Below, in pieces: positions 1-64,000 of a stretch of 64,000 bases of DNA. The first letter of the stretch is position 1. Each line of letters starts with the position of its first letter. The translations under genes and the position numbers were made by a program. Source of the DNA: Corallium rubrum. Taxonomy: Eukaryota > Cnidaria > Anthozoa > Scleralcyonacea > Coralliidae. Where the stretch lies: positions 62,001 to 126,000 of the forward strand of contig CAXIUP010000174.1 of NCBI GenBank assembly GCA_964035015.1, in the 5' to 3' direction. The notes below the pieces were generated by a model. That model was not told where the DNA came from, did not search any database, and saw only the letters and a list, made by a program, of their open reading frames with translations.

Positions 1-2672
1 CTGACATGGCTGGAGACCAAAGTAATGCAGAGGAACCAATCAGATACCATTAAACCAACTTGTGGAAGCAGAATCTTTAACTTCAGTTTCAAACAGATCA
101 ACCTTCAGCTTCATCATCAACAATAATTGTCATGGTTCAAGCTTTAAAATAAGATATATTCTTTATGTACTTTATTTGTTGTCGTGGCTAAGGTTTTGAA
201 ACTCGTCGATATAACAATTTGGGTCTCCTTAAAGGCGTCAACAAAGCAACAGAAAGCACAGATTTAATTATTACCACAAGTGTCTCAAATAAGCGTTGTC
301 TTCCTGGACCAATGGTGTTAGTTTGACTTTCTCTGTATTCAAGTACTACACAGTTTGTTTTATCTTGGGTGAAGTAACCACTGGAAGATTCCAGAATCCC
401 AAGAATAATTTCCAAAGTTTAAGCAGTCCTGATTTGACTAGACAAACAGCTCGAATTATCTTTATCACTCAAATAGAAACATTGTATTGTACAATTGCTT
501 AAAACATTAGACGCAGATATCTCAGTTCATGAAGTAATATTCAAAACATGGGCAGCAGTGTTTTCTTATAAGATTTAAAACACGAGGTGATAGCCGAGCA
601 TTTTAGATCTCATAAAAGACATACTGCCAATGATTTGTATAGCTTTAGAAACGACTCGTTTTGTAAGTTCATTGGCGTAGTAATATTGAAAAACAGTGTT
701 GTCTGAGACGAGAAAATCAAGTCTAAAGTTTATGTAAATCAGGAGGATTTTTTTATCAGAAATAAAGCTACGGACTTAGTTAGATTTCTTTTGTGCTTTC
801 TTCATGAATTATTAATGAGTTTTTAAAGAGAATGCAACATCATACTTGAAACTAAATATGAGAAACGAAAATTTCTGAAATTTTATCAAGTTAACCTTTT
901 ACAGCCAAGACCATATGTTGTATTGTATAAAATCGTCTGGTTTTCAGCATAAAAAAATCCTAAAGTTTTCAACAAGCTGTAAAGGGTCAAGAATATAGTT
1001 TCCAAACCATTTACAGTCATTGAGGATCTTTTTCTGTGCTAAATACAATTCAACTGGTGTTAACCAGAAGAGATAAATAAGATTTTTGAAATGTCTAACA
1101 GGCTGTGAAAAGTTAAGTATCCCATCAGATAATTTTTAACAAAAAGTCAACCTCTGAATTTGATTTTGACATTGACTAACATGCAGCTATTACTTGAGTT
1201 AACTTTTGCAAAGTTACATCACGAGAAATGCTTTTTACAACTTGCAAACATGGCTTAGGGTATTCTATAGAGCGTGAAAACGTTGTATAATAATGATAAA
1301 TATATGACCATTATAATTACTAAAAGCAGTGGCCTAGATAGTTCAGAATCAGTTAAAAACATTTAAACACGAAACATTCATGCCATTTTTTTATATACAG
1401 CAGAGTATATTGTTGGTGTTTACGCCACCAATAACATTATTAATTTCACACGTGGATTATAAAACACATTTTTTTGAAAGTTGTTCGTCTACACAACGTC
1501 TTCAAACCATTTACTTTATAACGTTAGTCACAACTACCAACAGTCTTTCTCAAGACTACATTAACCTAGACGAACAACTTTTACAAACATGTACTATAAT
1601 ACTACTATTAGATTCAAACTATTTACCGTTATGTAATTGTGTACATCAGAATTGTATAATTGTGATAAAATATTCGATTAACAAATTAGTTTTACAAAGT
1701 AACTAAATAAGATATACCGTTGACACACACTTTCAAAACATTCTCACTTTACACTTATACTGGAGAAAACTCAAAACTAAACTATTTGACTTTGCTAAAT
1801 TACAATTTTTTCTATATGTTAACATTTTCACTGCCACAATCAACTTTTATTATCTTACTGCAATTTTAGTTTACTACCTTTTCACTTCGCTCTATCTAAA
1901 ACACTGCACTTTACTTTTTCACACTCACCGAAAGAGTTAAGCCTTGCCAATTTTAATTATCAAAACTAAGTCTTACCAGGTATTTTATTACCAAACAATT
2001 ATATAGTACCATTTAAACAGCAGTGATCTATTTGTGTTACCCTCGACTGTACATATATACAAGATATATCTAGATTACAACTATATCTCCTTTATTCATA
2101 GCTATAGGTAACTCAAGTGTAATGCAAGTCCTCTCATATACACAAAAAAGTTAATTATAAATTCCAATTCTAATAGTATATATAACTAAACTATTTGTGG
2201 ATCCTGTATAAGTGAAGGTCCAATCAGAGAAATGCTCATAGTGTTTAACTAACAATAACAAACATGATGTCAAAGACAAACTATTGTTATGTAACATATC
2301 TGCAAATGATCAAAAATTCTAAATTATATTATGCAAAATGTGTAATAATATTAGACAAAGAAAGAGCTTGTATCTTTGTCTGCAAATGCTTAGATAACTC
2401 GCCTGTAAATTTTGAAAACTACTTGAAGTTAAACGACCAGAGTATGAGTATACGTGCAATGCTTCTTGTTAGATTCAACTGCCTAAGATATACCCCTGAA
2501 TATGCTAGAAACTTGAATTATTAATTGCTAAAATCTATAATAACTTTCCTAGTAAAATTAGAAAGACTTTCAATTTCAATTATTTGATAGGCAGATTAAC
2601 AATGTCGGTTTTCTTTGATCTACCGCGGAATATATATCACGGATATCGCGAAATCGGTGCTATATAACCTAA
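1..2672. other. AT-rich non-coding stretch, no gene recognised
   Basis: Only short open frames occur (the longest are about 70-110 codons, for example 1380-1706 and 2264-2524). They have atypical composition, no recognisable domain and no supporting splice context. I see no RNA gene, tandem array or element terminus here. Confidence 0.6.
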
Positions 2673-3365
2673 AGGTGGTTTTCACTGTCCCGTCACAAAA
2701 TCTAAATTACTAAACCTATAAAGCTGGTTGTTTTATATATTTTGTAAATCGTTATTACGAGTATTTCTGGAAAATTTTGAGTTGATACAACTATTACTTC
2801 TTGAGTTACAGCTTTTTGACTTATATTATTGCTGACGTCAGTATAATTTTCAAATGTCGTCAAAAGTCATTTTGTACACGTAGTTCAACGTACAAAGCTT
2901 GGTTAAGTTTTAGAAGTGACGTCTAATTACAATTAATATAAAATCTAGAGATTCTGGTTGAAACTACACTTTTTACGAGCATTTGTTTTTTTGGCCGCCA
3001 TGTTTGTGTACCTCGCAGAAGCCAATTAGGTACACAAACATGGCGGCCAAAAAACAAATGCTCGTAAAAAGTGTAGTTTCAACCAGAATCTTTAGATTTT
3101 ATATCAACTGCAATTAGACGTCACTTCTAAAGCTTAACTAAGCTTTGTATGTTGAATTACGTGTACAAAATGACTTTTAACGACATTTGAAAATTATACT
3201 GACGTCAACAATAATATAATTCAAAACTCAAGAAAGAATAGTTGTATCGACTCAAACTTTTCCAGAAATACTCGTAATAACTATCTACAAAATATATAAA
3301 ACAACCAGCTTTATAGGTTTAGTAATTTAGATTTTAGAATTTTGTGACGTCAGTGAAAACCACCT
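2673..3365. repeat. 0.7 kb palindromic MITE-like element
   Basis: The two halves are inverted copies of each other. The left end AGGTGGTTTTCACTG matches the right end CAGTGAAAACCACCT, and homology runs almost to the centre, where a segment around 2985-3055 (TGGCCGCCATGTTTGTGTAC and its complement) forms a nearly perfect hairpin with a short loop. There is no coding capacity. TA occurs next to both ends, so a TA target duplication (Tc1/mariner-like) is possible but not proven. The arms differ by scattered substitutions, so it is not very recent. Confidence 0.8.
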
Positions 3366-4026
3366 ACAGTGTATATACAGCACTCTTGCCAATTACTTAC
3401 GTCAAATTAATATCCCAAGAGAAAACCGACTTTGTTGGCTAATGGTTGGTTCAATAACCTTTACTTACAATATTAATTACATTATATTTAAGACACACAT
3501 ATACCAACAAGATATTGTAAACTCTAAAGTGTTTTATCCTGAGTAAGTATTTACTCTATCTATTGTATAAATACGCTCTATAAACACAATGGGCTGATGG
3601 CAGAAACGCTGTTTGACCGTTGTTGACGATAATCAGTGTTTAAACGAGTTTCAAAATACCTAGATATTAAGCTGTGAAAATACTGACTATTGTTAATCGA
3701 CAATTAACTATTGTCTTTGGTTTTGCAATGTTGTGGTCGACGAACGCGGTTCAATCCAAGGTTACATCTTGTTTAGCTACTCACTAAATCAACGTTATTT
3801 GAAATGGCCTAATTATGGATGCCTAAACTAATATTTTTATATTTATAGACAATTACATGTCTTCTGTCTTCTAATGTTGAATTCTTATCATAGCCTATTT
3901 GTTTTCTGTTGCATCACCTATCAAATTGTTATCAATTCGATCTTCTGTTTATAGATTTGCCATGTAATTTTTTTCAGACCTAATTTTCGTTTAACTTTAC
4001 CTTGTCCGTAGGTTCAATCAGTTCAA
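3366..4026. other. Intergenic, downstream of the TPR-CHAT gene
   Basis: No open frame or repeat of note. This would be the 3' flank of the minus-strand TPR-CHAT gene. I did not find a convincing poly(A) signal close to its stop codon. Confidence 0.5.
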
Positions 4027-7000
4027 TCACAAGGTCATTTGGCGAGATTTGGTTTTTATTTCTTCAATATCGTGCTTAGAAAACTTAACGTCTTCGCCGT
4101 AGATAGTAAATGGTGCCCAAACCTGTACATTTCGGAAAAAAAGGTGTTGATGTTGTTGAAATATGTTCATTGTCCTTCGCAAAGCCTCACAAACCGACGT
4201 TTCGTTGCAAATTTCTTTATAGAAATTTTTCATGAACAATTTTGAACCCTCATCATGTATAGGCCAGAGAGTGGCAAGAACGGAGCGAGCACCGGCTGCA
4301 AGAAATGCGCGTGCTAGACCAACGACTCCTTCTGAAGAGACATTCCCTCTTCCTGTATGACAACAACAGAGGACAACTAACCGGGCACTTATGGGAATTT
4401 CAATAATATCTTCTTCTCTTAAAAGATACGATTCTTCCTTGGGTAAGCCTGAGATAGTTGAATTAGGATTAGGAGCAAGAAAAATTTCACCATGTTCTCC
4501 CTCCCCATGTGCGGCAATGTGAATTATGCCAGCGTTTTGAATTAATTGTAAAACTCGTTGCTTTACGGCCTTGTCTTCTACTAAGGATTTAGCGTCAAAA
4601 AGCGGTGCAAGACATTGCACTTCAGCTGTGGCGAATGGGAGCGGATCCGGTTCAAATTCTTCTCGACGAAAACTAACTTTGCCAATAGTTGGATTACCAA
4701 CAAACAATGCAAAACCTAGACTAGCTTCATCTGATTGCTTCATGCTGGCATAAAGAGTGTGCAGAGATGGTGTTATTTGAATACTGTAATTTTGTGAGAT
4801 GGAGGAACCGTTTTCATCTTTCAAAGCACAAAATGGCACAAAAAACAAATATTTGTCAGGGACAATAATCAGTTTGTTTCCTTTAATAAACTGCTTAACA
4901 GGATTGACGAGTTTCTGAAACAATTCCTGTAAAATAAGAGTACGTTGTTCAATAGGAGGAGGTCTAGCCGGAGACCTCGGTTTGGCAACGTCAACAGCCA
5001 GATCATAACGTTGCACTACTTGCAGTACATTCTTGATTTTCGAGTCAGAACGTTGGGGTGTGTTGGGAAGCAACATGCTTTCGCAAGACTGGGCCTTTTT
5101 GGAAAGTTTATTTTCGGAGTTCTCTAATTTACAATCTTCTGATCCTTTATAAGATTCAATAAAATTCTCATTCACTAACATCTGGCTCCATGGTATTTCC
5201 GCAATGTTGTGACGATCAGAGGTCGAATTTGAACTTAGTTTAACCAAGGAGGAATCACGATTTAAATTAACGGAATAAGTATGAAGCAACATTTTCAAAA
5301 TGTCGAAAATAGAATTCTCAGGTAAAGTCAGGTCATTAGTTCCTTCCAAAAGTATGTGTTTAATATCATCCACGCCATTTAAAACCCAAATATGGAGCAA
5401 CTTAGCGTGATCAAAAGAGTAAAATAAAACAGTAGAATTATTTTTCTCGAGCAGGATACCCTTCTCAATATTGTCTATTTCTAATTTCTCTTCATTTTTG
5501 TCAATATTCTTCCAGGTCTCACGTGTATAATTGACCATGTCATCAATCTCTGATTTCTTTCGCTTCTCGAAAAGAGCATGCAGTGCCTTGGCCTTTCCAA
5601 GATCAATAACTAACAAGGCGGCTTCAATGCGTTTTAACAAAATAAAACAATACATTAGAGTCATATATCGGTCAAAGTATTCACTAGTAAATGATATCTT
5701 ATTTTTGTCAATGCTCAAGTCGAATAAAATCATATCACCGCACATAACAGATCTCTTCAGAAATGACACAGCGTTTTTTAAGTTGCTCACATCTTTCCTT
5801 TCGCGAGCTACAGACAAATACAGTGACAAGTAAGATTTCCCTATGTTTCCTAAAGTAATGCATTCCAAACTTCGATCACCAATTTCTAAACTAATTTTAA
5901 ATGCTTCTCCAAAATATTTAGGAGATTTTTGAAACTGCCCCATGTTGGAATATGCAATACCTAGACTTCCATTGTTACTTGCTATTCCTGACCGATCTCC
6001 TATTTCAGTGCTGATTTCCAGACTTTTATTGTAATAGTGAATAGCTTTTTCATACTGCCCCAAACAAAGATAGGCAGTCCCTAAATTTCCATTGTTACTT
6101 GCTATTCCTGACCGATCTCCTATTTCAGTGCTGATTTCTAGACCTTTATTGTAATAGGAAATGGCTTTTTCATACTGCCCCAAACAACAATAGGCAGTCC
6201 CTAAATTTCCATTCTCAGTTGCTATTCCTGACCGATCTCCTATTTCAGTGCTGATTTCTAGACCTTTATTATAATAGTGAATAGCTTTTTCATACTGCCC
6301 CAAACAACGATAGGCAGACCCTAAATTTCCATTGTTATTTGCTATTCCTGACCGATCTCCTATTGCAGTGCTGATTTCTAGACCTTTATTATAATAGTGA
6401 ATAGCTTTTTCATACTGCCCCAAACAACGATAGGCGGTCCCTAAATTTCCATTGATATTTGCTATTCCTGATCGATCTCCTATTTCAATGGCGATTTCTA
6501 GACCTTTATTATAATAGTGAATGGCTTTTTCATACAGCCCCAAACTAAGATAAGCATGTCCTAAATTTCCATTGTTACATGCTATTCCTGACCGATCTCC
6601 TATTTCAGTGCTGATTTCTAGATCTTTATTATAATACTGAATAGCTTTTTCATACTGCCCCAAACAACGATAGGCAGTCCCTAAATTTCCATTGTTATTT
6701 GCTATTCCTGACTGATCTCCTATTTCAGTGCTGATTTCTAGACCTTTATTGAAATAGCCAATGGCTTTTTCATACTCTGCCAGCCCTAGACGCGCATTTC
6801 CTAATCTTTCGCAACATTCTGCTTTGCCTGATTTGTCTTTAAGTTGATCTGCAATCGTTTCAGCTCTTAGGGTATATTCTATTGTTTTACTAAAATGTGA
6901 AGTATTAAAATATATTTTTGCAATTCTAAGAAGAATAGTCATTCTCAAACTCTTTCCCTCAACTAAATTACTTAGGCCTAATACTTTTTCGGACTCAAGA

Positions 7001-7191
7001 TAGCACTTCAACATACCCGAAAATTCTCCATTTCCATCACATTTTTGAGTAATCAAGAATAACATTAAAACTTTCATCATTACGTTACCTTTAAGAAGTT
7101 CAATAGATCTATCTACTATATATTCAAAGTCATTCTTTTTTCCTTTGTCTTGTAGAATTTTTGCCGTCTCAGCAACAAACTCAATTACCAT
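4027..7191 (-). CDS. TPR-CHAT protein (tetratricopeptide repeats plus CHAT caspase-like protease domain)
   Basis: Single open frame of 1054 codons. Residues ~1-123 are helical and divergent. Residues 124-443 are eight consecutive 40-residue TPR units of the nephrocystin-3/TPR_12 style (core NGNLGTAYRCLGQYEKAIHY), several nearly identical. Residues ~444-730 are helical and then low-complexity linker. From ~760 there is a CHAT domain (caspase-HetF associated with TPRs), with FVPFCAL, HIAAHGEGEHG (candidate catalytic His895) and LVVLCCCHTGRG (candidate Cys944, the third Cys), followed by GLARAFLAAGARSVLATLWP. Both residues of the expected His/Cys dyad are therefore present. TPR-CHAT proteins are known in bacteria, where one (Csx29) is the protease of a type III-E CRISPR complex; metazoan members are poorly characterised, so the substrate is unknown. 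The start is the first ATG after a TATA-like box at 7251-7259. No intron is needed, though a small upstream exon cannot be excluded. Confidence 0.9.
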   Translation of the reverse strand: MVIEFVAETAKILQDKGKKNDFEYIVDRSIELLKGNVMMKVLMLFLITQKCDGNGEFSGMLKCYLESEKVLGLSNLVEGKSLRMTILLRIAKIYFNTSHFSKTIEYTLRAETIADQLKDKSGKAECCERLGNARLGLAEYEKAIGYFNKGLEISTEIGDQSGIANNNGNLGTAYRCLGQYEKAIQYYNKDLEISTEIGDRSGIACNNGNLGHAYLSLGLYEKAIHYYNKGLEIAIEIGDRSGIANINGNLGTAYRCLGQYEKAIHYYNKGLEISTAIGDRSGIANNNGNLGSAYRCLGQYEKAIHYYNKGLEISTEIGDRSGIATENGNLGTAYCCLGQYEKAISYYNKGLEISTEIGDRSGIASNNGNLGTAYLCLGQYEKAIHYYNKSLEISTEIGDRSGIASNNGSLGIAYSNMGQFQKSPKYFGEAFKISLEIGDRSLECITLGNIGKSYLSLYLSVARERKDVSNLKNAVSFLKRSVMCGDMILFDLSIDKNKISFTSEYFDRYMTLMYCFILLKRIEAALLVIDLGKAKALHALFEKRKKSEIDDMVNYTRETWKNIDKNEEKLEIDNIEKGILLEKNNSTVLFYSFDHAKLLHIWVLNGVDDIKHILLEGTNDLTLPENSIFDILKMLLHTYSVNLNRDSSLVKLSSNSTSDRHNIAEIPWSQMLVNENFIESYKGSEDCKLENSENKLSKKAQSCESMLLPNTPQRSDSKIKNVLQVVQRYDLAVDVAKPRSPARPPPIEQRTLILQELFQKLVNPVKQFIKGNKLIIVPDKYLFFVPFCALKDENGSSISQNYSIQITPSLHTLYASMKQSDEASLGFALFVGNPTIGKVSFRREEFEPDPLPFATAEVQCLAPLFDAKSLVEDKAVKQRVLQLIQNAGIIHIAAHGEGEHGEIFLAPNPNSTISGLPKEESYLLREEDIIEIPISARLVVLCCCHTGRGNVSSEGVVGLARAFLAAGARSVLATLWPIHDEGSKLFMKNFYKEICNETSVCEALRRTMNIFQQHQHLFFRNVQVWAPFTIYGEDVKFSKHDIEEIKTKSRQMTL
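5863..6822 (-). repeat. 120-bp coding tandem repeats (eight TPR units)
   Basis: Eight in-frame 120-bp units encode the TPR array. Units 2-7 are very similar at the DNA level, including synonymous positions, which suggests recent unit duplication or gene conversion. Units 1 and 8 are more diverged. Confidence 0.85.
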
Positions 7192-7250
7192 TTTAATGTT
7201 TCTGTTTCTTGCTTGAAAAATCTGTTTTCAGTTTAAAAATATTAAGATTA

Positions 7251-7259
7251 CTTTATATA
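7251..7259 (-). promoter_or_regulatory. Candidate TATA box of the TPR-CHAT gene
   Basis: On the minus strand the sequence reads TATATAAAG about 60 bp upstream of the ATG at 7191. Transcription starting ~30 bp downstream would give a short leader in which that ATG is the first. Confidence 0.45.
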
Positions 7260-7311
7260 TCAACAAAGTTAAACAAAACGTCGGTTTGTAACTTGTTAAC
7301 GTTTAACAATT

Positions 7312-7848
7312 TAAAGTGCATATACGAGAATTTTCATTATTTTTCTAAAAATCGGCCGTATCAAGACGATTCTAACGATATATAACACACCTTAAACGGA
7401 TAAAAACTTCTCGAGATATCTTGCATCAAACATGAGTTTTTCAAAACATGGCCGGAAGAAAATAGTTTGATTCCAAACAACGGTGATGACGTCAAATCGG
7501 GACAAGCTGTAATCGACGACTATAGTTGTTTAGTTGTTTTAAGATCCAGAGGTAGACATTGTCACAAAACACAGAGTAATTGATAATTTTCTGAAGAGTC
7601 TCTCCAAACTATAGGTAAACAAATGTGGTCGTCCGACAGCTTGTCCCGATTTGACGTCATCACCATTACTCAGACTCAGACTCTTTTCTCCCGGCCATGT
7701 TTAGGAAAAACCATTTTTTGGCTATGTTTGATGCAGTCTATCTAGAGAAGTTTTTACCCGTTTAAGGTACGTTATATATCATTAGAATCGTCTCGATAAG
7801 GCCGATTTTTAGGGGGGGGGGGGGGGAAATTCTCGTATATGCACTTTA
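7312..7848. repeat. 0.54 kb inverted-repeat MITE-like element in the TPR-CHAT 5' flank
   Basis: The left end TAAAGTGCATATACGAGAAT is mirrored at the right end (ATTCTCGTATATGCACTTTA). Matching inner segments include GACGTCAAATCGGGACAAGC near 7490 and its complement near 7650. A 15-base G run at 7812-7826 interrupts the right arm. It is non-coding and lies only ~120 bp upstream of the TPR-CHAT start codon. Confidence 0.75.
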
Positions 7849-8324
7849 CACGTTTGTGACAGACGGCGTTTGTACTGAACAGAGCTTTCGTCGAGATAGT
7901 GTAGTGGGTGGGGTGTAGAGTTAAATTGACCCGATGTGAGAAAAAAAATGTTTTCTTTTAAAGCACACACGTAAAAACACCGGGATTGTTCCATACCTGC
8001 AAGCAACTTGTTACAAAGCTGTTCCAAGCCGTTACCAGGATGCATTCACACTGGTTGTTCCCAGTTTGTTAACAAGTATGTAACAGGTTGTTGACAACTT
8101 GTAACAAAGTTGATGACTTCAACGGACTTTTGACAAGTTGTTGCAACAATTTGTTATCCTGCTCTGCACTTAACAAGTTGCTACAAGGTTGACAACAAGC
8201 TTGCATTGGCTTGGTAAAATCACAACTTGTTAACAATTGTTAACTGCTACAAGCTTGTTGCGAACACATCCTGTCAACGAGCTGTGGAATTTTTATACGC
8301 GTGTAGATTTGCTCAAAGAAAAAA
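7849..8324. repeat. Cluster of degenerate AACAAGTTGT-type motifs
   Basis: From about 8040 to 8290 the sequence is built of loosely repeated words such as AACAAGTTG, GTTGACAACTTGT and TTGTTAACA in both orientations, so it can form many short hairpins. No coding potential is seen. Confidence 0.5.
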
Positions 8325-9125
8325 ACAACAAACAAACAAACAAACAAACAAACAAACAAACAAACAAACAAACAAACAAACAAACAAACAAACAAACAAA
8401 CAAACAAACAAACAAACAAACAAACAAACAAACAAACAAACAAACAAACAAACAAACAAACAAACAAACAAACAAACAAACAAACAAACAAACAAACAAA
8501 CAAACAAACAAACAAAGTAAACAAACAAACAAACAAACAAACAAACAAACAAACAAACAAACAAACAAACAAACAAACAAACAAACAAACAAACAAACAA
8601 ACAAACAAACAAACAAACAAACAAACGAACGAACGAATGAAGAAAGGAATGAAGGAAGGAACGAAGGAAAGAGGGAAGAAATGAATGAATGAACGAATGA
8701 ATGAATGAATGAATGAATGAATGAATGAATGAATGAATGAATGAATGAATGAATGAATGAATGAATGAACAAATAACTAAATAACTGAATAACTAAACAA
8801 CTGTATAATTGAATAGCTGAATAAATGAATAAACGAACAAATGAACGAACGAACGAACGAACGAACGAACGAACGAACGAACGAACGAACGAACGAACGA
8901 ACGAACGAACGAACGAACGAACGAACGAACGAACGAACGAACGAACGAACGAACGAACGAACGAACGAACGAACCAACGAACGAACGAACGAACGAACGA
9001 ACGAACGAACGAACGAACGAACGAACGAACGAACGAACGAACGAACGAACGAACGAACGAACGAACGAACGAACGAACGAACGAACGAACGAATAAATAA
9101 ATAAATAAATAAATGAATAAAATAA
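8325..9125. repeat. Compound tetranucleotide microsatellite block
   Basis: Successive arrays each differ by one base in the unit: (CAAA)n at ~8325-8626, broken once near 8515; a GAAG/GAAT-rich transition; (GAAT)n at ~8681-8769; a degenerate bridge; (GAAC)n at ~8842-9091 with one CAAC variant; and (AAAT)n to ~9125. Long open frames in every phase are artefacts of the 4-bp period. Confidence 0.95.
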
Positions 9126-9730
9126 ATTTATGCAAATAGTCCCAGTTTGGTCTTTTTCAAATAGTCCAAAAATAGTACTGATATTTAAATTACTTACTTC
9201 ACGGCGCATTTTCCCTGCATCAAAACATTGTTGGGCTGATTGCATTTTGTGAATACAGGCAAGACCGTTTTTAGCTGCAAAAGAAACCGAAATACATCAA
9301 CAAAATCAGGCCAACAAACTGAGAACAATGTAATATGTATAGGTTAGTTACTAAGACTGGAATAGCTGATAACCAACTGACTTAATTCATTCATAATATA
9401 GATGATATCCATTGCTTTTTAACAAAAAAATAGTATTCTAAGTTTTAAAGCAATATAATAGATCATTTAATATGTAAGGCAACTAACCTATATATTAGTT
9501 CACGATCATCTCGGTTTTCTTTGATGTACCACGGTTGTTTATTTATAATAATTACTCCCAACCACACATAAATCAAGTTAATGCCAAGTTACTATATATT
9601 AGCCCGGGCCAGTTAACTTGATTTATGCGTGGTTGGGAAAATAAGGGTTAATCAATGGTTAATCTCTGTGATAATGAACTCAGTATCTCAGTTTTCTTAG
9701 CCAACCTCTGTGATCATGAACTACGTAAGG
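9126..9730. other. Non-coding, with a small inverted repeat
   Basis: No gene is seen. A short inverted repeat at about 9557-9640 has CCCAACCACACATAAATCAA on the left and its near complement on the right around an AT-rich centre. It is probably a small transposon relic. Confidence 0.45.
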
Positions 9731-9969
9731 CCATAGTCAATCGAGATATGGTCTGGAAACTCAGCTAAAGTCTTCGTTCTATCTCTTTGTTCGCCTTTAC
9801 GCATTTTTGTGCACGGTCACGGAACACATTGTATTTAGTATAATAAACGAATTGTCCAATAGCAACGTTTCAGCGTACTATTCAATAAAGGTACGGTTCA
9901 ATATAAAATCACAGCTCATTATAGGCGCTTTGAAGTTTGCCGAGTTTCCAGACCATATCTCGATTATGG
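9731..9969. repeat. Small inverted-repeat element flanked by TAAGG
   Basis: The outer ~28 bp are inverted copies: the left end begins CCATAGTCAATCGAGATATG and the right end closes CATATCTCGATTATGG, with a 4-bp indel between arms. TAAGG occurs directly outside both ends (9726-9730 and 9970-9974), consistent with a 5-bp target duplication. Confidence 0.6.
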
Positions 9970-9970
9970 T

Positions 9971-10393
9971 AAGGCGTGCGCTAAACGTCGCACAATAGAT
10001 GAATTTAATTCAGAAGAATTTAATTCGAATTAACTTCGTCGGTGATGCGACGTAAATGCGACGTCAAGTTAAACGTCGAATTTCAGTCGAATTTAATTGT
10101 TTTTACTTGGACCCGTGGAGCCTGAAAACAATTTCTTGAAAACATGGTGGTGAATTGTCACAGATAGAAGAGAAACATTTAATTCGACGCAATGATAATT
10201 CGTCGTGTAACTCGAACACGCATAATTATCGTCACATTATCTGTCTGACTCAGATGAATTTAATTGCCCAGACGAATTTACTTCGTGAGTCGAATTTAAT
10301 CGAGTTATACGTCGCAGTTTCGTCGAATAAAATTTAAACAATTAAATTCATCTGAATTAAATTCGTTGATTGCGCGACATTTAGCGCAGCCCT
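9971..10393. repeat. Inverted-repeat element rich in GAATTTAATTCG and CGTCG words
   Basis: The left end GCGTGCGCTAAACGTCGCAC and the right end GTTGATTGCGCGACATTTAG pair as imperfect inverted repeats. The interior alternates GAATTTAATTCG-like and CGTCG-like words. It abuts, and may overlap, the preceding small element. Confidence 0.55.
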
Positions 10394-11080
10394 ATTAAAG
10401 TATAGTTACCTCAACCGCGGTCGCGGTCGGTATTAGCCACATTAAGCATATTAGGCATTTTTGAGACATGGAGGGTGACCGGAAGAACAGGAATACAATA
10501 CAGAACTACTGAACCGCGTATTCTTTGAAAAGACTTTTTTACCCAAAACAAAGGCTATGAATAATCACATATCTGAACTGTTAGCTCATAAGCTTAAATT
10601 TCATCTTTATATAAAAATACAGATCCTTTATTTTATATTGTAATGCAATGAAATTATCCCCCTTAAAATACAAGTTTGCTACTTTAAAAGCATGTCTATT
10701 GTAATAAAACAACGATGACAGGCCTCAACGTTTTAGAAGTTCCCGTCGTCTCAAGAACGTGAAAATGCTCTCAATGACGTCTTGTGTAGAACGACGACGG
10801 CGTTCTCTTTGCTCTTGGAATTTTAAATTGCTCATTATCATTGTTTTGAACGAAAAATGCTATTGAATTCAATCGCTGTCCGTGGCTCTCAAACGCCTGT
10901 ATGCTTAAGCTCTCTAATGGCTATACTTAACCGCGGTGCACCAATGAGAATTGACACCAAATTAAGATTCTTTTATATACATACAAGAGGCCAGAGACTG
11001 AGTATATACCTCCACCAGTGGGTTATTACTACTACACTTGTATGAATGAATAAAATGCTTGATTGCACTCGTACCAAAAT
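10394..11080. other. Non-coding
   Basis: No open frame with recognisable content, tandem array or paired termini are apparent. Confidence 0.45.
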
Positions 11081-11233
11081 TGGGTCATTCCAGAAAACAT
11101 CCACACCTCCCCATGGAGGGAGGAAATGTGAAGTTGACCCCCTCCCCCCTTCAGACGTCCTAGTACATTTTACTATTATCAGAAGTAGATTTACCCCCCT
11201 GGGGGAGGTATGGATCTTTTCAGGAATGACCCA
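11081..11233. repeat. 153-bp MITE-like hairpin, TGGGTCATTCC termini
   Basis: The left end TGGGTCATTCCAGAAAACAT pairs with the right end ATCTTTTCAGGAATGACCCA, and inner C/G-rich stretches (CACCTCCCCATGGAGG and CCCCCTGGGGGAGG) also pair. A related left end, TTGGGTCGTTCCAGAAAAGA-like, recurs near 12103. Confidence 0.75.
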
Positions 11234-11430
11234 TCATGCAAAAATGTTTTCATAAAATAAGGATAATGAGCACAATCAAGCATTTCTTCTTCACAGAGAA
11301 TCTTGTAGTCAGATTTTTATTAATTTCTCATCCAAATTTCAACCAAAATTGAATGGCTTGGTTCTTGGTCTATGATCAATCTTTCCACAAATTGTGATAA
11401 ACATCTGTGCAGTATTTGGTGGGATATCCC

Positions 11431-11573
<143 letters not shown>

Positions 11574-13321
11574 CACACTGTCACATGGCAAACATTACTA
11601 CTTACCAAGCAGTACTATTCTGCAAAAACACAATTTTACATCGAAAGGAGAGTTGTGTACTTGAAAAGAAATTCTCCATCATATAAGGACAGTAAGTCTA
11701 TTCATATTCACAAGTTGCATGTATCTACACAGACTCTGGCTTGGGACTATTTCAATGCTGTTGTACAATACCTTTACAAAGAGAGCATTGCTTAGATTTA
11801 AAGAACAACATTCGTGCTGGACATTTTATTCATGTTAATTTAGTAGTACACTAGTTAAGAAATAGAAATAGAAATAGAAAGTGTTTTCTTTTCCATAAAG
11901 TTATAGAAACATTCATGGTTTTGAAAACACTTGTGTGGAAACACTTGCCCTGCAGAATCTCTGTCCCCACTGTAATTTTTCGTTTCCCCAAACTTCCTCT
12001 CGTGTTTCTATAATTCTATAGAAACATGGAAAACGTTTTCCGAGAAAAAAAAAGATTAAGGCGTATAAATGGCTTATATTATGTGGCGTAATTATTGACA
12101 TATTGGGTCGTTCCAGAAAAGATCCATACCCCCCCCCCCCCCCCTGAGGAAATGTCAAATGGGTCCCCACCCCTCTCCCCAGACAGCGAAAGCTAAAATT
12201 ACATCCTCGCGGTTTTTTGAAAAATGGTTTAATTAGTTCTGCGAATACAGCCGCCTCACATCTTCATTTAGTGCGATTGTGGCAAAACGGACCTCTGCGA
12301 GTCGAGAGTAAACAATCATTTCATACAGATGACGTAAGTTCATCCTGAATAGAAAGGCTCAACGCAGACAACGCTCACACCAAAATCAACGTCAATGCTC
12401 AGTTTCTGTCTCAAATTCCAAAGCGAAAGCTTAGTTATTGCCAAACAAAGGAAAACGGATAGCTGTTCTTCTCACTACGAGTTCGATTTGCGATAAATTG
12501 CAAGAATTCCGATCGAAATCGAACGATTTTCCAGTCATCAAGCGGGACTTCCAGACAGTTGAATATTCTCACGGTTGAGTGAAATTTGAAACGTAGGTTG
12601 CTAAGGTTACGACTATTAAAGATTCAACAGGAAGTCCCGCTTGATATTGACTGGAAAATGGTCATTGATATTTCTATTTTCTGTTGATATTTTAGACAAC
12701 TTATATAGTTTTGTACTTGTTATGTATCTATGACTTGTTAAATCTTATTATTAAAAGTTATGTTTACTTACCTGTTTAATATTTTGATATTTCCAACTAC
12801 TCCCTCCCCCCTCGGACATCCAAAGTAAATTTCCCCCACCCCCCTTCCAGACAGCGAAAATTTAATATAATCTTGCCCTGTTTTCCATAGAGTTATAAAA
12901 CACGACTTTTAATCAATCACCGCTTGCGTTTTCGAAAATGCGATTTTATTACTAAACTCAGTAGCATAGTACATGTTTTACAACTGTCTTTCTTCACGTG
13001 TTCGAGTCTTGTAGACCTTAAGGTTGTCTGCTTACTGTGCTCACTCTGACCTTTTAGAAATGTTACTGCAGTCATGTCAGTCATTGTTGTAGCCTTTTTA
13101 ATTATCAAATTACAATATTATTATCGTGAAATCAAATGATATTCCAAGAAGACCAATTCTCTATAAACTAATCGGAAACACACATATTTCATCTTTAGTG
13201 TCATTGCAAAGCAAAATAAAATAGTCTATAGTATCATTGTTGGAAATATCGCTATGTAATGTTCAATCATAAACACAAAGAACAAAACGTACACTAGACT
13301 GAGAAAACTTGAGTAGATGAG
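11574..13321. other. Non-coding with small transposon relics
   Basis: No gene is seen. A diverged relative of the 11081 hairpin lies at ~12103-12200. A second C-rich segment at ~12790-12860 shares CCAGACAGCGAAA with it. An inverted repeat at ~12527-12657 pairs CATCAAGCGGGACTTCC with GGAAGTCCCGCTTGAT. Confidence 0.5.
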
Positions 13322-13832
13322 TTCAGAATAATAAATGACAAAACCACTCAGGTTCGGATTTGTTTGCACGGATTTAATTAAAACTGTGCTTGAAGATATG
13401 TTGTTTGCTTTTACTTTGCTTTGGTTTGGTTTGCTTTGCTTTACTGTCCTTTGCCTTGCTGTGCTTTCCTTTGCTTTGCTTTGCTTTACTTTGCTTTGCT
13501 GTGTTTTACTTTGCTTTGCTGTGCCGTCCTTTGCTTTGCTTTTCTTTGCTGTGGCTTGCTTGAAGTTTGCTTTGCTTTGCTTTGCTTTGCCTTGCCTTGT
13601 TTTGCTTCGCTGGGCTGTGCTTCGCTTTACCTTGCTGTGCTTTACCATACAGAGTACAGACGCAACAATTTTCACATCAGTGGTCAAAAGCAACATCGCC
13701 AGAACTGTCCATTCCTTTTATACTTAGAAATAATCTTAGATAATACCCACATTCAAAATTATTTATCTCTATCAGTGACAGCCGCCACATTAACCTTTTC
13801 AATCGCTTTGTTATTGTGAGACAACTTGATCT

Positions 13833-13865
<33 letters not shown>

Positions 13866-13935
13866 TGTCAAGGAGAGACGTCTCGGAAAGGCATGCATGA
13901 AAGACTATTAAAATGTCTTGATATTACTTCGTCTG
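13322..13935. repeat. Dispersed repeat, intact copy A, with a (TTTGC)n core
   Basis: It starts AGAATAATAAATGACAAAAC, passes through a degenerate (TTTGC)n block (~13409-13638), then a motif around CAACAATTTTCACATCAGTG, and ends near GAGTTTAACACAAATTATC. A second copy (15020-15337, 21526-21581, 60248-60465) matches it piece by piece but is split by later insertions. It includes the recurring segment ACGCCAGACGATTTTACTC. Confidence 0.75.
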
Positions 13936-15019
13936 AGTTTAACACAAATTATCTACTTACATTTGGGGAAGAAACACAGATCTCACAGAAGCTGTTCCCT
14001 CCGGAGTGGACAAAATGTCAAAATCTAATGCTGTTCCGATGAATCGTGTTAAGTTCAGCTCACCAGAGTCTGCGGAGAAACTTCAGTATGTATATCTCAA
14101 GAATTACCATCCAAATGCTCAAATACAGAACCTGCGTCGTTGAAGAGCAGAAGAAACTGATAAACTATGGTATCGTGTCGAGCATACGTAACAAAAACTG
14201 ACCAATAGCTGCATGTTATTACCAGTACATTATGAAATATAATCATCATGTAAATGTGTTGTCGGGAATTTCCCGAGCTAAGTAGGGACTTTCCCTCGAA
14301 TTTTTAGTTAAGCTTGCAAACGCTTGGAAAATGAATAAGACAAAATAATAATGCTATACTATGCTTTCCCATGCTAGTAAATGAAAATACAGACAAAATG
14401 TTCAGAATTAGAAGCGACTGGTAAGAGGAAAAGGGAGAGACATCTCGACAGGTTTTAGTTATTAGCCAATAGCAACACGTCATGGTAACCAAGGTGATGA
14501 CGACATGTGAGAGAACATTAACAAGACGCCTTCTCAAGCGTTCACTCGGGGCCTCGGGCTACTGATTTCTGAAAGCTTGGCGTAACCTATGCGTACTCTA
14601 GTAAGACTATATGGCAATGGCAATGCATAATTGCATTTATTTCGACAAATAGAATTTATGGTCTTATATGAACTCCTTCATCCGCATTCTTGTTGTGGAA
14701 TAACTTCATCTTTTTACTCTAACGCAAGACAATTTTTCACGTCAAGGGGAGACGTGTCCAAAAGCTGCGCACATTGCTGATAACAAAAGGACCTGAACGC
14801 GCAGTTTGGTTAGCGTTTACTAGCTTTGCCCGTTGTTTGTCTGTCTATGCGATTATTGCATATTGATTAAGTTAGGCCTTATCCGCTTTCGATCACATGC
14901 ATAGCTTGACGTCACGTCCGCATTCCATTCTCAAGAGCGCGTGCGTAGCTGGATGCCTCCTTTTTTTTTCTGGGCTAACCTCATTTATGTTTAAATATAA
15001 TTGCATCTCATAGAGAACA
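13936..15019. other. Non-coding
   Basis: No gene is recognised. Around 14706-14760 there is a diverged copy of the ACGCCAGACGATTTTACTC-type segment that also occurs near 13840, 56650, 60365 and 63440. Confidence 0.45.
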
Positions 15020-15337
15020 GAATAATAAATAACAAAACCACTCAGGTTCAGTTTCGTTTGCGCGGATTTAATTAAAACTGCGTCATAGCGTGCTTGAAGA
15101 TATGAAATGTTGTTTGCTTTGCTTTGCTTTGCTTTGCGAGTTGTTTTGCTTTCCTTTGCTTTGCTGTCAATGATGTGCTGCGCCGTTTGCTTTGCTTTTC
15201 TTTTCTGCGCTTTGCTCTGTTGTACTATGCTGTGCTTTGCTTTTCTTTGCTGTGCTTTGCTGCGGTTGGTTTGCTTCGCTGTGCTGTGCTGTGCTAGTGT
15301 GCTGTGCTGTACCATACAGAGTACAGACGGCAACAAT
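15020..15337. repeat. Dispersed repeat copy B, left part
   Basis: It begins AGAATAATAAATAACAAAAC as in copy A and contains its own (TTTGC)n block (~15112-15310). It stops at ACAAT (15333-15337) where the next element begins. The continuation is at 21526. Confidence 0.8.
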
Positions 15338-16190
15338 CAGGGGCGGATCCAGAGTGTAGCGAACGATGCTTAAGCATCAGTCAAAATTTGTAAAAAAATA
15401 CAGAAATTTGATGTATTGCGCATTCTTCTGTACTAATACAGGTCGATAATATGGCATCTGTTGTTGTAGAATACTAGACAAAATCAATGTCAAGTTATTA
15501 AACTTCGAACAACTCCGTCTTCTATGATGTTTATTAGTCACGCGTAAATTAATCGAATATTAATAGGAATTCATCCGATCGGTTTATAGAATTCACGCCC
15601 CCGCAAGGCAAGTTGCCAATGCATGTGGCTATTTATGTCTGCCCAATCACATCTATTTTTGCGGATACTGGTTGCTAAACCATAATCCGCTATGTCATGA
15701 GCGCGGATGTGTGTGTGTGTGTGTGTGTGTGTGTGAGAATGTTTTCGTCAATCACGTGATCAACGCAGACCAATAGCAATAGTCCGAATCAGCATACTTC
15801 AGAAGTCTTATTTATAGGTCAGAAGGGTTTACGAACGTGAACACGAACGAATGGGAGATAAATGTTTAGTTTTGTTTCAGGTAATGAACATTTGCACGCA
15901 ATCTGCAAGACGCCAAGAAATATGATGACAAGTCGACAGCTCACAGTGGGCTACTGGTCTGTCCGTATAAATTTGAACGTTTTTGAGAATTTTTGCGGAT
16001 AGTCTGGTTTCGAAACAATATGTATTTCAGCAAATTAATACATTTTTATGCATGCATGTATGTATGTGTATGTATGTATGTATGTATGTATGTACTGTTG
16101 TTTTATACTATAAATACAAGCGCGCGGTGACTGCACATTTACATGCCATACTTTCTCGTGTTTCACGAAGAAACAGTGTGAGCGCTTGTT

Positions 16191-16282
16191 TGGCTTCGGA
16201 TTAAAGATCTTTCTGAAATCTGAATGCCCTTTTAACTATTAAATGTTTCAAGTGTTTACGTGTTATAAGCGCTCGACCAAGA
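16191..16282 (-). pseudogene. Decayed tRNA-Ser-like (SINE-type) segment, copy 1
   Basis: On the minus strand it aligns with the better-preserved copy at 17342-17432: TTGGTCGAGCGC for the A-box region, ACTTGAAAC for the anticodon arm, and a degraded B box. It is too diverged to be a functional tRNA. Confidence 0.35.
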
Positions 16283-17341
16283 TGTTTTAGCTATATAGGT
16301 TTACACGCAGAAATCCACCGTGCTTGGCATTATTTATGTTACATGTAGACGCATGCAATACCCATTCAAAAAACGCGTTGAACATCGATTTATTGAGACG
16401 CATGAATGCATATGTTACCAGAGTCTAAAACATAGACATATAAAACATAAAAATGTCATATTCTTTAACAATGCGATTAGCGTCCGCGTTTCCTGTTTTT
16501 GCCGATTTACCTAACATTACACTCAAGCGAAATTAAAGCGATATAAGTATCATATTTTAATGCGATTATAGGGACCGCGTTTCATGTTTTTTTTTTCCTG
16601 TTCACAAAACTGAACAGTTAACATGTCCAGGGGAAAACAAGCTGTAATGACGTCGCAAAAATAAATCAAGTCAACATAGGTTATGCTGTGCCAAAAGCTG
16701 CTTGCCGCCAAGATCACAAAAAGAACAAACAGCAGGTTGAACAATAAATAAAACTATTATGTAAATCCACTTAACGTGCGTTTTTGCGGATACTGGTTGC
16801 TAAACCATCCGAATGTTTTGGTCAATCACGTGATCAAGGCGAAACGCTAATAGGCATACTTCAGAAGTCTTATTCGTATGTCCGAAGGGTTTACGAGCGT
16901 GTACCAGAACAACCACTGGAAGATTGGAAGTCGAGTTTCGCTTTTGCACGCAATCACAAGACGCCAAGAAAATATCCAACGGAGAGTTGATAGCTGATAG
17001 TGGTCAACTGGTCTGTCGATATACAGTAAAGTTTAAACGATTTTGTCAATTTTTGCAAATCAGTGACTGCTTTCTAAACCATATACCTATATACCAGATA
17101 GTATGCATTTCATAGCTTTTAGGTTATGATATTATATGTATTCACTGTTATCTTAATATACTAAAGCAAGCGCGCGGTCAATGCTCGTTTACATGCAATA
17201 CTTTTTCGTGTTCAATAATTCAGCATCGCATAATAAAACCATACATGCAAAGTGTTATTGTAATTATTTCGTAACGCACTTCAACTTTCTCGCTAAAACG
17301 AGAAGCTTTTCATGGACGAAAAGACAGAGCGAGTGCTTGTT

Positions 17342-17432
17342 TGGGTTCGAACCAGGATCTTTATGAAATATGAATAGCCTTTTAACTAATGTTTCAAGTG
17401 TACTGTTGACATGTTAGGCCCTCGGCCATCTG
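17342..17432 (-). pseudogene. tRNA-Ser(UGA)-like relic, copy 2
   Basis: On the minus strand there is GATGGCCGAGGGC (like the D arm/A box of class II tRNAs), then ACTTGAAAC resembling a tRNA-Ser(UGA) anticodon loop, then GGTTCGAACCCA, a consensus B box. The stems do not pair well enough for a functional gene. It is more likely a tRNA-derived SINE remnant. Confidence 0.45.
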
Positions 17433-17914
17433 ATTGTCTGTATATACGCAGAAATCAACTGTATTTGGTACTGCTTGAGTTACATGTAGGCGTATAAAGT
17501 ACTTATTCAACAAAAGGTCCGCTATGCGTACATGTATCTGCGCAAACCCACCACTGTGAGAATCATGTCAAGATCTTGTGTGATCTTGGAAAATCTTGTA
17601 AGATCTTAAGAAAAATCTTAAGATTTTTACACGTAGATCTTATAAGATTTTAGCGAGATCTTATAAGATAATTAAAGAGAAAGTACACGTTCTCTGACCT
17701 TAATAATTTTTTATAGATCACACTCACAAGTTTACTATAAGTCACGTTAAAAATACTTAACCAGTTTATCAGCAATATCCCCTGTCTCCGAAATGTTTTT
17801 GTGCAAAATTTTGTCGGAAATATAGAATTTAACGGCTAACTGCTGGAAGATATATCCCAAATGGCCAATAATACGGCTACCGCGGGTCTAAATACCCCTG
17901 AATCGTCTGTTGAC

Positions 17915-18830
17915 ATGAGCGCAAATATCAAATTGCATTATTTACGCTATTTACTTGGCCTACGGTCAAACGCGGTCATATTTAAAGTAAATCAATCGTC
18001 TGTAGGTTTGTGCCATTTGGGAAACTTGCACGGTTAGATAGAGCATTAAATTCTGTACAACATATGTGAATTAGAACAAATCGTATAGAATAGCAACGGA
18101 GAAAAATATATCAGTTGAACTGAGATGAGCGCTAGTATCAAATTGCATTATACGGCTATTTACTTGGCGTACGGTCGAACGCGGTCATATATTTAAAGTA
18201 AATCAATCGTCTGTAGGTTTGTGCCATTTGGGAAACTTGCACGGTTAGATAGAGCGTTAAATTCTGTACAACATATGTGAATTAGAGAACATGGTATAGA
18301 ATAACAACGGAGAAAAGGCTATTTGAACTGACATGAGCGCAAATATCAAATTGCATTATTACGCTATTTACTTGGCGTACGGTCGAACGCGGTCATGTTT
18401 AAAGTAAATCAATCGTCTGTAGGTTTGTGCCATTTGGGAAACTTGTACGGTTAGATAGAGCGTTAAATTCTGTACAACATATGTGAATTAGAGAACATAG
18501 TATAGAATAACAACGGAGAAAAGGCTATTTGAACTGACATGAGCGCAAAATAATATCAAATTGCATTATTTACGCTATTTATTGTCCTCCGGTCAAACGC
18601 GGTCATATTTAAAGTAAACTGTAAATCAATCGTCTGTAGGTTTGTGCCATTTGGGAAACTTGCACGGTTAGATAGAGCGTTAAATTCTGTACAACATATG
18701 TGAATTAAAACTCAAATCGTATAGAATAGCAACGGAGAAAAATATATTTGAACTGAGATGAGCGCAAATATCAAATTGCATTATTATGCTATCACTTGGC
18801 GTATGGTCAAACGCAATCATTTTAAAGTAT
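17915..18830. repeat. ~207-bp tandem repeat, about 4.4 copies
   Basis: Units start at ~17915, 18121, 18329, 18535 and 18747, each with TGAGCGCAAATATCAAATTG or a variant. They share landmarks such as CGGTCAAACGCGGTCAT, AATCAATCGTCTGTAGGTTT and ACAACATATGTGAATTA. Unit-to-unit differences are small substitutions and short indels, and the last unit is truncated. Confidence 0.9.
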
Positions 18831-20179
18831 ACCTGAATCATACTACTCCAATCATACAGCGTTGCAATTGACTTCCTTCGAAAATAATGTTGTTCTTCGT
18901 CTCGCTCCGTAGTTCATACAACATGGCGAGGAAATATAAACAGTCACACTACTGCACACATTACAGGTCAGCGGTTACACCAAAAAGTTAACACACAAAC
19001 AAACAAACAAACAAACAAACAAACAAACACAACACACACACAAACACACAACACGATAGCAATATATCTGCGCGTTGCGCAGATACAAAAAGCGCGTTGA
19101 TCATTGTTGAGACAAATCAATTCATATGTTACCAGAGTCTAATGTAGACAGTAAAGAATAGATTAGAACGAAAGCGATATATTATCACATTCTTTTAACA
19201 ATGTGATTAGCGACCGGGTTTCCCGTTTTTCCCAGTTTACCTAAAATTGTCATTTTAAGACTACAGTTAAGATTAGCGTTGGGGCAGGACTTGGGTTACG
19301 GATGGGGTTGGAGTTTAAGTAAGGGCTAGAATTAAGCATTTATCTTGTTAAGTTATTAAAGGCATTTAAACATTAATAATTATTGTCGATTCTAGATGAT
19401 ACGTGAGAGCATATGCTGGTATGTCACAAGGTTATCAAGCATTTTTAGTATATTTTGGCGAACAATTTACGTTGTTCAATCATTATCTGTAGGCCAAATA
19501 AAAACCAGTATCCGCATGTACGCATTGCGTACCTATTTTTTACAGTGTAGCGCATATTTGGCGGGAGCTATACTGCTTAGACTTAGCCAATCAGGTACAT
19601 TGTTGAGTATAGCTCAAATTTGGCGGGAGCTATACTGATTAAGAGTATCCAATCAAGTTTGTTGATGAGCGATGCTTGGATATTTAGGCAATTTGAGCCC
19701 TTAGCTTAGAAACACGAAGTCATAGTCGCCTGGTGCGCTTTTATATATTATTTGTCTCGAGAAGACACTACCAAAACAGTGAGAACCGCGGTGAGACAAA
19801 TATCAGTGGAATATTCGCTCAAATTATGTGATGTCTGAGCTCTTACTAGAGTTAGAAAGGCTATTATCTACGGACGCTGAAGACGCACTGCAAGTCTGCA
19901 ACGTGTCGTCAAGAAAATGTAGTGCGTTTTAAGCAGTTTTGTCTTGACAAGCTGAAGGAAATACATCGTTGCGCGTTAGTCAATTTAGTGACCTCTAGTT
20001 TCCTAATGGTCAAAGGATATGGTCAGGCGAACTCCGATCAGTAAGGTAACTAAACGTTCATATATGTGTATGATGATCAAACAATTTTAAATAACTTAGT
20101 AGACGATATATTTTTACGGAAGACCTTCGCGCAACAATTCAGTATTTTGTTTTATTTTTAAGAACATTTTGCCTTTATA

Positions 20180-20712
20180 TTAAAGGGATATGGCAATAAA
20201 AATTATTTTTGTCTAATTTGTAAGAACATCAAGAATAGTTATGAAGTGCGTCTACAAATTTTCATTAGATTTTTTATTTTTTAAGAAATTCGGCATTATT
20301 TGCGTACGAATACGCTCGCCATCCGCCATTTTGGATATGCATGTCTATCGTCAGATATGCATGACGTCAAAAGCAGGGTAAAATTTGTCTAAACATTTCT
20401 TAATTTCCTAGGTATTTTAATGCAAAATCTTAAGTATTTTGATCTGATATATTTCAAATTGAAACTCTAACAATGTAAAAGAATTTTAGCTGACATTTCG
20501 CTACTGACTGCAATTTTTACAATGTTTACCCTGCTTGTGACGTCACTTAATTAGATCTAATTGTGAAACAAGATGGCGGACGGCTTGTGTTTTTGTTCGC
20601 AAATATCTGAAAAAGTAAGCCAGCTAATGAAAATCTGTAAACGTACTTTCTAACTTTTCTACATATTCTTACAAATTGGACAAAAATAATTTTTATTGCC
20701 ATATCCCTTTAA
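20180..20712. repeat. 0.53 kb palindromic element with TTAA ends
   Basis: The left end TTAAAGGGATATGGCAATAA is mirrored exactly at the right end (TTATTGCCATATCCCTTTAA), and homology continues inward for more than 70 bp. TTAA at both ends fits a piggyBac- or Kolobok-type target duplication. The centre includes GACGTCA-type words in both arms. It is nested within the 15.3-21.5 kb element. Confidence 0.8.
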
Positions 20713-21400
20713 TTTTAATCAACCAGTGAGTAGTTGTGAAAACATTTGTGCTTGATTTTATATGCGCCCGGTAACGCGTTACATGTTTGGGAATATTATG
20801 CGTATAATTTGCCACACGGTTTTAAATTTCGCGCATCGCTCGCGGGCTACCGCATTTCACAGCTGTTGAAATGCGTTTGCCATTGGGATGGAGTATATAC
20901 ACTATTGTAGACTACAGCAGCGGTGTAATGTTTGAAATAGGTTCGTAGACAATATATATAAATTGGAAGGCAATTGCAAGAAGTTCGCAAGTTCGTTTTG
21001 AACTTCGCATTTGATTGGATAATAGCAACTAAGTAGCCAATCAAATGTTCAAAACGAGCTTGGGAACTTCAAACACTTCCGTCAAAAGGAACCTGACTGT
21101 AATTTATTGGTAATATCAGTTGTAAATTAATCATTCATGATGTTTAAGTATTGATGTTACTGCTTGTACTGCTTTTTATTTCTATCGCTTTTAACTTTCT
21201 TGAATATTTACAATTTGTTATATTTTCTACAAAGATCGATTTTTTAGGCTCTTGCTAAAATGACGTAACGGAAGTGTCAAATTTCCCTAAAAATAAGATT
21301 TACAGTAAAGATGATGTTTTATGTTGGTGTGATGAGATCACTCATGATTTGCTGTATTTTACAAATTCCTGGCCTTTTCTGACATAACATTACACACAAA

Positions 21401-21489
21401 CTATGACGTCATATAAAGATTATGACGCCATATACAGATTATGACGTCATATACAGATTATGACGTCATATACAGACTATGACGTCATA
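21401..21489. repeat. 19-bp tandem repeat with CRE-type palindromes
   Basis: Five units of about 19 bp each contain TATGACGTCATA or a one-base variant. The palindrome TGACGTCA is the consensus CREB/ATF (bZIP) site. The array lies ~35-125 bp inside the right terminus of the hAT-like element. Confidence 0.85.
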
Positions 21490-21525
21490 AAGCTACACTC
21501 AATTTTTTTGCTGGATCCGCCCCTG

Positions 21526-21581
21526 ACAATTTTCAGTTCAGTGGACAAAAGCAACATCACCAGAACTGTCCATTACTTTTA
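21526..21581. repeat. Dispersed repeat copy B, middle part
   Basis: It resumes at ACAATTTTCAGTTCAGTGGA and runs to CCATTACTTTTA, matching copy A (~13664-13722). It is then interrupted again; homology continues at 60248 with TACTTAGAAATAATCTTAGA. Confidence 0.75.
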
Positions 21582-21608
21582 GGGACGGACAGGCGCGTCA
21601 ATCCTGGG

Positions 21609-21980
21609 CCCACAGGACGAAATTTGAGATTTAATTACCTTTAATGGGCACTTAAATCTCCTTAAAGTTAATCCATTAACTTTAAGGAGTATTTAAGTTT
21701 ACCTTAAAGTCATTAAACGTTAAAATGTCATTTTAAGTTACATTTAATTAAGATATAAGGACCAAAGACTTTAAGGACCTTTAATATATATCATAAAGTG
21801 TCATTAAAGTTGACGTGGAACTTTAAATGTAATTAAGTTACACTTAAATCTCAGTAAAGTTAGAGAAATCCTTTACTATGGCTTTAGTTGCACCTTTAAT
21901 TACCATTAAAGCTCAGCGTACCTTTAATACACTTTCAAGAGTTTAGTAAGTTCACTTAAATGTTGACAGCTAGCTTGACA
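21609..21980. promoter_or_regulatory. Left subterminal motif cluster of the CACTA-like element
   Basis: More than twenty copies of words like CTTTAA, TTAAAG, CACTTAAA and ACCTTTAAT occur in both orientations within 370 bp, including a hairpin at ~21652-21698. In plant CACTA elements such subterminal repeats bind the TnpA-type accessory protein; the same role here is inference. Confidence 0.7.
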
Positions 21981-22282
21981 ATAGACCAAGAATAACTTAA
22001 TATCCCGTGGTTAATTAATTGATGCCGCGCTAGAGAGAATGGCTTTGTTGACTTATTTTTCTTCTGCTTTATGAGTCAAATTGTCTATAGAAGTAATTTT
22101 AACTTACGATGGAGAACTGAGTCAACAAAACTGGGACGTTTAAACTATTTGTTGATCTTTGTTTACTCATAACCTAGCAACAACAAACCACAATTTCCTG
22201 TCAATCTTATTCCTTGTGAAATGTGAGTAAAATACACCTGATTTGATCTCTGCTTCGATCTGTGTGGTTGCGACTATTTGCG

Positions 22283-22289
22283 TATATAA
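22283..22289 (+). promoter_or_regulatory. Candidate TATA box of the transposase gene
   Basis: TATATAA lies 46 bp upstream of the proposed ATG at 22335, downstream of the subterminal motif cluster. Confidence 0.45.
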
Positions 22290-22334
22290 CTATAAGGTTG
22301 GTTTGAATAGAATTTGGGAAAATACTACTACAAT

Positions 22335-23811
22335 ATGGATGGATTACAAGATCTTCACATGTGTGGCCATTGTGATCAACTAGTTTCAAGATCAACGTTA
22401 GAGAGACACGAAAGGAAGAGACAACGTGAGTTGCTAGGACAGCATACCCAGCTTGTCTTGGAAGAATCGGATAGTGAAGAATCGGATAGTGAAAGTGTTA
22501 CAAGTTCAGGTAAGATGGAACATTTTGTGCTAGCCTACGTTTAGACGTATGACCAATTTCTTTGATAAAAACCGCAACATCGATGTTCATTCAGCCTATT
22601 GACATCGTTCGTAAAAATCGTTTATGGGATATTTCGAAATAAGAGTAAGACCCCACAAAATATAAAGACGCTGGAAAACTCATTATTCATCCATACAAGG
22701 CGCAGAACAAGAGGCATAGTTTTAGAAATTATTAATACGCAAACTAAAAATATTTGGTTTACGCAAACTTTGGTCGTTGAAATGCTTACTTTAAAGGACA
22801 CAGTGTAGATGCCACTCCGAACAACGAAATCAAATAAATTTTAATACATCGTTGCTCGGAGTAGCGGGTATGGGCAAAGTAAAGAGGGTTTTACACTTGA
22901 CTTTGAAAGTTCTCATTAGACGCTTGTTTCAGCATCATCCGAAAACTGTGCCTTCTATTGTGTTTGCCCTTAATCGGGGGGGGGGGGGGGGGTCAATTGC
23001 AGGGGGATATACATGTATCAAGGGTTGTTGGAAGCTCTATTTTATAATTTTTCGATTCTTTTTCTCTATATTTCTATCGGTGCAACCAATCCCCAGAGAT
23101 TCAAGAAATAATAATATTTTTGCCATGTTGGAATTTTAATTGTTAATGCAGAGAAACCTTTTAAGTCATCCAACATGATATCAATAATGTAAGATGCAAA
23201 TAATAATGATGTAAGATGCAAATACCCAAAGTTTTAGCATATTTCATTCTATTTTATAAAACAGATTTGTCATAACAAGGCATTTGATTTGTTGAGCACC
23301 TATTCTTTTCCAGAGTATAATGAATAGAAATAATGCCAATTTTTTTGTGTATAAGGAATTTTCTTATTATTTTCTTGGTCAAAAATTTGTAAAAAGTAAT
23401 TTTCCAGTTGGCAAAATACCCTTTTAATAAATTGGCAATTACATACAACAATTGCATACAGTGTACGTTTTATTTTGCTAGGTAAAAATAATACTTCAAA
23501 TGGCTGTTGTATTATCACAAAAGAAGTAATTTTCTGACCAGATTCACTGGAGAGTTTTGTTCGTTTTTGTTGTTTTTTTTACTTCTTGGTAAACAACGCC
23601 TAATGTGCCATGGCTACAAAGGAATTAGTCTCTCGTAATGAGCAAATTTATACATTGTGAAGTGTGAAGGTCAATTTATAGAAAAATCAATCAAACACAA
23701 AAAATTGTCCATCCTAAATTCTCTGCATAGTCTCAAAATTCATATTTTCTTCAAGTGGCAAACTAGTCATTATAATTACTGAAAAAAATAAATAAATAAA
23801 TAAAAAAAAAT

Positions 23812-23845
<34 letters not shown>

Positions 23846-26800
23846 CATAAATTATTATAAGAACCAATATAGAAATACACTGTACCTCCTTACCTGTGCA
23901 ATACAGTACATTGAAATTGGAATTGTACTAACAGTGTAACTGCAACAGTACAATGAAGTTGCCACAACTTTGTATGTGTGTACTGTACATTATAACATTA
24001 ATTTAACATTTAACCTTTTTCGTTCTAACAGATTCCAACAACGCAGTAAATGAAGATGCCCATTCTCATTCAGACAGGATGCCAGACTCAGACTTGGTGA
24101 GTACTGTATAGATTTATTGCAGCATTAATATTGCACAACCAGGATGGAAATATTTGCAGTCAAGATTAGTTTTAAAAAATACTATATTATATATTATAAC
24201 TTACTTTGTGATCGTATTCACCACCTATGGATTGCATTGCCATATCGCTTAAATATTTGCTATTCAGTCAGCATTAAAGCCCTTATTTTAACATTGTTTG
24301 CAATTAGGATTTGCCTGACCACGATAACAACCCTGGTACTGGTTGCACTGAAAATGAACAAGACTCTGACTGTTCAGAATGTGAAAGTCATGTGACAGAC
24401 TCATCGACCGATGATGAGGATAGCGAAGAGGTTTGGGATAATGTTCTCCCAAGTGATCTTCAACGAGATTTGAATGGAGAACCTTCACCGCTTCCTGATC
24501 ATCAAAGAAAACAACAAAAGGGTATGGTACATTCATTGGTATTTTGGCTTGTATATTTTCTTTTAATGTGGCAACTCTCATGCCATATTAGTGACAATGG
24601 AATGGCATGGCTCCTACGTTTTTTGGGTGCTTGGTTGAAAGTACTGGGGGTGGCAATTCCAAATGACACACTCACCCAGCTTATAACAGTCTTTCCTGGA
24701 ACACTTTTTATGCTTAGGCAGTTTTTTCACTTTGACAGGGATGACTTTGATAAGTATGTTGTCTGTCCAAAGTGTTGTAAACTGTATAAGTATAATGAGT
24801 GTCTGACAATTCTGAATAATAAACAAGTTGGAAAATTATGTTCTGGATTCCATTACTCACGAGAAAAAAAAGTAACATGTGGTGAAGCCCTTGTCTATAA
24901 AGTGCAGCTGAAGAATGGAAAGAGTTGTTTCTATCCCATTAAATATTATTGTTACAACAGCATAATTAATGCCTTGGAAAGACTTCTTAAAAAAGAAGGT
25001 TTTGCTGAAAAATGTGAACACTGGAGAAACAGGTCAATGAACAATGATGAAATGGCAGACTTTTATGATGGAAAAATTTGGAAAGAATTTCTGACAGTTA
25101 ATGGAACGGATTTTTTGAAAGCACCCCGGAATTATGGTTTTATGCTAAACTTTGACTTCTTCCAGCCTTTGAACCGAAGAAAAGATTATTCGGTTGGAGT
25201 ATTCTATCTGGTTTTATTGAATCTGCCAAGGGCTGAAAGGTTCAAATGGGAGAATGTCATTGTCATTGGCATTGTACCGTCAATGAATAAAGAACCTAAA
25301 AACTTGAATGAATTTCTTAAACCAGCTGTGGAAGAGTTGCAGTGTTTGTGGAAAGGCATGAAGTTGGAATCTACCCTATGTCGGTTTCCCATAACATTTA
25401 GGGCAGCTGTGATGTCAGTTTCAGCAGACGTTCCTGCAATTAGAAAGTTGGGTGGATTTAAAAGTCATTCGGCAATTCACGGTTGCTTGCATTGTCTGAA
25501 GGCGTTTCCTGGAGGTTTTGGAGTCAAAAGGGACTACTCTGGTTTTGACAAAGAAAATTGGGTGCCCAGAACCAATCAGCGGCATCGACAATTGTCCAAA
25601 AAAGTAGACAAGATAAAAACACAGTCAAAACAAGTTAAATTTTGCAGGGACAATGGTATAACACACTATAGTATTCTACTTGATCTTCCATATTTTGATG
25701 CTATCCGCTTCTTCACAGTTGATCCTATGCATAATTTATTTCTTGGCACAGCCAAAATGATGTTTCACTTGTGGAATAATAGTATCCTGTCGCAGAAAGA
25801 TGTACAGAATATCGAGCAGCGTATTGGTACAATGGAAGTCCCAAGTGACATTGGCAGACTCCCTGCCAAAATATCATCAAATTCTGGTTGTTACACTGCT
25901 GAACAGTGGAAAAACTGGACCCTGACTTATTCATTGTATTGTTTAAAGAATATTATACAAGATGATCATTTCAAGTGCTGGCAGACATTTGTACTTGCAT
26001 GCAGGTACATTTGCCAACCAGTCATATCACGAGCAGATATGGACATTGCAGATGGATTGTTTACCAAGTTTGGCAAACGAGTTGAGGAATTGTATGGAAA
26101 GGAGGTAATTACTCCTAACATTCACCTTCACTGTCACCTAAAGGACATTGTGTTGGACCATGGACCAGTAGCAAGCTTTTGGTGTTTTAGCTTTGAGAGG
26201 TTCAATGGAATATTAGGAAGTATTCCCACAAACAAGAGATCAGTCGAGTTACAGCTGATGAGAAAGTTTAAGTTGTCACACTTCTTTGAAGAGAAGTCAT
26301 TTCCTAGCCTGTTCAAAGAAGACCTTCTTCACCTGTGTACTGATGTAGAAATTGGATCCACAATTCAAATTGGGCTGATCGTTGGGCAGTTCATAACCTC
26401 AGTATAGCATCACCCATGCCTATTGGGGCTGTGTGGAAAAATCAATCAGCTGTGTTCCTTCCATCCAATTACAAATTAAGCTCTTTGGATTCAGATGATG
26501 CCAAACTTCTTTTTGAAGTTTACAAGATGCTCTATCCTGCAGCTTCAATATCAGAGAATGATATGAGCATGTTAATCCACAAGTATGGGTCAGTAACTAT
26601 TGCAACAACAATGTATGGTTCAAAAATTGAACCTCGAGGAATAAGATCTGCAAAAATTCTTGCCTCGTGGCCAGCAAATTGTGGGGTTGTCAATAAGACA
26701 TCATTTTTCCTGTCACCAGGAACAGTCAACTATTATTTTACACATGTGCTAGTCTTAGATGGAGAATATGTTTCTCACACCTTTGCCTGTGTAAAATGGT

Positions 26801-26994
26801 ACAAACCAGATGGAGATAGTACAATAATTGGTAGTCCTGTACAGGTATGGTTATCTGATTGTCAAGAAGGGGGCCCTTCATCATTTATTCCTGTACAGAG
26901 AATTCACTCCAAATATGCAAGTGCAAAACTATCAAAATTTAATGGCAGTAACGGTGTAGCTGTATCTCCTATCATTAGAAGAACTTTCTTATGA
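22335..26994 (+). CDS. TNP2-type CACTA transposase, three exons, apparent frameshift
   Basis: Exon 1 (22335-22509) encodes MDGLQDLHMCGHCDQLVSRS, a CxxC plus His/Arg-rich segment usual at the start of TNP2-type proteins, then an acidic run. Exon 2 is 24032-24096; exon 3 starts at 24308. All junctions are GT/AG and in phase (1, then 0). Exon 3 encodes a Cys-rich segment (CPKCCKLY...CGEALVYKV), the hallmark VDPMHNLFLGTAKMMFHLW near 25720-25780 and FSFERFNGILG near 26190-26220. The latter two fit parts of the DDE-type catalytic core of Transposase_21/TNP2 proteins. The first frame ends at 26407. A second frame, open from 26344, continues with the expected C-terminal region (AVFLPSNYKL to IIRRTFL) to 26994. 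The shift must lie in 26344-26404 and looks like a 1-bp deletion (or an assembly error), so this copy is probably defective. The full product would be about 980-1000 aa. Confidence 0.9.
22510..24031 (+). other. Intron 1 of the transposase gene
   Basis: It begins GTAAGA after TTCAG and ends TTCTAACAG. It contains a G14 run (~22978-22992), an AT microsatellite (~23814-23842) and no credible coding frame. Intron 2 (24097-24307) begins GTGAGT and ends TTGCAATTAG. Confidence 0.75.
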
Positions 26995-27461
26995 CAATTT
27001 GTTCTCCTACATGTACATGTATCTTCTCAAAAAATGAGAATGACAAACATGCTACACTGTACAGTATGTACAGCACTGTAGTAAATGCTCTGTAACAGCT
27101 CTATACTTTGCTGAATATACAATACTGTGTCAAGATTATATTACTATACTGTGTGAAGACTACATACTTTTGTCATTGTCAGCAAGCTGAAACTAGTTTA
27201 AAACTTACATACAAGTTTAGAACTTGTATGGCACTATGCAAGTTTACTGTTCATCACATTCTTTTTTACATCAAACCTCGCTTTGGTAGAAGAGAAAGAG
27301 GACAATTTGTCACATCAAGCAAGGTTTGCTGACAAAGTGTGACACAAACTTGTATAAGCTTTGCCATTGTAAGATTTCATTACTTTCATTTTGGAGACTG
27401 GTAACAAGTAGCAATAGACGAACCAGGCGGAAAGCGTAATCTTGTCAGGAATATTAAAGCC

Positions 27462-27739
27462 CAGCATATAATTTTAAAAAGCCCCATATTGAAAGAGACA
27501 TGAGTTATTTCAATTTTTTTATTAAAACTAACGTTTCGTTGCTAATCCTGCAACATCTTCAGAGTGAATAATTATTTACAAGGTTATCTTATATATTAGC
27601 ATATAAGTCAAGATAACCTTGTAAATAATTATTCACTCTGAAGATGTTGCAGGATTAGCAACGAAACGTTAGTTTTAATAAAAAATTTGAAATAACTCAT
27701 GTCTCTTTCAATATGGGGCTTTTTAAAATTATATGCTGG
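27462..27739. repeat. Near-perfect 278-bp palindromic MITE
   Basis: Arms of about 120 bp pair almost perfectly: CAGCATATAATTTTAAAAAG on the left, its complement at the right end, and GAAACGTTAGTTTTAAT and GAAGATGTTGCAGGATTAG further in, around a ~30-bp AT-rich loop near 27600. ACTGGTAACAAGTA (~27398-27410) before it and GCTGGTAACAAGTA at its right end may be remnants of a target duplication or of an older unit. Confidence 0.85.
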
Positions 27740-28252
27740 TAACAAGTAAGTACATACTTGAAACTGCCAAAAATGTACCGGTACATGAATCCTCAAAACA
27801 TATACATGTACAGTTCTGTAGCTGTAATCTACTTTGCCTTTCACTTTAAAGTACATCTACATGCAATATTGACCAAAAATCCAATTGTACATATTTATAT
27901 TACAGTAGGTCAGGTAACATTTCAGTTACTTTACTGGTACAGTATATTGTACTGTATGGTGTGTATTATATTAAAACTAATTCTCCCATTAATGTCTAGC
28001 ATGACCAAGGGCTTTTCCTTTGACAAGTAAAAAAATTGAACTGTAGTAGAGAGTAAACTCAGAGGTGCAACCATCGGTTCAAATAGATATAATCGATTAA
28101 CTGTCCATTTTACTAATTTTTCCCTTTGAAATTTATTTACACAATAAGAATGAAAACTAAAAAAATTAACATATTTATAGAATATTATGTAAAATAGGGA
28201 ATAAATTATATACAGTACACTGCACATAAAATGTCTACATTTTGTTTTGGTA

Positions 28253-28498
28253 CAGTACTGCTCAGAAATAACCTAACAGTGCGGTTGAGGTTAAGTTAAA
28301 CAATGACAGAAATGCTAATAAACTTTAGTAAAGCACAATAAAATTATCTAGTAATACAGAAAACAGTCCATATTTTGATTCATAGTGATTTAGAGACAGT
28401 TTAACTGACACTGAACAGAGTTATTATTATTACGATTAAGCTGAGGTTAAACCTAGGTTTGACCTCGGTTTTTGTTAGGTTATTTCTGAGCAGTACTG
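28253..28498. repeat. 246-bp Tc1/mariner-type MITE
   Basis: The left end CAGTACTGCTCAGAAATAAC is mirrored exactly at the right end, ~28 bp in total, with TA on both sides (28251-28252 and 28499-28500). CAGT termini and a TA duplication are the Tc1/mariner pattern. No coding capacity. It lies 40 bp beyond the stop codon of the kinase gene. Confidence 0.85.
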
Positions 28499-28537
28499 TA
28501 TGTCGCTGTGCACTTAATCAATAAATTGGGAGTTAAC

Positions 28538-31394
28538 TTAGACTGAGTGAAATTTTAATTTGGGTACAATTTCATGCATTGTTGGCCTGTCCTCAATTTT
28601 CCTGCGCATGCAAGCTATATGTATGTCGTTAAGAATTCTAGATTGCTTACACTGTGCAATTAACTTACACGTCTGAGATAGAAGGAGACCATACGCATAA
28701 ATATCTGACTTAAATGACTGACTATGTGTCCCTTTAATAAGTTCTGGGGCAATATGACAGTGATATTTTTGATATTTCCATTGCTCATCTAGGGTTAGGT
28801 TATACTTCTTAGGATTTTTTGTTGTACGGCACTTACCAAAGTCAATGAGGACTGGATTTAAACAAGAGCCTTGGGCTGACAGCAAGATATTATCACCTTT
28901 GATGTCATTGTGAAGAAAACCTTTTTCATGGACATAGAGCAAAGCTTCTCCAGTTTTTCTGAATAGTCTAATCCACTTGGCCAATGATGTAACCACAGAT
29001 GATTGCATAGCATTTTGAAATGTCATGCAATTGCCATTAATCCCATGAAATTGTGTTACCATCAGGTAGGGCTTCTCATTCAGACAGACTCCAAATAACA
29101 ATGGTAATCCTATAAGAATTATTTCGTGTAAGTAAATCTAATGATTGGTTGCAATTAATCAATCCCACAAAAGTTGGAGGGTGACAGATCAAATGGCTAT
29201 TACAGTATACATGTACTGTAAGTAACATTTGACATTTCACTTGATTAAACTACACTGTATGTGTTCACATGTATGGTGAAGGAAAATTTTGAGTGAAGAA
29301 TTTTCACATTTTAAGACATAACATGGGAAAACATATTAACCATGGCAAATTTTTATCCTAGATAGTTCTGAAGAGAACTGTTTGAAACTTAGCAGAAGAA
29401 GAATAAAAGATCTGGAGCATAGTACCGTACATTTAATTCTAGAAAGAAACACTATGTATTTTGTGACTGCTCTTTTTTTACTACTCTTCAGATGCAATAT
29501 CTGCTAACTAAAATAAGAACTTGAGTCTATATTTATGTGAAACGTTATGACAAAGGGTTAAAAATGAATTTTTTGAACAGTTCTTTTCAGAACTATCCAG
29601 TATAAAAATGTACATTGGTAAAAATGTTTTCCCATGCTATAATTATTTAAATTTTTCACCACGACAAAATCTTTGTATTAATACATTTTCTCAGTGGTCA
29701 GAGCACTGCACTAGTATCACAGGGTTGTGTGTGCGTTTCCAGTCAGAAGGTCTAACATTGCATTTTTGCAACTGGTTCCTGTCTGATCCTAAGATGTATT
29801 GGTGGGTACATTAGCATCTACTGTACTGTAACATAACATAATCTTATATTATGTTGCATTATTTTAATATCTGGACACTGCACATGGCCGGCAGGTGTGA
29901 ATAAAGATAGAATTGGAGTTTCCTCTGATATCAAGAATATTAACACCTTGGTTTGTGTTATCCTTTTCAGGTTTGATAATTCTTGATATGCTTCAACTCA
30001 TCTAATAATTGTTAAAATTCATCACAGACACTGTAGACACATTGGGCATTTGTGAAATAAATAAATGTATTATAAATATTTATTACCTGGGTGATCAAAC
30101 TGACTGATAGCATCAGCTTCCAACTGAACAGAATTTATATCAACATAATCATGGTATGCTTTTACGGCGACAATAATTCCTCTATACACCATCTTCTTAC
30201 AATTTCCAAAAGCTCCCTTTCCAAGGGTTATTGAATCACCTGCATTTCCTTCTTTTAAATTTTTACGTTCCAGAATTTTAGGACCTCTACAAATTTTGAA
30301 AGTACATACTGTACTGTACAGTCTAGGATAGCTATGAAAAAAGAGAAAGGCAAGGTTGAGTACTGGGGATAAAAACCCATTGGTTTTAAAATAAATATTC
30401 ATAACTACTGTACATGTATTAAATTTTACAGCATATCCTACTTTCCTTGATAATTTACCACCCAACCTAGTGTTGGGCTATTTTATTCAAAAACCATAGA
30501 ATTATTCCCTCTACATGTATTTCCCATTTTGGATTTGTTCAGGAAACTGGGTAATTGCAGTATGAGATTGCAATTACATCAATGTTATTGATATGTATTG
30601 CTGGGTTGCATGTTGGTTGGTTAATACAAAAGAATATTATATTCAATGTTATTGTACCTTCCAATTAACATGCCCACTTGGCCTTTGCCCTGCAATTCTC
30701 AGGGGATTGATTGAAAACCACCAATATGCCTGCACCCTAAGAATTCTTATTATTAAACATTGCAGTAAACTCCTGACGAATTTCCAAAAAAGTGATGCAC
30801 ATGTCCTAAATTAATTGGCTATATTTATGTACATGTATAGCCCTGAATAATTCCACATAATTCCACAAGTAATTAACTCCTACAGTATCTGGTGGATAAA
30901 TCCTTGCATAAACTCATGTTTTGAACATCCAAATTAATATTTTATCTTCCAAATAGGGAGTCATTTATCTGATAGCTCAATTCTCCAAATAAAATTTAAG
31001 TTAAGTTGTTCAAAGCATGGATAGCACTGTTCCTTCAGTAGGACTTACTGAAGAATTCCAGACTGCACGAAATTAAAGGCAGCTAATACAGTAGGCATCG
31101 AGGCATGCTCTGAAGAATTAGTTCCTCAACAGGCGGTACAGACCTGAACAAGCTAATCACAATCTAGATAAACCATTATTTTTTAGTCCTTTAAAGGCTA
31201 TAATAAACTCATACATATATCATTTAAATATTGATTTATAAATGCTTTACTATCAAGCATGAATCAAAATGTAAGTTTTATATTCAGACTGAAGGGCACA
31301 AATCCAGAAATACATGCAAAACAAAAATCTCACCTATAGATTTTGAGTTTTCTATCTTTCTCCTTCTGGTAACTGGTCCGACAGAGTTTCGAGA
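28538..31394 (-). CDS. Kinase gene, 3' part (end of exon 1, exons 2 and 3)
   Basis: The piece left of the foldback element: exon 1 tail (31394-31334, ending ATCTATAG before GTGAGA), intron of ~1.05 kb, exon 2 with the glycine loop and VAVK, intron of ~0.98 kb, and exon 3 with HND, DFG and APE to the stop. The whole catalytic domain lies here, so a truncated kinase could still be made if transcription started in the foldback element. The junction HP|GLPLLFGV across intron 2 reads continuously. Confidence 0.85.
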
Positions 31395-34300
31395 AACCCC
31401 GTGAAGTTAGCTGCCAATTCGCCAGCTGCCAATTCACTGCCAATTAAGATAGCTGCCAATTCAATTTCGCGATGACGCTTCCAGGGGGGAGCGCTCGAGC
31501 AGCAGTCGGCTTCGCAGAATAATCGGTTTCGCCGGTCTTTTAACTTGTTCAATCCAACTTTAACAAAAAATAATAACTCACAATCGATAATTTAAGACAT
31601 TTACGTGCATATGAACAATACTTCTTCAAGTAAACTTATGTTTTAAGATTGCTAGACTTTAATATATTCTCCTTCGAATTAATAACAAACTATTAGTCTG
31701 ACAGCCGAGCAGTAATTTGTCGCTACAATGTTTTCTGATAGGTAGATGGGAAATCCGAAAACAGCGTTAGATTCCCCGTAAAAATCTGCATCGATCAGTA
31801 TGAAGCTCACCTTTACAATTTTAAATTGATTGATTTGACTCAAGTCCAAACACAATTTTTCTGTTTACGCGCGTTAAAGTGCATGACGTATCAAAATATA
31901 GTGTTACACAGTCTTTTCACGCTACAAAATTTTCTGATCGGTAGATGGGAAATCCGAAAACAGCGTTGAATTCCTCGTAAAATTCTGCATCGACAAGTAT
32001 GAACCTCACCTTTACAATTTTAAATTGGATGATTTGACTCAAGTCCAAATACAATTTTTCTGTTTACGCGCGTTAAAGTGAATGACGTATCTAAATATAG
32101 TGCTACATAGTCTTTTCAGGCTACAAAATTTTCTGATCAGTAGATGGGAAATCCGAAAACAGCGTTGGATTCCCCGTAAAATTCTGCATCGATCAGTATG
32201 AACCTCACCTTTACAATTTTAAATTGGTTGATTTGACTCAAGTCCAAAGACAATTTTTCTGTTTACGGGCGTTAAAGTGAATGACGTATCTAAATATAGT
32301 GCTACATAGTCTTTTCAGGCTACAAAATTTTCTGATCAGTAGATGGGAAATCCGAAAACAGCGTTGAATTCCCCGTAAAATTCTGCATCGATCAGTATGA
32401 ACCTCACCTTTACAATTTTAAATTGATTGATTTGACTCACGTCCAAACACAATTTTACTGTTTACGCGCGTTAAAGTGCATGACGTATATCAAAATATAG
32501 TGCGACACAGTCTTTTCACGCTACAAAATTTTCGGATCAGTAGATGGGAAATCCGAAAACAGCGTTAGATTCCCCGTAAAATTCTGCATCGATCAGTATG
32601 AACCTCACCTTTACAATTTTAAATTGATTGATTTGACTCAAGTCCAAAGACAATTTTTCTGTTTACGCGCGTTAAAGTGCATGACGTATCAAAATATAGT
32701 GTTACACAGTCTTTTCACGCTACAAAATTTTCTGATCGGTAGATGGGAAATCCGAAAACAGCGTTGAATTCCCCGTAAAATTCTGCATCGACCAGTATGA
32801 ACCTCACCTTTACAATTTTAAATTGGTTGATTTGACTCAATTCCAAAGACAATTTTTCTGTTTACGGGCGTTAAAGTGAATGACGTATCTAAATATAGTG
32901 CTACATAGTCTTTTCAGGCTACAAAATTTTCTGATCAGTAGATGGGAAATCCGAAAACAGCGTTGGATTCCCCGTAAAATTCTGCATCGATCAGTATGAA
33001 CCTCACCTTTACAATTTTAAATTGATTGATTTGACTCAAGTCCAAAGACAATTTTTCTGTTTACGCGCGTTAAAGTGCATGACGTATCAAAATATAGTGT
33101 TACACAGTCTTTTCACGCTACAAAATTTCTGATCGGTAGATGGGAAATCCGAAAACAGCGTTGAATTCCCCGTAAAATTCTCCATCGATCAGTATGAAGC
33201 TCACCTTTACAATTTTAAATTGATTGATTTGACTCACGTCCAAACACAATTTTACTGTTTACGCGCGTTAAAGTGAATGACGTATCAAAATATAGTGCGA
33301 CACAGTCTTTTCACGCTACAAAATTTCTGATCAGTAGATGGGAAATCCGAAAACAGCGTTGAATTCCCCGTAAAATTCTGCATCGATCAGTATGAACCTC
33401 ACCTTTACAATTTTAAATTGATTGATTTGACTCACGTCCAAACACAATTTTACTGTTTACGCGCGTTAAAGTGCATGACGTATATCAAAATATAGTGCGA
33501 CACAGTCTTTTCACGCTACAAAATTTTCTGATCAGTAGATGGGAAATCCGAAAACAGCGTTAGATTCCCCGTAAAATTCTGCATCGATCAGTATGAACCT
33601 CACCTTTACAATTTTAAATTGATTGATTTGACTCAAGTCCAAAGACAATTTTTCTGTTTACGCGCGTTAAAGTGCATGACGTATCAAAATATAGTGTTAC
33701 ACAGTCTTTTCACGCTACAAAATTTTCTGATCGGTAGATGGGAAATCCGAAAACAGCGTTGAATTCCCCGTAAAATTCTGCATCGACCAGTATGAACCTC
33801 ACCTTTACAATTTTAAATTGGTTGATTTGACTCAATTCCAAAGACAATTTTTCTGTTTACGGGCGTTAAAGTGAATGACGTATCTAAATATAGTGCTACA
33901 TAGTCTTTTCAGGCTACAAAATTTTCTGATCAGTAGATGGGAAATCCGAAAACAGCGTTGGATTCCCCGTAAAATTCTGCATCGATCAGTATGAACCTCA
34001 CCTTTACAATTTTAAATTGATTGATTTGACTCAAGTCCAAAGACAATTTTTCTGTTTACGCGCGTTAAAGTGCATGACGTATCAAAATATAGTGTTACAC
34101 AGTCTTTTCACGCTACAAAATTTTCTGATCGGTAGATGGGAAATCCGAAAACAGCGTTGAATTCCCCGTAAAATTCTACATCGATCAGTATGAAGCTCAC
34201 CTTTACAATTTTAAATTGATTGATTTGACTCACGTCCAAACACAATTTTACTGTTTACGCGCGTTAAAGTGCATGACGTATCAAAATATAGTGCGACACA

Positions 34301-37300
34301 GTCTTTTCACGCTACAAAATTTCTGATCAGTAGATGGGAAATCCGAAAACAGCGTTGAATTCCCCGTAAAATTCTGCATCGATCAGTATGAACCTCACCT
34401 TTACAATTTTAAATTGATTGATTTGACTCACGTCCAAACACAATTTTACTGTTTACGCGCGTTAAAGTGCATGACGTATATCAAAATATAGTGCGACACA
34501 GTCTTTTCACGCTACAAAATTTTCTGATCAGTAGATGGGAAATCCGAAAACAGCGTTAGATTCCCCGTAAAATTCTGCATCGATCAGTATGAACCTCACC
34601 TTTACAATTTTAAATTGATTGATTTGACTCAAGTCCAAAGACAATTTTTCTGTTTACGCGCGTTAAAGTGCATGACGTATCAAAATATAGTGTTACACAG
34701 TCTTTTCACGCTACAAAATTTTCTGATCGGTAGATGGGAAATCCGAAAACAGCGTTGAATTCCCCGTAAAATTCTGCATCGACCAGTATGAACCTCACCT
34801 TTACAATTTTAAATTGGTTGATTTGACTCAAGTCCAAAGACAATTTTTCTGTTTACGGGCGTTAAAGTGAATGACGTATCTAAATATAGTGCTACATAGT
34901 CTTTTCAGGCTACAAAATTTTCTGATCAGTAGATGGGAAATCCGAAAACAGCGTTGGATTCCCCGTAAAATTCTGCATCGATCAGTATGAACCTCACCTT
35001 TACAATTTTAAATTGATTGATTTGACTCAAGTCCAAAGACAATTTTTCTGTTTACGCGCGTTAAAGTGCATGACGTATCAAAATATAGTGTTACACAGTC
35101 TTTTCACGCTACAAAATTTCTGATCGGTAGATGGGAAATCCGAAAACAGCGTTGAATTCCCCGTAAAATTCTCCATCGATCAGTATGAAGCTCACCTTTA
35201 CAATTTTAAATTGATTGATTTGACTCACGTCCAAACACAATTTTACTGTTTACGCGCGTTAAAGTGCATGACGTATCAAAATATAGTGCGACACAGTCTT
35301 TTCACGCTACAAAATTTCTGATCAGTAGATGGGAAATCCGAAAACAGCGTTGAATTCCCCGTAAAATTCTGCATCGATCAGTATGAACCTCACCTTTACA
35401 ATTTTAAATTGATTGATTTGACTCACGTCCAAACACAATTTTACTGTTTACGCGCGTTAAAGTGCATGACGTATATCAAAATATAGTGCGACACAGTCTT
35501 TTCACGCTACAAAATTTTCTGATCAGTAGATGGGAAATCCGAAAACAGCGTTAGATTCCCCGTAAAATTCTGCATCGATCAGTATGAACCTCACCTTTAC
35601 AATTTTAAATTGATTGATTTGACTCAAGTCCAAAGACAATTTTTCTGTTTACGCGCGTTAAAGTGCATGACGTATCAAAATATAGTGCGACACAGTCTTT
35701 TCACGCTACAAAATTTTCTGATCGGTAGATGGGAAATCCGAAAACAGCGTTAGATTCCCCGTAAAATTCTGCATCGAGCAGTATGAACCTCACCTTTACA
35801 ATTTTAAATTGATTGATTTGACTCAAGTCCAAAGACAATTTTTCTGTTTACGCGCGTTAAAGTGCATGACGTATCAAAATATAGTGTTACACAGTCTTTT
35901 CACGCTACAAAATTTCTGATCGGTAGATGGGAAATCCGAAAACAGCGTTGAATTCCCCGTAAAATTCTCCATCGATCAGTATGAAGCTCACCTTTACAAT
36001 TTTAAATTGATTGATTTGACTCACGTCCAAACACAATTTTACTGTTTACGCGCGTTAAAGTGCATGACGTATCAAAATATAGTGCGACACAGTCTTTTCA
36101 CGCTACAAAATTTCTGATCAGTAGATGGGAAATCCGAAAACAGCGTTAGATTCCCCGTAAAATTCTGCATCGATCAGTATGAACCTCACCTTTACAATTT
36201 TAAATTGATTGATTTGACTCAAGTCCAAAGACAATTTTTCTGTTTACGCGCGTTAAAGTGCATGACGTATCAAAATATAGTGCGACACAGTCTTTTCACG
36301 CTACAAAATTTTCTGATGGGTAGATGGGAAATCCGAAAACAGCGTTAGATTCCCCGTAAAATTCTGCATCGATCAGTATGAACCTCACCTTTACAATTTT
36401 AAATTGATTGATTTGACTCAAGTCCAAAGACAATTTTTCTGTTTACGCGCGTTAAAGTGCATGACGTATCAAAATATAGTGCGACACAGTCTTTTCACGC
36501 TACAAAATTTTCTGATCGGTAGATGGAAATCCGAAAACAGCGTTAGATTCCCCGTAAAATTCTGCATCGATCAGTATGAACCTCACCTTTACAATTTTAA
36601 ATTGATTGATTTGACTCAAGTCCAAAGACAATTTTTCTGTTTACGCGCGTTAAAGTGCATGACGTATCAAAATATAGTGTTACACAGTCTTTTCACGCTA
36701 CAAAATTTTCTGATCGGTAGATGGGAAATCCGAAAACAGCGTTGAATTCCCCGTAAAATTCTGCATCGACCAGTATGAACCTCACCTTTACAATTTTAAA
36801 TTGGTTGATTTGACTCAATTCCAAAGACAATTTTTCTGTTTACGGGCGTTAAAGTGAATGACGTATCTAAATATAGTGCTACATAGTCTTTTCAGGCTAC
36901 AAAATTTTCTGATCAGTAGATGGGAAATCCGAAAACAGCGTTGGATTCCCCGTAAAATTCTGCATCGATCAGTATGAACCTCACCTTTACAATTTTAAAT
37001 TGATTGATTTGACTCAAGTCCAAAGACAATTTTTCTGTTTACGCGCGTTAAAGTGCATGACGTATCAAAATATAGTGTTACACAGTCTTTTCACGCTACA
37101 AAATTTCTGATCGGTAGATGGGAAATCCGAAAACAGCGTTGAATTCCCCGTAAAATTCTCCATCGATCAGTATGAAGCTCACCTTTACAATTTTAAATTG
37201 ATTGATTTGACTCACGTCCAAACACAATTTTACTGTTTACGCGCGTTAAAGTGCATGACGTATCAAAATATAGTGCGACACAGTCTTTTCACGCTACAAA

Positions 37301-40300
37301 ATTTCTGATCAGTAGATGGGAAATCCGAAAACAGCGTTAGATTCCCCGTAAAATTCTGCATCGATCAGTATGAACCTCACCTTTACAATTTTAAATTGAT
37401 TGATTTGACTCAAGTCCAAAGACAATTTTTCTGTTTACGCGCGTTAAAGTGCATGACGTATCAAAATATAGTGCGACACAGTCTTTTCACGCTACAAAAT
37501 TTTCTGATGGGTAGATGGGAAATCCGAAAACAGCGTTAGATTCCCCGTAAAATTCTGCATCGATCAGTATGAACCTCACCTTTACAATTTTAAATTGATT
37601 GATTTGACTCAAGTCCAAAGACAATTTTTCTGTTTACGCGCGTTAAAGTGCATGACGTATCAAAATATAGTGCGACACAGTCTTTTCACGCTACAAAATT
37701 TTCTGATCGGTAGATGGGAAATCCGAAAACAGCGTTAGATTCCCCGTAAAATTCTGCATCGATCAGTATGAACCTCACCTTTACAATTTTAAATTGATTG
37801 ATTTGACTCAAGTCCAAAGACAATTTTTCTGTTTACGCGCGTTAAAGTGCATGACGTATCAAAATATAGTGTTACACAGTCTTTTCACGCTACAAAATTT
37901 CTGATCGGTAGATGGGAAATCCGAAAACAGCGTTGAATTCCCCGTAAAATTCTCCATCGATCAGTATGAAGCTCACCTTTACAATTTTAAATTGATTGAT
38001 TTGACTCACGTCCAAACACAATTTTACTGTTTACGCGCGTTAAAGTGCATGACGTATCAAAATATAGTGCGACACAGTCTTTTCACGCTACAAAATTTCT
38101 GATCAGTAGATGGGAAATCCGAAAACAGCGTTAGATTCCCCGTAAAATTCTGCATCGATCAGTATGAACCTCACCTTTACAATTTTAAATTGATTGATTT
38201 GACTCAAGTCCAAAGACAATTTTTCTGTTTACGCGCGTTAAAGTGCATGACGTATCAAAATATAGTGCGACACAGTCTTTTCACGCTACAAAATTTTCTG
38301 ATCGGTAGATGGGAAATCCGAAAACAGCGTTAGATTCCCCGTAAAATTCTGCATCGATCAGTATGAACCTCACCTTTACAATTTTAAATTGATTGATTTG
38401 ACTCAAGTCCAAAGACAATTTTTCTGTTTACGCGCGTTAAAGTGCATGACGTATCAAAATATAGTGTTACACAGTCTTTTCACGCTACAAAATTTTCTGA
38501 TCGTTAGATGGGAAATCCGAAAACAGCGTTGAATTCCCCGTAAAATTCTGCATCGACCAGTATAAACCTCACCTTTACAATTTTAAATTGATTGATTTGA
38601 CTCAATTCCAAGGACAATTTTTCTGTTTACGGGCGTTAAAGTGAATGACGTATCTAAATATAGTGCTACATAGTATTTTCAGGCTACAAAATTTTCTGAT
38701 CAGTAGATGGGAAATCCGAAAACCGCGTTGGATTCCCCGTAAAATTCTGCATCGATCAGTATGAACCTCACCTTTACAATTTTAAATTGGTTGATTTGAC
38801 TGAAGTCCAAAGACAATTTTTCTGTTTACGGGCGTTAAAGTGAATGACGTATCTAAATATAGTGCTACATAGTCTCTTCAGGCTAAAAAATTTTCTGTTC
38901 AGTAGATGGGAAATCCGAAAACAGCGTTGGGTTCCCCGTAAAATTCTGCATCCCTCAGTATGAACCTCACCTTTACAATTTTAAATTGATTGATTTGACT
39001 CACGTCCAAACACAATTTTACTGTTTACGCGCGTTAAAGTGCATGACGTATCAAAATATGGTGCGACACAGTCTTTTCACGCTACAAAATTTCTGATCAG
39101 TAGATGGGAAATCCGAAAACAGCGTTCGATTCCCCGTAAAATTCTGCATCGATCAGTATGAACCTCACCTTTACAATTTTAAATTGATTGATTTGACTCA
39201 AGTCCAAAGACAATTTTTCTGTTTACGCGCGTTAAAGTGCATGACGTATCAAAATATAGTGTTACACAATCTTTTCACGCTACAAAATTTTCTGATCGGT
39301 AGATGGGAAATCCAAAAACAGCGTTGAATTCCCCGTAAAATTCTGCATCGACCAGTATGAACCTCACCTTTACAATTTTAAATTGGTTGATTTGACTCAA
39401 TTCCAAAGACAATTTTTCTGTTTACGGGCGTTAAAGTGAATGACGTATCTAAATATAGTGCTACATAGTATTTTCAGGCTACAAAATTTTCTGATCAGTA
39501 GATGGGAAATCCGAAAACAGCGTTGGATTCCCCGTAAAATTCTGCATCGATCAGTATGAACCTCACCTTTACAATTTTAAATTGGTTGATTTGACTCAAG
39601 TCCAAAGACAATTTTTCTGTTTACCGGCGTTAAAGTGAATGACGTATCTAAATATAGTGCTACATAGTCTTTTCAGGCTACAAAATTTTCTGATCAGTAG
39701 ATGGGAAATCCGAAAACAGCGTTGGGTTCCCCGTAAAATTCTGCATCGATCAGTATGAACCTCACCTTTACAATTTTAAATTGATTGATTTGACTCAAGT
39801 CCAAAGACAATTTTTCTGTTTACGCGCGTTAAAGTGCATGACGTATCAAAATATAGTGTTACACAGTCTTTTCACGCTACAAAATTTCTGATCGGTAGAT
39901 GGGAAATCCGAAAACAGCGTTGAATTCCCCGTAAAATTCTCCATCGATCAGTATGAAGCTCACCTTTACAATTTTAAATTGATTGATTTGACTCACGTCC
40001 AAACACAATTTTACTGTTTACGCGCGTTAAAGTGCATGACGTATCAAAATATAGTGCGACACAGTCTTTTCACGCTACAAAATTTCTGATCAGTAGATGG
40101 GAAATCCGAAAACAGCGTTAGATTCCCCGTAAAATTCTGCATCGATCAGTATGAACCTCACCTTTACAATTTTAAATTGATTGATTTGACTCAAGTCCAA
40201 AGACAATTTTTCTGTTTACGCGCGTTAAAGTGCATGACGTATCAAAATATAGTGCGACACAGTCTTTTCACGCTACAAAATTTTCTGATGGGTAGATGGG

Positions 40301-43300
40301 AAATCCGAAAACAGCGTTAGATTCCCCGTAAAATTCTGCATCGATCAGTATGAACCTCACCTTTACAATTTTAAATTGATTGATTTGACTCAAGTCCAAA
40401 GACAATTTTTCTGTTTACGCGCGTTAAAGTGCATGACGTATCAAAATATAGTGCGACACAGTCTTTTCACGCTACAAAATTTTCTGATCGGTAGATGGAA
40501 ATCCGAAAACAGCGTTAGATTCCCCGTAAAATTCTGCATCGATCAGTATGAACCTCACCTTTACAATTTTAAATTGATTGATTTGACTCAAGTCCAAAGA
40601 CAATTTTTCTGTTTACGCGCGTTAAAGTGCATGACGTATCAAAATATAGTGCGACACAGTCTTTTCACGCTACAAAATTTTCTGATCGTTAGATGGGAAA
40701 TCCGAAAACAGCGTTGAATTCCCCGTAAAATTCTGCATCGATCAGTATGAACCTCACCTTTACAATTTTAAATTGATTGATTTGACTCAAGTCCAAAGAC
40801 AATTTTTCTGTTTACGCGCGTTAAAGTGCATGACGTATCAAAATATAGTGCGACACAGTCTTTTCACGCTACAAAATTTTCTGATCGGTAGATGGAAATC
40901 CGAAAACAGCGTTAGATTCCCCGTAAAATTCTGCATCGATCAGTATGAACCTCACCTTTACAATTTTAAATTGATTGATTTGACTCAAGTCCAAAGACAA
41001 TTTTTCTGTTTACGCGCGTTAAAGTGCATGACGTATCAAAATATAGTGCGACACAGTCTTTTCAGGCTACAAAATTTTCTGATCGTTAGATGGGAAATCC
41101 GAAAACAGCGTTGAATTCCCCGTAAAATTCTGCATCGACCAGTATGAAGCTCACCTTTACAATTTTAAATTGATTGATTTGACTCAATTCCAAAGACAAT
41201 TTTTCTGTTTACGGGCGTTAAAGTGAATGACGTATCTAAATATAGTGCTACATAGTATTTTCAGGCTACAAAATTTTCTGATCAGTAGATGGGAAATCCG
41301 AAAACCGCGTTGGATTCCCCGTAAAATTCTGCATCGATCAGTATGAACCTCACCTTTACAATTTTAAATTGGTTGATTTGACTGAAGTCCAAAGACAATT
41401 TTTCTGTTTACGGGCGTTAAAGTGAATGACGTATCTAAATATAGTGCTACATAGTCTCTTCAGGCTAAAAAATTTTCTGTTCAGTAGATGGGAAATCCGA
41501 AAACAGCGTTGGGTTCCCCGTAAAATTCTGCATCCCTCAGTATGAACCTCACCTTTACAATTTTAAATTGATTGATTTGACTCACGTCCAAACACAATTT
41601 TACTGTTTACGCGCGTTAAAGTGCATGACGTATCAAAATATGGTGCGACACAGTCTTTTCACGCTACAAAATTTCTGATCAGTAGATGGGAAATCCGAAA
41701 ACAGCGTTCGATTCCCCGTAAAATTCTGCATCGATCAGTATGAACCTCACCTTTACAATTTTAAATTGATTGATTTGACTCAAGTCCAAAGACAATTTTT
41801 CTGTTTACGCGCGTTAAAGTGCATGACGTATCAAAATATAGTGTTACACAATCTTTTCACGCTACAAAATTTTCTGATCGGTAGATGGGAAATCCAAAAA
41901 CAGCGTTGAATTCCCCGTAAAATTCTGCATCGACCAGTATGAACCTCACCTTTACAATTTTAAATTGGTTGATTTGACTCAATTCCAAAGACAATTTTTC
42001 TGTTTACGGGCGTTAAAGTGAATGACGTATCTAAATATAGTGCTACATAGTATTTTCAGGCTACAAAATTTTCTGATCAGTAGATGGGAAATCCGAAAAC
42101 AGCGTTGGATTCCCCGTAAAATTCTGCATCGATCAGTATGAACCTCACCTTTACAATTTTAAATTGGTTGATTTGACTCAAGTCCAAAGACAATTTTTCT
42201 GTTTACCGGCGTTAAAGTGAATGACGTATCTAAATATAGTGCTACATAGTCTTTTCAGGCTACAAAATTTTCTGATCAGTAGATGGGAAATCCGAAAACA
42301 GCGTTGGGTTCCCCGTAAAATTCTGCATCGATCAGTATGAACCTCACCTTTACAATTTTAAATTGATTGATTTGACTCAAGTCCAAAGACAATTTTTCTG
42401 TTTACGCGCGTTAAAGTGCATGACGTATCAAAATATAGTGCTACATAGTCTTTTCAGGCTACAAAATTTTCTGATCAGTAGATGGGAAATCCGAAAACAG
42501 CGTTGGATTCCCCGTAAAATTCTGCATCGATCAGTATGAACCTCACCTTTACAATTTTAAATTGGTTGATTTGACTCAAGTCCAAAGACAATTTTTCTGT
42601 TTACGGGCGTTAAAGTGAATGACGTATCTAAATATAGTGCTACATAGTCTTTTCAGGCTAAAAAATTTTCTGATCAGTAGATGGGAAATCCGAAAACAGC
42701 GTTGGGTTCCCCGTAAAATTCTGCATCGATCAGTATGAACCTCACCTTTACAATTTTAAATTGATTGATTTGACTCAAGTCCAAAGACAATTTTTCTGTT
42801 TACGCGCGTTAAAGTGCATGACGTATCAAAATATAGTGTTACACAATCTTTTCACGCTACAAAATTTTCTGATCGGTAGATGGGAAATCCAAAAACAGCG
42901 TTGAATTCCCCGTAAAATTCTGCATCGACCAGTATGAACCTCACCTTTACAATTTTAAATTGGTTGATTTGACTCAATTCCAAAGACAATTTTTCTGTTT
43001 ACGGGCGTTAAAGTGAATGACGTATCTAAATATAGTGCTACATAGTATTTTCAAGCTACAAAATTTTCTGATCAGTAGATGGGAAATCCGAAAACAGCGT
43101 TGGATTCCCCGTAAAATTCTGCATCGATCAGTATGAACCTCACCTTTACAATTTTAAATTGGTTGATTTGACTCAAGTCCAAAGACAATTTTTCTGTTTA
43201 CCGGCGTTAAAGTGAATGACGTATCTAAATATAGTGCTACATAGTCTTTTCAGGCTACAAAATTTTCTGATCAGTAGATGGGAAATCCGAAAACAGCGTT

Positions 43301-46300
43301 GGGTTCCCCGTAAAATTCTGCATCGATCAGTATGAACCTCACCTTTACAATTTTAAATTGATTGATTTGACTCAAGTCCAAAGACAATTTTTCTGTTTAC
43401 GCGCGTTAAAGTGCATGACGTATCAAAATATAGTGCTACATAGTCTTTTCAGGCTACAAAATTTTCTGATCAGTAGATGGGAAATCCGAAAACAGCGTTG
43501 GATTCCCCGTAAAATTCTGCATCGATCAGTATGAACCTCACCTTTACAATTTTAAATTGGTTGATTTGACTCAAGTCCAAAGACAATTTTTCTGTTTACG
43601 GGCGTTAAAGTGAATGACGTATCTAAATATAGTGCTACATAGTCTTTTCAGGCTAAAAAATTTTCTGATCAGTAGATGGGAAATCCGAAAACAGCGTTGG
43701 GTTCCCCGTAAAATTCTGCATCGATCAGTATGAACCTCACCTTTACAATTTTAAATTGATTGATTTGACTCACGTCCAAACACAATTTTACTGTTTACGC
43801 GCGTTAAAGTGCATGACGTATCAAAATACAGTGCGACACAGTCTTTTCACGCTACAAAATTTTCTGATCAGTAGATGGGAAATCCGAAAACAGCGTTGGG
43901 TTCCCCGTAAAATTCTGCATCGATCAGTATGAACCTCACCTTTACAATTTTAAATTGATTGATTTGACTCAAGTCCAAAGACAATTTTTCTGTTTACGGG
44001 CGTTAAAGTGAATGACGTATCTAAATATAGTGCTACATAGTATTTTCAGGCTACAAAATTTTCTGATCAGTAGATGGGAAATCCGAAAACAGCGTTGGAT
44101 TCCCCGTAAAATTCTGCATCGATCAGTATGAACCTCACCTTTACAATTTTAAATTGGTTGATTTGACTCAAGTCCAAAGACAATTTTTCTGTTTACGGGC
44201 GTTAAAGTGAATGACGTATCTAAATATAGTGCTACATAGTCTTTTCAGGCTAAAACATTTTCTGATCAGTAGATGGGAAATCCGAAAACAGCGTTGGGTT
44301 CCCCGTAAAATTCTGCATCGATCAGTATGAACCTCACCTTTACAATTTTAAATTGATTGATTTGACTCAAGTCCAAAGGCAATTTTTCTGTTTACGGGCG
44401 TTAAAGTGCATGACGTATCAAAATATAGTGCTACATAGTCTTTTCAGGCTACAAAATTTTCTGATCAGTAGATGGGAAATTCGAAAACAGCGTTGGATTC
44501 CCCGTAAAATTCTGCATCGATCAGTATGAACCTCACCTTTACAATTTTAAATTGGTTGATTTGACTCAAGTCCAAAGACAATTTTTCTGTTTACGGGCGT
44601 TAAAGTGAATGACGTATCTAAATATAGTGCTACATAGTCTTTTCAGGCTAAAAAATTTTCTGATCAGTAGATGGGAAATCCGAAAACAGCGTTGGGTTCC
44701 CCGTAAAATTCTGCATCGATCAGTATGAACCTCACCTTTACAATTTTAAATTGATTGATTTGACTCAAGTCCAAAGACAATTTTTCTGTTTACGGGCGTT
44801 AAAGTGCATGACGTATCAAAATATAGTGCTACATAGTCTTTTCAGGCTACAAAATTTTCTGATCAGTAGATGGGAAATCCGAAAACAGCGTTGGATTCCC
44901 CGTAAAATTCTGCATCGATCAGTATGAACCTCACCTTTACAATTTTAAATTGGTGGATTTGACTCAAGTCCAAAGACAATTTTTCTGTTTACGGGCGTTA
45001 AAGTGAATGACGTATCTAAATATAGTGCTACATAGTCTTTTCAGGCTAAAAAATTTTCTGATCAGTAGATGGGAAATCCGAAAACAGCGTTGGGTTCCCC
45101 GTAAAATTCTGCATCGATCAGTATGAACCTCACCTTTACAATTTTAAATTGATTGATTTGACTCACGTCCAAACACAATTTTACTGTTTACGCGCGTTAA
45201 AGTGCATGACGTATCAAAATATAGTGCGACACAGTCTTTTCACGCTACAAAATTTTCTGATCAGTAGATGGGAAATCCGAAAACAGCGTTAGATTCCCCG
45301 TAAAATTCTGCATCGATCAGTATGAACCTCACCTTTACAATTTTAAATTGATTGATTTGACTCAAGTCCAAAGACAATTTTTCTGTTTACGGGCGTTAAA
45401 GTGAATGACGTATCTAAATATAGTGCTACATAGTATTTTCAGGCTACAAAATTTTCTGATCAGTAGATGGGAAATCCGAAAACAGCGTTGGATTCCCCGT
45501 AAAATTCTGCATCGATCAGTATGAACCTCACCTTTACAATTTTAAATTGGTTGATTTGACTCAAGTCCAAAGACAATTTTTCTGTTTACGGGCGTTAAAG
45601 TGAATGACGTATCTAAATATAGTGCTACATAGTCTTTTCAGGCTAAAACATTTTCTGATCAGTAGATGGGAAATCCGAAAACAGCGTTGGGTTCCCCGTA
45701 AAATTCTGCATCGATCAGTATGAACCTCACCTTTACAATTTTAAATTGATTGATTTGACTCAAGTCCAAAGACAATTTTTCTGTTTACGGGCGTTAAAGT
45801 GCATGACGTATCAAAATATAGTGCTACATAGTCTTTTCAGGCTACAAAATTTTCTGATCAGTAGATGGGAAATCCGAAAACAGCGTTGGATTCCCCGTAA
45901 AATTCTGCATCGATCAGTATGAACCTCACCTTTACAATTTTAAATTGGTGGATTTGACTCAAGTCCAAAGACAATTTTTCTGTTTACGGGCGTTAAAGTG
46001 AATGACGTATCTAAATATAGTGCTACATAGTCTTTTCAGGCTAAAAAATTTTCTGTTCAGTAGATGGGAAATCCGAAAACAGCGTTGGGTTCCCCGTAAA
46101 ATTCTGCATCGATCAGTATGAACCTCACCTTTACAATTTTAAATTGATTGATTTGACTCACGTCCAAACACAATTTTACTGTTTACGCGCGTTAAAGTGC
46201 ATGACGTATCAAAATATAGTGCGACACAGTCTTTTCACGCTACAAAATTTTCTGATCAGTAGATGGGAAATCCGAAAACAGCGTTAGATTCCCCGTAAAA

Positions 46301-49300
46301 TTCTGCATCGATCAGTATGAACCTCACCTTTACAATTTTAAATTGATTGATTTGACTCAAGTCCAAAGACAATTTTTCTGTTTACGCACGTTAAAGTGCA
46401 TGACGTATCAAAATATAGTGTTACACAGTCTTTTCACGCTACAAAATTTTCTGATCAGTAGATGGGAAATCCGAAAACAGCGTTGGGTTCCCCGTAAAAT
46501 TCTGCATCGATCAGTATGAACCTCACCTTTACAATTTTAAATTGATTGATTTGACTCACGTCCAAACACAATTTTACTGTTTACGCGCGTTAAAGTGCAT
46601 GACGTATCAAAATATAGTGCGACACAGTCTTTTCACGCTACAAAATTTTCTGATCAGTAGATGGGAAATCCGAAAACAGCGTTAGATTCCCCGTAAAATT
46701 CTGCATCGATCAGTATGAACCTCACCTTTACAATTTTAAATTGATTGATTTGACTCAAGTCCAAAGACAATTTTTCTGTTTACGGGCGTTAAAGTGAATG
46801 ACGTATCTAAATATAGTGCTACATAGTATTTTCAGGCTACAAAATTTTCTGATCAGTAGATGGGAAATCCGAAAACAGCGTTGGATTCCCCGTAAAATTC
46901 TGCATCGATCAGTATGAACCTCACCTTTACAATTTTAAATTGGTTGATTTGACTCAAGTCCAAAGACAATTTTTCTGTTTACGGGCGTTAAAGTGAATGA
47001 CGTATCTAAATATAGTGCTACATAGTCTTTTCAGGCTAAAACATTTTCTGATCAGTAGATGGGAAATCCGAAAACAGCGTTGGGTTCCCCGTAAAATTCT
47101 GCATCGATCAGTATGAACCTCACCTTTACAATTTTAAATTGATTGATTTGACTCAAGTCCAAAGACAATTTTTCTGTTTACGGGCGTTAAAGTGCATGAC
47201 GTATCAAAATATAGTGCTACATAGTCTTTTCAGGCTACAAAATTTTCTGATCAGTAGATGGGAAATCCGAAAACAGCGTTGGATTCCCCGTAAAATTCTG
47301 CATCGATCAGTATGAACCTCACCTTTACAATTTTAAATTGATTGATTTGACTCAAGTCCAAAGACAATTTTTCTGTTTACGGGCGTTAAAGTGAATGACG
47401 TATCTAAATATAGTGCTACTCAGTCTTTTTAAGCTACAGAATGTTCTGATCGGTAGATGGGAAATGCGAAAAGACCGTTGAATTTCCTATAAATTTCTGC
47501 ATCTGCCAGTATGAAAATCTCCTTGTGATGACCAATAACCAATGAACACACGCATAGCAAACGGGGTATTATAACCTTTTGTTTCAAAATATTTTTCTAT
47601 AAAAATATATTCTAGATCTATGTCGCTTGAATTCTGCACTGTACTTTGTATTGTTTCGTATTAAAATCGCTTCAGAATTTCTCTGAGTATTTTGTACTTT
47701 TTAATAAACGATTATGTGCACCCTGTTGGCCTTGCACTGTTCCGTGCATAGGCCACAACTCAGCCACGAAATAGCCTATGCATTCTTACAGGCTAGGCCA
47801 AGCGGCAATCAGAGGCCGTGGAAGCGGTGGACATTGGGGGCATATGCCCCCCCCTTTTTCTCAAATAAAAATTCGCTTTTTATAAATGTTGCATGTGGTG
47901 GTTAAATTTAACTGCGGTATATTGTCTATCCCGGGAAGAATTAATGTACCCTTTTCATAGAAGTATGACATTGCTATTTGCTGTATAGAAAAGAGTTACT
48001 GCGCCGCGTTTGTCTGAGCGTTGACGTAAAAGAGTTATTTGTAAAATATGATATAATGTAAATTTCCAGCACATTGGGGCTAATTGAAGTATTCTATTTC
48101 GAAAAGAAATGCCTCTGACCAAGAAATTATGCAATTATTTTGAAAATAACCAAGGTGCCCGTTTTTGGCGGTGCCCCCCCCCCCCCTCCCACTTCTCAGG
48201 CGGCCTCCCATTAATCAGTACAGCTCGAGTGAACGCCTGAGCAAGTGTCTTGTTTTTCATATTTTTTACTGAAACCTTGCCCGTTATTTTCTCATGGTTA
48301 TCAGATTGTACTGGTTTTATTTTAGTTCGATTATCACTTATATATAGTTTTCGAGCTATTAATTTTAATACGTTGATTTTTCTATCATTGTTAAACAGAA
48401 ACGATTTCAAAATCTGAAATAAGATCATTTTCACTACGTCCATGCATGTAAAAAGAATATTATTTTACAATCATACAGAGCATAAATTATTGTTTTCTTT
48501 TTTGTTCACGAGCTTTGAAATTATATATTGAAACCATTACTGGTCGCTTTAGTCTTTGGGAGTATCATTTGTTTTTGCTGTGTATATGGGACGACTGGAG
48601 CATGATACAAGTTTTTTTTATTGATTGAATATTTTCGAATAAAGATTTGTTTTTTTTGCTTTATCTTGACAGTCCGATTTTACTGCACTATATTTACTTC
48701 GGTTTGATGACAGAAGCCATTTATGAGAACTACATGAGACGGGGGCGTTATAATATTTTAAGAAAAACTAATCGGATGCTTATTTGAAAGAGAGGGTATG
48801 TGATTTTGTCATGATTTCTTGATTTTTCTCTCGATTTTTTTATTCGATATTTAATTTGTAATTTTTTTGTTATTTTCTGAAGATTTACGTGATTTAAATC
48901 AGTGATTGGCCCATCGTGTAAAAGCGTGTGAGGAGTTTGTTGCGTTGATGTATTTAAATATACTGTCTTGATATGTAATAAAGAATTTTTTTTTTGTTAT
49001 AAATTTTGTTTTTTGGCATGGTTTGTATTTATTGTAAAAACTATTCTTCCCTGTCAAATAAAATTGTTTCACCTGATATTTAATTAGTTGCCCATCGTTG
49101 CTAGTTTTTATCATTAGCTATAGGTAGAATAAATGCTAAGGAAGTGTGTCGTGTCGAGAAAATTTTATTCGTCTCGGTAAAAATCGGAATGTCAAATAAT
49201 ATGGGAACAATAGCATATTAAACACCTTAATTTTGCGGAATAGTGGTACAACTCTGAAATATTTTATTAAAATATCGATATTTCGAAATATTTTTAAAAA

Positions 49301-52300
49301 AAATTTAATCGGAAAAAAACAACATTGCACAGATTTGCAATACGCGTAAATCAATGGTTGGTTTGTCCTTCTGCGGAAGCCGCCAGATGCAGTTTGTGTG
49401 GTATACAATACAAAAACAAATATTTGAATAATTTGATCCGGAACATTGTTTCCATTACTTGGGGGTGTTGCTAAATTTAAAGCTTCATACTGATCGATGC
49501 ATAATTTTACGGGGAATCTAACTCTGTTTTCGGATTTCCCATCTACTGATCAGAAAATTTTATAGCGTGAAAAGACTGTGTCGCACTATATTTTGATACG
49601 TCCTGCACTTTAACGCGCGTAAACAGTAAAATTGTGTTTGGACGTGAGTCAAATCAATCAATTTAAAATTGTAAAGGTGAGCTTCATACTGATCGATGCA
49701 GAATTTTACGGGGAATTCAACGCTGTTTTCGGATTTCCCATCTACTGATCAGAAAATTTTGTAGCCTGAAAAGACTATGTAGCACTATATTTTGATACGT
49801 CATGCACTTTAACGCGCGTAAACAGAAAAATTGTCTTTGGACGTGAGTCAAATCAATCAATTTAAAATTGTAAAGGTGAGGTTCATACTGATCGATGCAG
49901 AATTTTACGGGGAATCCAACGCTGTTTTCGGATTTCCCATCTACCGATCAGAAAATTTTGTAGCGTGAAAAGATTGTGTAACACTATATTTTGATACGTC
50001 ATGCACTTTAACGCGCGTAAACAGAAAAATTGTCTTTGGACTTGAGTCAAATCAATCAATTTAAAATTGTAAAGGTGAGGTTCATACTGATCGATGCAGA
50101 ATTTTACGGGGAATCTAACGCTGTTTTCGGATTTCCCATCTACTGATCAGAAATTTTGTAGCGTGAAAAGACTGTGTCGCACTATATTTTGATACGTCAT
50201 GCACTTTAACGCGCGTAAACAGTAAAATTGTGTTTGGACGTGAGGCAAATCAATCAATTTAAAATTGTAAAGGTGAGCTTCATACTGATCGATGCAGAAT
50301 TGTACGGGGAATTCAACGCTGTTTTCGGATTTCCAATCTACCGATCAGAAAATTTTGTAGCGTGAAAAGACTGTGTAACACTATATTTTGATACGTCATG
50401 CACTTTAACGCGCGTAAACAGAAAAATTGTCTTTGGACTTGAGTCAAATCAATCAATTTAAAGTTGTAAAGGTGAGGTTCATACTGATCGATGCAGAATT
50501 TTACGGGGAATCCAACGCTGTTTTCGGATTTCCCATCTACTGATCAGAAAATTTTGTAGCCTGAAAAGACTATGTAGCACTATATTTTGATACGTCATGC
50601 ACTTTAACGCGCGTAAACAGAAAAATTGTCTTTGGACTTGAGTCAAATCAACCAATTTAAAATTGTAAAGGTGAGGTTCATACTGATCGATGCAGAATTT
50701 TACGGGGAATCTAACGCTGTTTTCGGATTTCCCATCTACTGATCAGAAAATTTTGTAGCGTGAAAAGACTGTGTAACACTATATTTTGATACGTCATGCA
50801 CTTTAACGCGCGTAAACAGAAAAATTGTCTTTGGACGTGAGTCAAATCAATCAATTTAAAATTGTAAAGGTGAGGTTCATACTGATCGATGCAGAATTTT
50901 ACGGGGAATCTAACGCTGTTTTCGGATTTCCCATCTACTGATCAGAAAATTTTGTAGCCTGAAAAGACTATGTAGCACTATATTTTGATACGTCATGCAC
51001 TTTAACGCCCGTAAACAGAAAAATTGTCTTTGGACTTGAGTCAAATCAATCAATTTAAAATTGTAAAGGTGAGGTTCATACTGATCGATGCAGAATTTTA
51101 CGGGGAATCTAACGCTGTTTTCGGATTTCCCATCTACTGATCAGAAAATTTTGTAGCCTGAAAAGACTATGTAGCACTATATTTAGATACGTCATTCACT
51201 TTAACGCCCGTAAACAGAAAAATTGTCTTTGGACTTGAGTCAAATCAACCAATTTAAAATTGTAAAGGTGAGGTTCATACTGGTCGATGCAGAATTTTAC
51301 GGGGAATTCAACGCTGTTTTCGGATTTCCCATCTACCGATCAGAAAATTTTGTAGCGTGAAAAGACTGTGTAACACTATATTTTGATACGTCATGCACTT
51401 TAACGCGCGTAAACAGAAAAATTGTCTTTGGACTTGAGTCAAATCAATCAATTTAAAATTGTAAAGGTGAGGTTCATACTGATCGATGCAGAATTTTACG
51501 GGGAATCTAACGCTGTTTTCGGATTTCCCATCTACTGATCAGAAATTTTGTAGCGTGAAAAGACTGTGTCGCACTATATTTTGATACGTCATGCACTTTA
51601 ACGCGCGTAAACAGTAAAATTGTGTTTGGACGTGAGTCAAATCAATCAATTTAAAATTGTAAAGGTGAGCTTCATACTGATCGATGCAGAATTTTACGGG
51701 GAATTCAACGCTGTTTTCGGATTTCCCATCTACCGATCAGAAAATTTTGTAGCGTGAAAAGACTGTGTAACACTATATTTTGATACGTCATGCACTTTAA
51801 CGCGCGTAAACAGAAAAATTGTCTTTGGACTTGAGTCAAATCAATCAATTTAAAATTGTAAAGGTGAGGTTCATACTGGTCGATGCAGAATTTTACGGGG
51901 AATTCAACGCTGTTTTCGGATTTCCCATCTACTGATCACAAAATTTTGTAGCGTGAAAAGATTGTGTAACACTATATTTTGATACGTCATGCACTTTAAC
52001 GCGCGTAAACAGTAAAATTGTGTTTGGACGTGAGTCAAATCAATCAATTTAAAATTGTAAAGGTGAGGTTCATACTGATCGATGCAGAATTTTACGGGGA
52101 ATTCAACGCTGTTTTCGGATTTCCAATCTACCGATCAGAAAATTTTGTAGCGTGAAAAGACTGTGTAACACTATATTTTGATACGTCATGCACTTTAACG
52201 CGCGTAAACAGAAAAATTGTCTTTGGACTTGAGTCAAATCAATCAATTTAAAATTGTAAAGGTGAGGTTCATACTGATCGATGCAGAATTTTACGGGGAA

Positions 52301-53721
52301 TCCAACGCTGTTTTCGGATTTCCCATCTACTGATCAGAAAATTTTGTAGCCTGAAAAGACTATGTAGCACTATATTTAGATACGTCATTCACTTTAACGC
52401 CCGTAAACAGAAAAATTGTCTTTGGACTTGAGTCAAATCAATCAATTTAAAATTGTAAAGGTGAGGTTCATACTGATCGATGCAGAATTTTACGGGGAAT
52501 CCAACGCTGTTTTCGGATTTCCCATCTACTGATCAGAAAATTTTGTAGCCTGAAAAGACTATGTAGCACTATATTTAGATACGTCATTCACTTTAACGCC
52601 CGTAAACAGAGAAATTGTCTTTGGACTTGAGTCAAATCAACCAATTTAAAATTGTAAAGGTGAGGTTCATACTTGTCGATGCAGAATTTTACGGGGAATT
52701 CAACGCTGTTTTCGGATTTCCCATCTACCGATCAGAAAATTTTGTAGCGTGAAAAGACTGTGTAACACTATATTTTGATACGTCATGCACTTTAACGCGC
52801 GTAAACAGAAAAATTATGTTTGGACTTGAGTCAAATCAATCAATTTAAAATTGTAAAGGTGAGCTTCATACTGATCGATGCAGAGTTTTACGGGGAATCT
52901 AACGCTGTTTTCGGATTTCCCATCTACCTATCAGAAAACATTGTAGCGACAAATTACTGCTCGGCTGTCAGACTAATAGTTTGTTATTAATTCGAAGGAG
53001 AATATATTAAAGTCTAGCAATCTTAAAACATAAGTTTACTTGAAGAAGTATTGTTTATATGCACGTAAATGTCTTAAATTATCGACTGTGAGTTATTATT
53101 TTTTGTTAAAGTTGGATTGAACAAGTTAAAAGACCGGCGAAACCGATTATTCTGCGAAGCCGACTGCTGCTCGAGCGCTCCCCCCTGGAAGCGTCATCGC
53201 GAAATTGAATTGGCAGCTATCTTAATTGGCAGTGAATTGGCAGCTGGCGAATTGGCAGCTAACTTCACGGGGTTTTTCGAGAGCCTTTTCTCTTGAATAT
53301 AATCCTGTTCTGCCTTGTGCAATTTATCTTCGAGTCCTTTGATTGCTTGATTTGCTCCTCGAGAATATTTCGTTCTTCTTTCCTTTCGACTTAGATTTCT
53401 AAACGACTCACGCTTCTGTTTGTTTCTGCGACTCCTTTTCTTTCGTAGCAATTCTATGTTTCTTCTAGTTGACTTGCCAGAAGTGGAGGTGGCGACGTTA
53501 ACTGCTTGGCTTTCAAGATGCTGATTTTGGTATGGCCGATCGTCAGCAAGCGAAAAACCGCTCGCACGATCTGCTAATAAGCACGGTAAAGGCGCATTAG
53601 CTTGACCATACTTACTAACAGCGAACCCGACAGCATTGCAGTGAGACATCTTCGAGTTCTTTCCCTCCATTTCGAATGATTTCTGGCGCCAAAGCCAGAT
53701 GACCAAAGGTTCAAAGTGCAT
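28538..53721 (-). CDS. Transposon-borne protein kinase with basic coiled-coil N-terminus, exon 1 split by a 21.9 kb insertion
   Basis: Exon 1 runs 53721-53275 and, past the inserted element, 31386-31334. Exon 2 is 30286-30087 and exon 3 is 29109-28538. Removing the insertion with one TTTCGAGA copy gives 1272 nt, exactly 424 codons, with GT/AG junctions in phase. Predicted residues ~75-165 are strongly basic and helical (RKKRSRRNKQKRES, then a coiled coil). The kinase domain shows a glycine loop GKGAFG (189-194), VAVK Lys209, a candidate helix C Glu223, catalytic loop HNDIKGDN (Asp302, Asn307), DFG (323-325) and APE (354-356), so all key catalytic residues are present. The HND in place of HRD and the short tail to residue 423 are notable. 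The class is probably tyrosine-kinase-like or divergent Ser/Thr; the substrate is unknown. As it stands, the insertion introduces stop codons and would abolish the full-length product. Confidence 0.85.
29285..29670. repeat. Imperfect inverted-repeat element in kinase intron 2
   Basis: CATGGGAAAACATATTAACC near 29320 pairs with the segment ending at ~29637, and TAGTTCTGAAGAGAACTG near 29363 pairs with CAGTTCTTTTCAGAACTA near 29580. The outer arms are weaker. Non-coding. Confidence 0.55.
31395..31719 (+). repeat. Left 325-bp outer inverted repeat of the foldback element
   Basis: The first ~70 bp contain four copies of a GCTGCCAATTC-like word (candidate transposase-binding sites). A unique segment with GCGCTCGAGCAGCAGTCGGC and an AT-rich inner part follow, up to where the satellite starts. 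Confidence 0.9.
31720..47525 (+). repeat. ~199-bp satellite array, about 79 monomers
   Basis: Monomers share landmarks GTAGATGGGAAATCCGAAAA, CCCCGTAAAATTCTGCATCG, CCTCACCTTTACAATTTTAA, TTGATTTGACTCA and TTAAAGTGCATGACGTAT. Monomer types differ by a few diagnostic bases (GCGCG or GGGCG; TTACACAG, CGACACAG or CTACATAG). The types recur in higher-order patterns: ~995 bp (five monomers) at 32.5-35.5 kb, ~2,582 bp (thirteen) at 38.7 versus 41.3 kb, and 397 bp near 40.4-41.1 kb. The last monomer near 47.4-47.5 kb is degenerate. No coding capacity. Confidence 0.95.
47526..49479. other. Central spacer of the foldback element
   Basis: AT-rich unique sequence between the opposing satellite arrays. Open frames are short (at most ~100 codons) with no recognisable domain, so it does not encode a transposase. 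A C/G-rich pair at ~47800-47860 and ~48165-48215 (GAGGCCG versus CGGCCTCC with long C runs) may be ends of a further small nested insertion. Confidence 0.6.
49480..52949 (-). repeat. ~199-bp satellite array, inverted, about 17 monomers
   Basis: The same monomer family as 31720-47525, in opposite orientation. The outermost monomer next to the TIR (CATCTACCTATCAGAAAACA) matches the outermost monomer of the left array, so the arm is continuous across TIR and satellite. Monomer variants also recur here, but the array is less than a quarter as long as the left one. Confidence 0.95.
52950..53274 (-). repeat. Right 325-bp outer inverted repeat of the foldback element
   Basis: Reverse complement of 31395-31719 with about two mismatches by eye (CGACTGTGAG against CTCACAATCG, and TTTATATGCAC against GTGCATATGAA). 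Such identity suggests a recent insertion or ongoing arm homogenisation. Confidence 0.9.
53275..53721 (-). CDS. Kinase gene, 5' part of exon 1
   Basis: Starts at ATG 53721, the first ATG downstream of a minus-strand TATAAATA at 53785-53792. Encodes a Ser/Ala-rich start, then a highly basic segment (KKRSRRNKQKRES, RKERRTKYSRG), then the beginning of a coiled coil, up to QEKRLS where TTTCGAGA and the inserted element follow. Beyond that point the open frame runs ~27 codons into the inserted TIR, reading repeated LAANS-type residues that are not part of the native protein. Confidence 0.8.
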
Positions 53722-54111
53722 TTTAACCGGATATTAACAGATGAGCGGGAAGTTGGCCCTCTACTATAAAATCTGTTCAGTGGATATTTATAAAATTGCA
53801 AGTTTTAGAATCCTATCTGATTCCATATGTAACTGGCATAGCTACATAAGTTACAAACATATTTTCTGAAAGGCTATGGTATTCTAAAAGGTTTTAAAAA
53901 TAAGCGAGTCAATGGCATCACCACCGGCTAATAGGTATATCGATATCTAATTTAGGGGGTCTTATGTACCAACCATATATAAAAACAAGTCATCGCGCAC
54001 CAATTATTCAAAATTGCGCTCATTTTCCAACAGCCAGTTGCAGGTTTGCTTCGTGGTGCTAGGTTGTTGAACAGCGAATTTTTTACTTTGATCTCGCACC
54101 AACTGCGTTAA
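53722..54111. promoter_or_regulatory. Divergent promoter region of the kinase and coiled-coil genes
   Basis: 390 bp separate the two start codons. A minus-strand TATAAATA (53785-53792) lies ~65 bp from the kinase ATG, and a plus-strand TATATAAAAA (53976-53985) lies ~130 bp from the ATG at 54112; the two boxes are ~184 bp apart. Co-expression of the two genes is inference. Confidence 0.55.
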
Positions 54112-56888
54112 ATGGCTACAACGGATGCCCATGATACAAATAGGCAAGGAGGTCAAGATCAAGTGCTGATTCTCCTTGAGGAAATTGCGCGCACAAATCA
54201 GAAGTTGAATGAGGAGAATCGTGTCCTGCGGGAAGAGTTGAAGCAGAGAGATGAGAAAAATCGTCAGGCATTTGCGAGTTTGGAACAAAAGCTGGGTGAA
54301 GCGACAAATCAATCTCCTCCCGAAACCAAAAGAAAACGACGAAGAGTGCAAGAAGTGCGAGTGCCTACGCAATGTCGGGTAATTCACTTTATATTTTTGA
54401 AATATTTTTGTTTGTCGGTTGATGTTCCTCGATTAATGAATGAAATACACAGTTTCTAAAGCCACTTCAGATTTAATACATGTTCTGTTTACACGCGCGC
54501 GATTTTTTCGATTTTTTTTCAACCTGACGTATGCGATTGAATGGATACACTTGTTACGAAAGTACTGATCTACTAAAACGGGCACCGTGCGTAAATCAAT
54601 ACTTTTGTAAGTCATCAACTCAATCACATACGTCAGAATGAGAAAGAGCATTGACGTACGGCAGGGTGAGGGCGGTGTGTGTGGGGGGGGGGGGGGGAGA
54701 TAGAGCTTTTACGGTAAATTCCAAGTTTTGCTAGAAAATATGCTATTTTCTATATTTTACTCATTTGCTACACTTACTTAAAAAAAATATTGTTTTCACC
54801 ATTGGAAGATAGAATTCATATCTTTGTGCCATCATCACATCATGTAATATCCTCTAGTTATTATATATTAATTTTTTTCTAGAGAATTACAAAACAAGTC
54901 TACAAAACTTTGTTGCAACGAGATGATTTCCTTGGTTTCACTCTCACAGAAAGGTACATCGAGTATATTTGAATATATTTAATTCTTAATAATTATTATA
55001 GTATAGACCACTTACAGAGTTCAGATAGATAAAATGTCAAATAATAATAGGGGCATCGGAAGCTCACCTGGTAATTTATAAGGTAATACCATGATTGACT
55101 TGGTTTCTTTTGTTCTCACTGATTTCCCTGATTTGGGGAAAATTTCTAATTTTCTCCTCATTCACATGCATGAGTGAACATCAAATTTTCATTCAATTTT
55201 ACTCCTCACAAGGGACATTAAGCATGAATATCATGGTATTACAAACTCATACCATGACTTGAGGGAAATTAATGATTAAATTTTGCCTTAGCCTCGGGAA
55301 GATTTGTAAAACAGCTGAGGGGAAATTTAATCCTGTAATTTCCCTCAAGTCATGGTATAATACTTATAATACTTACTGTATATAATTTGCTTGGTATACA
55401 TTTTGATACCCTGGATACCAGCTAGCAGTGCGAAGATCAGAAAGAAGATGTCAGGGCATTTTCTAATGATCATTTTGAAATAAAATATCATCTGTCCTAT
55501 TTATTTTTTTATAGTGTTCTATCTAATAGCAACAAGGAAATAATTGAGGGTGTTGTTAGAGAAGTACAGCAATATCAAGGGCAGGAGAATGGTGGATGGT
55601 CTCAGTTGCAAATTGAAAGTATGTACTGTGTTAAAGTGATATAATTATACTGTCTCAGCTGGCTCTTGAAATTTTCCAGGCAGTGGTCACCTTTTGCATT
55701 TAAAGCCACAGGAAAACCAATGGTTGCCCATGGATGTAAGTGGGTAATTGCAGCTGCCCAACAGAAATTTCAAGATTTGTATGTTCAACATAAACAGTTT
55801 CTATATGAAAATCTAATAGCAATTACTTTCTTATACTTTTAGGAAGTGCAATAAGAAATTTCCTAATCTATGCGAACAAATTCGTATCATAGGAGCTCTT
55901 ATAGTTTTCTGTATGAATTTGATGATCAAAATCTAATAGGAATTCGGACCTATTGGATTTTTGTATGGGTGAATAGCCTTGATATATAAGTGGCTAGTAA
56001 ATTAATTCAAACAGGAGTATTTCTAATGTGACAAAATATCAATGAAATTTAGGAATCAAGTTTTGTTTTAAAACAAAGTATTGGACTACTGTATAGGTTT
56101 ATAGTTTATATTGCCCAGAAAGGAAAACCAAGATTTAATTAATGGCAAAGAGTACTGCGTATAAAATACAATGTAGCCTGCATGTGCACATCCAGAAATT
56201 CTGGCAGGTTTTCTAAATGTGCACAGAGGCTATGTACAGTACATATAAAAGTCAGTTTCATAATACCACAATGCTTCTACAACTGCTTATTTATAGTGTT
56301 ATAAAATGCCATGATTAATATTAATGACAAATTCTTCTTACTTTACAGCTGTACTGAAAAGATATTTCATCTCTTTGTATGAAAAGGAAAAGAAAACAAT
56401 TGAGGGAAAGTATCAGGCCCATAAAAAGAACTGTAGAAGGAACTGTCGGAAAAGAGATGTATGTTTAGAATTTGGATGATAATTTATTCAATATAATAAT
56501 TGAGCATGCTCACTTAAAAAGTCACATCAGTAATTATTATCGGACCTTTTCACAAATAATTATTACTTGAACACTTTTTAATTTTTCAATAAAAGGAACA
56601 AATTAACCCTTTCACCACCGTGGTGGCCCATTACTATTTTACTCTTGCTGACGCCATACGATTTTACTCGTCAAGGGAGAAGGTCTGGTGGTGAAAGGGT
56701 TAAAATAGAAAGAAGGAATTCACTATGCCCTGTAGGTATTGTTTGTTTATCTATTGGTAAGAGTTAGCTGCTAGCTGTTGTTAATTAACGACATATCTTT
56801 AGTTCATTTTTTTGCAGCGCTTTTAGGGCTTTCAAACTACTACAATTGGTTGTTTTCTAAGGGTTCAGCCTTTTTTTGATACACACAC

Positions 56889-56921
<33 letters not shown>

Positions 56922-57212
56922 AATGTTTACAACACGAGCGGCCGTGTTGTATTGAATATACAATCACAAGCCGAAATAAACAACTTGTGAAATGAATAAA
57001 TAGTAAAAATCCTTTTGGGATATTGAGATGCTAATTTGCTAATTAGCTACAAGCACTAGTGGTTGTATCAGAAGAGTATACATCCACCAGTGGTTGTAAC
57101 TAATTAGCATCATTGGTTTTAGTTTGTATGGGGTTTACAGGGGTATACATGTGATGTAATTTCTGAAATTGGATTGGCTGCAAAACTCATGAATTAGTAA
57201 TGAATTTCACAA

Positions 57213-57269
<57 letters not shown>

Positions 57270-57880
57270 TATACCAATAAGTGTTTGTAACAAAAAGGCG
57301 TAAGGTTCTAGAGCGCTCGATACCATTATAGGTACAGTAGAGCGGAATATAATTAAGATTTAATGCTGTGTCGCTACTCCGAGTTTCACGCTTTCGCGAT
57401 CTTCAGCCTGAAGATCACGAAAGCGTGAAACTCGGAGTAGCGACACAGCATTAAATCTTAATTATATATATATATATAACATTGACTCACATTTCTTTTG
57501 ATTCTTTTTTAACCATTTGATATCTTAATTATTTCCAGAAACTGACCAGAAGAACTCTTGCATTGGAGAAGGCTAATTGGAGTGTCAAAAAACGAGGCAG
57601 AGTTGCTGAAGTTCTAGTAGATGATGCCATGTCGAGTGAGGAAAGTTGCACCGAGACCAACAGTGACGGAAATTCAAAAGTTGTGGCATACAATATAAGG
57701 CGCCTTGCCTGGGAAAGTGAACGCTTCAAAAAGGCGAAAAAAGATCTGGATTCAGCATATAATAAACATTTAACTGAAAGGGCAAAAAGCAGAATTCTCC
57801 CACGCCGTGAAAATGTTAGTCAGCCATCAACTCGTCCAGAACCAAATGATTTTCCTGAGTGGGCACTCATGCGTGCATAA
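54112..57880 (+). CDS. 297-aa coiled-coil basic protein, candidate CACTA accessory DNA-binding protein
   Basis: Five exons: 54112-54378, 54883-54953, 55515-55618, 56349-56458 and 57539-57880. All have GT/AG junctions and phases 0, 2, 1, 0, totalling 894 nt (298 codons with stop). Residues ~15-65 form an acidic/basic coiled coil (LLEEIARTNQKLNEENRVLR). KRKRRR at ~74 is a likely nuclear localisation signal. Exons 2-4 encode a helical domain with conserved-looking aromatic residues (LKRYFISLY) and a CRRNCRKRD basic cluster. The C-terminal third is charged and ends PEWALMRA. I do not recognise the family. Its position in a CACTA element with a separate transposase, plus basic coiled-coil character, suggests a role like plant TnpA, which binds subterminal repeats; this is inference. 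The open frame persists past the first splice site, but with no sensible sequence. Confidence 0.75.
56603..56703. repeat. 101-bp MITE with TTAACCCTTTCACCACC ends, in intron 4
   Basis: The left end TTAACCCTTTCACCACC and the right end GGTGGTGAAAGGGTTAA are exact inverted repeats, with TTAA at both borders. The interior ACGCCATACGATTTTACTCG belongs to the family seen near 13840, 14720, 60365 and 63440. Confidence 0.8.
57218..57262. repeat. AT microsatellite in intron 4
   Basis: About 22 AT dinucleotides. A shorter tract is at ~56890-56915. Low-information sequence. Confidence 0.9.
57347..57466. repeat. 120-bp near-perfect hairpin in intron 4
   Basis: ATATAATTAAGATTTAATGC on the left pairs with the right end, and the match continues through TGTCGCTACTCCGAGTTTCA and CGCTTTCG to a loop of only a few bases at ATCTTCAGCCTGAAGAT. 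One mismatch is visible (GCGATC against GATCAC). It sits 73 bp before the final exon. Confidence 0.85.
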
Positions 57881-58065
57881 ACTTTTATCAAATATGCACA
57901 TTTTTAACTTATTCTCTCTCTTTTGAATATAAATATTAATACCTATAGTTAGTTGACTTGTTCGGCTATAGCTTGGTGTCCTAAGGTTTATATAATCAGC
58001 TGGTACAACGCACGATCGATCGAGTGAGTTTAGAGTAGTTCAAAATTACTTTGAATAACTAAGAC

Positions 58066-58338
58066 CATGTCCCACGAGGCAATTTTCCTTGCAACTTGCA
58101 ACGCAATTTTTGTCAAAAAAATATTGCAAGTTGCAGTGGGGGTGTCACACGCTGCAACTTGTCTCGTAGCGTTGCGAAAAGTAGAAGCTGCTTCTACTTT
58201 CTCTGCGACTGGCAACGCAATTTTTCGCTGCGAGACTAGTTGCAAACATGGGGTGTCACACGAGGAAATCTTTCTTGCAACTTGCAATACAACGCCATTG
58301 CGTTGCAAGTTGCAAGGAAAGCTGCCTCGTGTAACATG
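58066..58338. repeat. 0.27 kb MITE with TTGCAACTTGCAACGCAA arms
   Basis: The left end ACGAGGCAATTTTCCTTGCA pairs with the right end TGCAAGGAAAGCTGCCTCGT. The interior has repeated TTGCAACTTGC-type words and two GGGGTGTCACACG segments. Non-coding, between the coiled-coil gene and the CACTA right end. Confidence 0.75.
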
Positions 58339-58689
58339 GCAATAAGCTAAGTACAGCTTGGGTTCACATAAATGTCATAAACTTTCGAATTTCCTTCTCC
58401 TTTATTTTATATAATGCCAATGGAATTAATGTTAGTGTGTTGTAGAATGTTTTAATTTCAATAAATATCATTTAAAACTACTTGGTCTGGTGATTTTAAT
58501 CAATGTTGTTGTATTGATCATTTACGGAAAGTTTTCATTTGCGCATCCAAATAACTGAAATCTCTATATCTCACCGGCGCGTAAAGTAGAAATTTAAAAG
58601 ATTTTTTCTTTTTTTTTTAAAAAAAGAATAATATGACGACAGTATTCCAAAACAAATAATTAGGAATTTATCATTCAGTAAAGTTCACC

Positions 58690-59087
58690 TATATCTGTAT
58701 TTCTTGACATTTACGCAAGCCTTAAATATATATTAAATATACATTTAAGTGGATTTAGTGAACCTTTAAGGTGGGTTATATGTATCATAAATCAGTAATT
58801 GTAAAGATTTAATGGTTTTTAATGAGCTTTAAGGGAACTTAAATCTCTATTTCCTTTACATTTAGGTAGTCAATTAAAGCTTAACTAAATGTAAAATTAC
58901 AGAGAATTAATGAGCATTTAAGGGTACCCATAAATGGTTCATAAATCGGCTTTAAATGAGCACTTAAATGTCACTTAAAGTTATATTTAATAAATTTAAG
59001 TGTACCTTAAAGGCACATTAATTGGTTCAATACGTTAGCTTTAATGAGCATTTAAGGTAACTTAATTTTCTTATTTCGTCCTGTGGG
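58690..59087. promoter_or_regulatory. Right subterminal motif cluster of the CACTA-like element
   Basis: Dense CTTTAA, TTAAAG, CATTTAAG and CACTTAAA words in both orientations across ~400 bp, mirroring the left end. It terminates in ATTTCGTCCTGTGGG. Confidence 0.7.
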
Positions 59088-60247
59088 GGGGGATGGACAC
59101 ATCCCCCCACTTTTTGGACATGGGGGGGTGCCTATATAATTACCCCCCACTTTTCGCTTCGAAAAATTGAAATTAAAATGCCTAAATAATAATCTTTGAA
59201 TCTTTTCCAGTATTTCTCTTTATGATATTAACGCAACACTTAGCCATGTGGTCTTAGCGCAAATATACCGAACTCCGATCACTAATTTACTCTTACAAAT
59301 TATTAAACGTTTTCTCAAACCATCAATCCATGTTAAATTGAACGGCAAAATGAAAGTCTAATCTCACTTGGACCGAAATATTTCTTGCAAATGGTGCGAT
59401 ACACTGCTAAAATTGTGATTTAAGACTTTATATTTTGCCAAAAATGCCCTCAAAATGCAGGAAATGCCGTTTCAGAGACCCAAAATTCAAAAATTTTCCG
59501 GGGGGGCACGTCCCCGGACCCCCTAGAATACTCGGGCTTCCCCCTCGTCCCCCCCCCCCCCCCCCCGCACTTCCAGCAAGCGATTGTCGCCCTTGGGGAC
59601 GGACCAGAATGTTTTGTTTCTGCCAAACCAGCTGTGCTCGAATTTTTCTTTATGAGCGAAGCCCCGAGCCGACCAACATGAGACAAATTATATCTAGCGT
59701 GTTTGATATCAGAGAATCTTGCTGATTCTATAAGGGACTGTGGCACAGTCTAGGCGAATTGTAACCAGTTAACTGAACTATCTTCGATTGTCTGATAGCC
59801 AGCAGCACACGAAAGCTACTGGCTGAGCTAACCGCCTCGCAAGGCCATTTGTTGAGCGAGGTTCTCTCCTGTGCGCGTCGTTTTTCCTGAGAATTCTACC
59901 TCGAGCTATGACGATCGCTGAAAGCTGAGACGACAGAGCACGAGACAAATTATACCTATCGTGTTTGATATCAGAGAATCTTGCTGATTCTATGTCTGTT
60001 GTTGAATTATATGTCTTATGTCCAATTTCCCGTTTTTGGTAGTGAAGCATTGAAAGGTCGTCAATGTGCCTTCGTGTACGTTTTCACGTGTATTTATTGT
60101 ATCATCGTTGTGGTTCTGTTGAAACATGGAGTTATGGCATCGTCGACCGCATTAATAGCATGTTTTTACATTATTTTGCGTGGGGGTTAACGATTTACGA
60201 CAGACGCAAGCAATTTCACTTTGGTTATACTACTGTAGTACTGCTAG
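59088..60247. other. Flank of the CACTA element: older C/G-run-rich insertion debris
   Basis: The sequence is not part of dispersed repeat copy B, which resumes at 60248, so with 21582-21608 it is probably an older insertion into which the CACTA element landed. It has G/C runs near 59086-59130 and 59500-59570 and words such as GGGGACGGACCAG. A 53-bp direct repeat (59680-59732 and 59942-59994, core GTGTTTGATATCAGAGAATC) lies within it. No gene is recognised. Confidence 0.5.
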
Positions 60248-60465
60248 TACTTAGAAATAATCTTAGATAATAACCACATTCAAAAGTATTCATCTTTATC
60301 AGTGACAATCACCGATTCACAAACGCATTGTTGTTGTAGGACAACTTGATCTTTTTACTCTGTCTAACGCCAGACGATTTCACTCGTCAAGGGAGGACGT
60401 CTTGGAAAGCTATGCATGAAAGACTAATGCTCGATTTTATTCATTCTGAGTTTAACACAAATTCG
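60248..60465. repeat. Dispersed repeat copy B, right part
   Basis: It continues copy B with TACTTAGAAATAATCTTAGA, CAACTTGATCTTTTTACTCT and ACGCCAGACGATTTCACTCG to GAGTTTAACACAAATTCG, parallel to copy A at ~13722-13935. Confidence 0.75.
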
Positions 60466-60600
60466 GGCTTTACCTCCGTGTAAAAACCTCACGAGTTACG
60501 TCACACAAGTGATTATACGAGATACGTCACCCAACTATGTACGAGTTACGTCACCCAACTTATTATAAGATAACTAATTCCTGATATCGATATATTAATT

Positions 60601-61830
60601 GGTTCTCGTGGTTCTCGTGGTTCTTGTGGTTCTCGTGGTTCTTGTGGTTCTTGTGGTTCTTCTGGTTCTTCTGGTTCTTCTGGTTCTCGTGGTTCTTGTG
60701 GTTCTCGTGGTTCTTCTGGTTCTTGTGGTTCTTCTGGTTCTTCTGGTTCTCGTGGTTCTTCTGGTTCTCGTGGTTCTTCTGGTTCTTGAGGTTCTCGTGG
60801 TTCTCGTGGTTCTTGTGCTTCTCGTGGTTCTTGTGGTTCTCGTGGTTCTTGTGGTTCTCGTGGTTCTTGTGGTTCTCGTGGTTCTTGTGGTTCTTCTGGT
60901 TCTCGTGGTTCTCGTGGTTCTTCTGGTTCTTCTGGTTCTCGTGGTTCTTGTGGTTCTTCTGGTTCTCGTTGGTTCTCGTGGTTCTTGTGGTTCTTGTGGT
61001 TCTCGTGGTTCTTGTGGTTCTTGTGGTTCTCGTGGTTCTCGTGGTTCTCGTGGTTCTTGTGGTTCTCGTGGTTCTTCTGGTTCTTGTGGTTCTCGTGGTT
61101 CTTCTGGTTCTTCTGGTTCTCGTGGTTCTTGTGGTTCTTCTGGTTCTCGTTGGTTCTCGTGGTTCGTCTGGTTCTTCTGGTTCTCGTGGTTCTTGTGGTT
61201 CTTGTGGTTCTCGTGGTTCTCGTGGTTCTCGTCGTTCTTGTGGTTCTCGTGGTTCTTCTGGTTCTTGTGGTTCTCGTGATTCTTCTGGTTCTTCTTGTTC
61301 TCGTGGTTCTTGTGGTTCTCGTGGTTCTCGTGGTTCTCGTGGTTCTCGTGGTTCTTGTGGTTCTCGTGGTTCTTGTGGTTCTTGTGGTTCTCGTGGTTCT
61401 TCTGGTTCTTGTGGTTCTCGTGGTTCTTCTGGTTCTTCTGGTTCTTCTGGTTCTCGTTGGTTCTCGTGGTTCGTTTGGTTCTTCTGGTTCTCGTGGTTCT
61501 CGTGGTTCTTGTGGTTCTCGTGGTTCTCGTGGTTCTCGTGGTTCTTGTGGTTCTCGTGGTTCTTCTGGTTCTTGTGGTTCTCGTGGTTCTTCTGGTTCTT
61601 CTTGTTCTCGTGGTTCTTGTGGTTCTCGTGGTTCTCGTGATTCTCGTGGTTCTCGTGGTTCTTGTGGTTCTCGTGGTTCTTGTGGTTCTTGTGGTTCTCG
61701 TGGTTCTTCTGGTTCTTGTGGTTCTCGTGGTTCTTCTGGTTCTTCTGGTTCTTCTGGTTCTTCTGGTTCTTCTGGTTCTTCTGGTTCTCGTGGTTCTCGT
61801 GGTTCTTGTGGTTCTCGTGGTTCTTCTGGT
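60601..61830. repeat. 9-bp minisatellite, ~136 copies
   Basis: Units are GGTTCTCGT, GGTTCTTGT or GGTTCTTCT in a mixed order, with rare TTGGTTCTCG insertions that shift phase (near 60968, 61150 and 61456). The plus strand is almost without adenine for 1.2 kb. The 9-bp period keeps several frames open on both strands, giving pseudo-proteins of up to 413 residues; I do not regard these as genes. Confidence 0.95.
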
Positions 61831-62846
61831 CGGCATTTTGATAAGTCTTCAGGCGATATTACACCGGTCGAGGAGGACTATCAGCAACAATTTTGAAAAT
61901 TAGCGATGCGTATACATGTTTCCCATTGCCATTTACAAACGATTCTAGCGAAATTCTGTTGCGATAACACCGTTAAGAAGCGTCGTTACCTATATTTATT
62001 ATAAACAATTGCCGTGAACAGCTGTTAAGAAACGCCATTTTGATCGCTGTAACTTCAACATTGAGAACAAAATGTAAAGAGGTAGAACACAATGCTAAAT
62101 GGGTCCATATATAAGTCAATAGATCAGTGATATCTTGTCGTGTAGTACCATTGGTTTGATCCTCCGCGCTTCAGTGCGTGGTCTTTATGGAAAGTTAAAT
62201 TCTACTAACGCGCTGCATTATACTTTGGTGTTATATTATTAAAACATGCAGTGCATTATTAAATTAAATCACGTGGAGTTCATCGTATGTTGCGATATGC
62301 TATTATACCAACAAGTTTCTCGATGGGTCTTCAACGCATTTTATTTCTTCAGCCGCTCGCTCTTATATTACGAATATCAACTGGCACATATTTTTTAGAG
62401 GTCCTTACTAGATCTGTGATCAATGCTTGTGCGCGAGACTATGTCGCGCAATATTTAATATTTGTACTGTCGAATATTTGTACGGTTGATGTTTCTACTG
62501 TATATCAATGTTTTGAAATAATGCGTATATCTGACAAAGGTGGCTGAATATTTACATTTGCACTTTACTGTGGATCCGTGATTTGTGGTTCTTCGGACAA
62601 GCTGTTAATGTTAGTGACTGACATTTTGATACTACCACTTTGTCGTTCTTGTATGCAAACTCTCGACCTCAATTCATTTTAAACTTCGACAATGTATTTC
62701 GTGATGTCGACTGGAGTTTGTTGCGTACTACGACAGTTTCTGTCTAACAACAATAAAGTCTGCGAAATCCAACTAACACTAAACACTGACGACAGATAAA
62801 TAAAGTTCTCCGGAAATGTGATCATGTTAGACAAGTCTGAACATAA
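61831..62846. other. Non-coding
   Basis: No recognisable gene. Short open frames (for example 62287-62547) lack domain or composition support. Confidence 0.45.
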
Positions 62847-63955
62847 GCTATATGTAAAAACAGGACCCGGGACCCGGACCGGGACCCGATGACCCATGTA
62901 AAACAAGGACCATGTCAAATTGGACGGGGGTTTAAGAAAATATAATATTTTTTGGCGGGGGGTGGGGGGGGGGGGGGGTGGGGGGGTGGGGTATTTTATT
63001 GTACGCAAATTATTGTAATAAGAAACTCAGCTTATGTCAGTGAAATTCCAACTTCTGCTGTGGTATTGCTCTAAGAGGATATAATATAATGATTAGCAAT
63101 CCGTTCAGAAAATAGCCCGAAATTGTAGTCGCGACGCGTTACTTGGCGTGAGAAGCCCGTTCGCTGAAATGCGAAGCTAGGCGGTTTTGCGGCAATAAAT
63201 ACGCTGGTTAAGCGCCTGTCTATGCTTTCTATCTTAGTTTAGGTGTTTTCTCGATTCGAATGAGTTTTCAATCGATCCTAGCTCAAATACATCGTGTGGC
63301 ATATATGGTCCCCCTAAACAAAACAATAAACTGAAGGAATATCACAGCTGTGTATGCGATAAAACTAAGCCGCGTCTCATTTTAACCAAGAACTTTTTCG
63401 TTGCCCGCCTTCAAGATATGACCCAAGAGTTTCGGGATAACGCCAGACGATTTTATTCAGCAGTTGGTCGGTTGAAGCCGGTCTCGGCAGCAAATGGGTC
63501 GGCAGCAATGGGTTAACAAATACTATTAACGTGCGCGTTTAAAGTCCACGTCACAGCAAAGTTTTTGCTTTGGGCTTCTTTGGTTGTTGCCGCGTATACA
63601 GAATATCCACAAATTCTGCAAACAGCACAAACAGCTGTTATTCCGTCAGTTTATTGTGTTTTGTCAATAGGGGGACCGTATATGCCACACGATGTATTTG
63701 AGCTAGGATCGACTGAAATCAAACATCGAGAAACTCGTTGGAATCGAGAAAACACCATAACTAAGGATAAAAAAACCCATGGACAACCAGCCCGTGAACG
63801 TGGCCTCAAACCGCTCTTAGATCAAAACGCAGCAGATTAGTTGGGATTATTCAATATTCACTGACATAAGCTAAGTTTCTAATTACAACCATTTGCACGT
63901 GGTACAATAAAATATCACACCCCCGCCGGGTCCCGGGTCCTGGTTTTACATATAG
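62847..63955. repeat. 1.1 kb imperfect palindromic element with GGGTCCCGGGTCC termini
   Basis: Segments pair in order from outside to inside: GCTATATGTAAAAACAGGAC with the right end; AAGAAACTCAGCTTATGTCA near 63020 with ~63865; CTAGCTCAAATACATCGTGT near 63278 with ~63690; and CAATAAACTGAAGGAATATC near 63326 with ~63640. The left arm has long G runs (62956-62990). The centre (~63430-63515) includes a copy of the ACGCCAGACGATTTTA family. An open frame at 63565-63840 is the non-coding right arm. Confidence 0.7.
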
Positions 63956-63960
63956 CCCTG

Positions 63961-63962
<2 letters not shown>

Positions 63963-64000
<38 letters not shown>
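63963..64000. repeat. AT microsatellite at the window end
   Basis: At least 19 AT dinucleotides, continuing past the end of the window. Confidence 0.9.

Follow-up and report, generated by a model that had tools for sequence, protein, structure and literature searches.

A CACTA/EnSpm element of Corallium rubrum that carries a protein kinase gene and a coiled-coil accessory gene alongside its TNP2 transposase

The window analysed here, a 64,000-nucleotide stretch of Corallium rubrum DNA, contains a mobile element of 37,475 bp (21611-59085) whose features are listed in Table 1. A first-pass annotation had described a giant CACTA-like transposon with perfect 15-bp inverted termini, GGG on both sides, mirrored TTTAA-type subterminal clusters, and genes for a TNP2-type transposase, a kinase and a coiled-coil protein. 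That description is largely right, with corrections to the terminal inverted repeat (TIR), the flanks, the size and the division of the sequence into genes.

Table 1. Positions of the element's features in the window
Feature	Position	Strand	Basis
Left GGG target duplication, with two additional bases (CC, 21609-21610) after it	21606..21608	.	empty sites C292, C112
Left TIR CACAGGACGAAAT, 13 bp	21611..21623	+	end common to other copies
Left subterminal AT-rich cluster (TTTAA/TTAAA, CACTTAAAT, CCTTTAA)	21630..21960	+	word counts
TNP2 exon 1 (N-terminal CxxC...H...H motif), GT donor	22335..22509	+	gene model
TNP2 exon 2	24032..24096	+	gene model
TNP2 exon 3, catalytic core; frame broken ~26341-26353	24308..26994	+	domain match, alignment
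Kinase exon 3 (C-lobe; HND, DFG, APE motifs, stop)	28538..29109	-	domain match, gene model
Kinase exon 2 (glycine loop, VAVK)	30087..30286	-	gene model
Kinase exon 1, 3' piece, ending in GT donor, left of nested insert	31334..31394	-	gene model
8-bp target duplication TTTCGAGA of nested element	31387..31394 (left), 53275-53282 (right)	.	single copy at uninterrupted site in C39, C1a
Nested foldback-type element, 21,880 bp	31395..53274	.	self-comparison, uninterrupted sites
Kinase exon 1, 5' piece: start codon, basic coiled-coil region	53283..53670	-	gene model
441-bp interval separating the start codons of the head-to-head kinase and accessory genes	53671..54111	.	gene models
Accessory coiled-coil gene exon 1	54112..54378	+	gene model
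Accessory exon 2	54883..54953	+	gene model
Accessory exon 3	55515..55618	+	gene model
Accessory exon 4	56349..56458	+	gene model
Accessory exon 5, conserved SSEES and PEWA motifs	57539..57880	+	gene model, alignment
Right subterminal AT-rich repeat cluster	58717..59060	-	word counts
Right TIR CACAGGACGAAAT	59073..59085	- (reverse strand)	end common to other copies
Right target duplication GGG, the start of a seven-G run	59086..59088	.	empty site

The perfect inverted pair CCCACAGGACGAAAT is present at 21609-21623 and 59073-59087, and it accounts for every exact match to that sequence in the 474-Mb assembly (1 forward, 1 reverse; control, 0). A 15-bp TIR was nevertheless rejected because other copies end two bases further in. 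The family's TIR is the 13-bp CACAGGACGAAAT, and comparison with these copies places the outer CC on the left and GG on the right outside it. The empty-site comparison that had been proposed for the target duplication was carried out with two empty sites of the window copy, C292 and C112, both of which read CAATCCT-GGGGGGG-ATGG. The filled site consists of CCTGGG, CC, the element and GGGGGGGATGG, from which it follows that three G residues were duplicated and that two extra bases, CC, lie at the left end. GGG is thus likely to be the target duplication of this copy, as judged from the empty sites, although the three bases directly beside the TIRs (GCC and GGG) are mismatched and the expected GGG does not adjoin both. 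Directly matching 3-bp flanks were found in three of six full copies (CTG, ATA and GTG), and a 3-bp duplication is seen in four of six when the window copy is counted by its empty site; the other two, C1a and C1b, have no matching flanks.

The window copy reaches 37 kb because a 21.9-kb element is inserted in it (21,880 of 37,475 bp). This insert is built of inverted 199-bp satellite arms (31721-47515 and 49484-52948) around a 2-kb spacer in which no long ORF was found, and its outer arms of 332 bp are 99.1% identical; long inverted tandem-repeat arms and a direct target duplication fit a foldback-like element. Six complete TIR pairs were detected in the genome, spanning 15,418, 15,441, 15,462, 17,748, 25,174 and 37,475 bp, together with one lone left end. 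As three of the six full copies measure 15.4 kb, 37 kb was rejected as the normal size, and "giant" describes the window copy but not its family.

The transposase was confirmed by a match to Pfam Transposase_21 (E=3.5e-14; score 52.9 bits, cut-off 28.6). Residues D283, D374, C393-C396, H606-H610 and E630 are invariant in 16/16 aligned sequences, including the window copy; the choice of the second D is our own. The motif, a DDE triad with C(2)C and H(3-4)H between the second D and E, follows the definition in PMC12730594. The window copy is damaged, both by the transposase frame break at ~26341-26353 and by the insert that splits kinase exon 1.

The kinase gene comprises 406 codons, and the spliced protein matches PF00069 (Pkinase) at E=1.5e-24, which bears out the kinase call of the first-pass annotation. 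K192, D285 (in HND), N290, D306 (in DFG) and APE at 337-339 are all present, and by these motifs the predicted domain is of the conventional Pkinase type; among solved structures it scores best against ordinary signalling kinases, for example B-Raf and ABL. Gene models with identical splice sites were obtained in two other copies; in C39, exon 2 differs in length by one base. The reading of the minus-strand coil at 53.3-53.7 kb as a gene of its own was rejected: it is exon 1 of the kinase, cut off by the nested insert. The coiled-coil gene of the original description stands instead as an independent plus-strand gene at 54112-57880. The 441 bp between the two divergent start codons could possibly serve as a shared promoter of kinase and accessory. 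No Pfam match below E 0.1 was found for the window accessory protein, a model of its relative P0187 (mean pLDDT 66.5) had no PDB match reaching E 0.001, and the accessory alignment gave no informative match to PDB sequences. A TNP-like_GBD match (E 0.00043) appeared only in the relative P0192, in a part that, judged from the alignment, is apparently not common to the window protein.

The mirrored subterminal clusters were borne out by word counts: TTTAA/TTAAA occurs 40 times in the 722 bp of the two ends, as compared with an average of 5.4 and a highest value of 16 among 1000 simulated stretches with the composition of the interior. Both ends of all six copies carry CACAGGACGAAAT, giving CAC..GTG termini in short TIRs. 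With a TNP2 transposase containing D/D/E, C(2)C and H(3)H, these termini and AT-rich subterminal repeats, the element belongs to the CACTA/EnSpm (CMC) superfamily; the 3-bp duplication also strengthens what had been called only CACTA-like. In maize En/Spm, TnpD and TnpA provide a catalytic TNP2-type protein and an accessory that recognises subterminal repeats. By analogy, the C. rubrum element may follow the same two-protein logic, although no Pfam relation was found for its accessory, whose DNA binding is a prediction. The CACTA/EnSpm superfamily, to which animal TRC elements such as SmTRC1 belong, shares with it the TNP2 residues (D283/D374/E630, C(2)C, H(3)H), CAC..GTG ends, 3-bp duplication, subterminal repeats and second coiled-coil gene. 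According to PMC1636069, however, SmTRC1 TIRs begin with CCC, and 2-bp repeats lie beside half of the copies analysed, as opposed to the CAC start and 3-bp duplication seen here.

Recurrence of one gene order between TIRs had been proposed as the mark of a cargo module. In the genome, TNP2(+), kinase(-) and accessory(+) occur in this order in 6/6 TIR-bounded, near-identical copies, so that same-TIR copies consistently devoid of the kinase were not found, and the same order lies behind copies whose TNP2s are 78, 69, 58 and 58% identical (4/4 fetched). Among 51 merged TNP2 loci scored, 18/20 with at least 52% identity have a kinase match no more than 30 kb downstream on the opposite strand, as against 0/31 below this level. 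The accessory is on the same strand as TNP2 at 17/20 and 0/31 of these loci, respectively, and is paired with the kinase at 17 of the 18 kinase-bearing loci. Chance co-occurrence was rejected; ~0.003 kinase matches are expected at a random place. The kinase is therefore a stable third gene of the lineage, as had been suggested. These locus counts used all 102 kinase and all 57 accessory matches; as 64 of 267 TNP2 candidates and 102 of 186 kinase candidates were scored (accessory, 85 of 85), these are minimum numbers for TNP2 and kinase loci.

Sixteen of the 18 kinases lie within 3.8 kb of TNP2, and the other two, which are also the weaker calls, are C82:810035 (a partial match, at 9.5 kb) and C176:78909 (at 23.7 kb). 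At the closer loci, the kinase is absent from C1:74341129 and from the fragment C1:2657469 (2/20). TNP2 relatives without a kinase exist, two of the 31 having an accessory-like gene upstream on the other strand, and the kinase is thus not needed for CACTA transposition in general. No kinase match was found in 4-kb stretches downstream of TNP2s at 48, 43, 43, 41 and 26% identity, which are too short to judge the accessory; where present, that gene lies further from TNP2 than these stretches reach.

Co-occurrence could also result from segmental duplication of an immobile host block holding TNP2, kinase and coiled-coil gene, and C1a and C1b, which lie 16 kb apart in the same orientation with mismatched flanks, might be so interpreted. 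We consider this very improbable, as all six copies share their terminal TIR but differ in flanking sequence, 3-bp duplications accompany four of them, and the two empty sites of the window copy contradict it.

In a phylogenetic tree, 16/16 labelled kinase-bearing TNP2s fall in one 22-row clade (SH-aLRT 99), in which the sole labelled kinase-less row, C277, is a match with nine stops. The tree was built by a quick method, with a midpoint root for drawing only, from 30 cut-out loci merged to 28, L009, L010 and 11 proteins rather than from all 51 loci; the kinase-bearing C82:798616 and C176 and the kinase-less C1:74341129 are outside it. The kinase diverges together with TNP2: their identities are correlated over 13 loci (Spearman 0.86; loci at 95% or more left out; 42 of 102 kinase matches used). 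The ancestor of the lineage probably had a transposase and an accessory gene only; acquisition of the kinase probably happened a single time, and losses would have been rare thereafter.

Between the diverged copies C39 and C82, dN/dS is 0.13 for TNP2 (677 codons), 0.23 for the kinase (398 codons) and 0.13 for the accessory (225 codons, with dS near saturation). The kinase is thus under purifying selection between diverged copies, and the trio has likely been kept by selection; for the near-identical C39 and C1a the kinase value is 0.66, on very few changes. Transposons capture host genes, and a kinase that evolves faster than the transposase (0.23 vs 0.13) might be host-useful cargo or a captured passenger with no part in transposition. 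This seems improbable for a gene that retains a fixed place and orientation beside TNP2s differing at about half of their residues, that is under purifying selection, and that has relatives in several anthozoan species. In Paramuricea clavata, TNP2 P0001 and kinase P0122 are on contigs of equal size (23,220), taken as the same contig; the same applies to kinase P0121 and accessory P0188 of Actinia tenebrosa (25,818) and to P0124 and P0190 of Exaiptasia (782,142).

Since the trio recurs in diverged copies and is likely kept by selection, the kinase probably contributes to the element's movement or survival. One way would be counter-defence, the kinase acting on host factors in silencing, chromatin or DNA-damage signalling and thereby allowing expression of the element and repair of its breaks. 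A related intronless kinase occurs in a second, different multi-copy repeat (L068/L069; C1:61.55 Mb and C56:4.53 Mb), as expected of a gene useful to different mobile elements; on the basis of the two ORFs of at least 100 codons in the 5 kb of this repeat that were read, neither a TNP2 nor an accessory partner accompanies it. That kinase is at least as compatible with a host-directed or general role as with an element-directed one, and the resemblance of the domain to B-Raf and ABL points the same way. We nevertheless regard counter-defence as rather unlikely here, because accessory pairing at 17/18 kinase loci and co-divergence with TNP2 are better explained by a partner within the element.

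The interpretation that we favour, with about even confidence, is that the window holds a damaged copy of an animal CACTA (En/Spm) family equipped with TNP2, a coiled-coil kinase and a coiled-coil accessory, and that the kinase phosphorylates the accessory or TNP2 and thereby promotes or times transposition of the element itself. TNP2, like other DDE enzymes, would carry out cleavage and joining at the CAC..GTG ends, and the accessory would play the part of maize TnpA by binding to the TTTAA-type repeats near the ends. Made together with the accessory from the divergent gene pair 441 bp apart, the kinase would act on the assembled transposition complex, with the accessory protein or TNP2 as its substrate. 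Action on the element's own transposition proteins is, on sequence grounds, a prediction. More tentatively, a whole CACTA lineage may be built around its own kinase, captured once by a transposase-plus-accessory ancestor and now a core gene that licenses or times transposition, with related kinases having spread to at least one other mobile element; coral-type genomes would in that case hold a class of kinase-regulated transposons.

Descriptions of DNA transposons usually feature a transposase and, beyond it, no more than a DNA-binding helper. The stable third gene distinguishes the C. rubrum element from other CACTA/EnSpm elements, for which no kinase gene was found described in the literature searched on the superfamily. 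The earlier view that no transposase, kinase and coiled-coil module had been described holds for CACTA in the literature searched, but a precedent for a kinase exists in fungal IS3EU transposons, which, according to PMC12730594, encode a transposase, a TET/JBP dioxygenase and an alpha-kinase opposite to the transposase. Both therefore have a kinase gene inside a DNA transposon in that orientation. IS3EU, as presented there, differs in its transposase superfamily, its 6-bp duplication and a kinase that is by name an alpha-kinase, and assignment of our element to this type was rejected on the basis of its TNP2 transposase, 3-bp duplication and conventional Pkinase-type gene, whose product has a basic coiled coil at its N-terminus. 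Enlarged En/Spm families of 16-20 kb with 4-5 ORFs in the red alga Chondrus likewise exceed the usual CACTA size and carry extra genes, as reported in the review PMC6431247, in which the word kinase does not appear.

A kinase with such a part in the movement or survival of an element would amount to a novel form of transposon control. That selection has retained this gene in distantly related members of one lineage suggests that phosphorylation is how the element governs its own movement, or its host. The three components form a concrete system that could be rebuilt in cultured cells.

Scans with a kinase and with the TNP2 alignment revealed no relative in viral contigs. The scan of genome contigs returned three stretches in bacterial MAGs, taken for eukaryotic contamination; in one of these, L009, TNP2 is paired with an accessory-like C-terminus. 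The element is also the likely source of some small kinase genes in anthozoan annotations (Actinia, Paramuricea), where they bear names such as "STY13-like" and "gdt4".

Comparison with other near-identical, TIR-bounded copies in the same assembly was used to delineate the ends of the window element. The perfect inverted pair CCCACAGGACGAAAT (21609-21623 and 59073-59087), which the first-pass annotation took for a 15-bp TIR, has no other exact occurrence in the 474-Mb assembly, and the terminus of the other copies is CACAGGACGAAAT. Exact matches to the pattern CACAGGACGAAATWWGARA number 13 in the genome: twelve form six complete inward-facing pairs, and the remaining one is an unpaired left end; at up to 2 mismatches, 94 sites were found, versus 31 with a reversed control. 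The copies' ends and the 13 exact matches show that the TIR is 13 bp and that the element occupies 21611-59085.

The 3-bp flanks match in copies C39 (CTG/CTG), C51 (ATA/ATA) and C1c (GTG/GTG), and do not match in C1a (CAA/ATT), C1b (ATT/TAT) or the window copy, where GCC and GGG lie directly beside the TIRs. When the joined window flanks were used as a query, two of 29 genome matches (contigs C292 and C112) spanned the junction and outer flank. Both empty sites read CAATCCTGGGGGGGATGG, whereas the window junction runs CCTGGG, an extra CC, the element and GGGGGGGATGG. This fits a 3-bp GGG duplication with two added bases; GGG, proposed on both sides, is thus the likely target duplication, although the bases adjoining the TIRs differ. 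C1a and C1b lie 16 kb apart in one orientation (G000:C1:83979303-84026056) with mismatched outer flanks, and ATT flanks both facing ends (C1a right, C1b left), perhaps through exchange between the two copies or by chance.

The family has CAC..GTG ends, a 3-bp duplication, a Transposase_21 domain and the catalytic features D283/D374/E630, C393-C396 and H606-H610, in agreement with the EnSpm description in PMC12730594. The animal TRC elements of PMC1636069 differ, with CCC ends and repeats of 2 bp.

Lengths of the complete copies are 15418, 15441, 15462, 17748, 25174 and 37475 bp, so the basic element is ~15.4 kb. The description "giant" applies to the window copy, at 37 kb, and not to the family, as a nested element enlarges this copy. 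The nested element has outer inverted arms of 332 bp (99.1% identity) that continue inward as tandem 199-bp units, 79 on one side and 17 on the other. In the 2-kb spacer the longest open stretch has 115 codons. The nested element is flanked by an 8-bp duplication, TTTCGAGA, which is single at the uninterrupted site in C39 and C1a. As a foldback type with inverted arms of 199-bp satellite, it is a possible seed of satellite DNA. A related element (G000:C20:2230724-2281741, TNP2 identity 69%) has likely ends 51 kb apart and is probably also enlarged by nested insertions. Outside the window element, the outer flanks 21526-21581 (91%) and 60248-60463 (82%) align in one run with a repeat copy found at 13665-13950; a repeat of this type is interrupted by a further ~38.7-kb insertion containing the CACTA element.

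Genes of the window element and the insertion nested within it
Feature	Position	Strand	Remarks
TNP2 exons	22335-22509, 24032-24096, 24308-26994	+	gene model
Kinase exon 3	29109-28538	-	
Kinase exon 2	30286-30087	-	
Kinase exon 1	53670-53283 then 31394-31334	-	across nested insert
Nested element	31395-53274		second element inside CACTA copy
Accessory gene	54112-57880	+	five exons, 297 codons

The TNP2 frame of the window copy is broken near 26341-26353; across the corresponding region, the frame stays open for 899-900 codons in the near-identical copies C1a, C1b and C39. The kinase model has 406 codons, with all exons in phase and GT/AG introns. Exon 1 is unbroken in C39 and C1a, with splice sites as in the window copy, and exon 2 of C39 is off by one base in length. 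Kinase and accessory start codons stand head to head, 441 bp apart.

A genome search with TNP2 gave at least 66 matches (64 of 267 candidates scored), which merged into at least 51 loci; co-occurrence was counted with all 102 scored kinase matches and all 57 accessory matches. Of the merged loci, 20 have a TNP2 identity of at least 52%; 18 of these have a kinase within 30 kb downstream, on the opposite strand, versus 0 of the 31 loci below that value. An accessory gene in the orientation of TNP2 followed within 50 kb at 17 of the 20, and at none of the 31. Sixteen of the 18 kinases are at most 3.8 kb from TNP2, the assignments at C82:810035 (9.5 kb off) and C176:78909 (23.7 kb off) being less certain; the kinase is absent at C1:74341129 and at the short fragment C1:2657469. 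When read directly, the 10 kb behind TNP2 copies of 78, 69, 58 and 58% identity showed kinase, then accessory gene, in all four, and the 4 kb behind copies of 48, 43, 43, 41 and 26% held a kinase in none of five. The suggestion that the kinase is a stable third gene is thereby upheld. Four more kinase-accessory pairs, picked by eye from the match lists, have no scored TNP2 adjoining (C1:73.34 Mb, C52:5.15 Mb, C130:97 kb and C20:3.68 Mb).

In a TNP2 tree of 41 rows made by a quick method, all 16 labelled kinase-bearing rows fall inside one 22-row clade (SH-aLRT 99), which also takes in five unlabelled proteins from other sources. Its sole labelled kinase-less row, C277, has a match with nine stops, and two changes are enough for the kinase label. 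Identity to the window copy in TNP2 correlates with that in the kinase (Spearman 0.86, 13 loci). Between C39 and C82, dN/dS was 0.13 for both TNP2 and the accessory gene (the latter at dS 2.6) and 0.23 for the kinase; kinase values were 0.28 for C39 versus C20 (dS 1.7) and 0.66, on very few changes, for C39 versus C1a, the remaining distant pairs being saturated. These ratios indicate that the kinase is conserved as a protein, under looser constraint than the transposase.

Relatives in other species match the kinase over 95% (P0121, Actinia tenebrosa), 99% (P0123, Paramuricea clavata), coil included in both, and 85% (P0122, P. clavata) of its length; six accessory relatives include Actinia, Paramuricea, Exaiptasia and Desmophyllum proteins. 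Contigs of equal size, from which their identity is inferred, link gene pairs per species rather than the trio: TNP2 (P0001) and kinase (P0122) in P. clavata (23220), and kinase and accessory gene in A. tenebrosa (25818) and Exaiptasia (782142). Such relatives point to an anthozoan as the likely source of the window.

At two loci without a kinase, C82:2191096 and C1:75792052, an accessory-like gene lies upstream of TNP2 in the reverse orientation. L009, a contig from a Pacebacteria MAG, carries a eukaryotic-looking TNP2 and, on the strand opposite to it, an accessory-like C-terminus (SSEES, PEWAL); its presence in a bacterial bin is probably contamination. Judging from these three accessory-like sequences, the accessory partner probably predates the kinase.

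We propose that the kinase acts on the element's own transposition complex, given that the gene order is fixed, that kinase and accessory gene are divergently paired, that the kinase diverges together with TNP2 and that it is under selection. The accessory protein would bind subterminal repeats and recruit TNP2 to the element ends. The kinase would be expressed together with the accessory protein and would phosphorylate either that protein or TNP2, and so turn the complex on or off. The main alternative, a kinase directed at the host, is strengthened by a second multi-copy repeat carrying a related intronless kinase. Two stretches of this repeat, G000:C1:61550300-61555299 and G000:C56:4531300-4536299, are 99.9% identical over 5 kb; the kinase is open for 355 codons with a basic coil ahead, and the repeat also has a 196-codon ORF and adjoins an array of ~350-bp repeats. 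A third kinase match of equal score lies at C1:91324038, and the kinase family may have spread into another mobile element. No report of a kinase in CACTA elements was found among the open-licence papers searched; the nearest precedent is the fungal IS3EU transposons, which have an alpha-kinase gene opposite to the transposase (PMC12730594).

Elsewhere in the window, a 1066-codon open frame at 4027-7227 (minus strand) encodes a CHAT domain along with tetratricopeptide repeats; at the DNA level the repeats of this frame form a 120-bp tandem array at 5960-6776.
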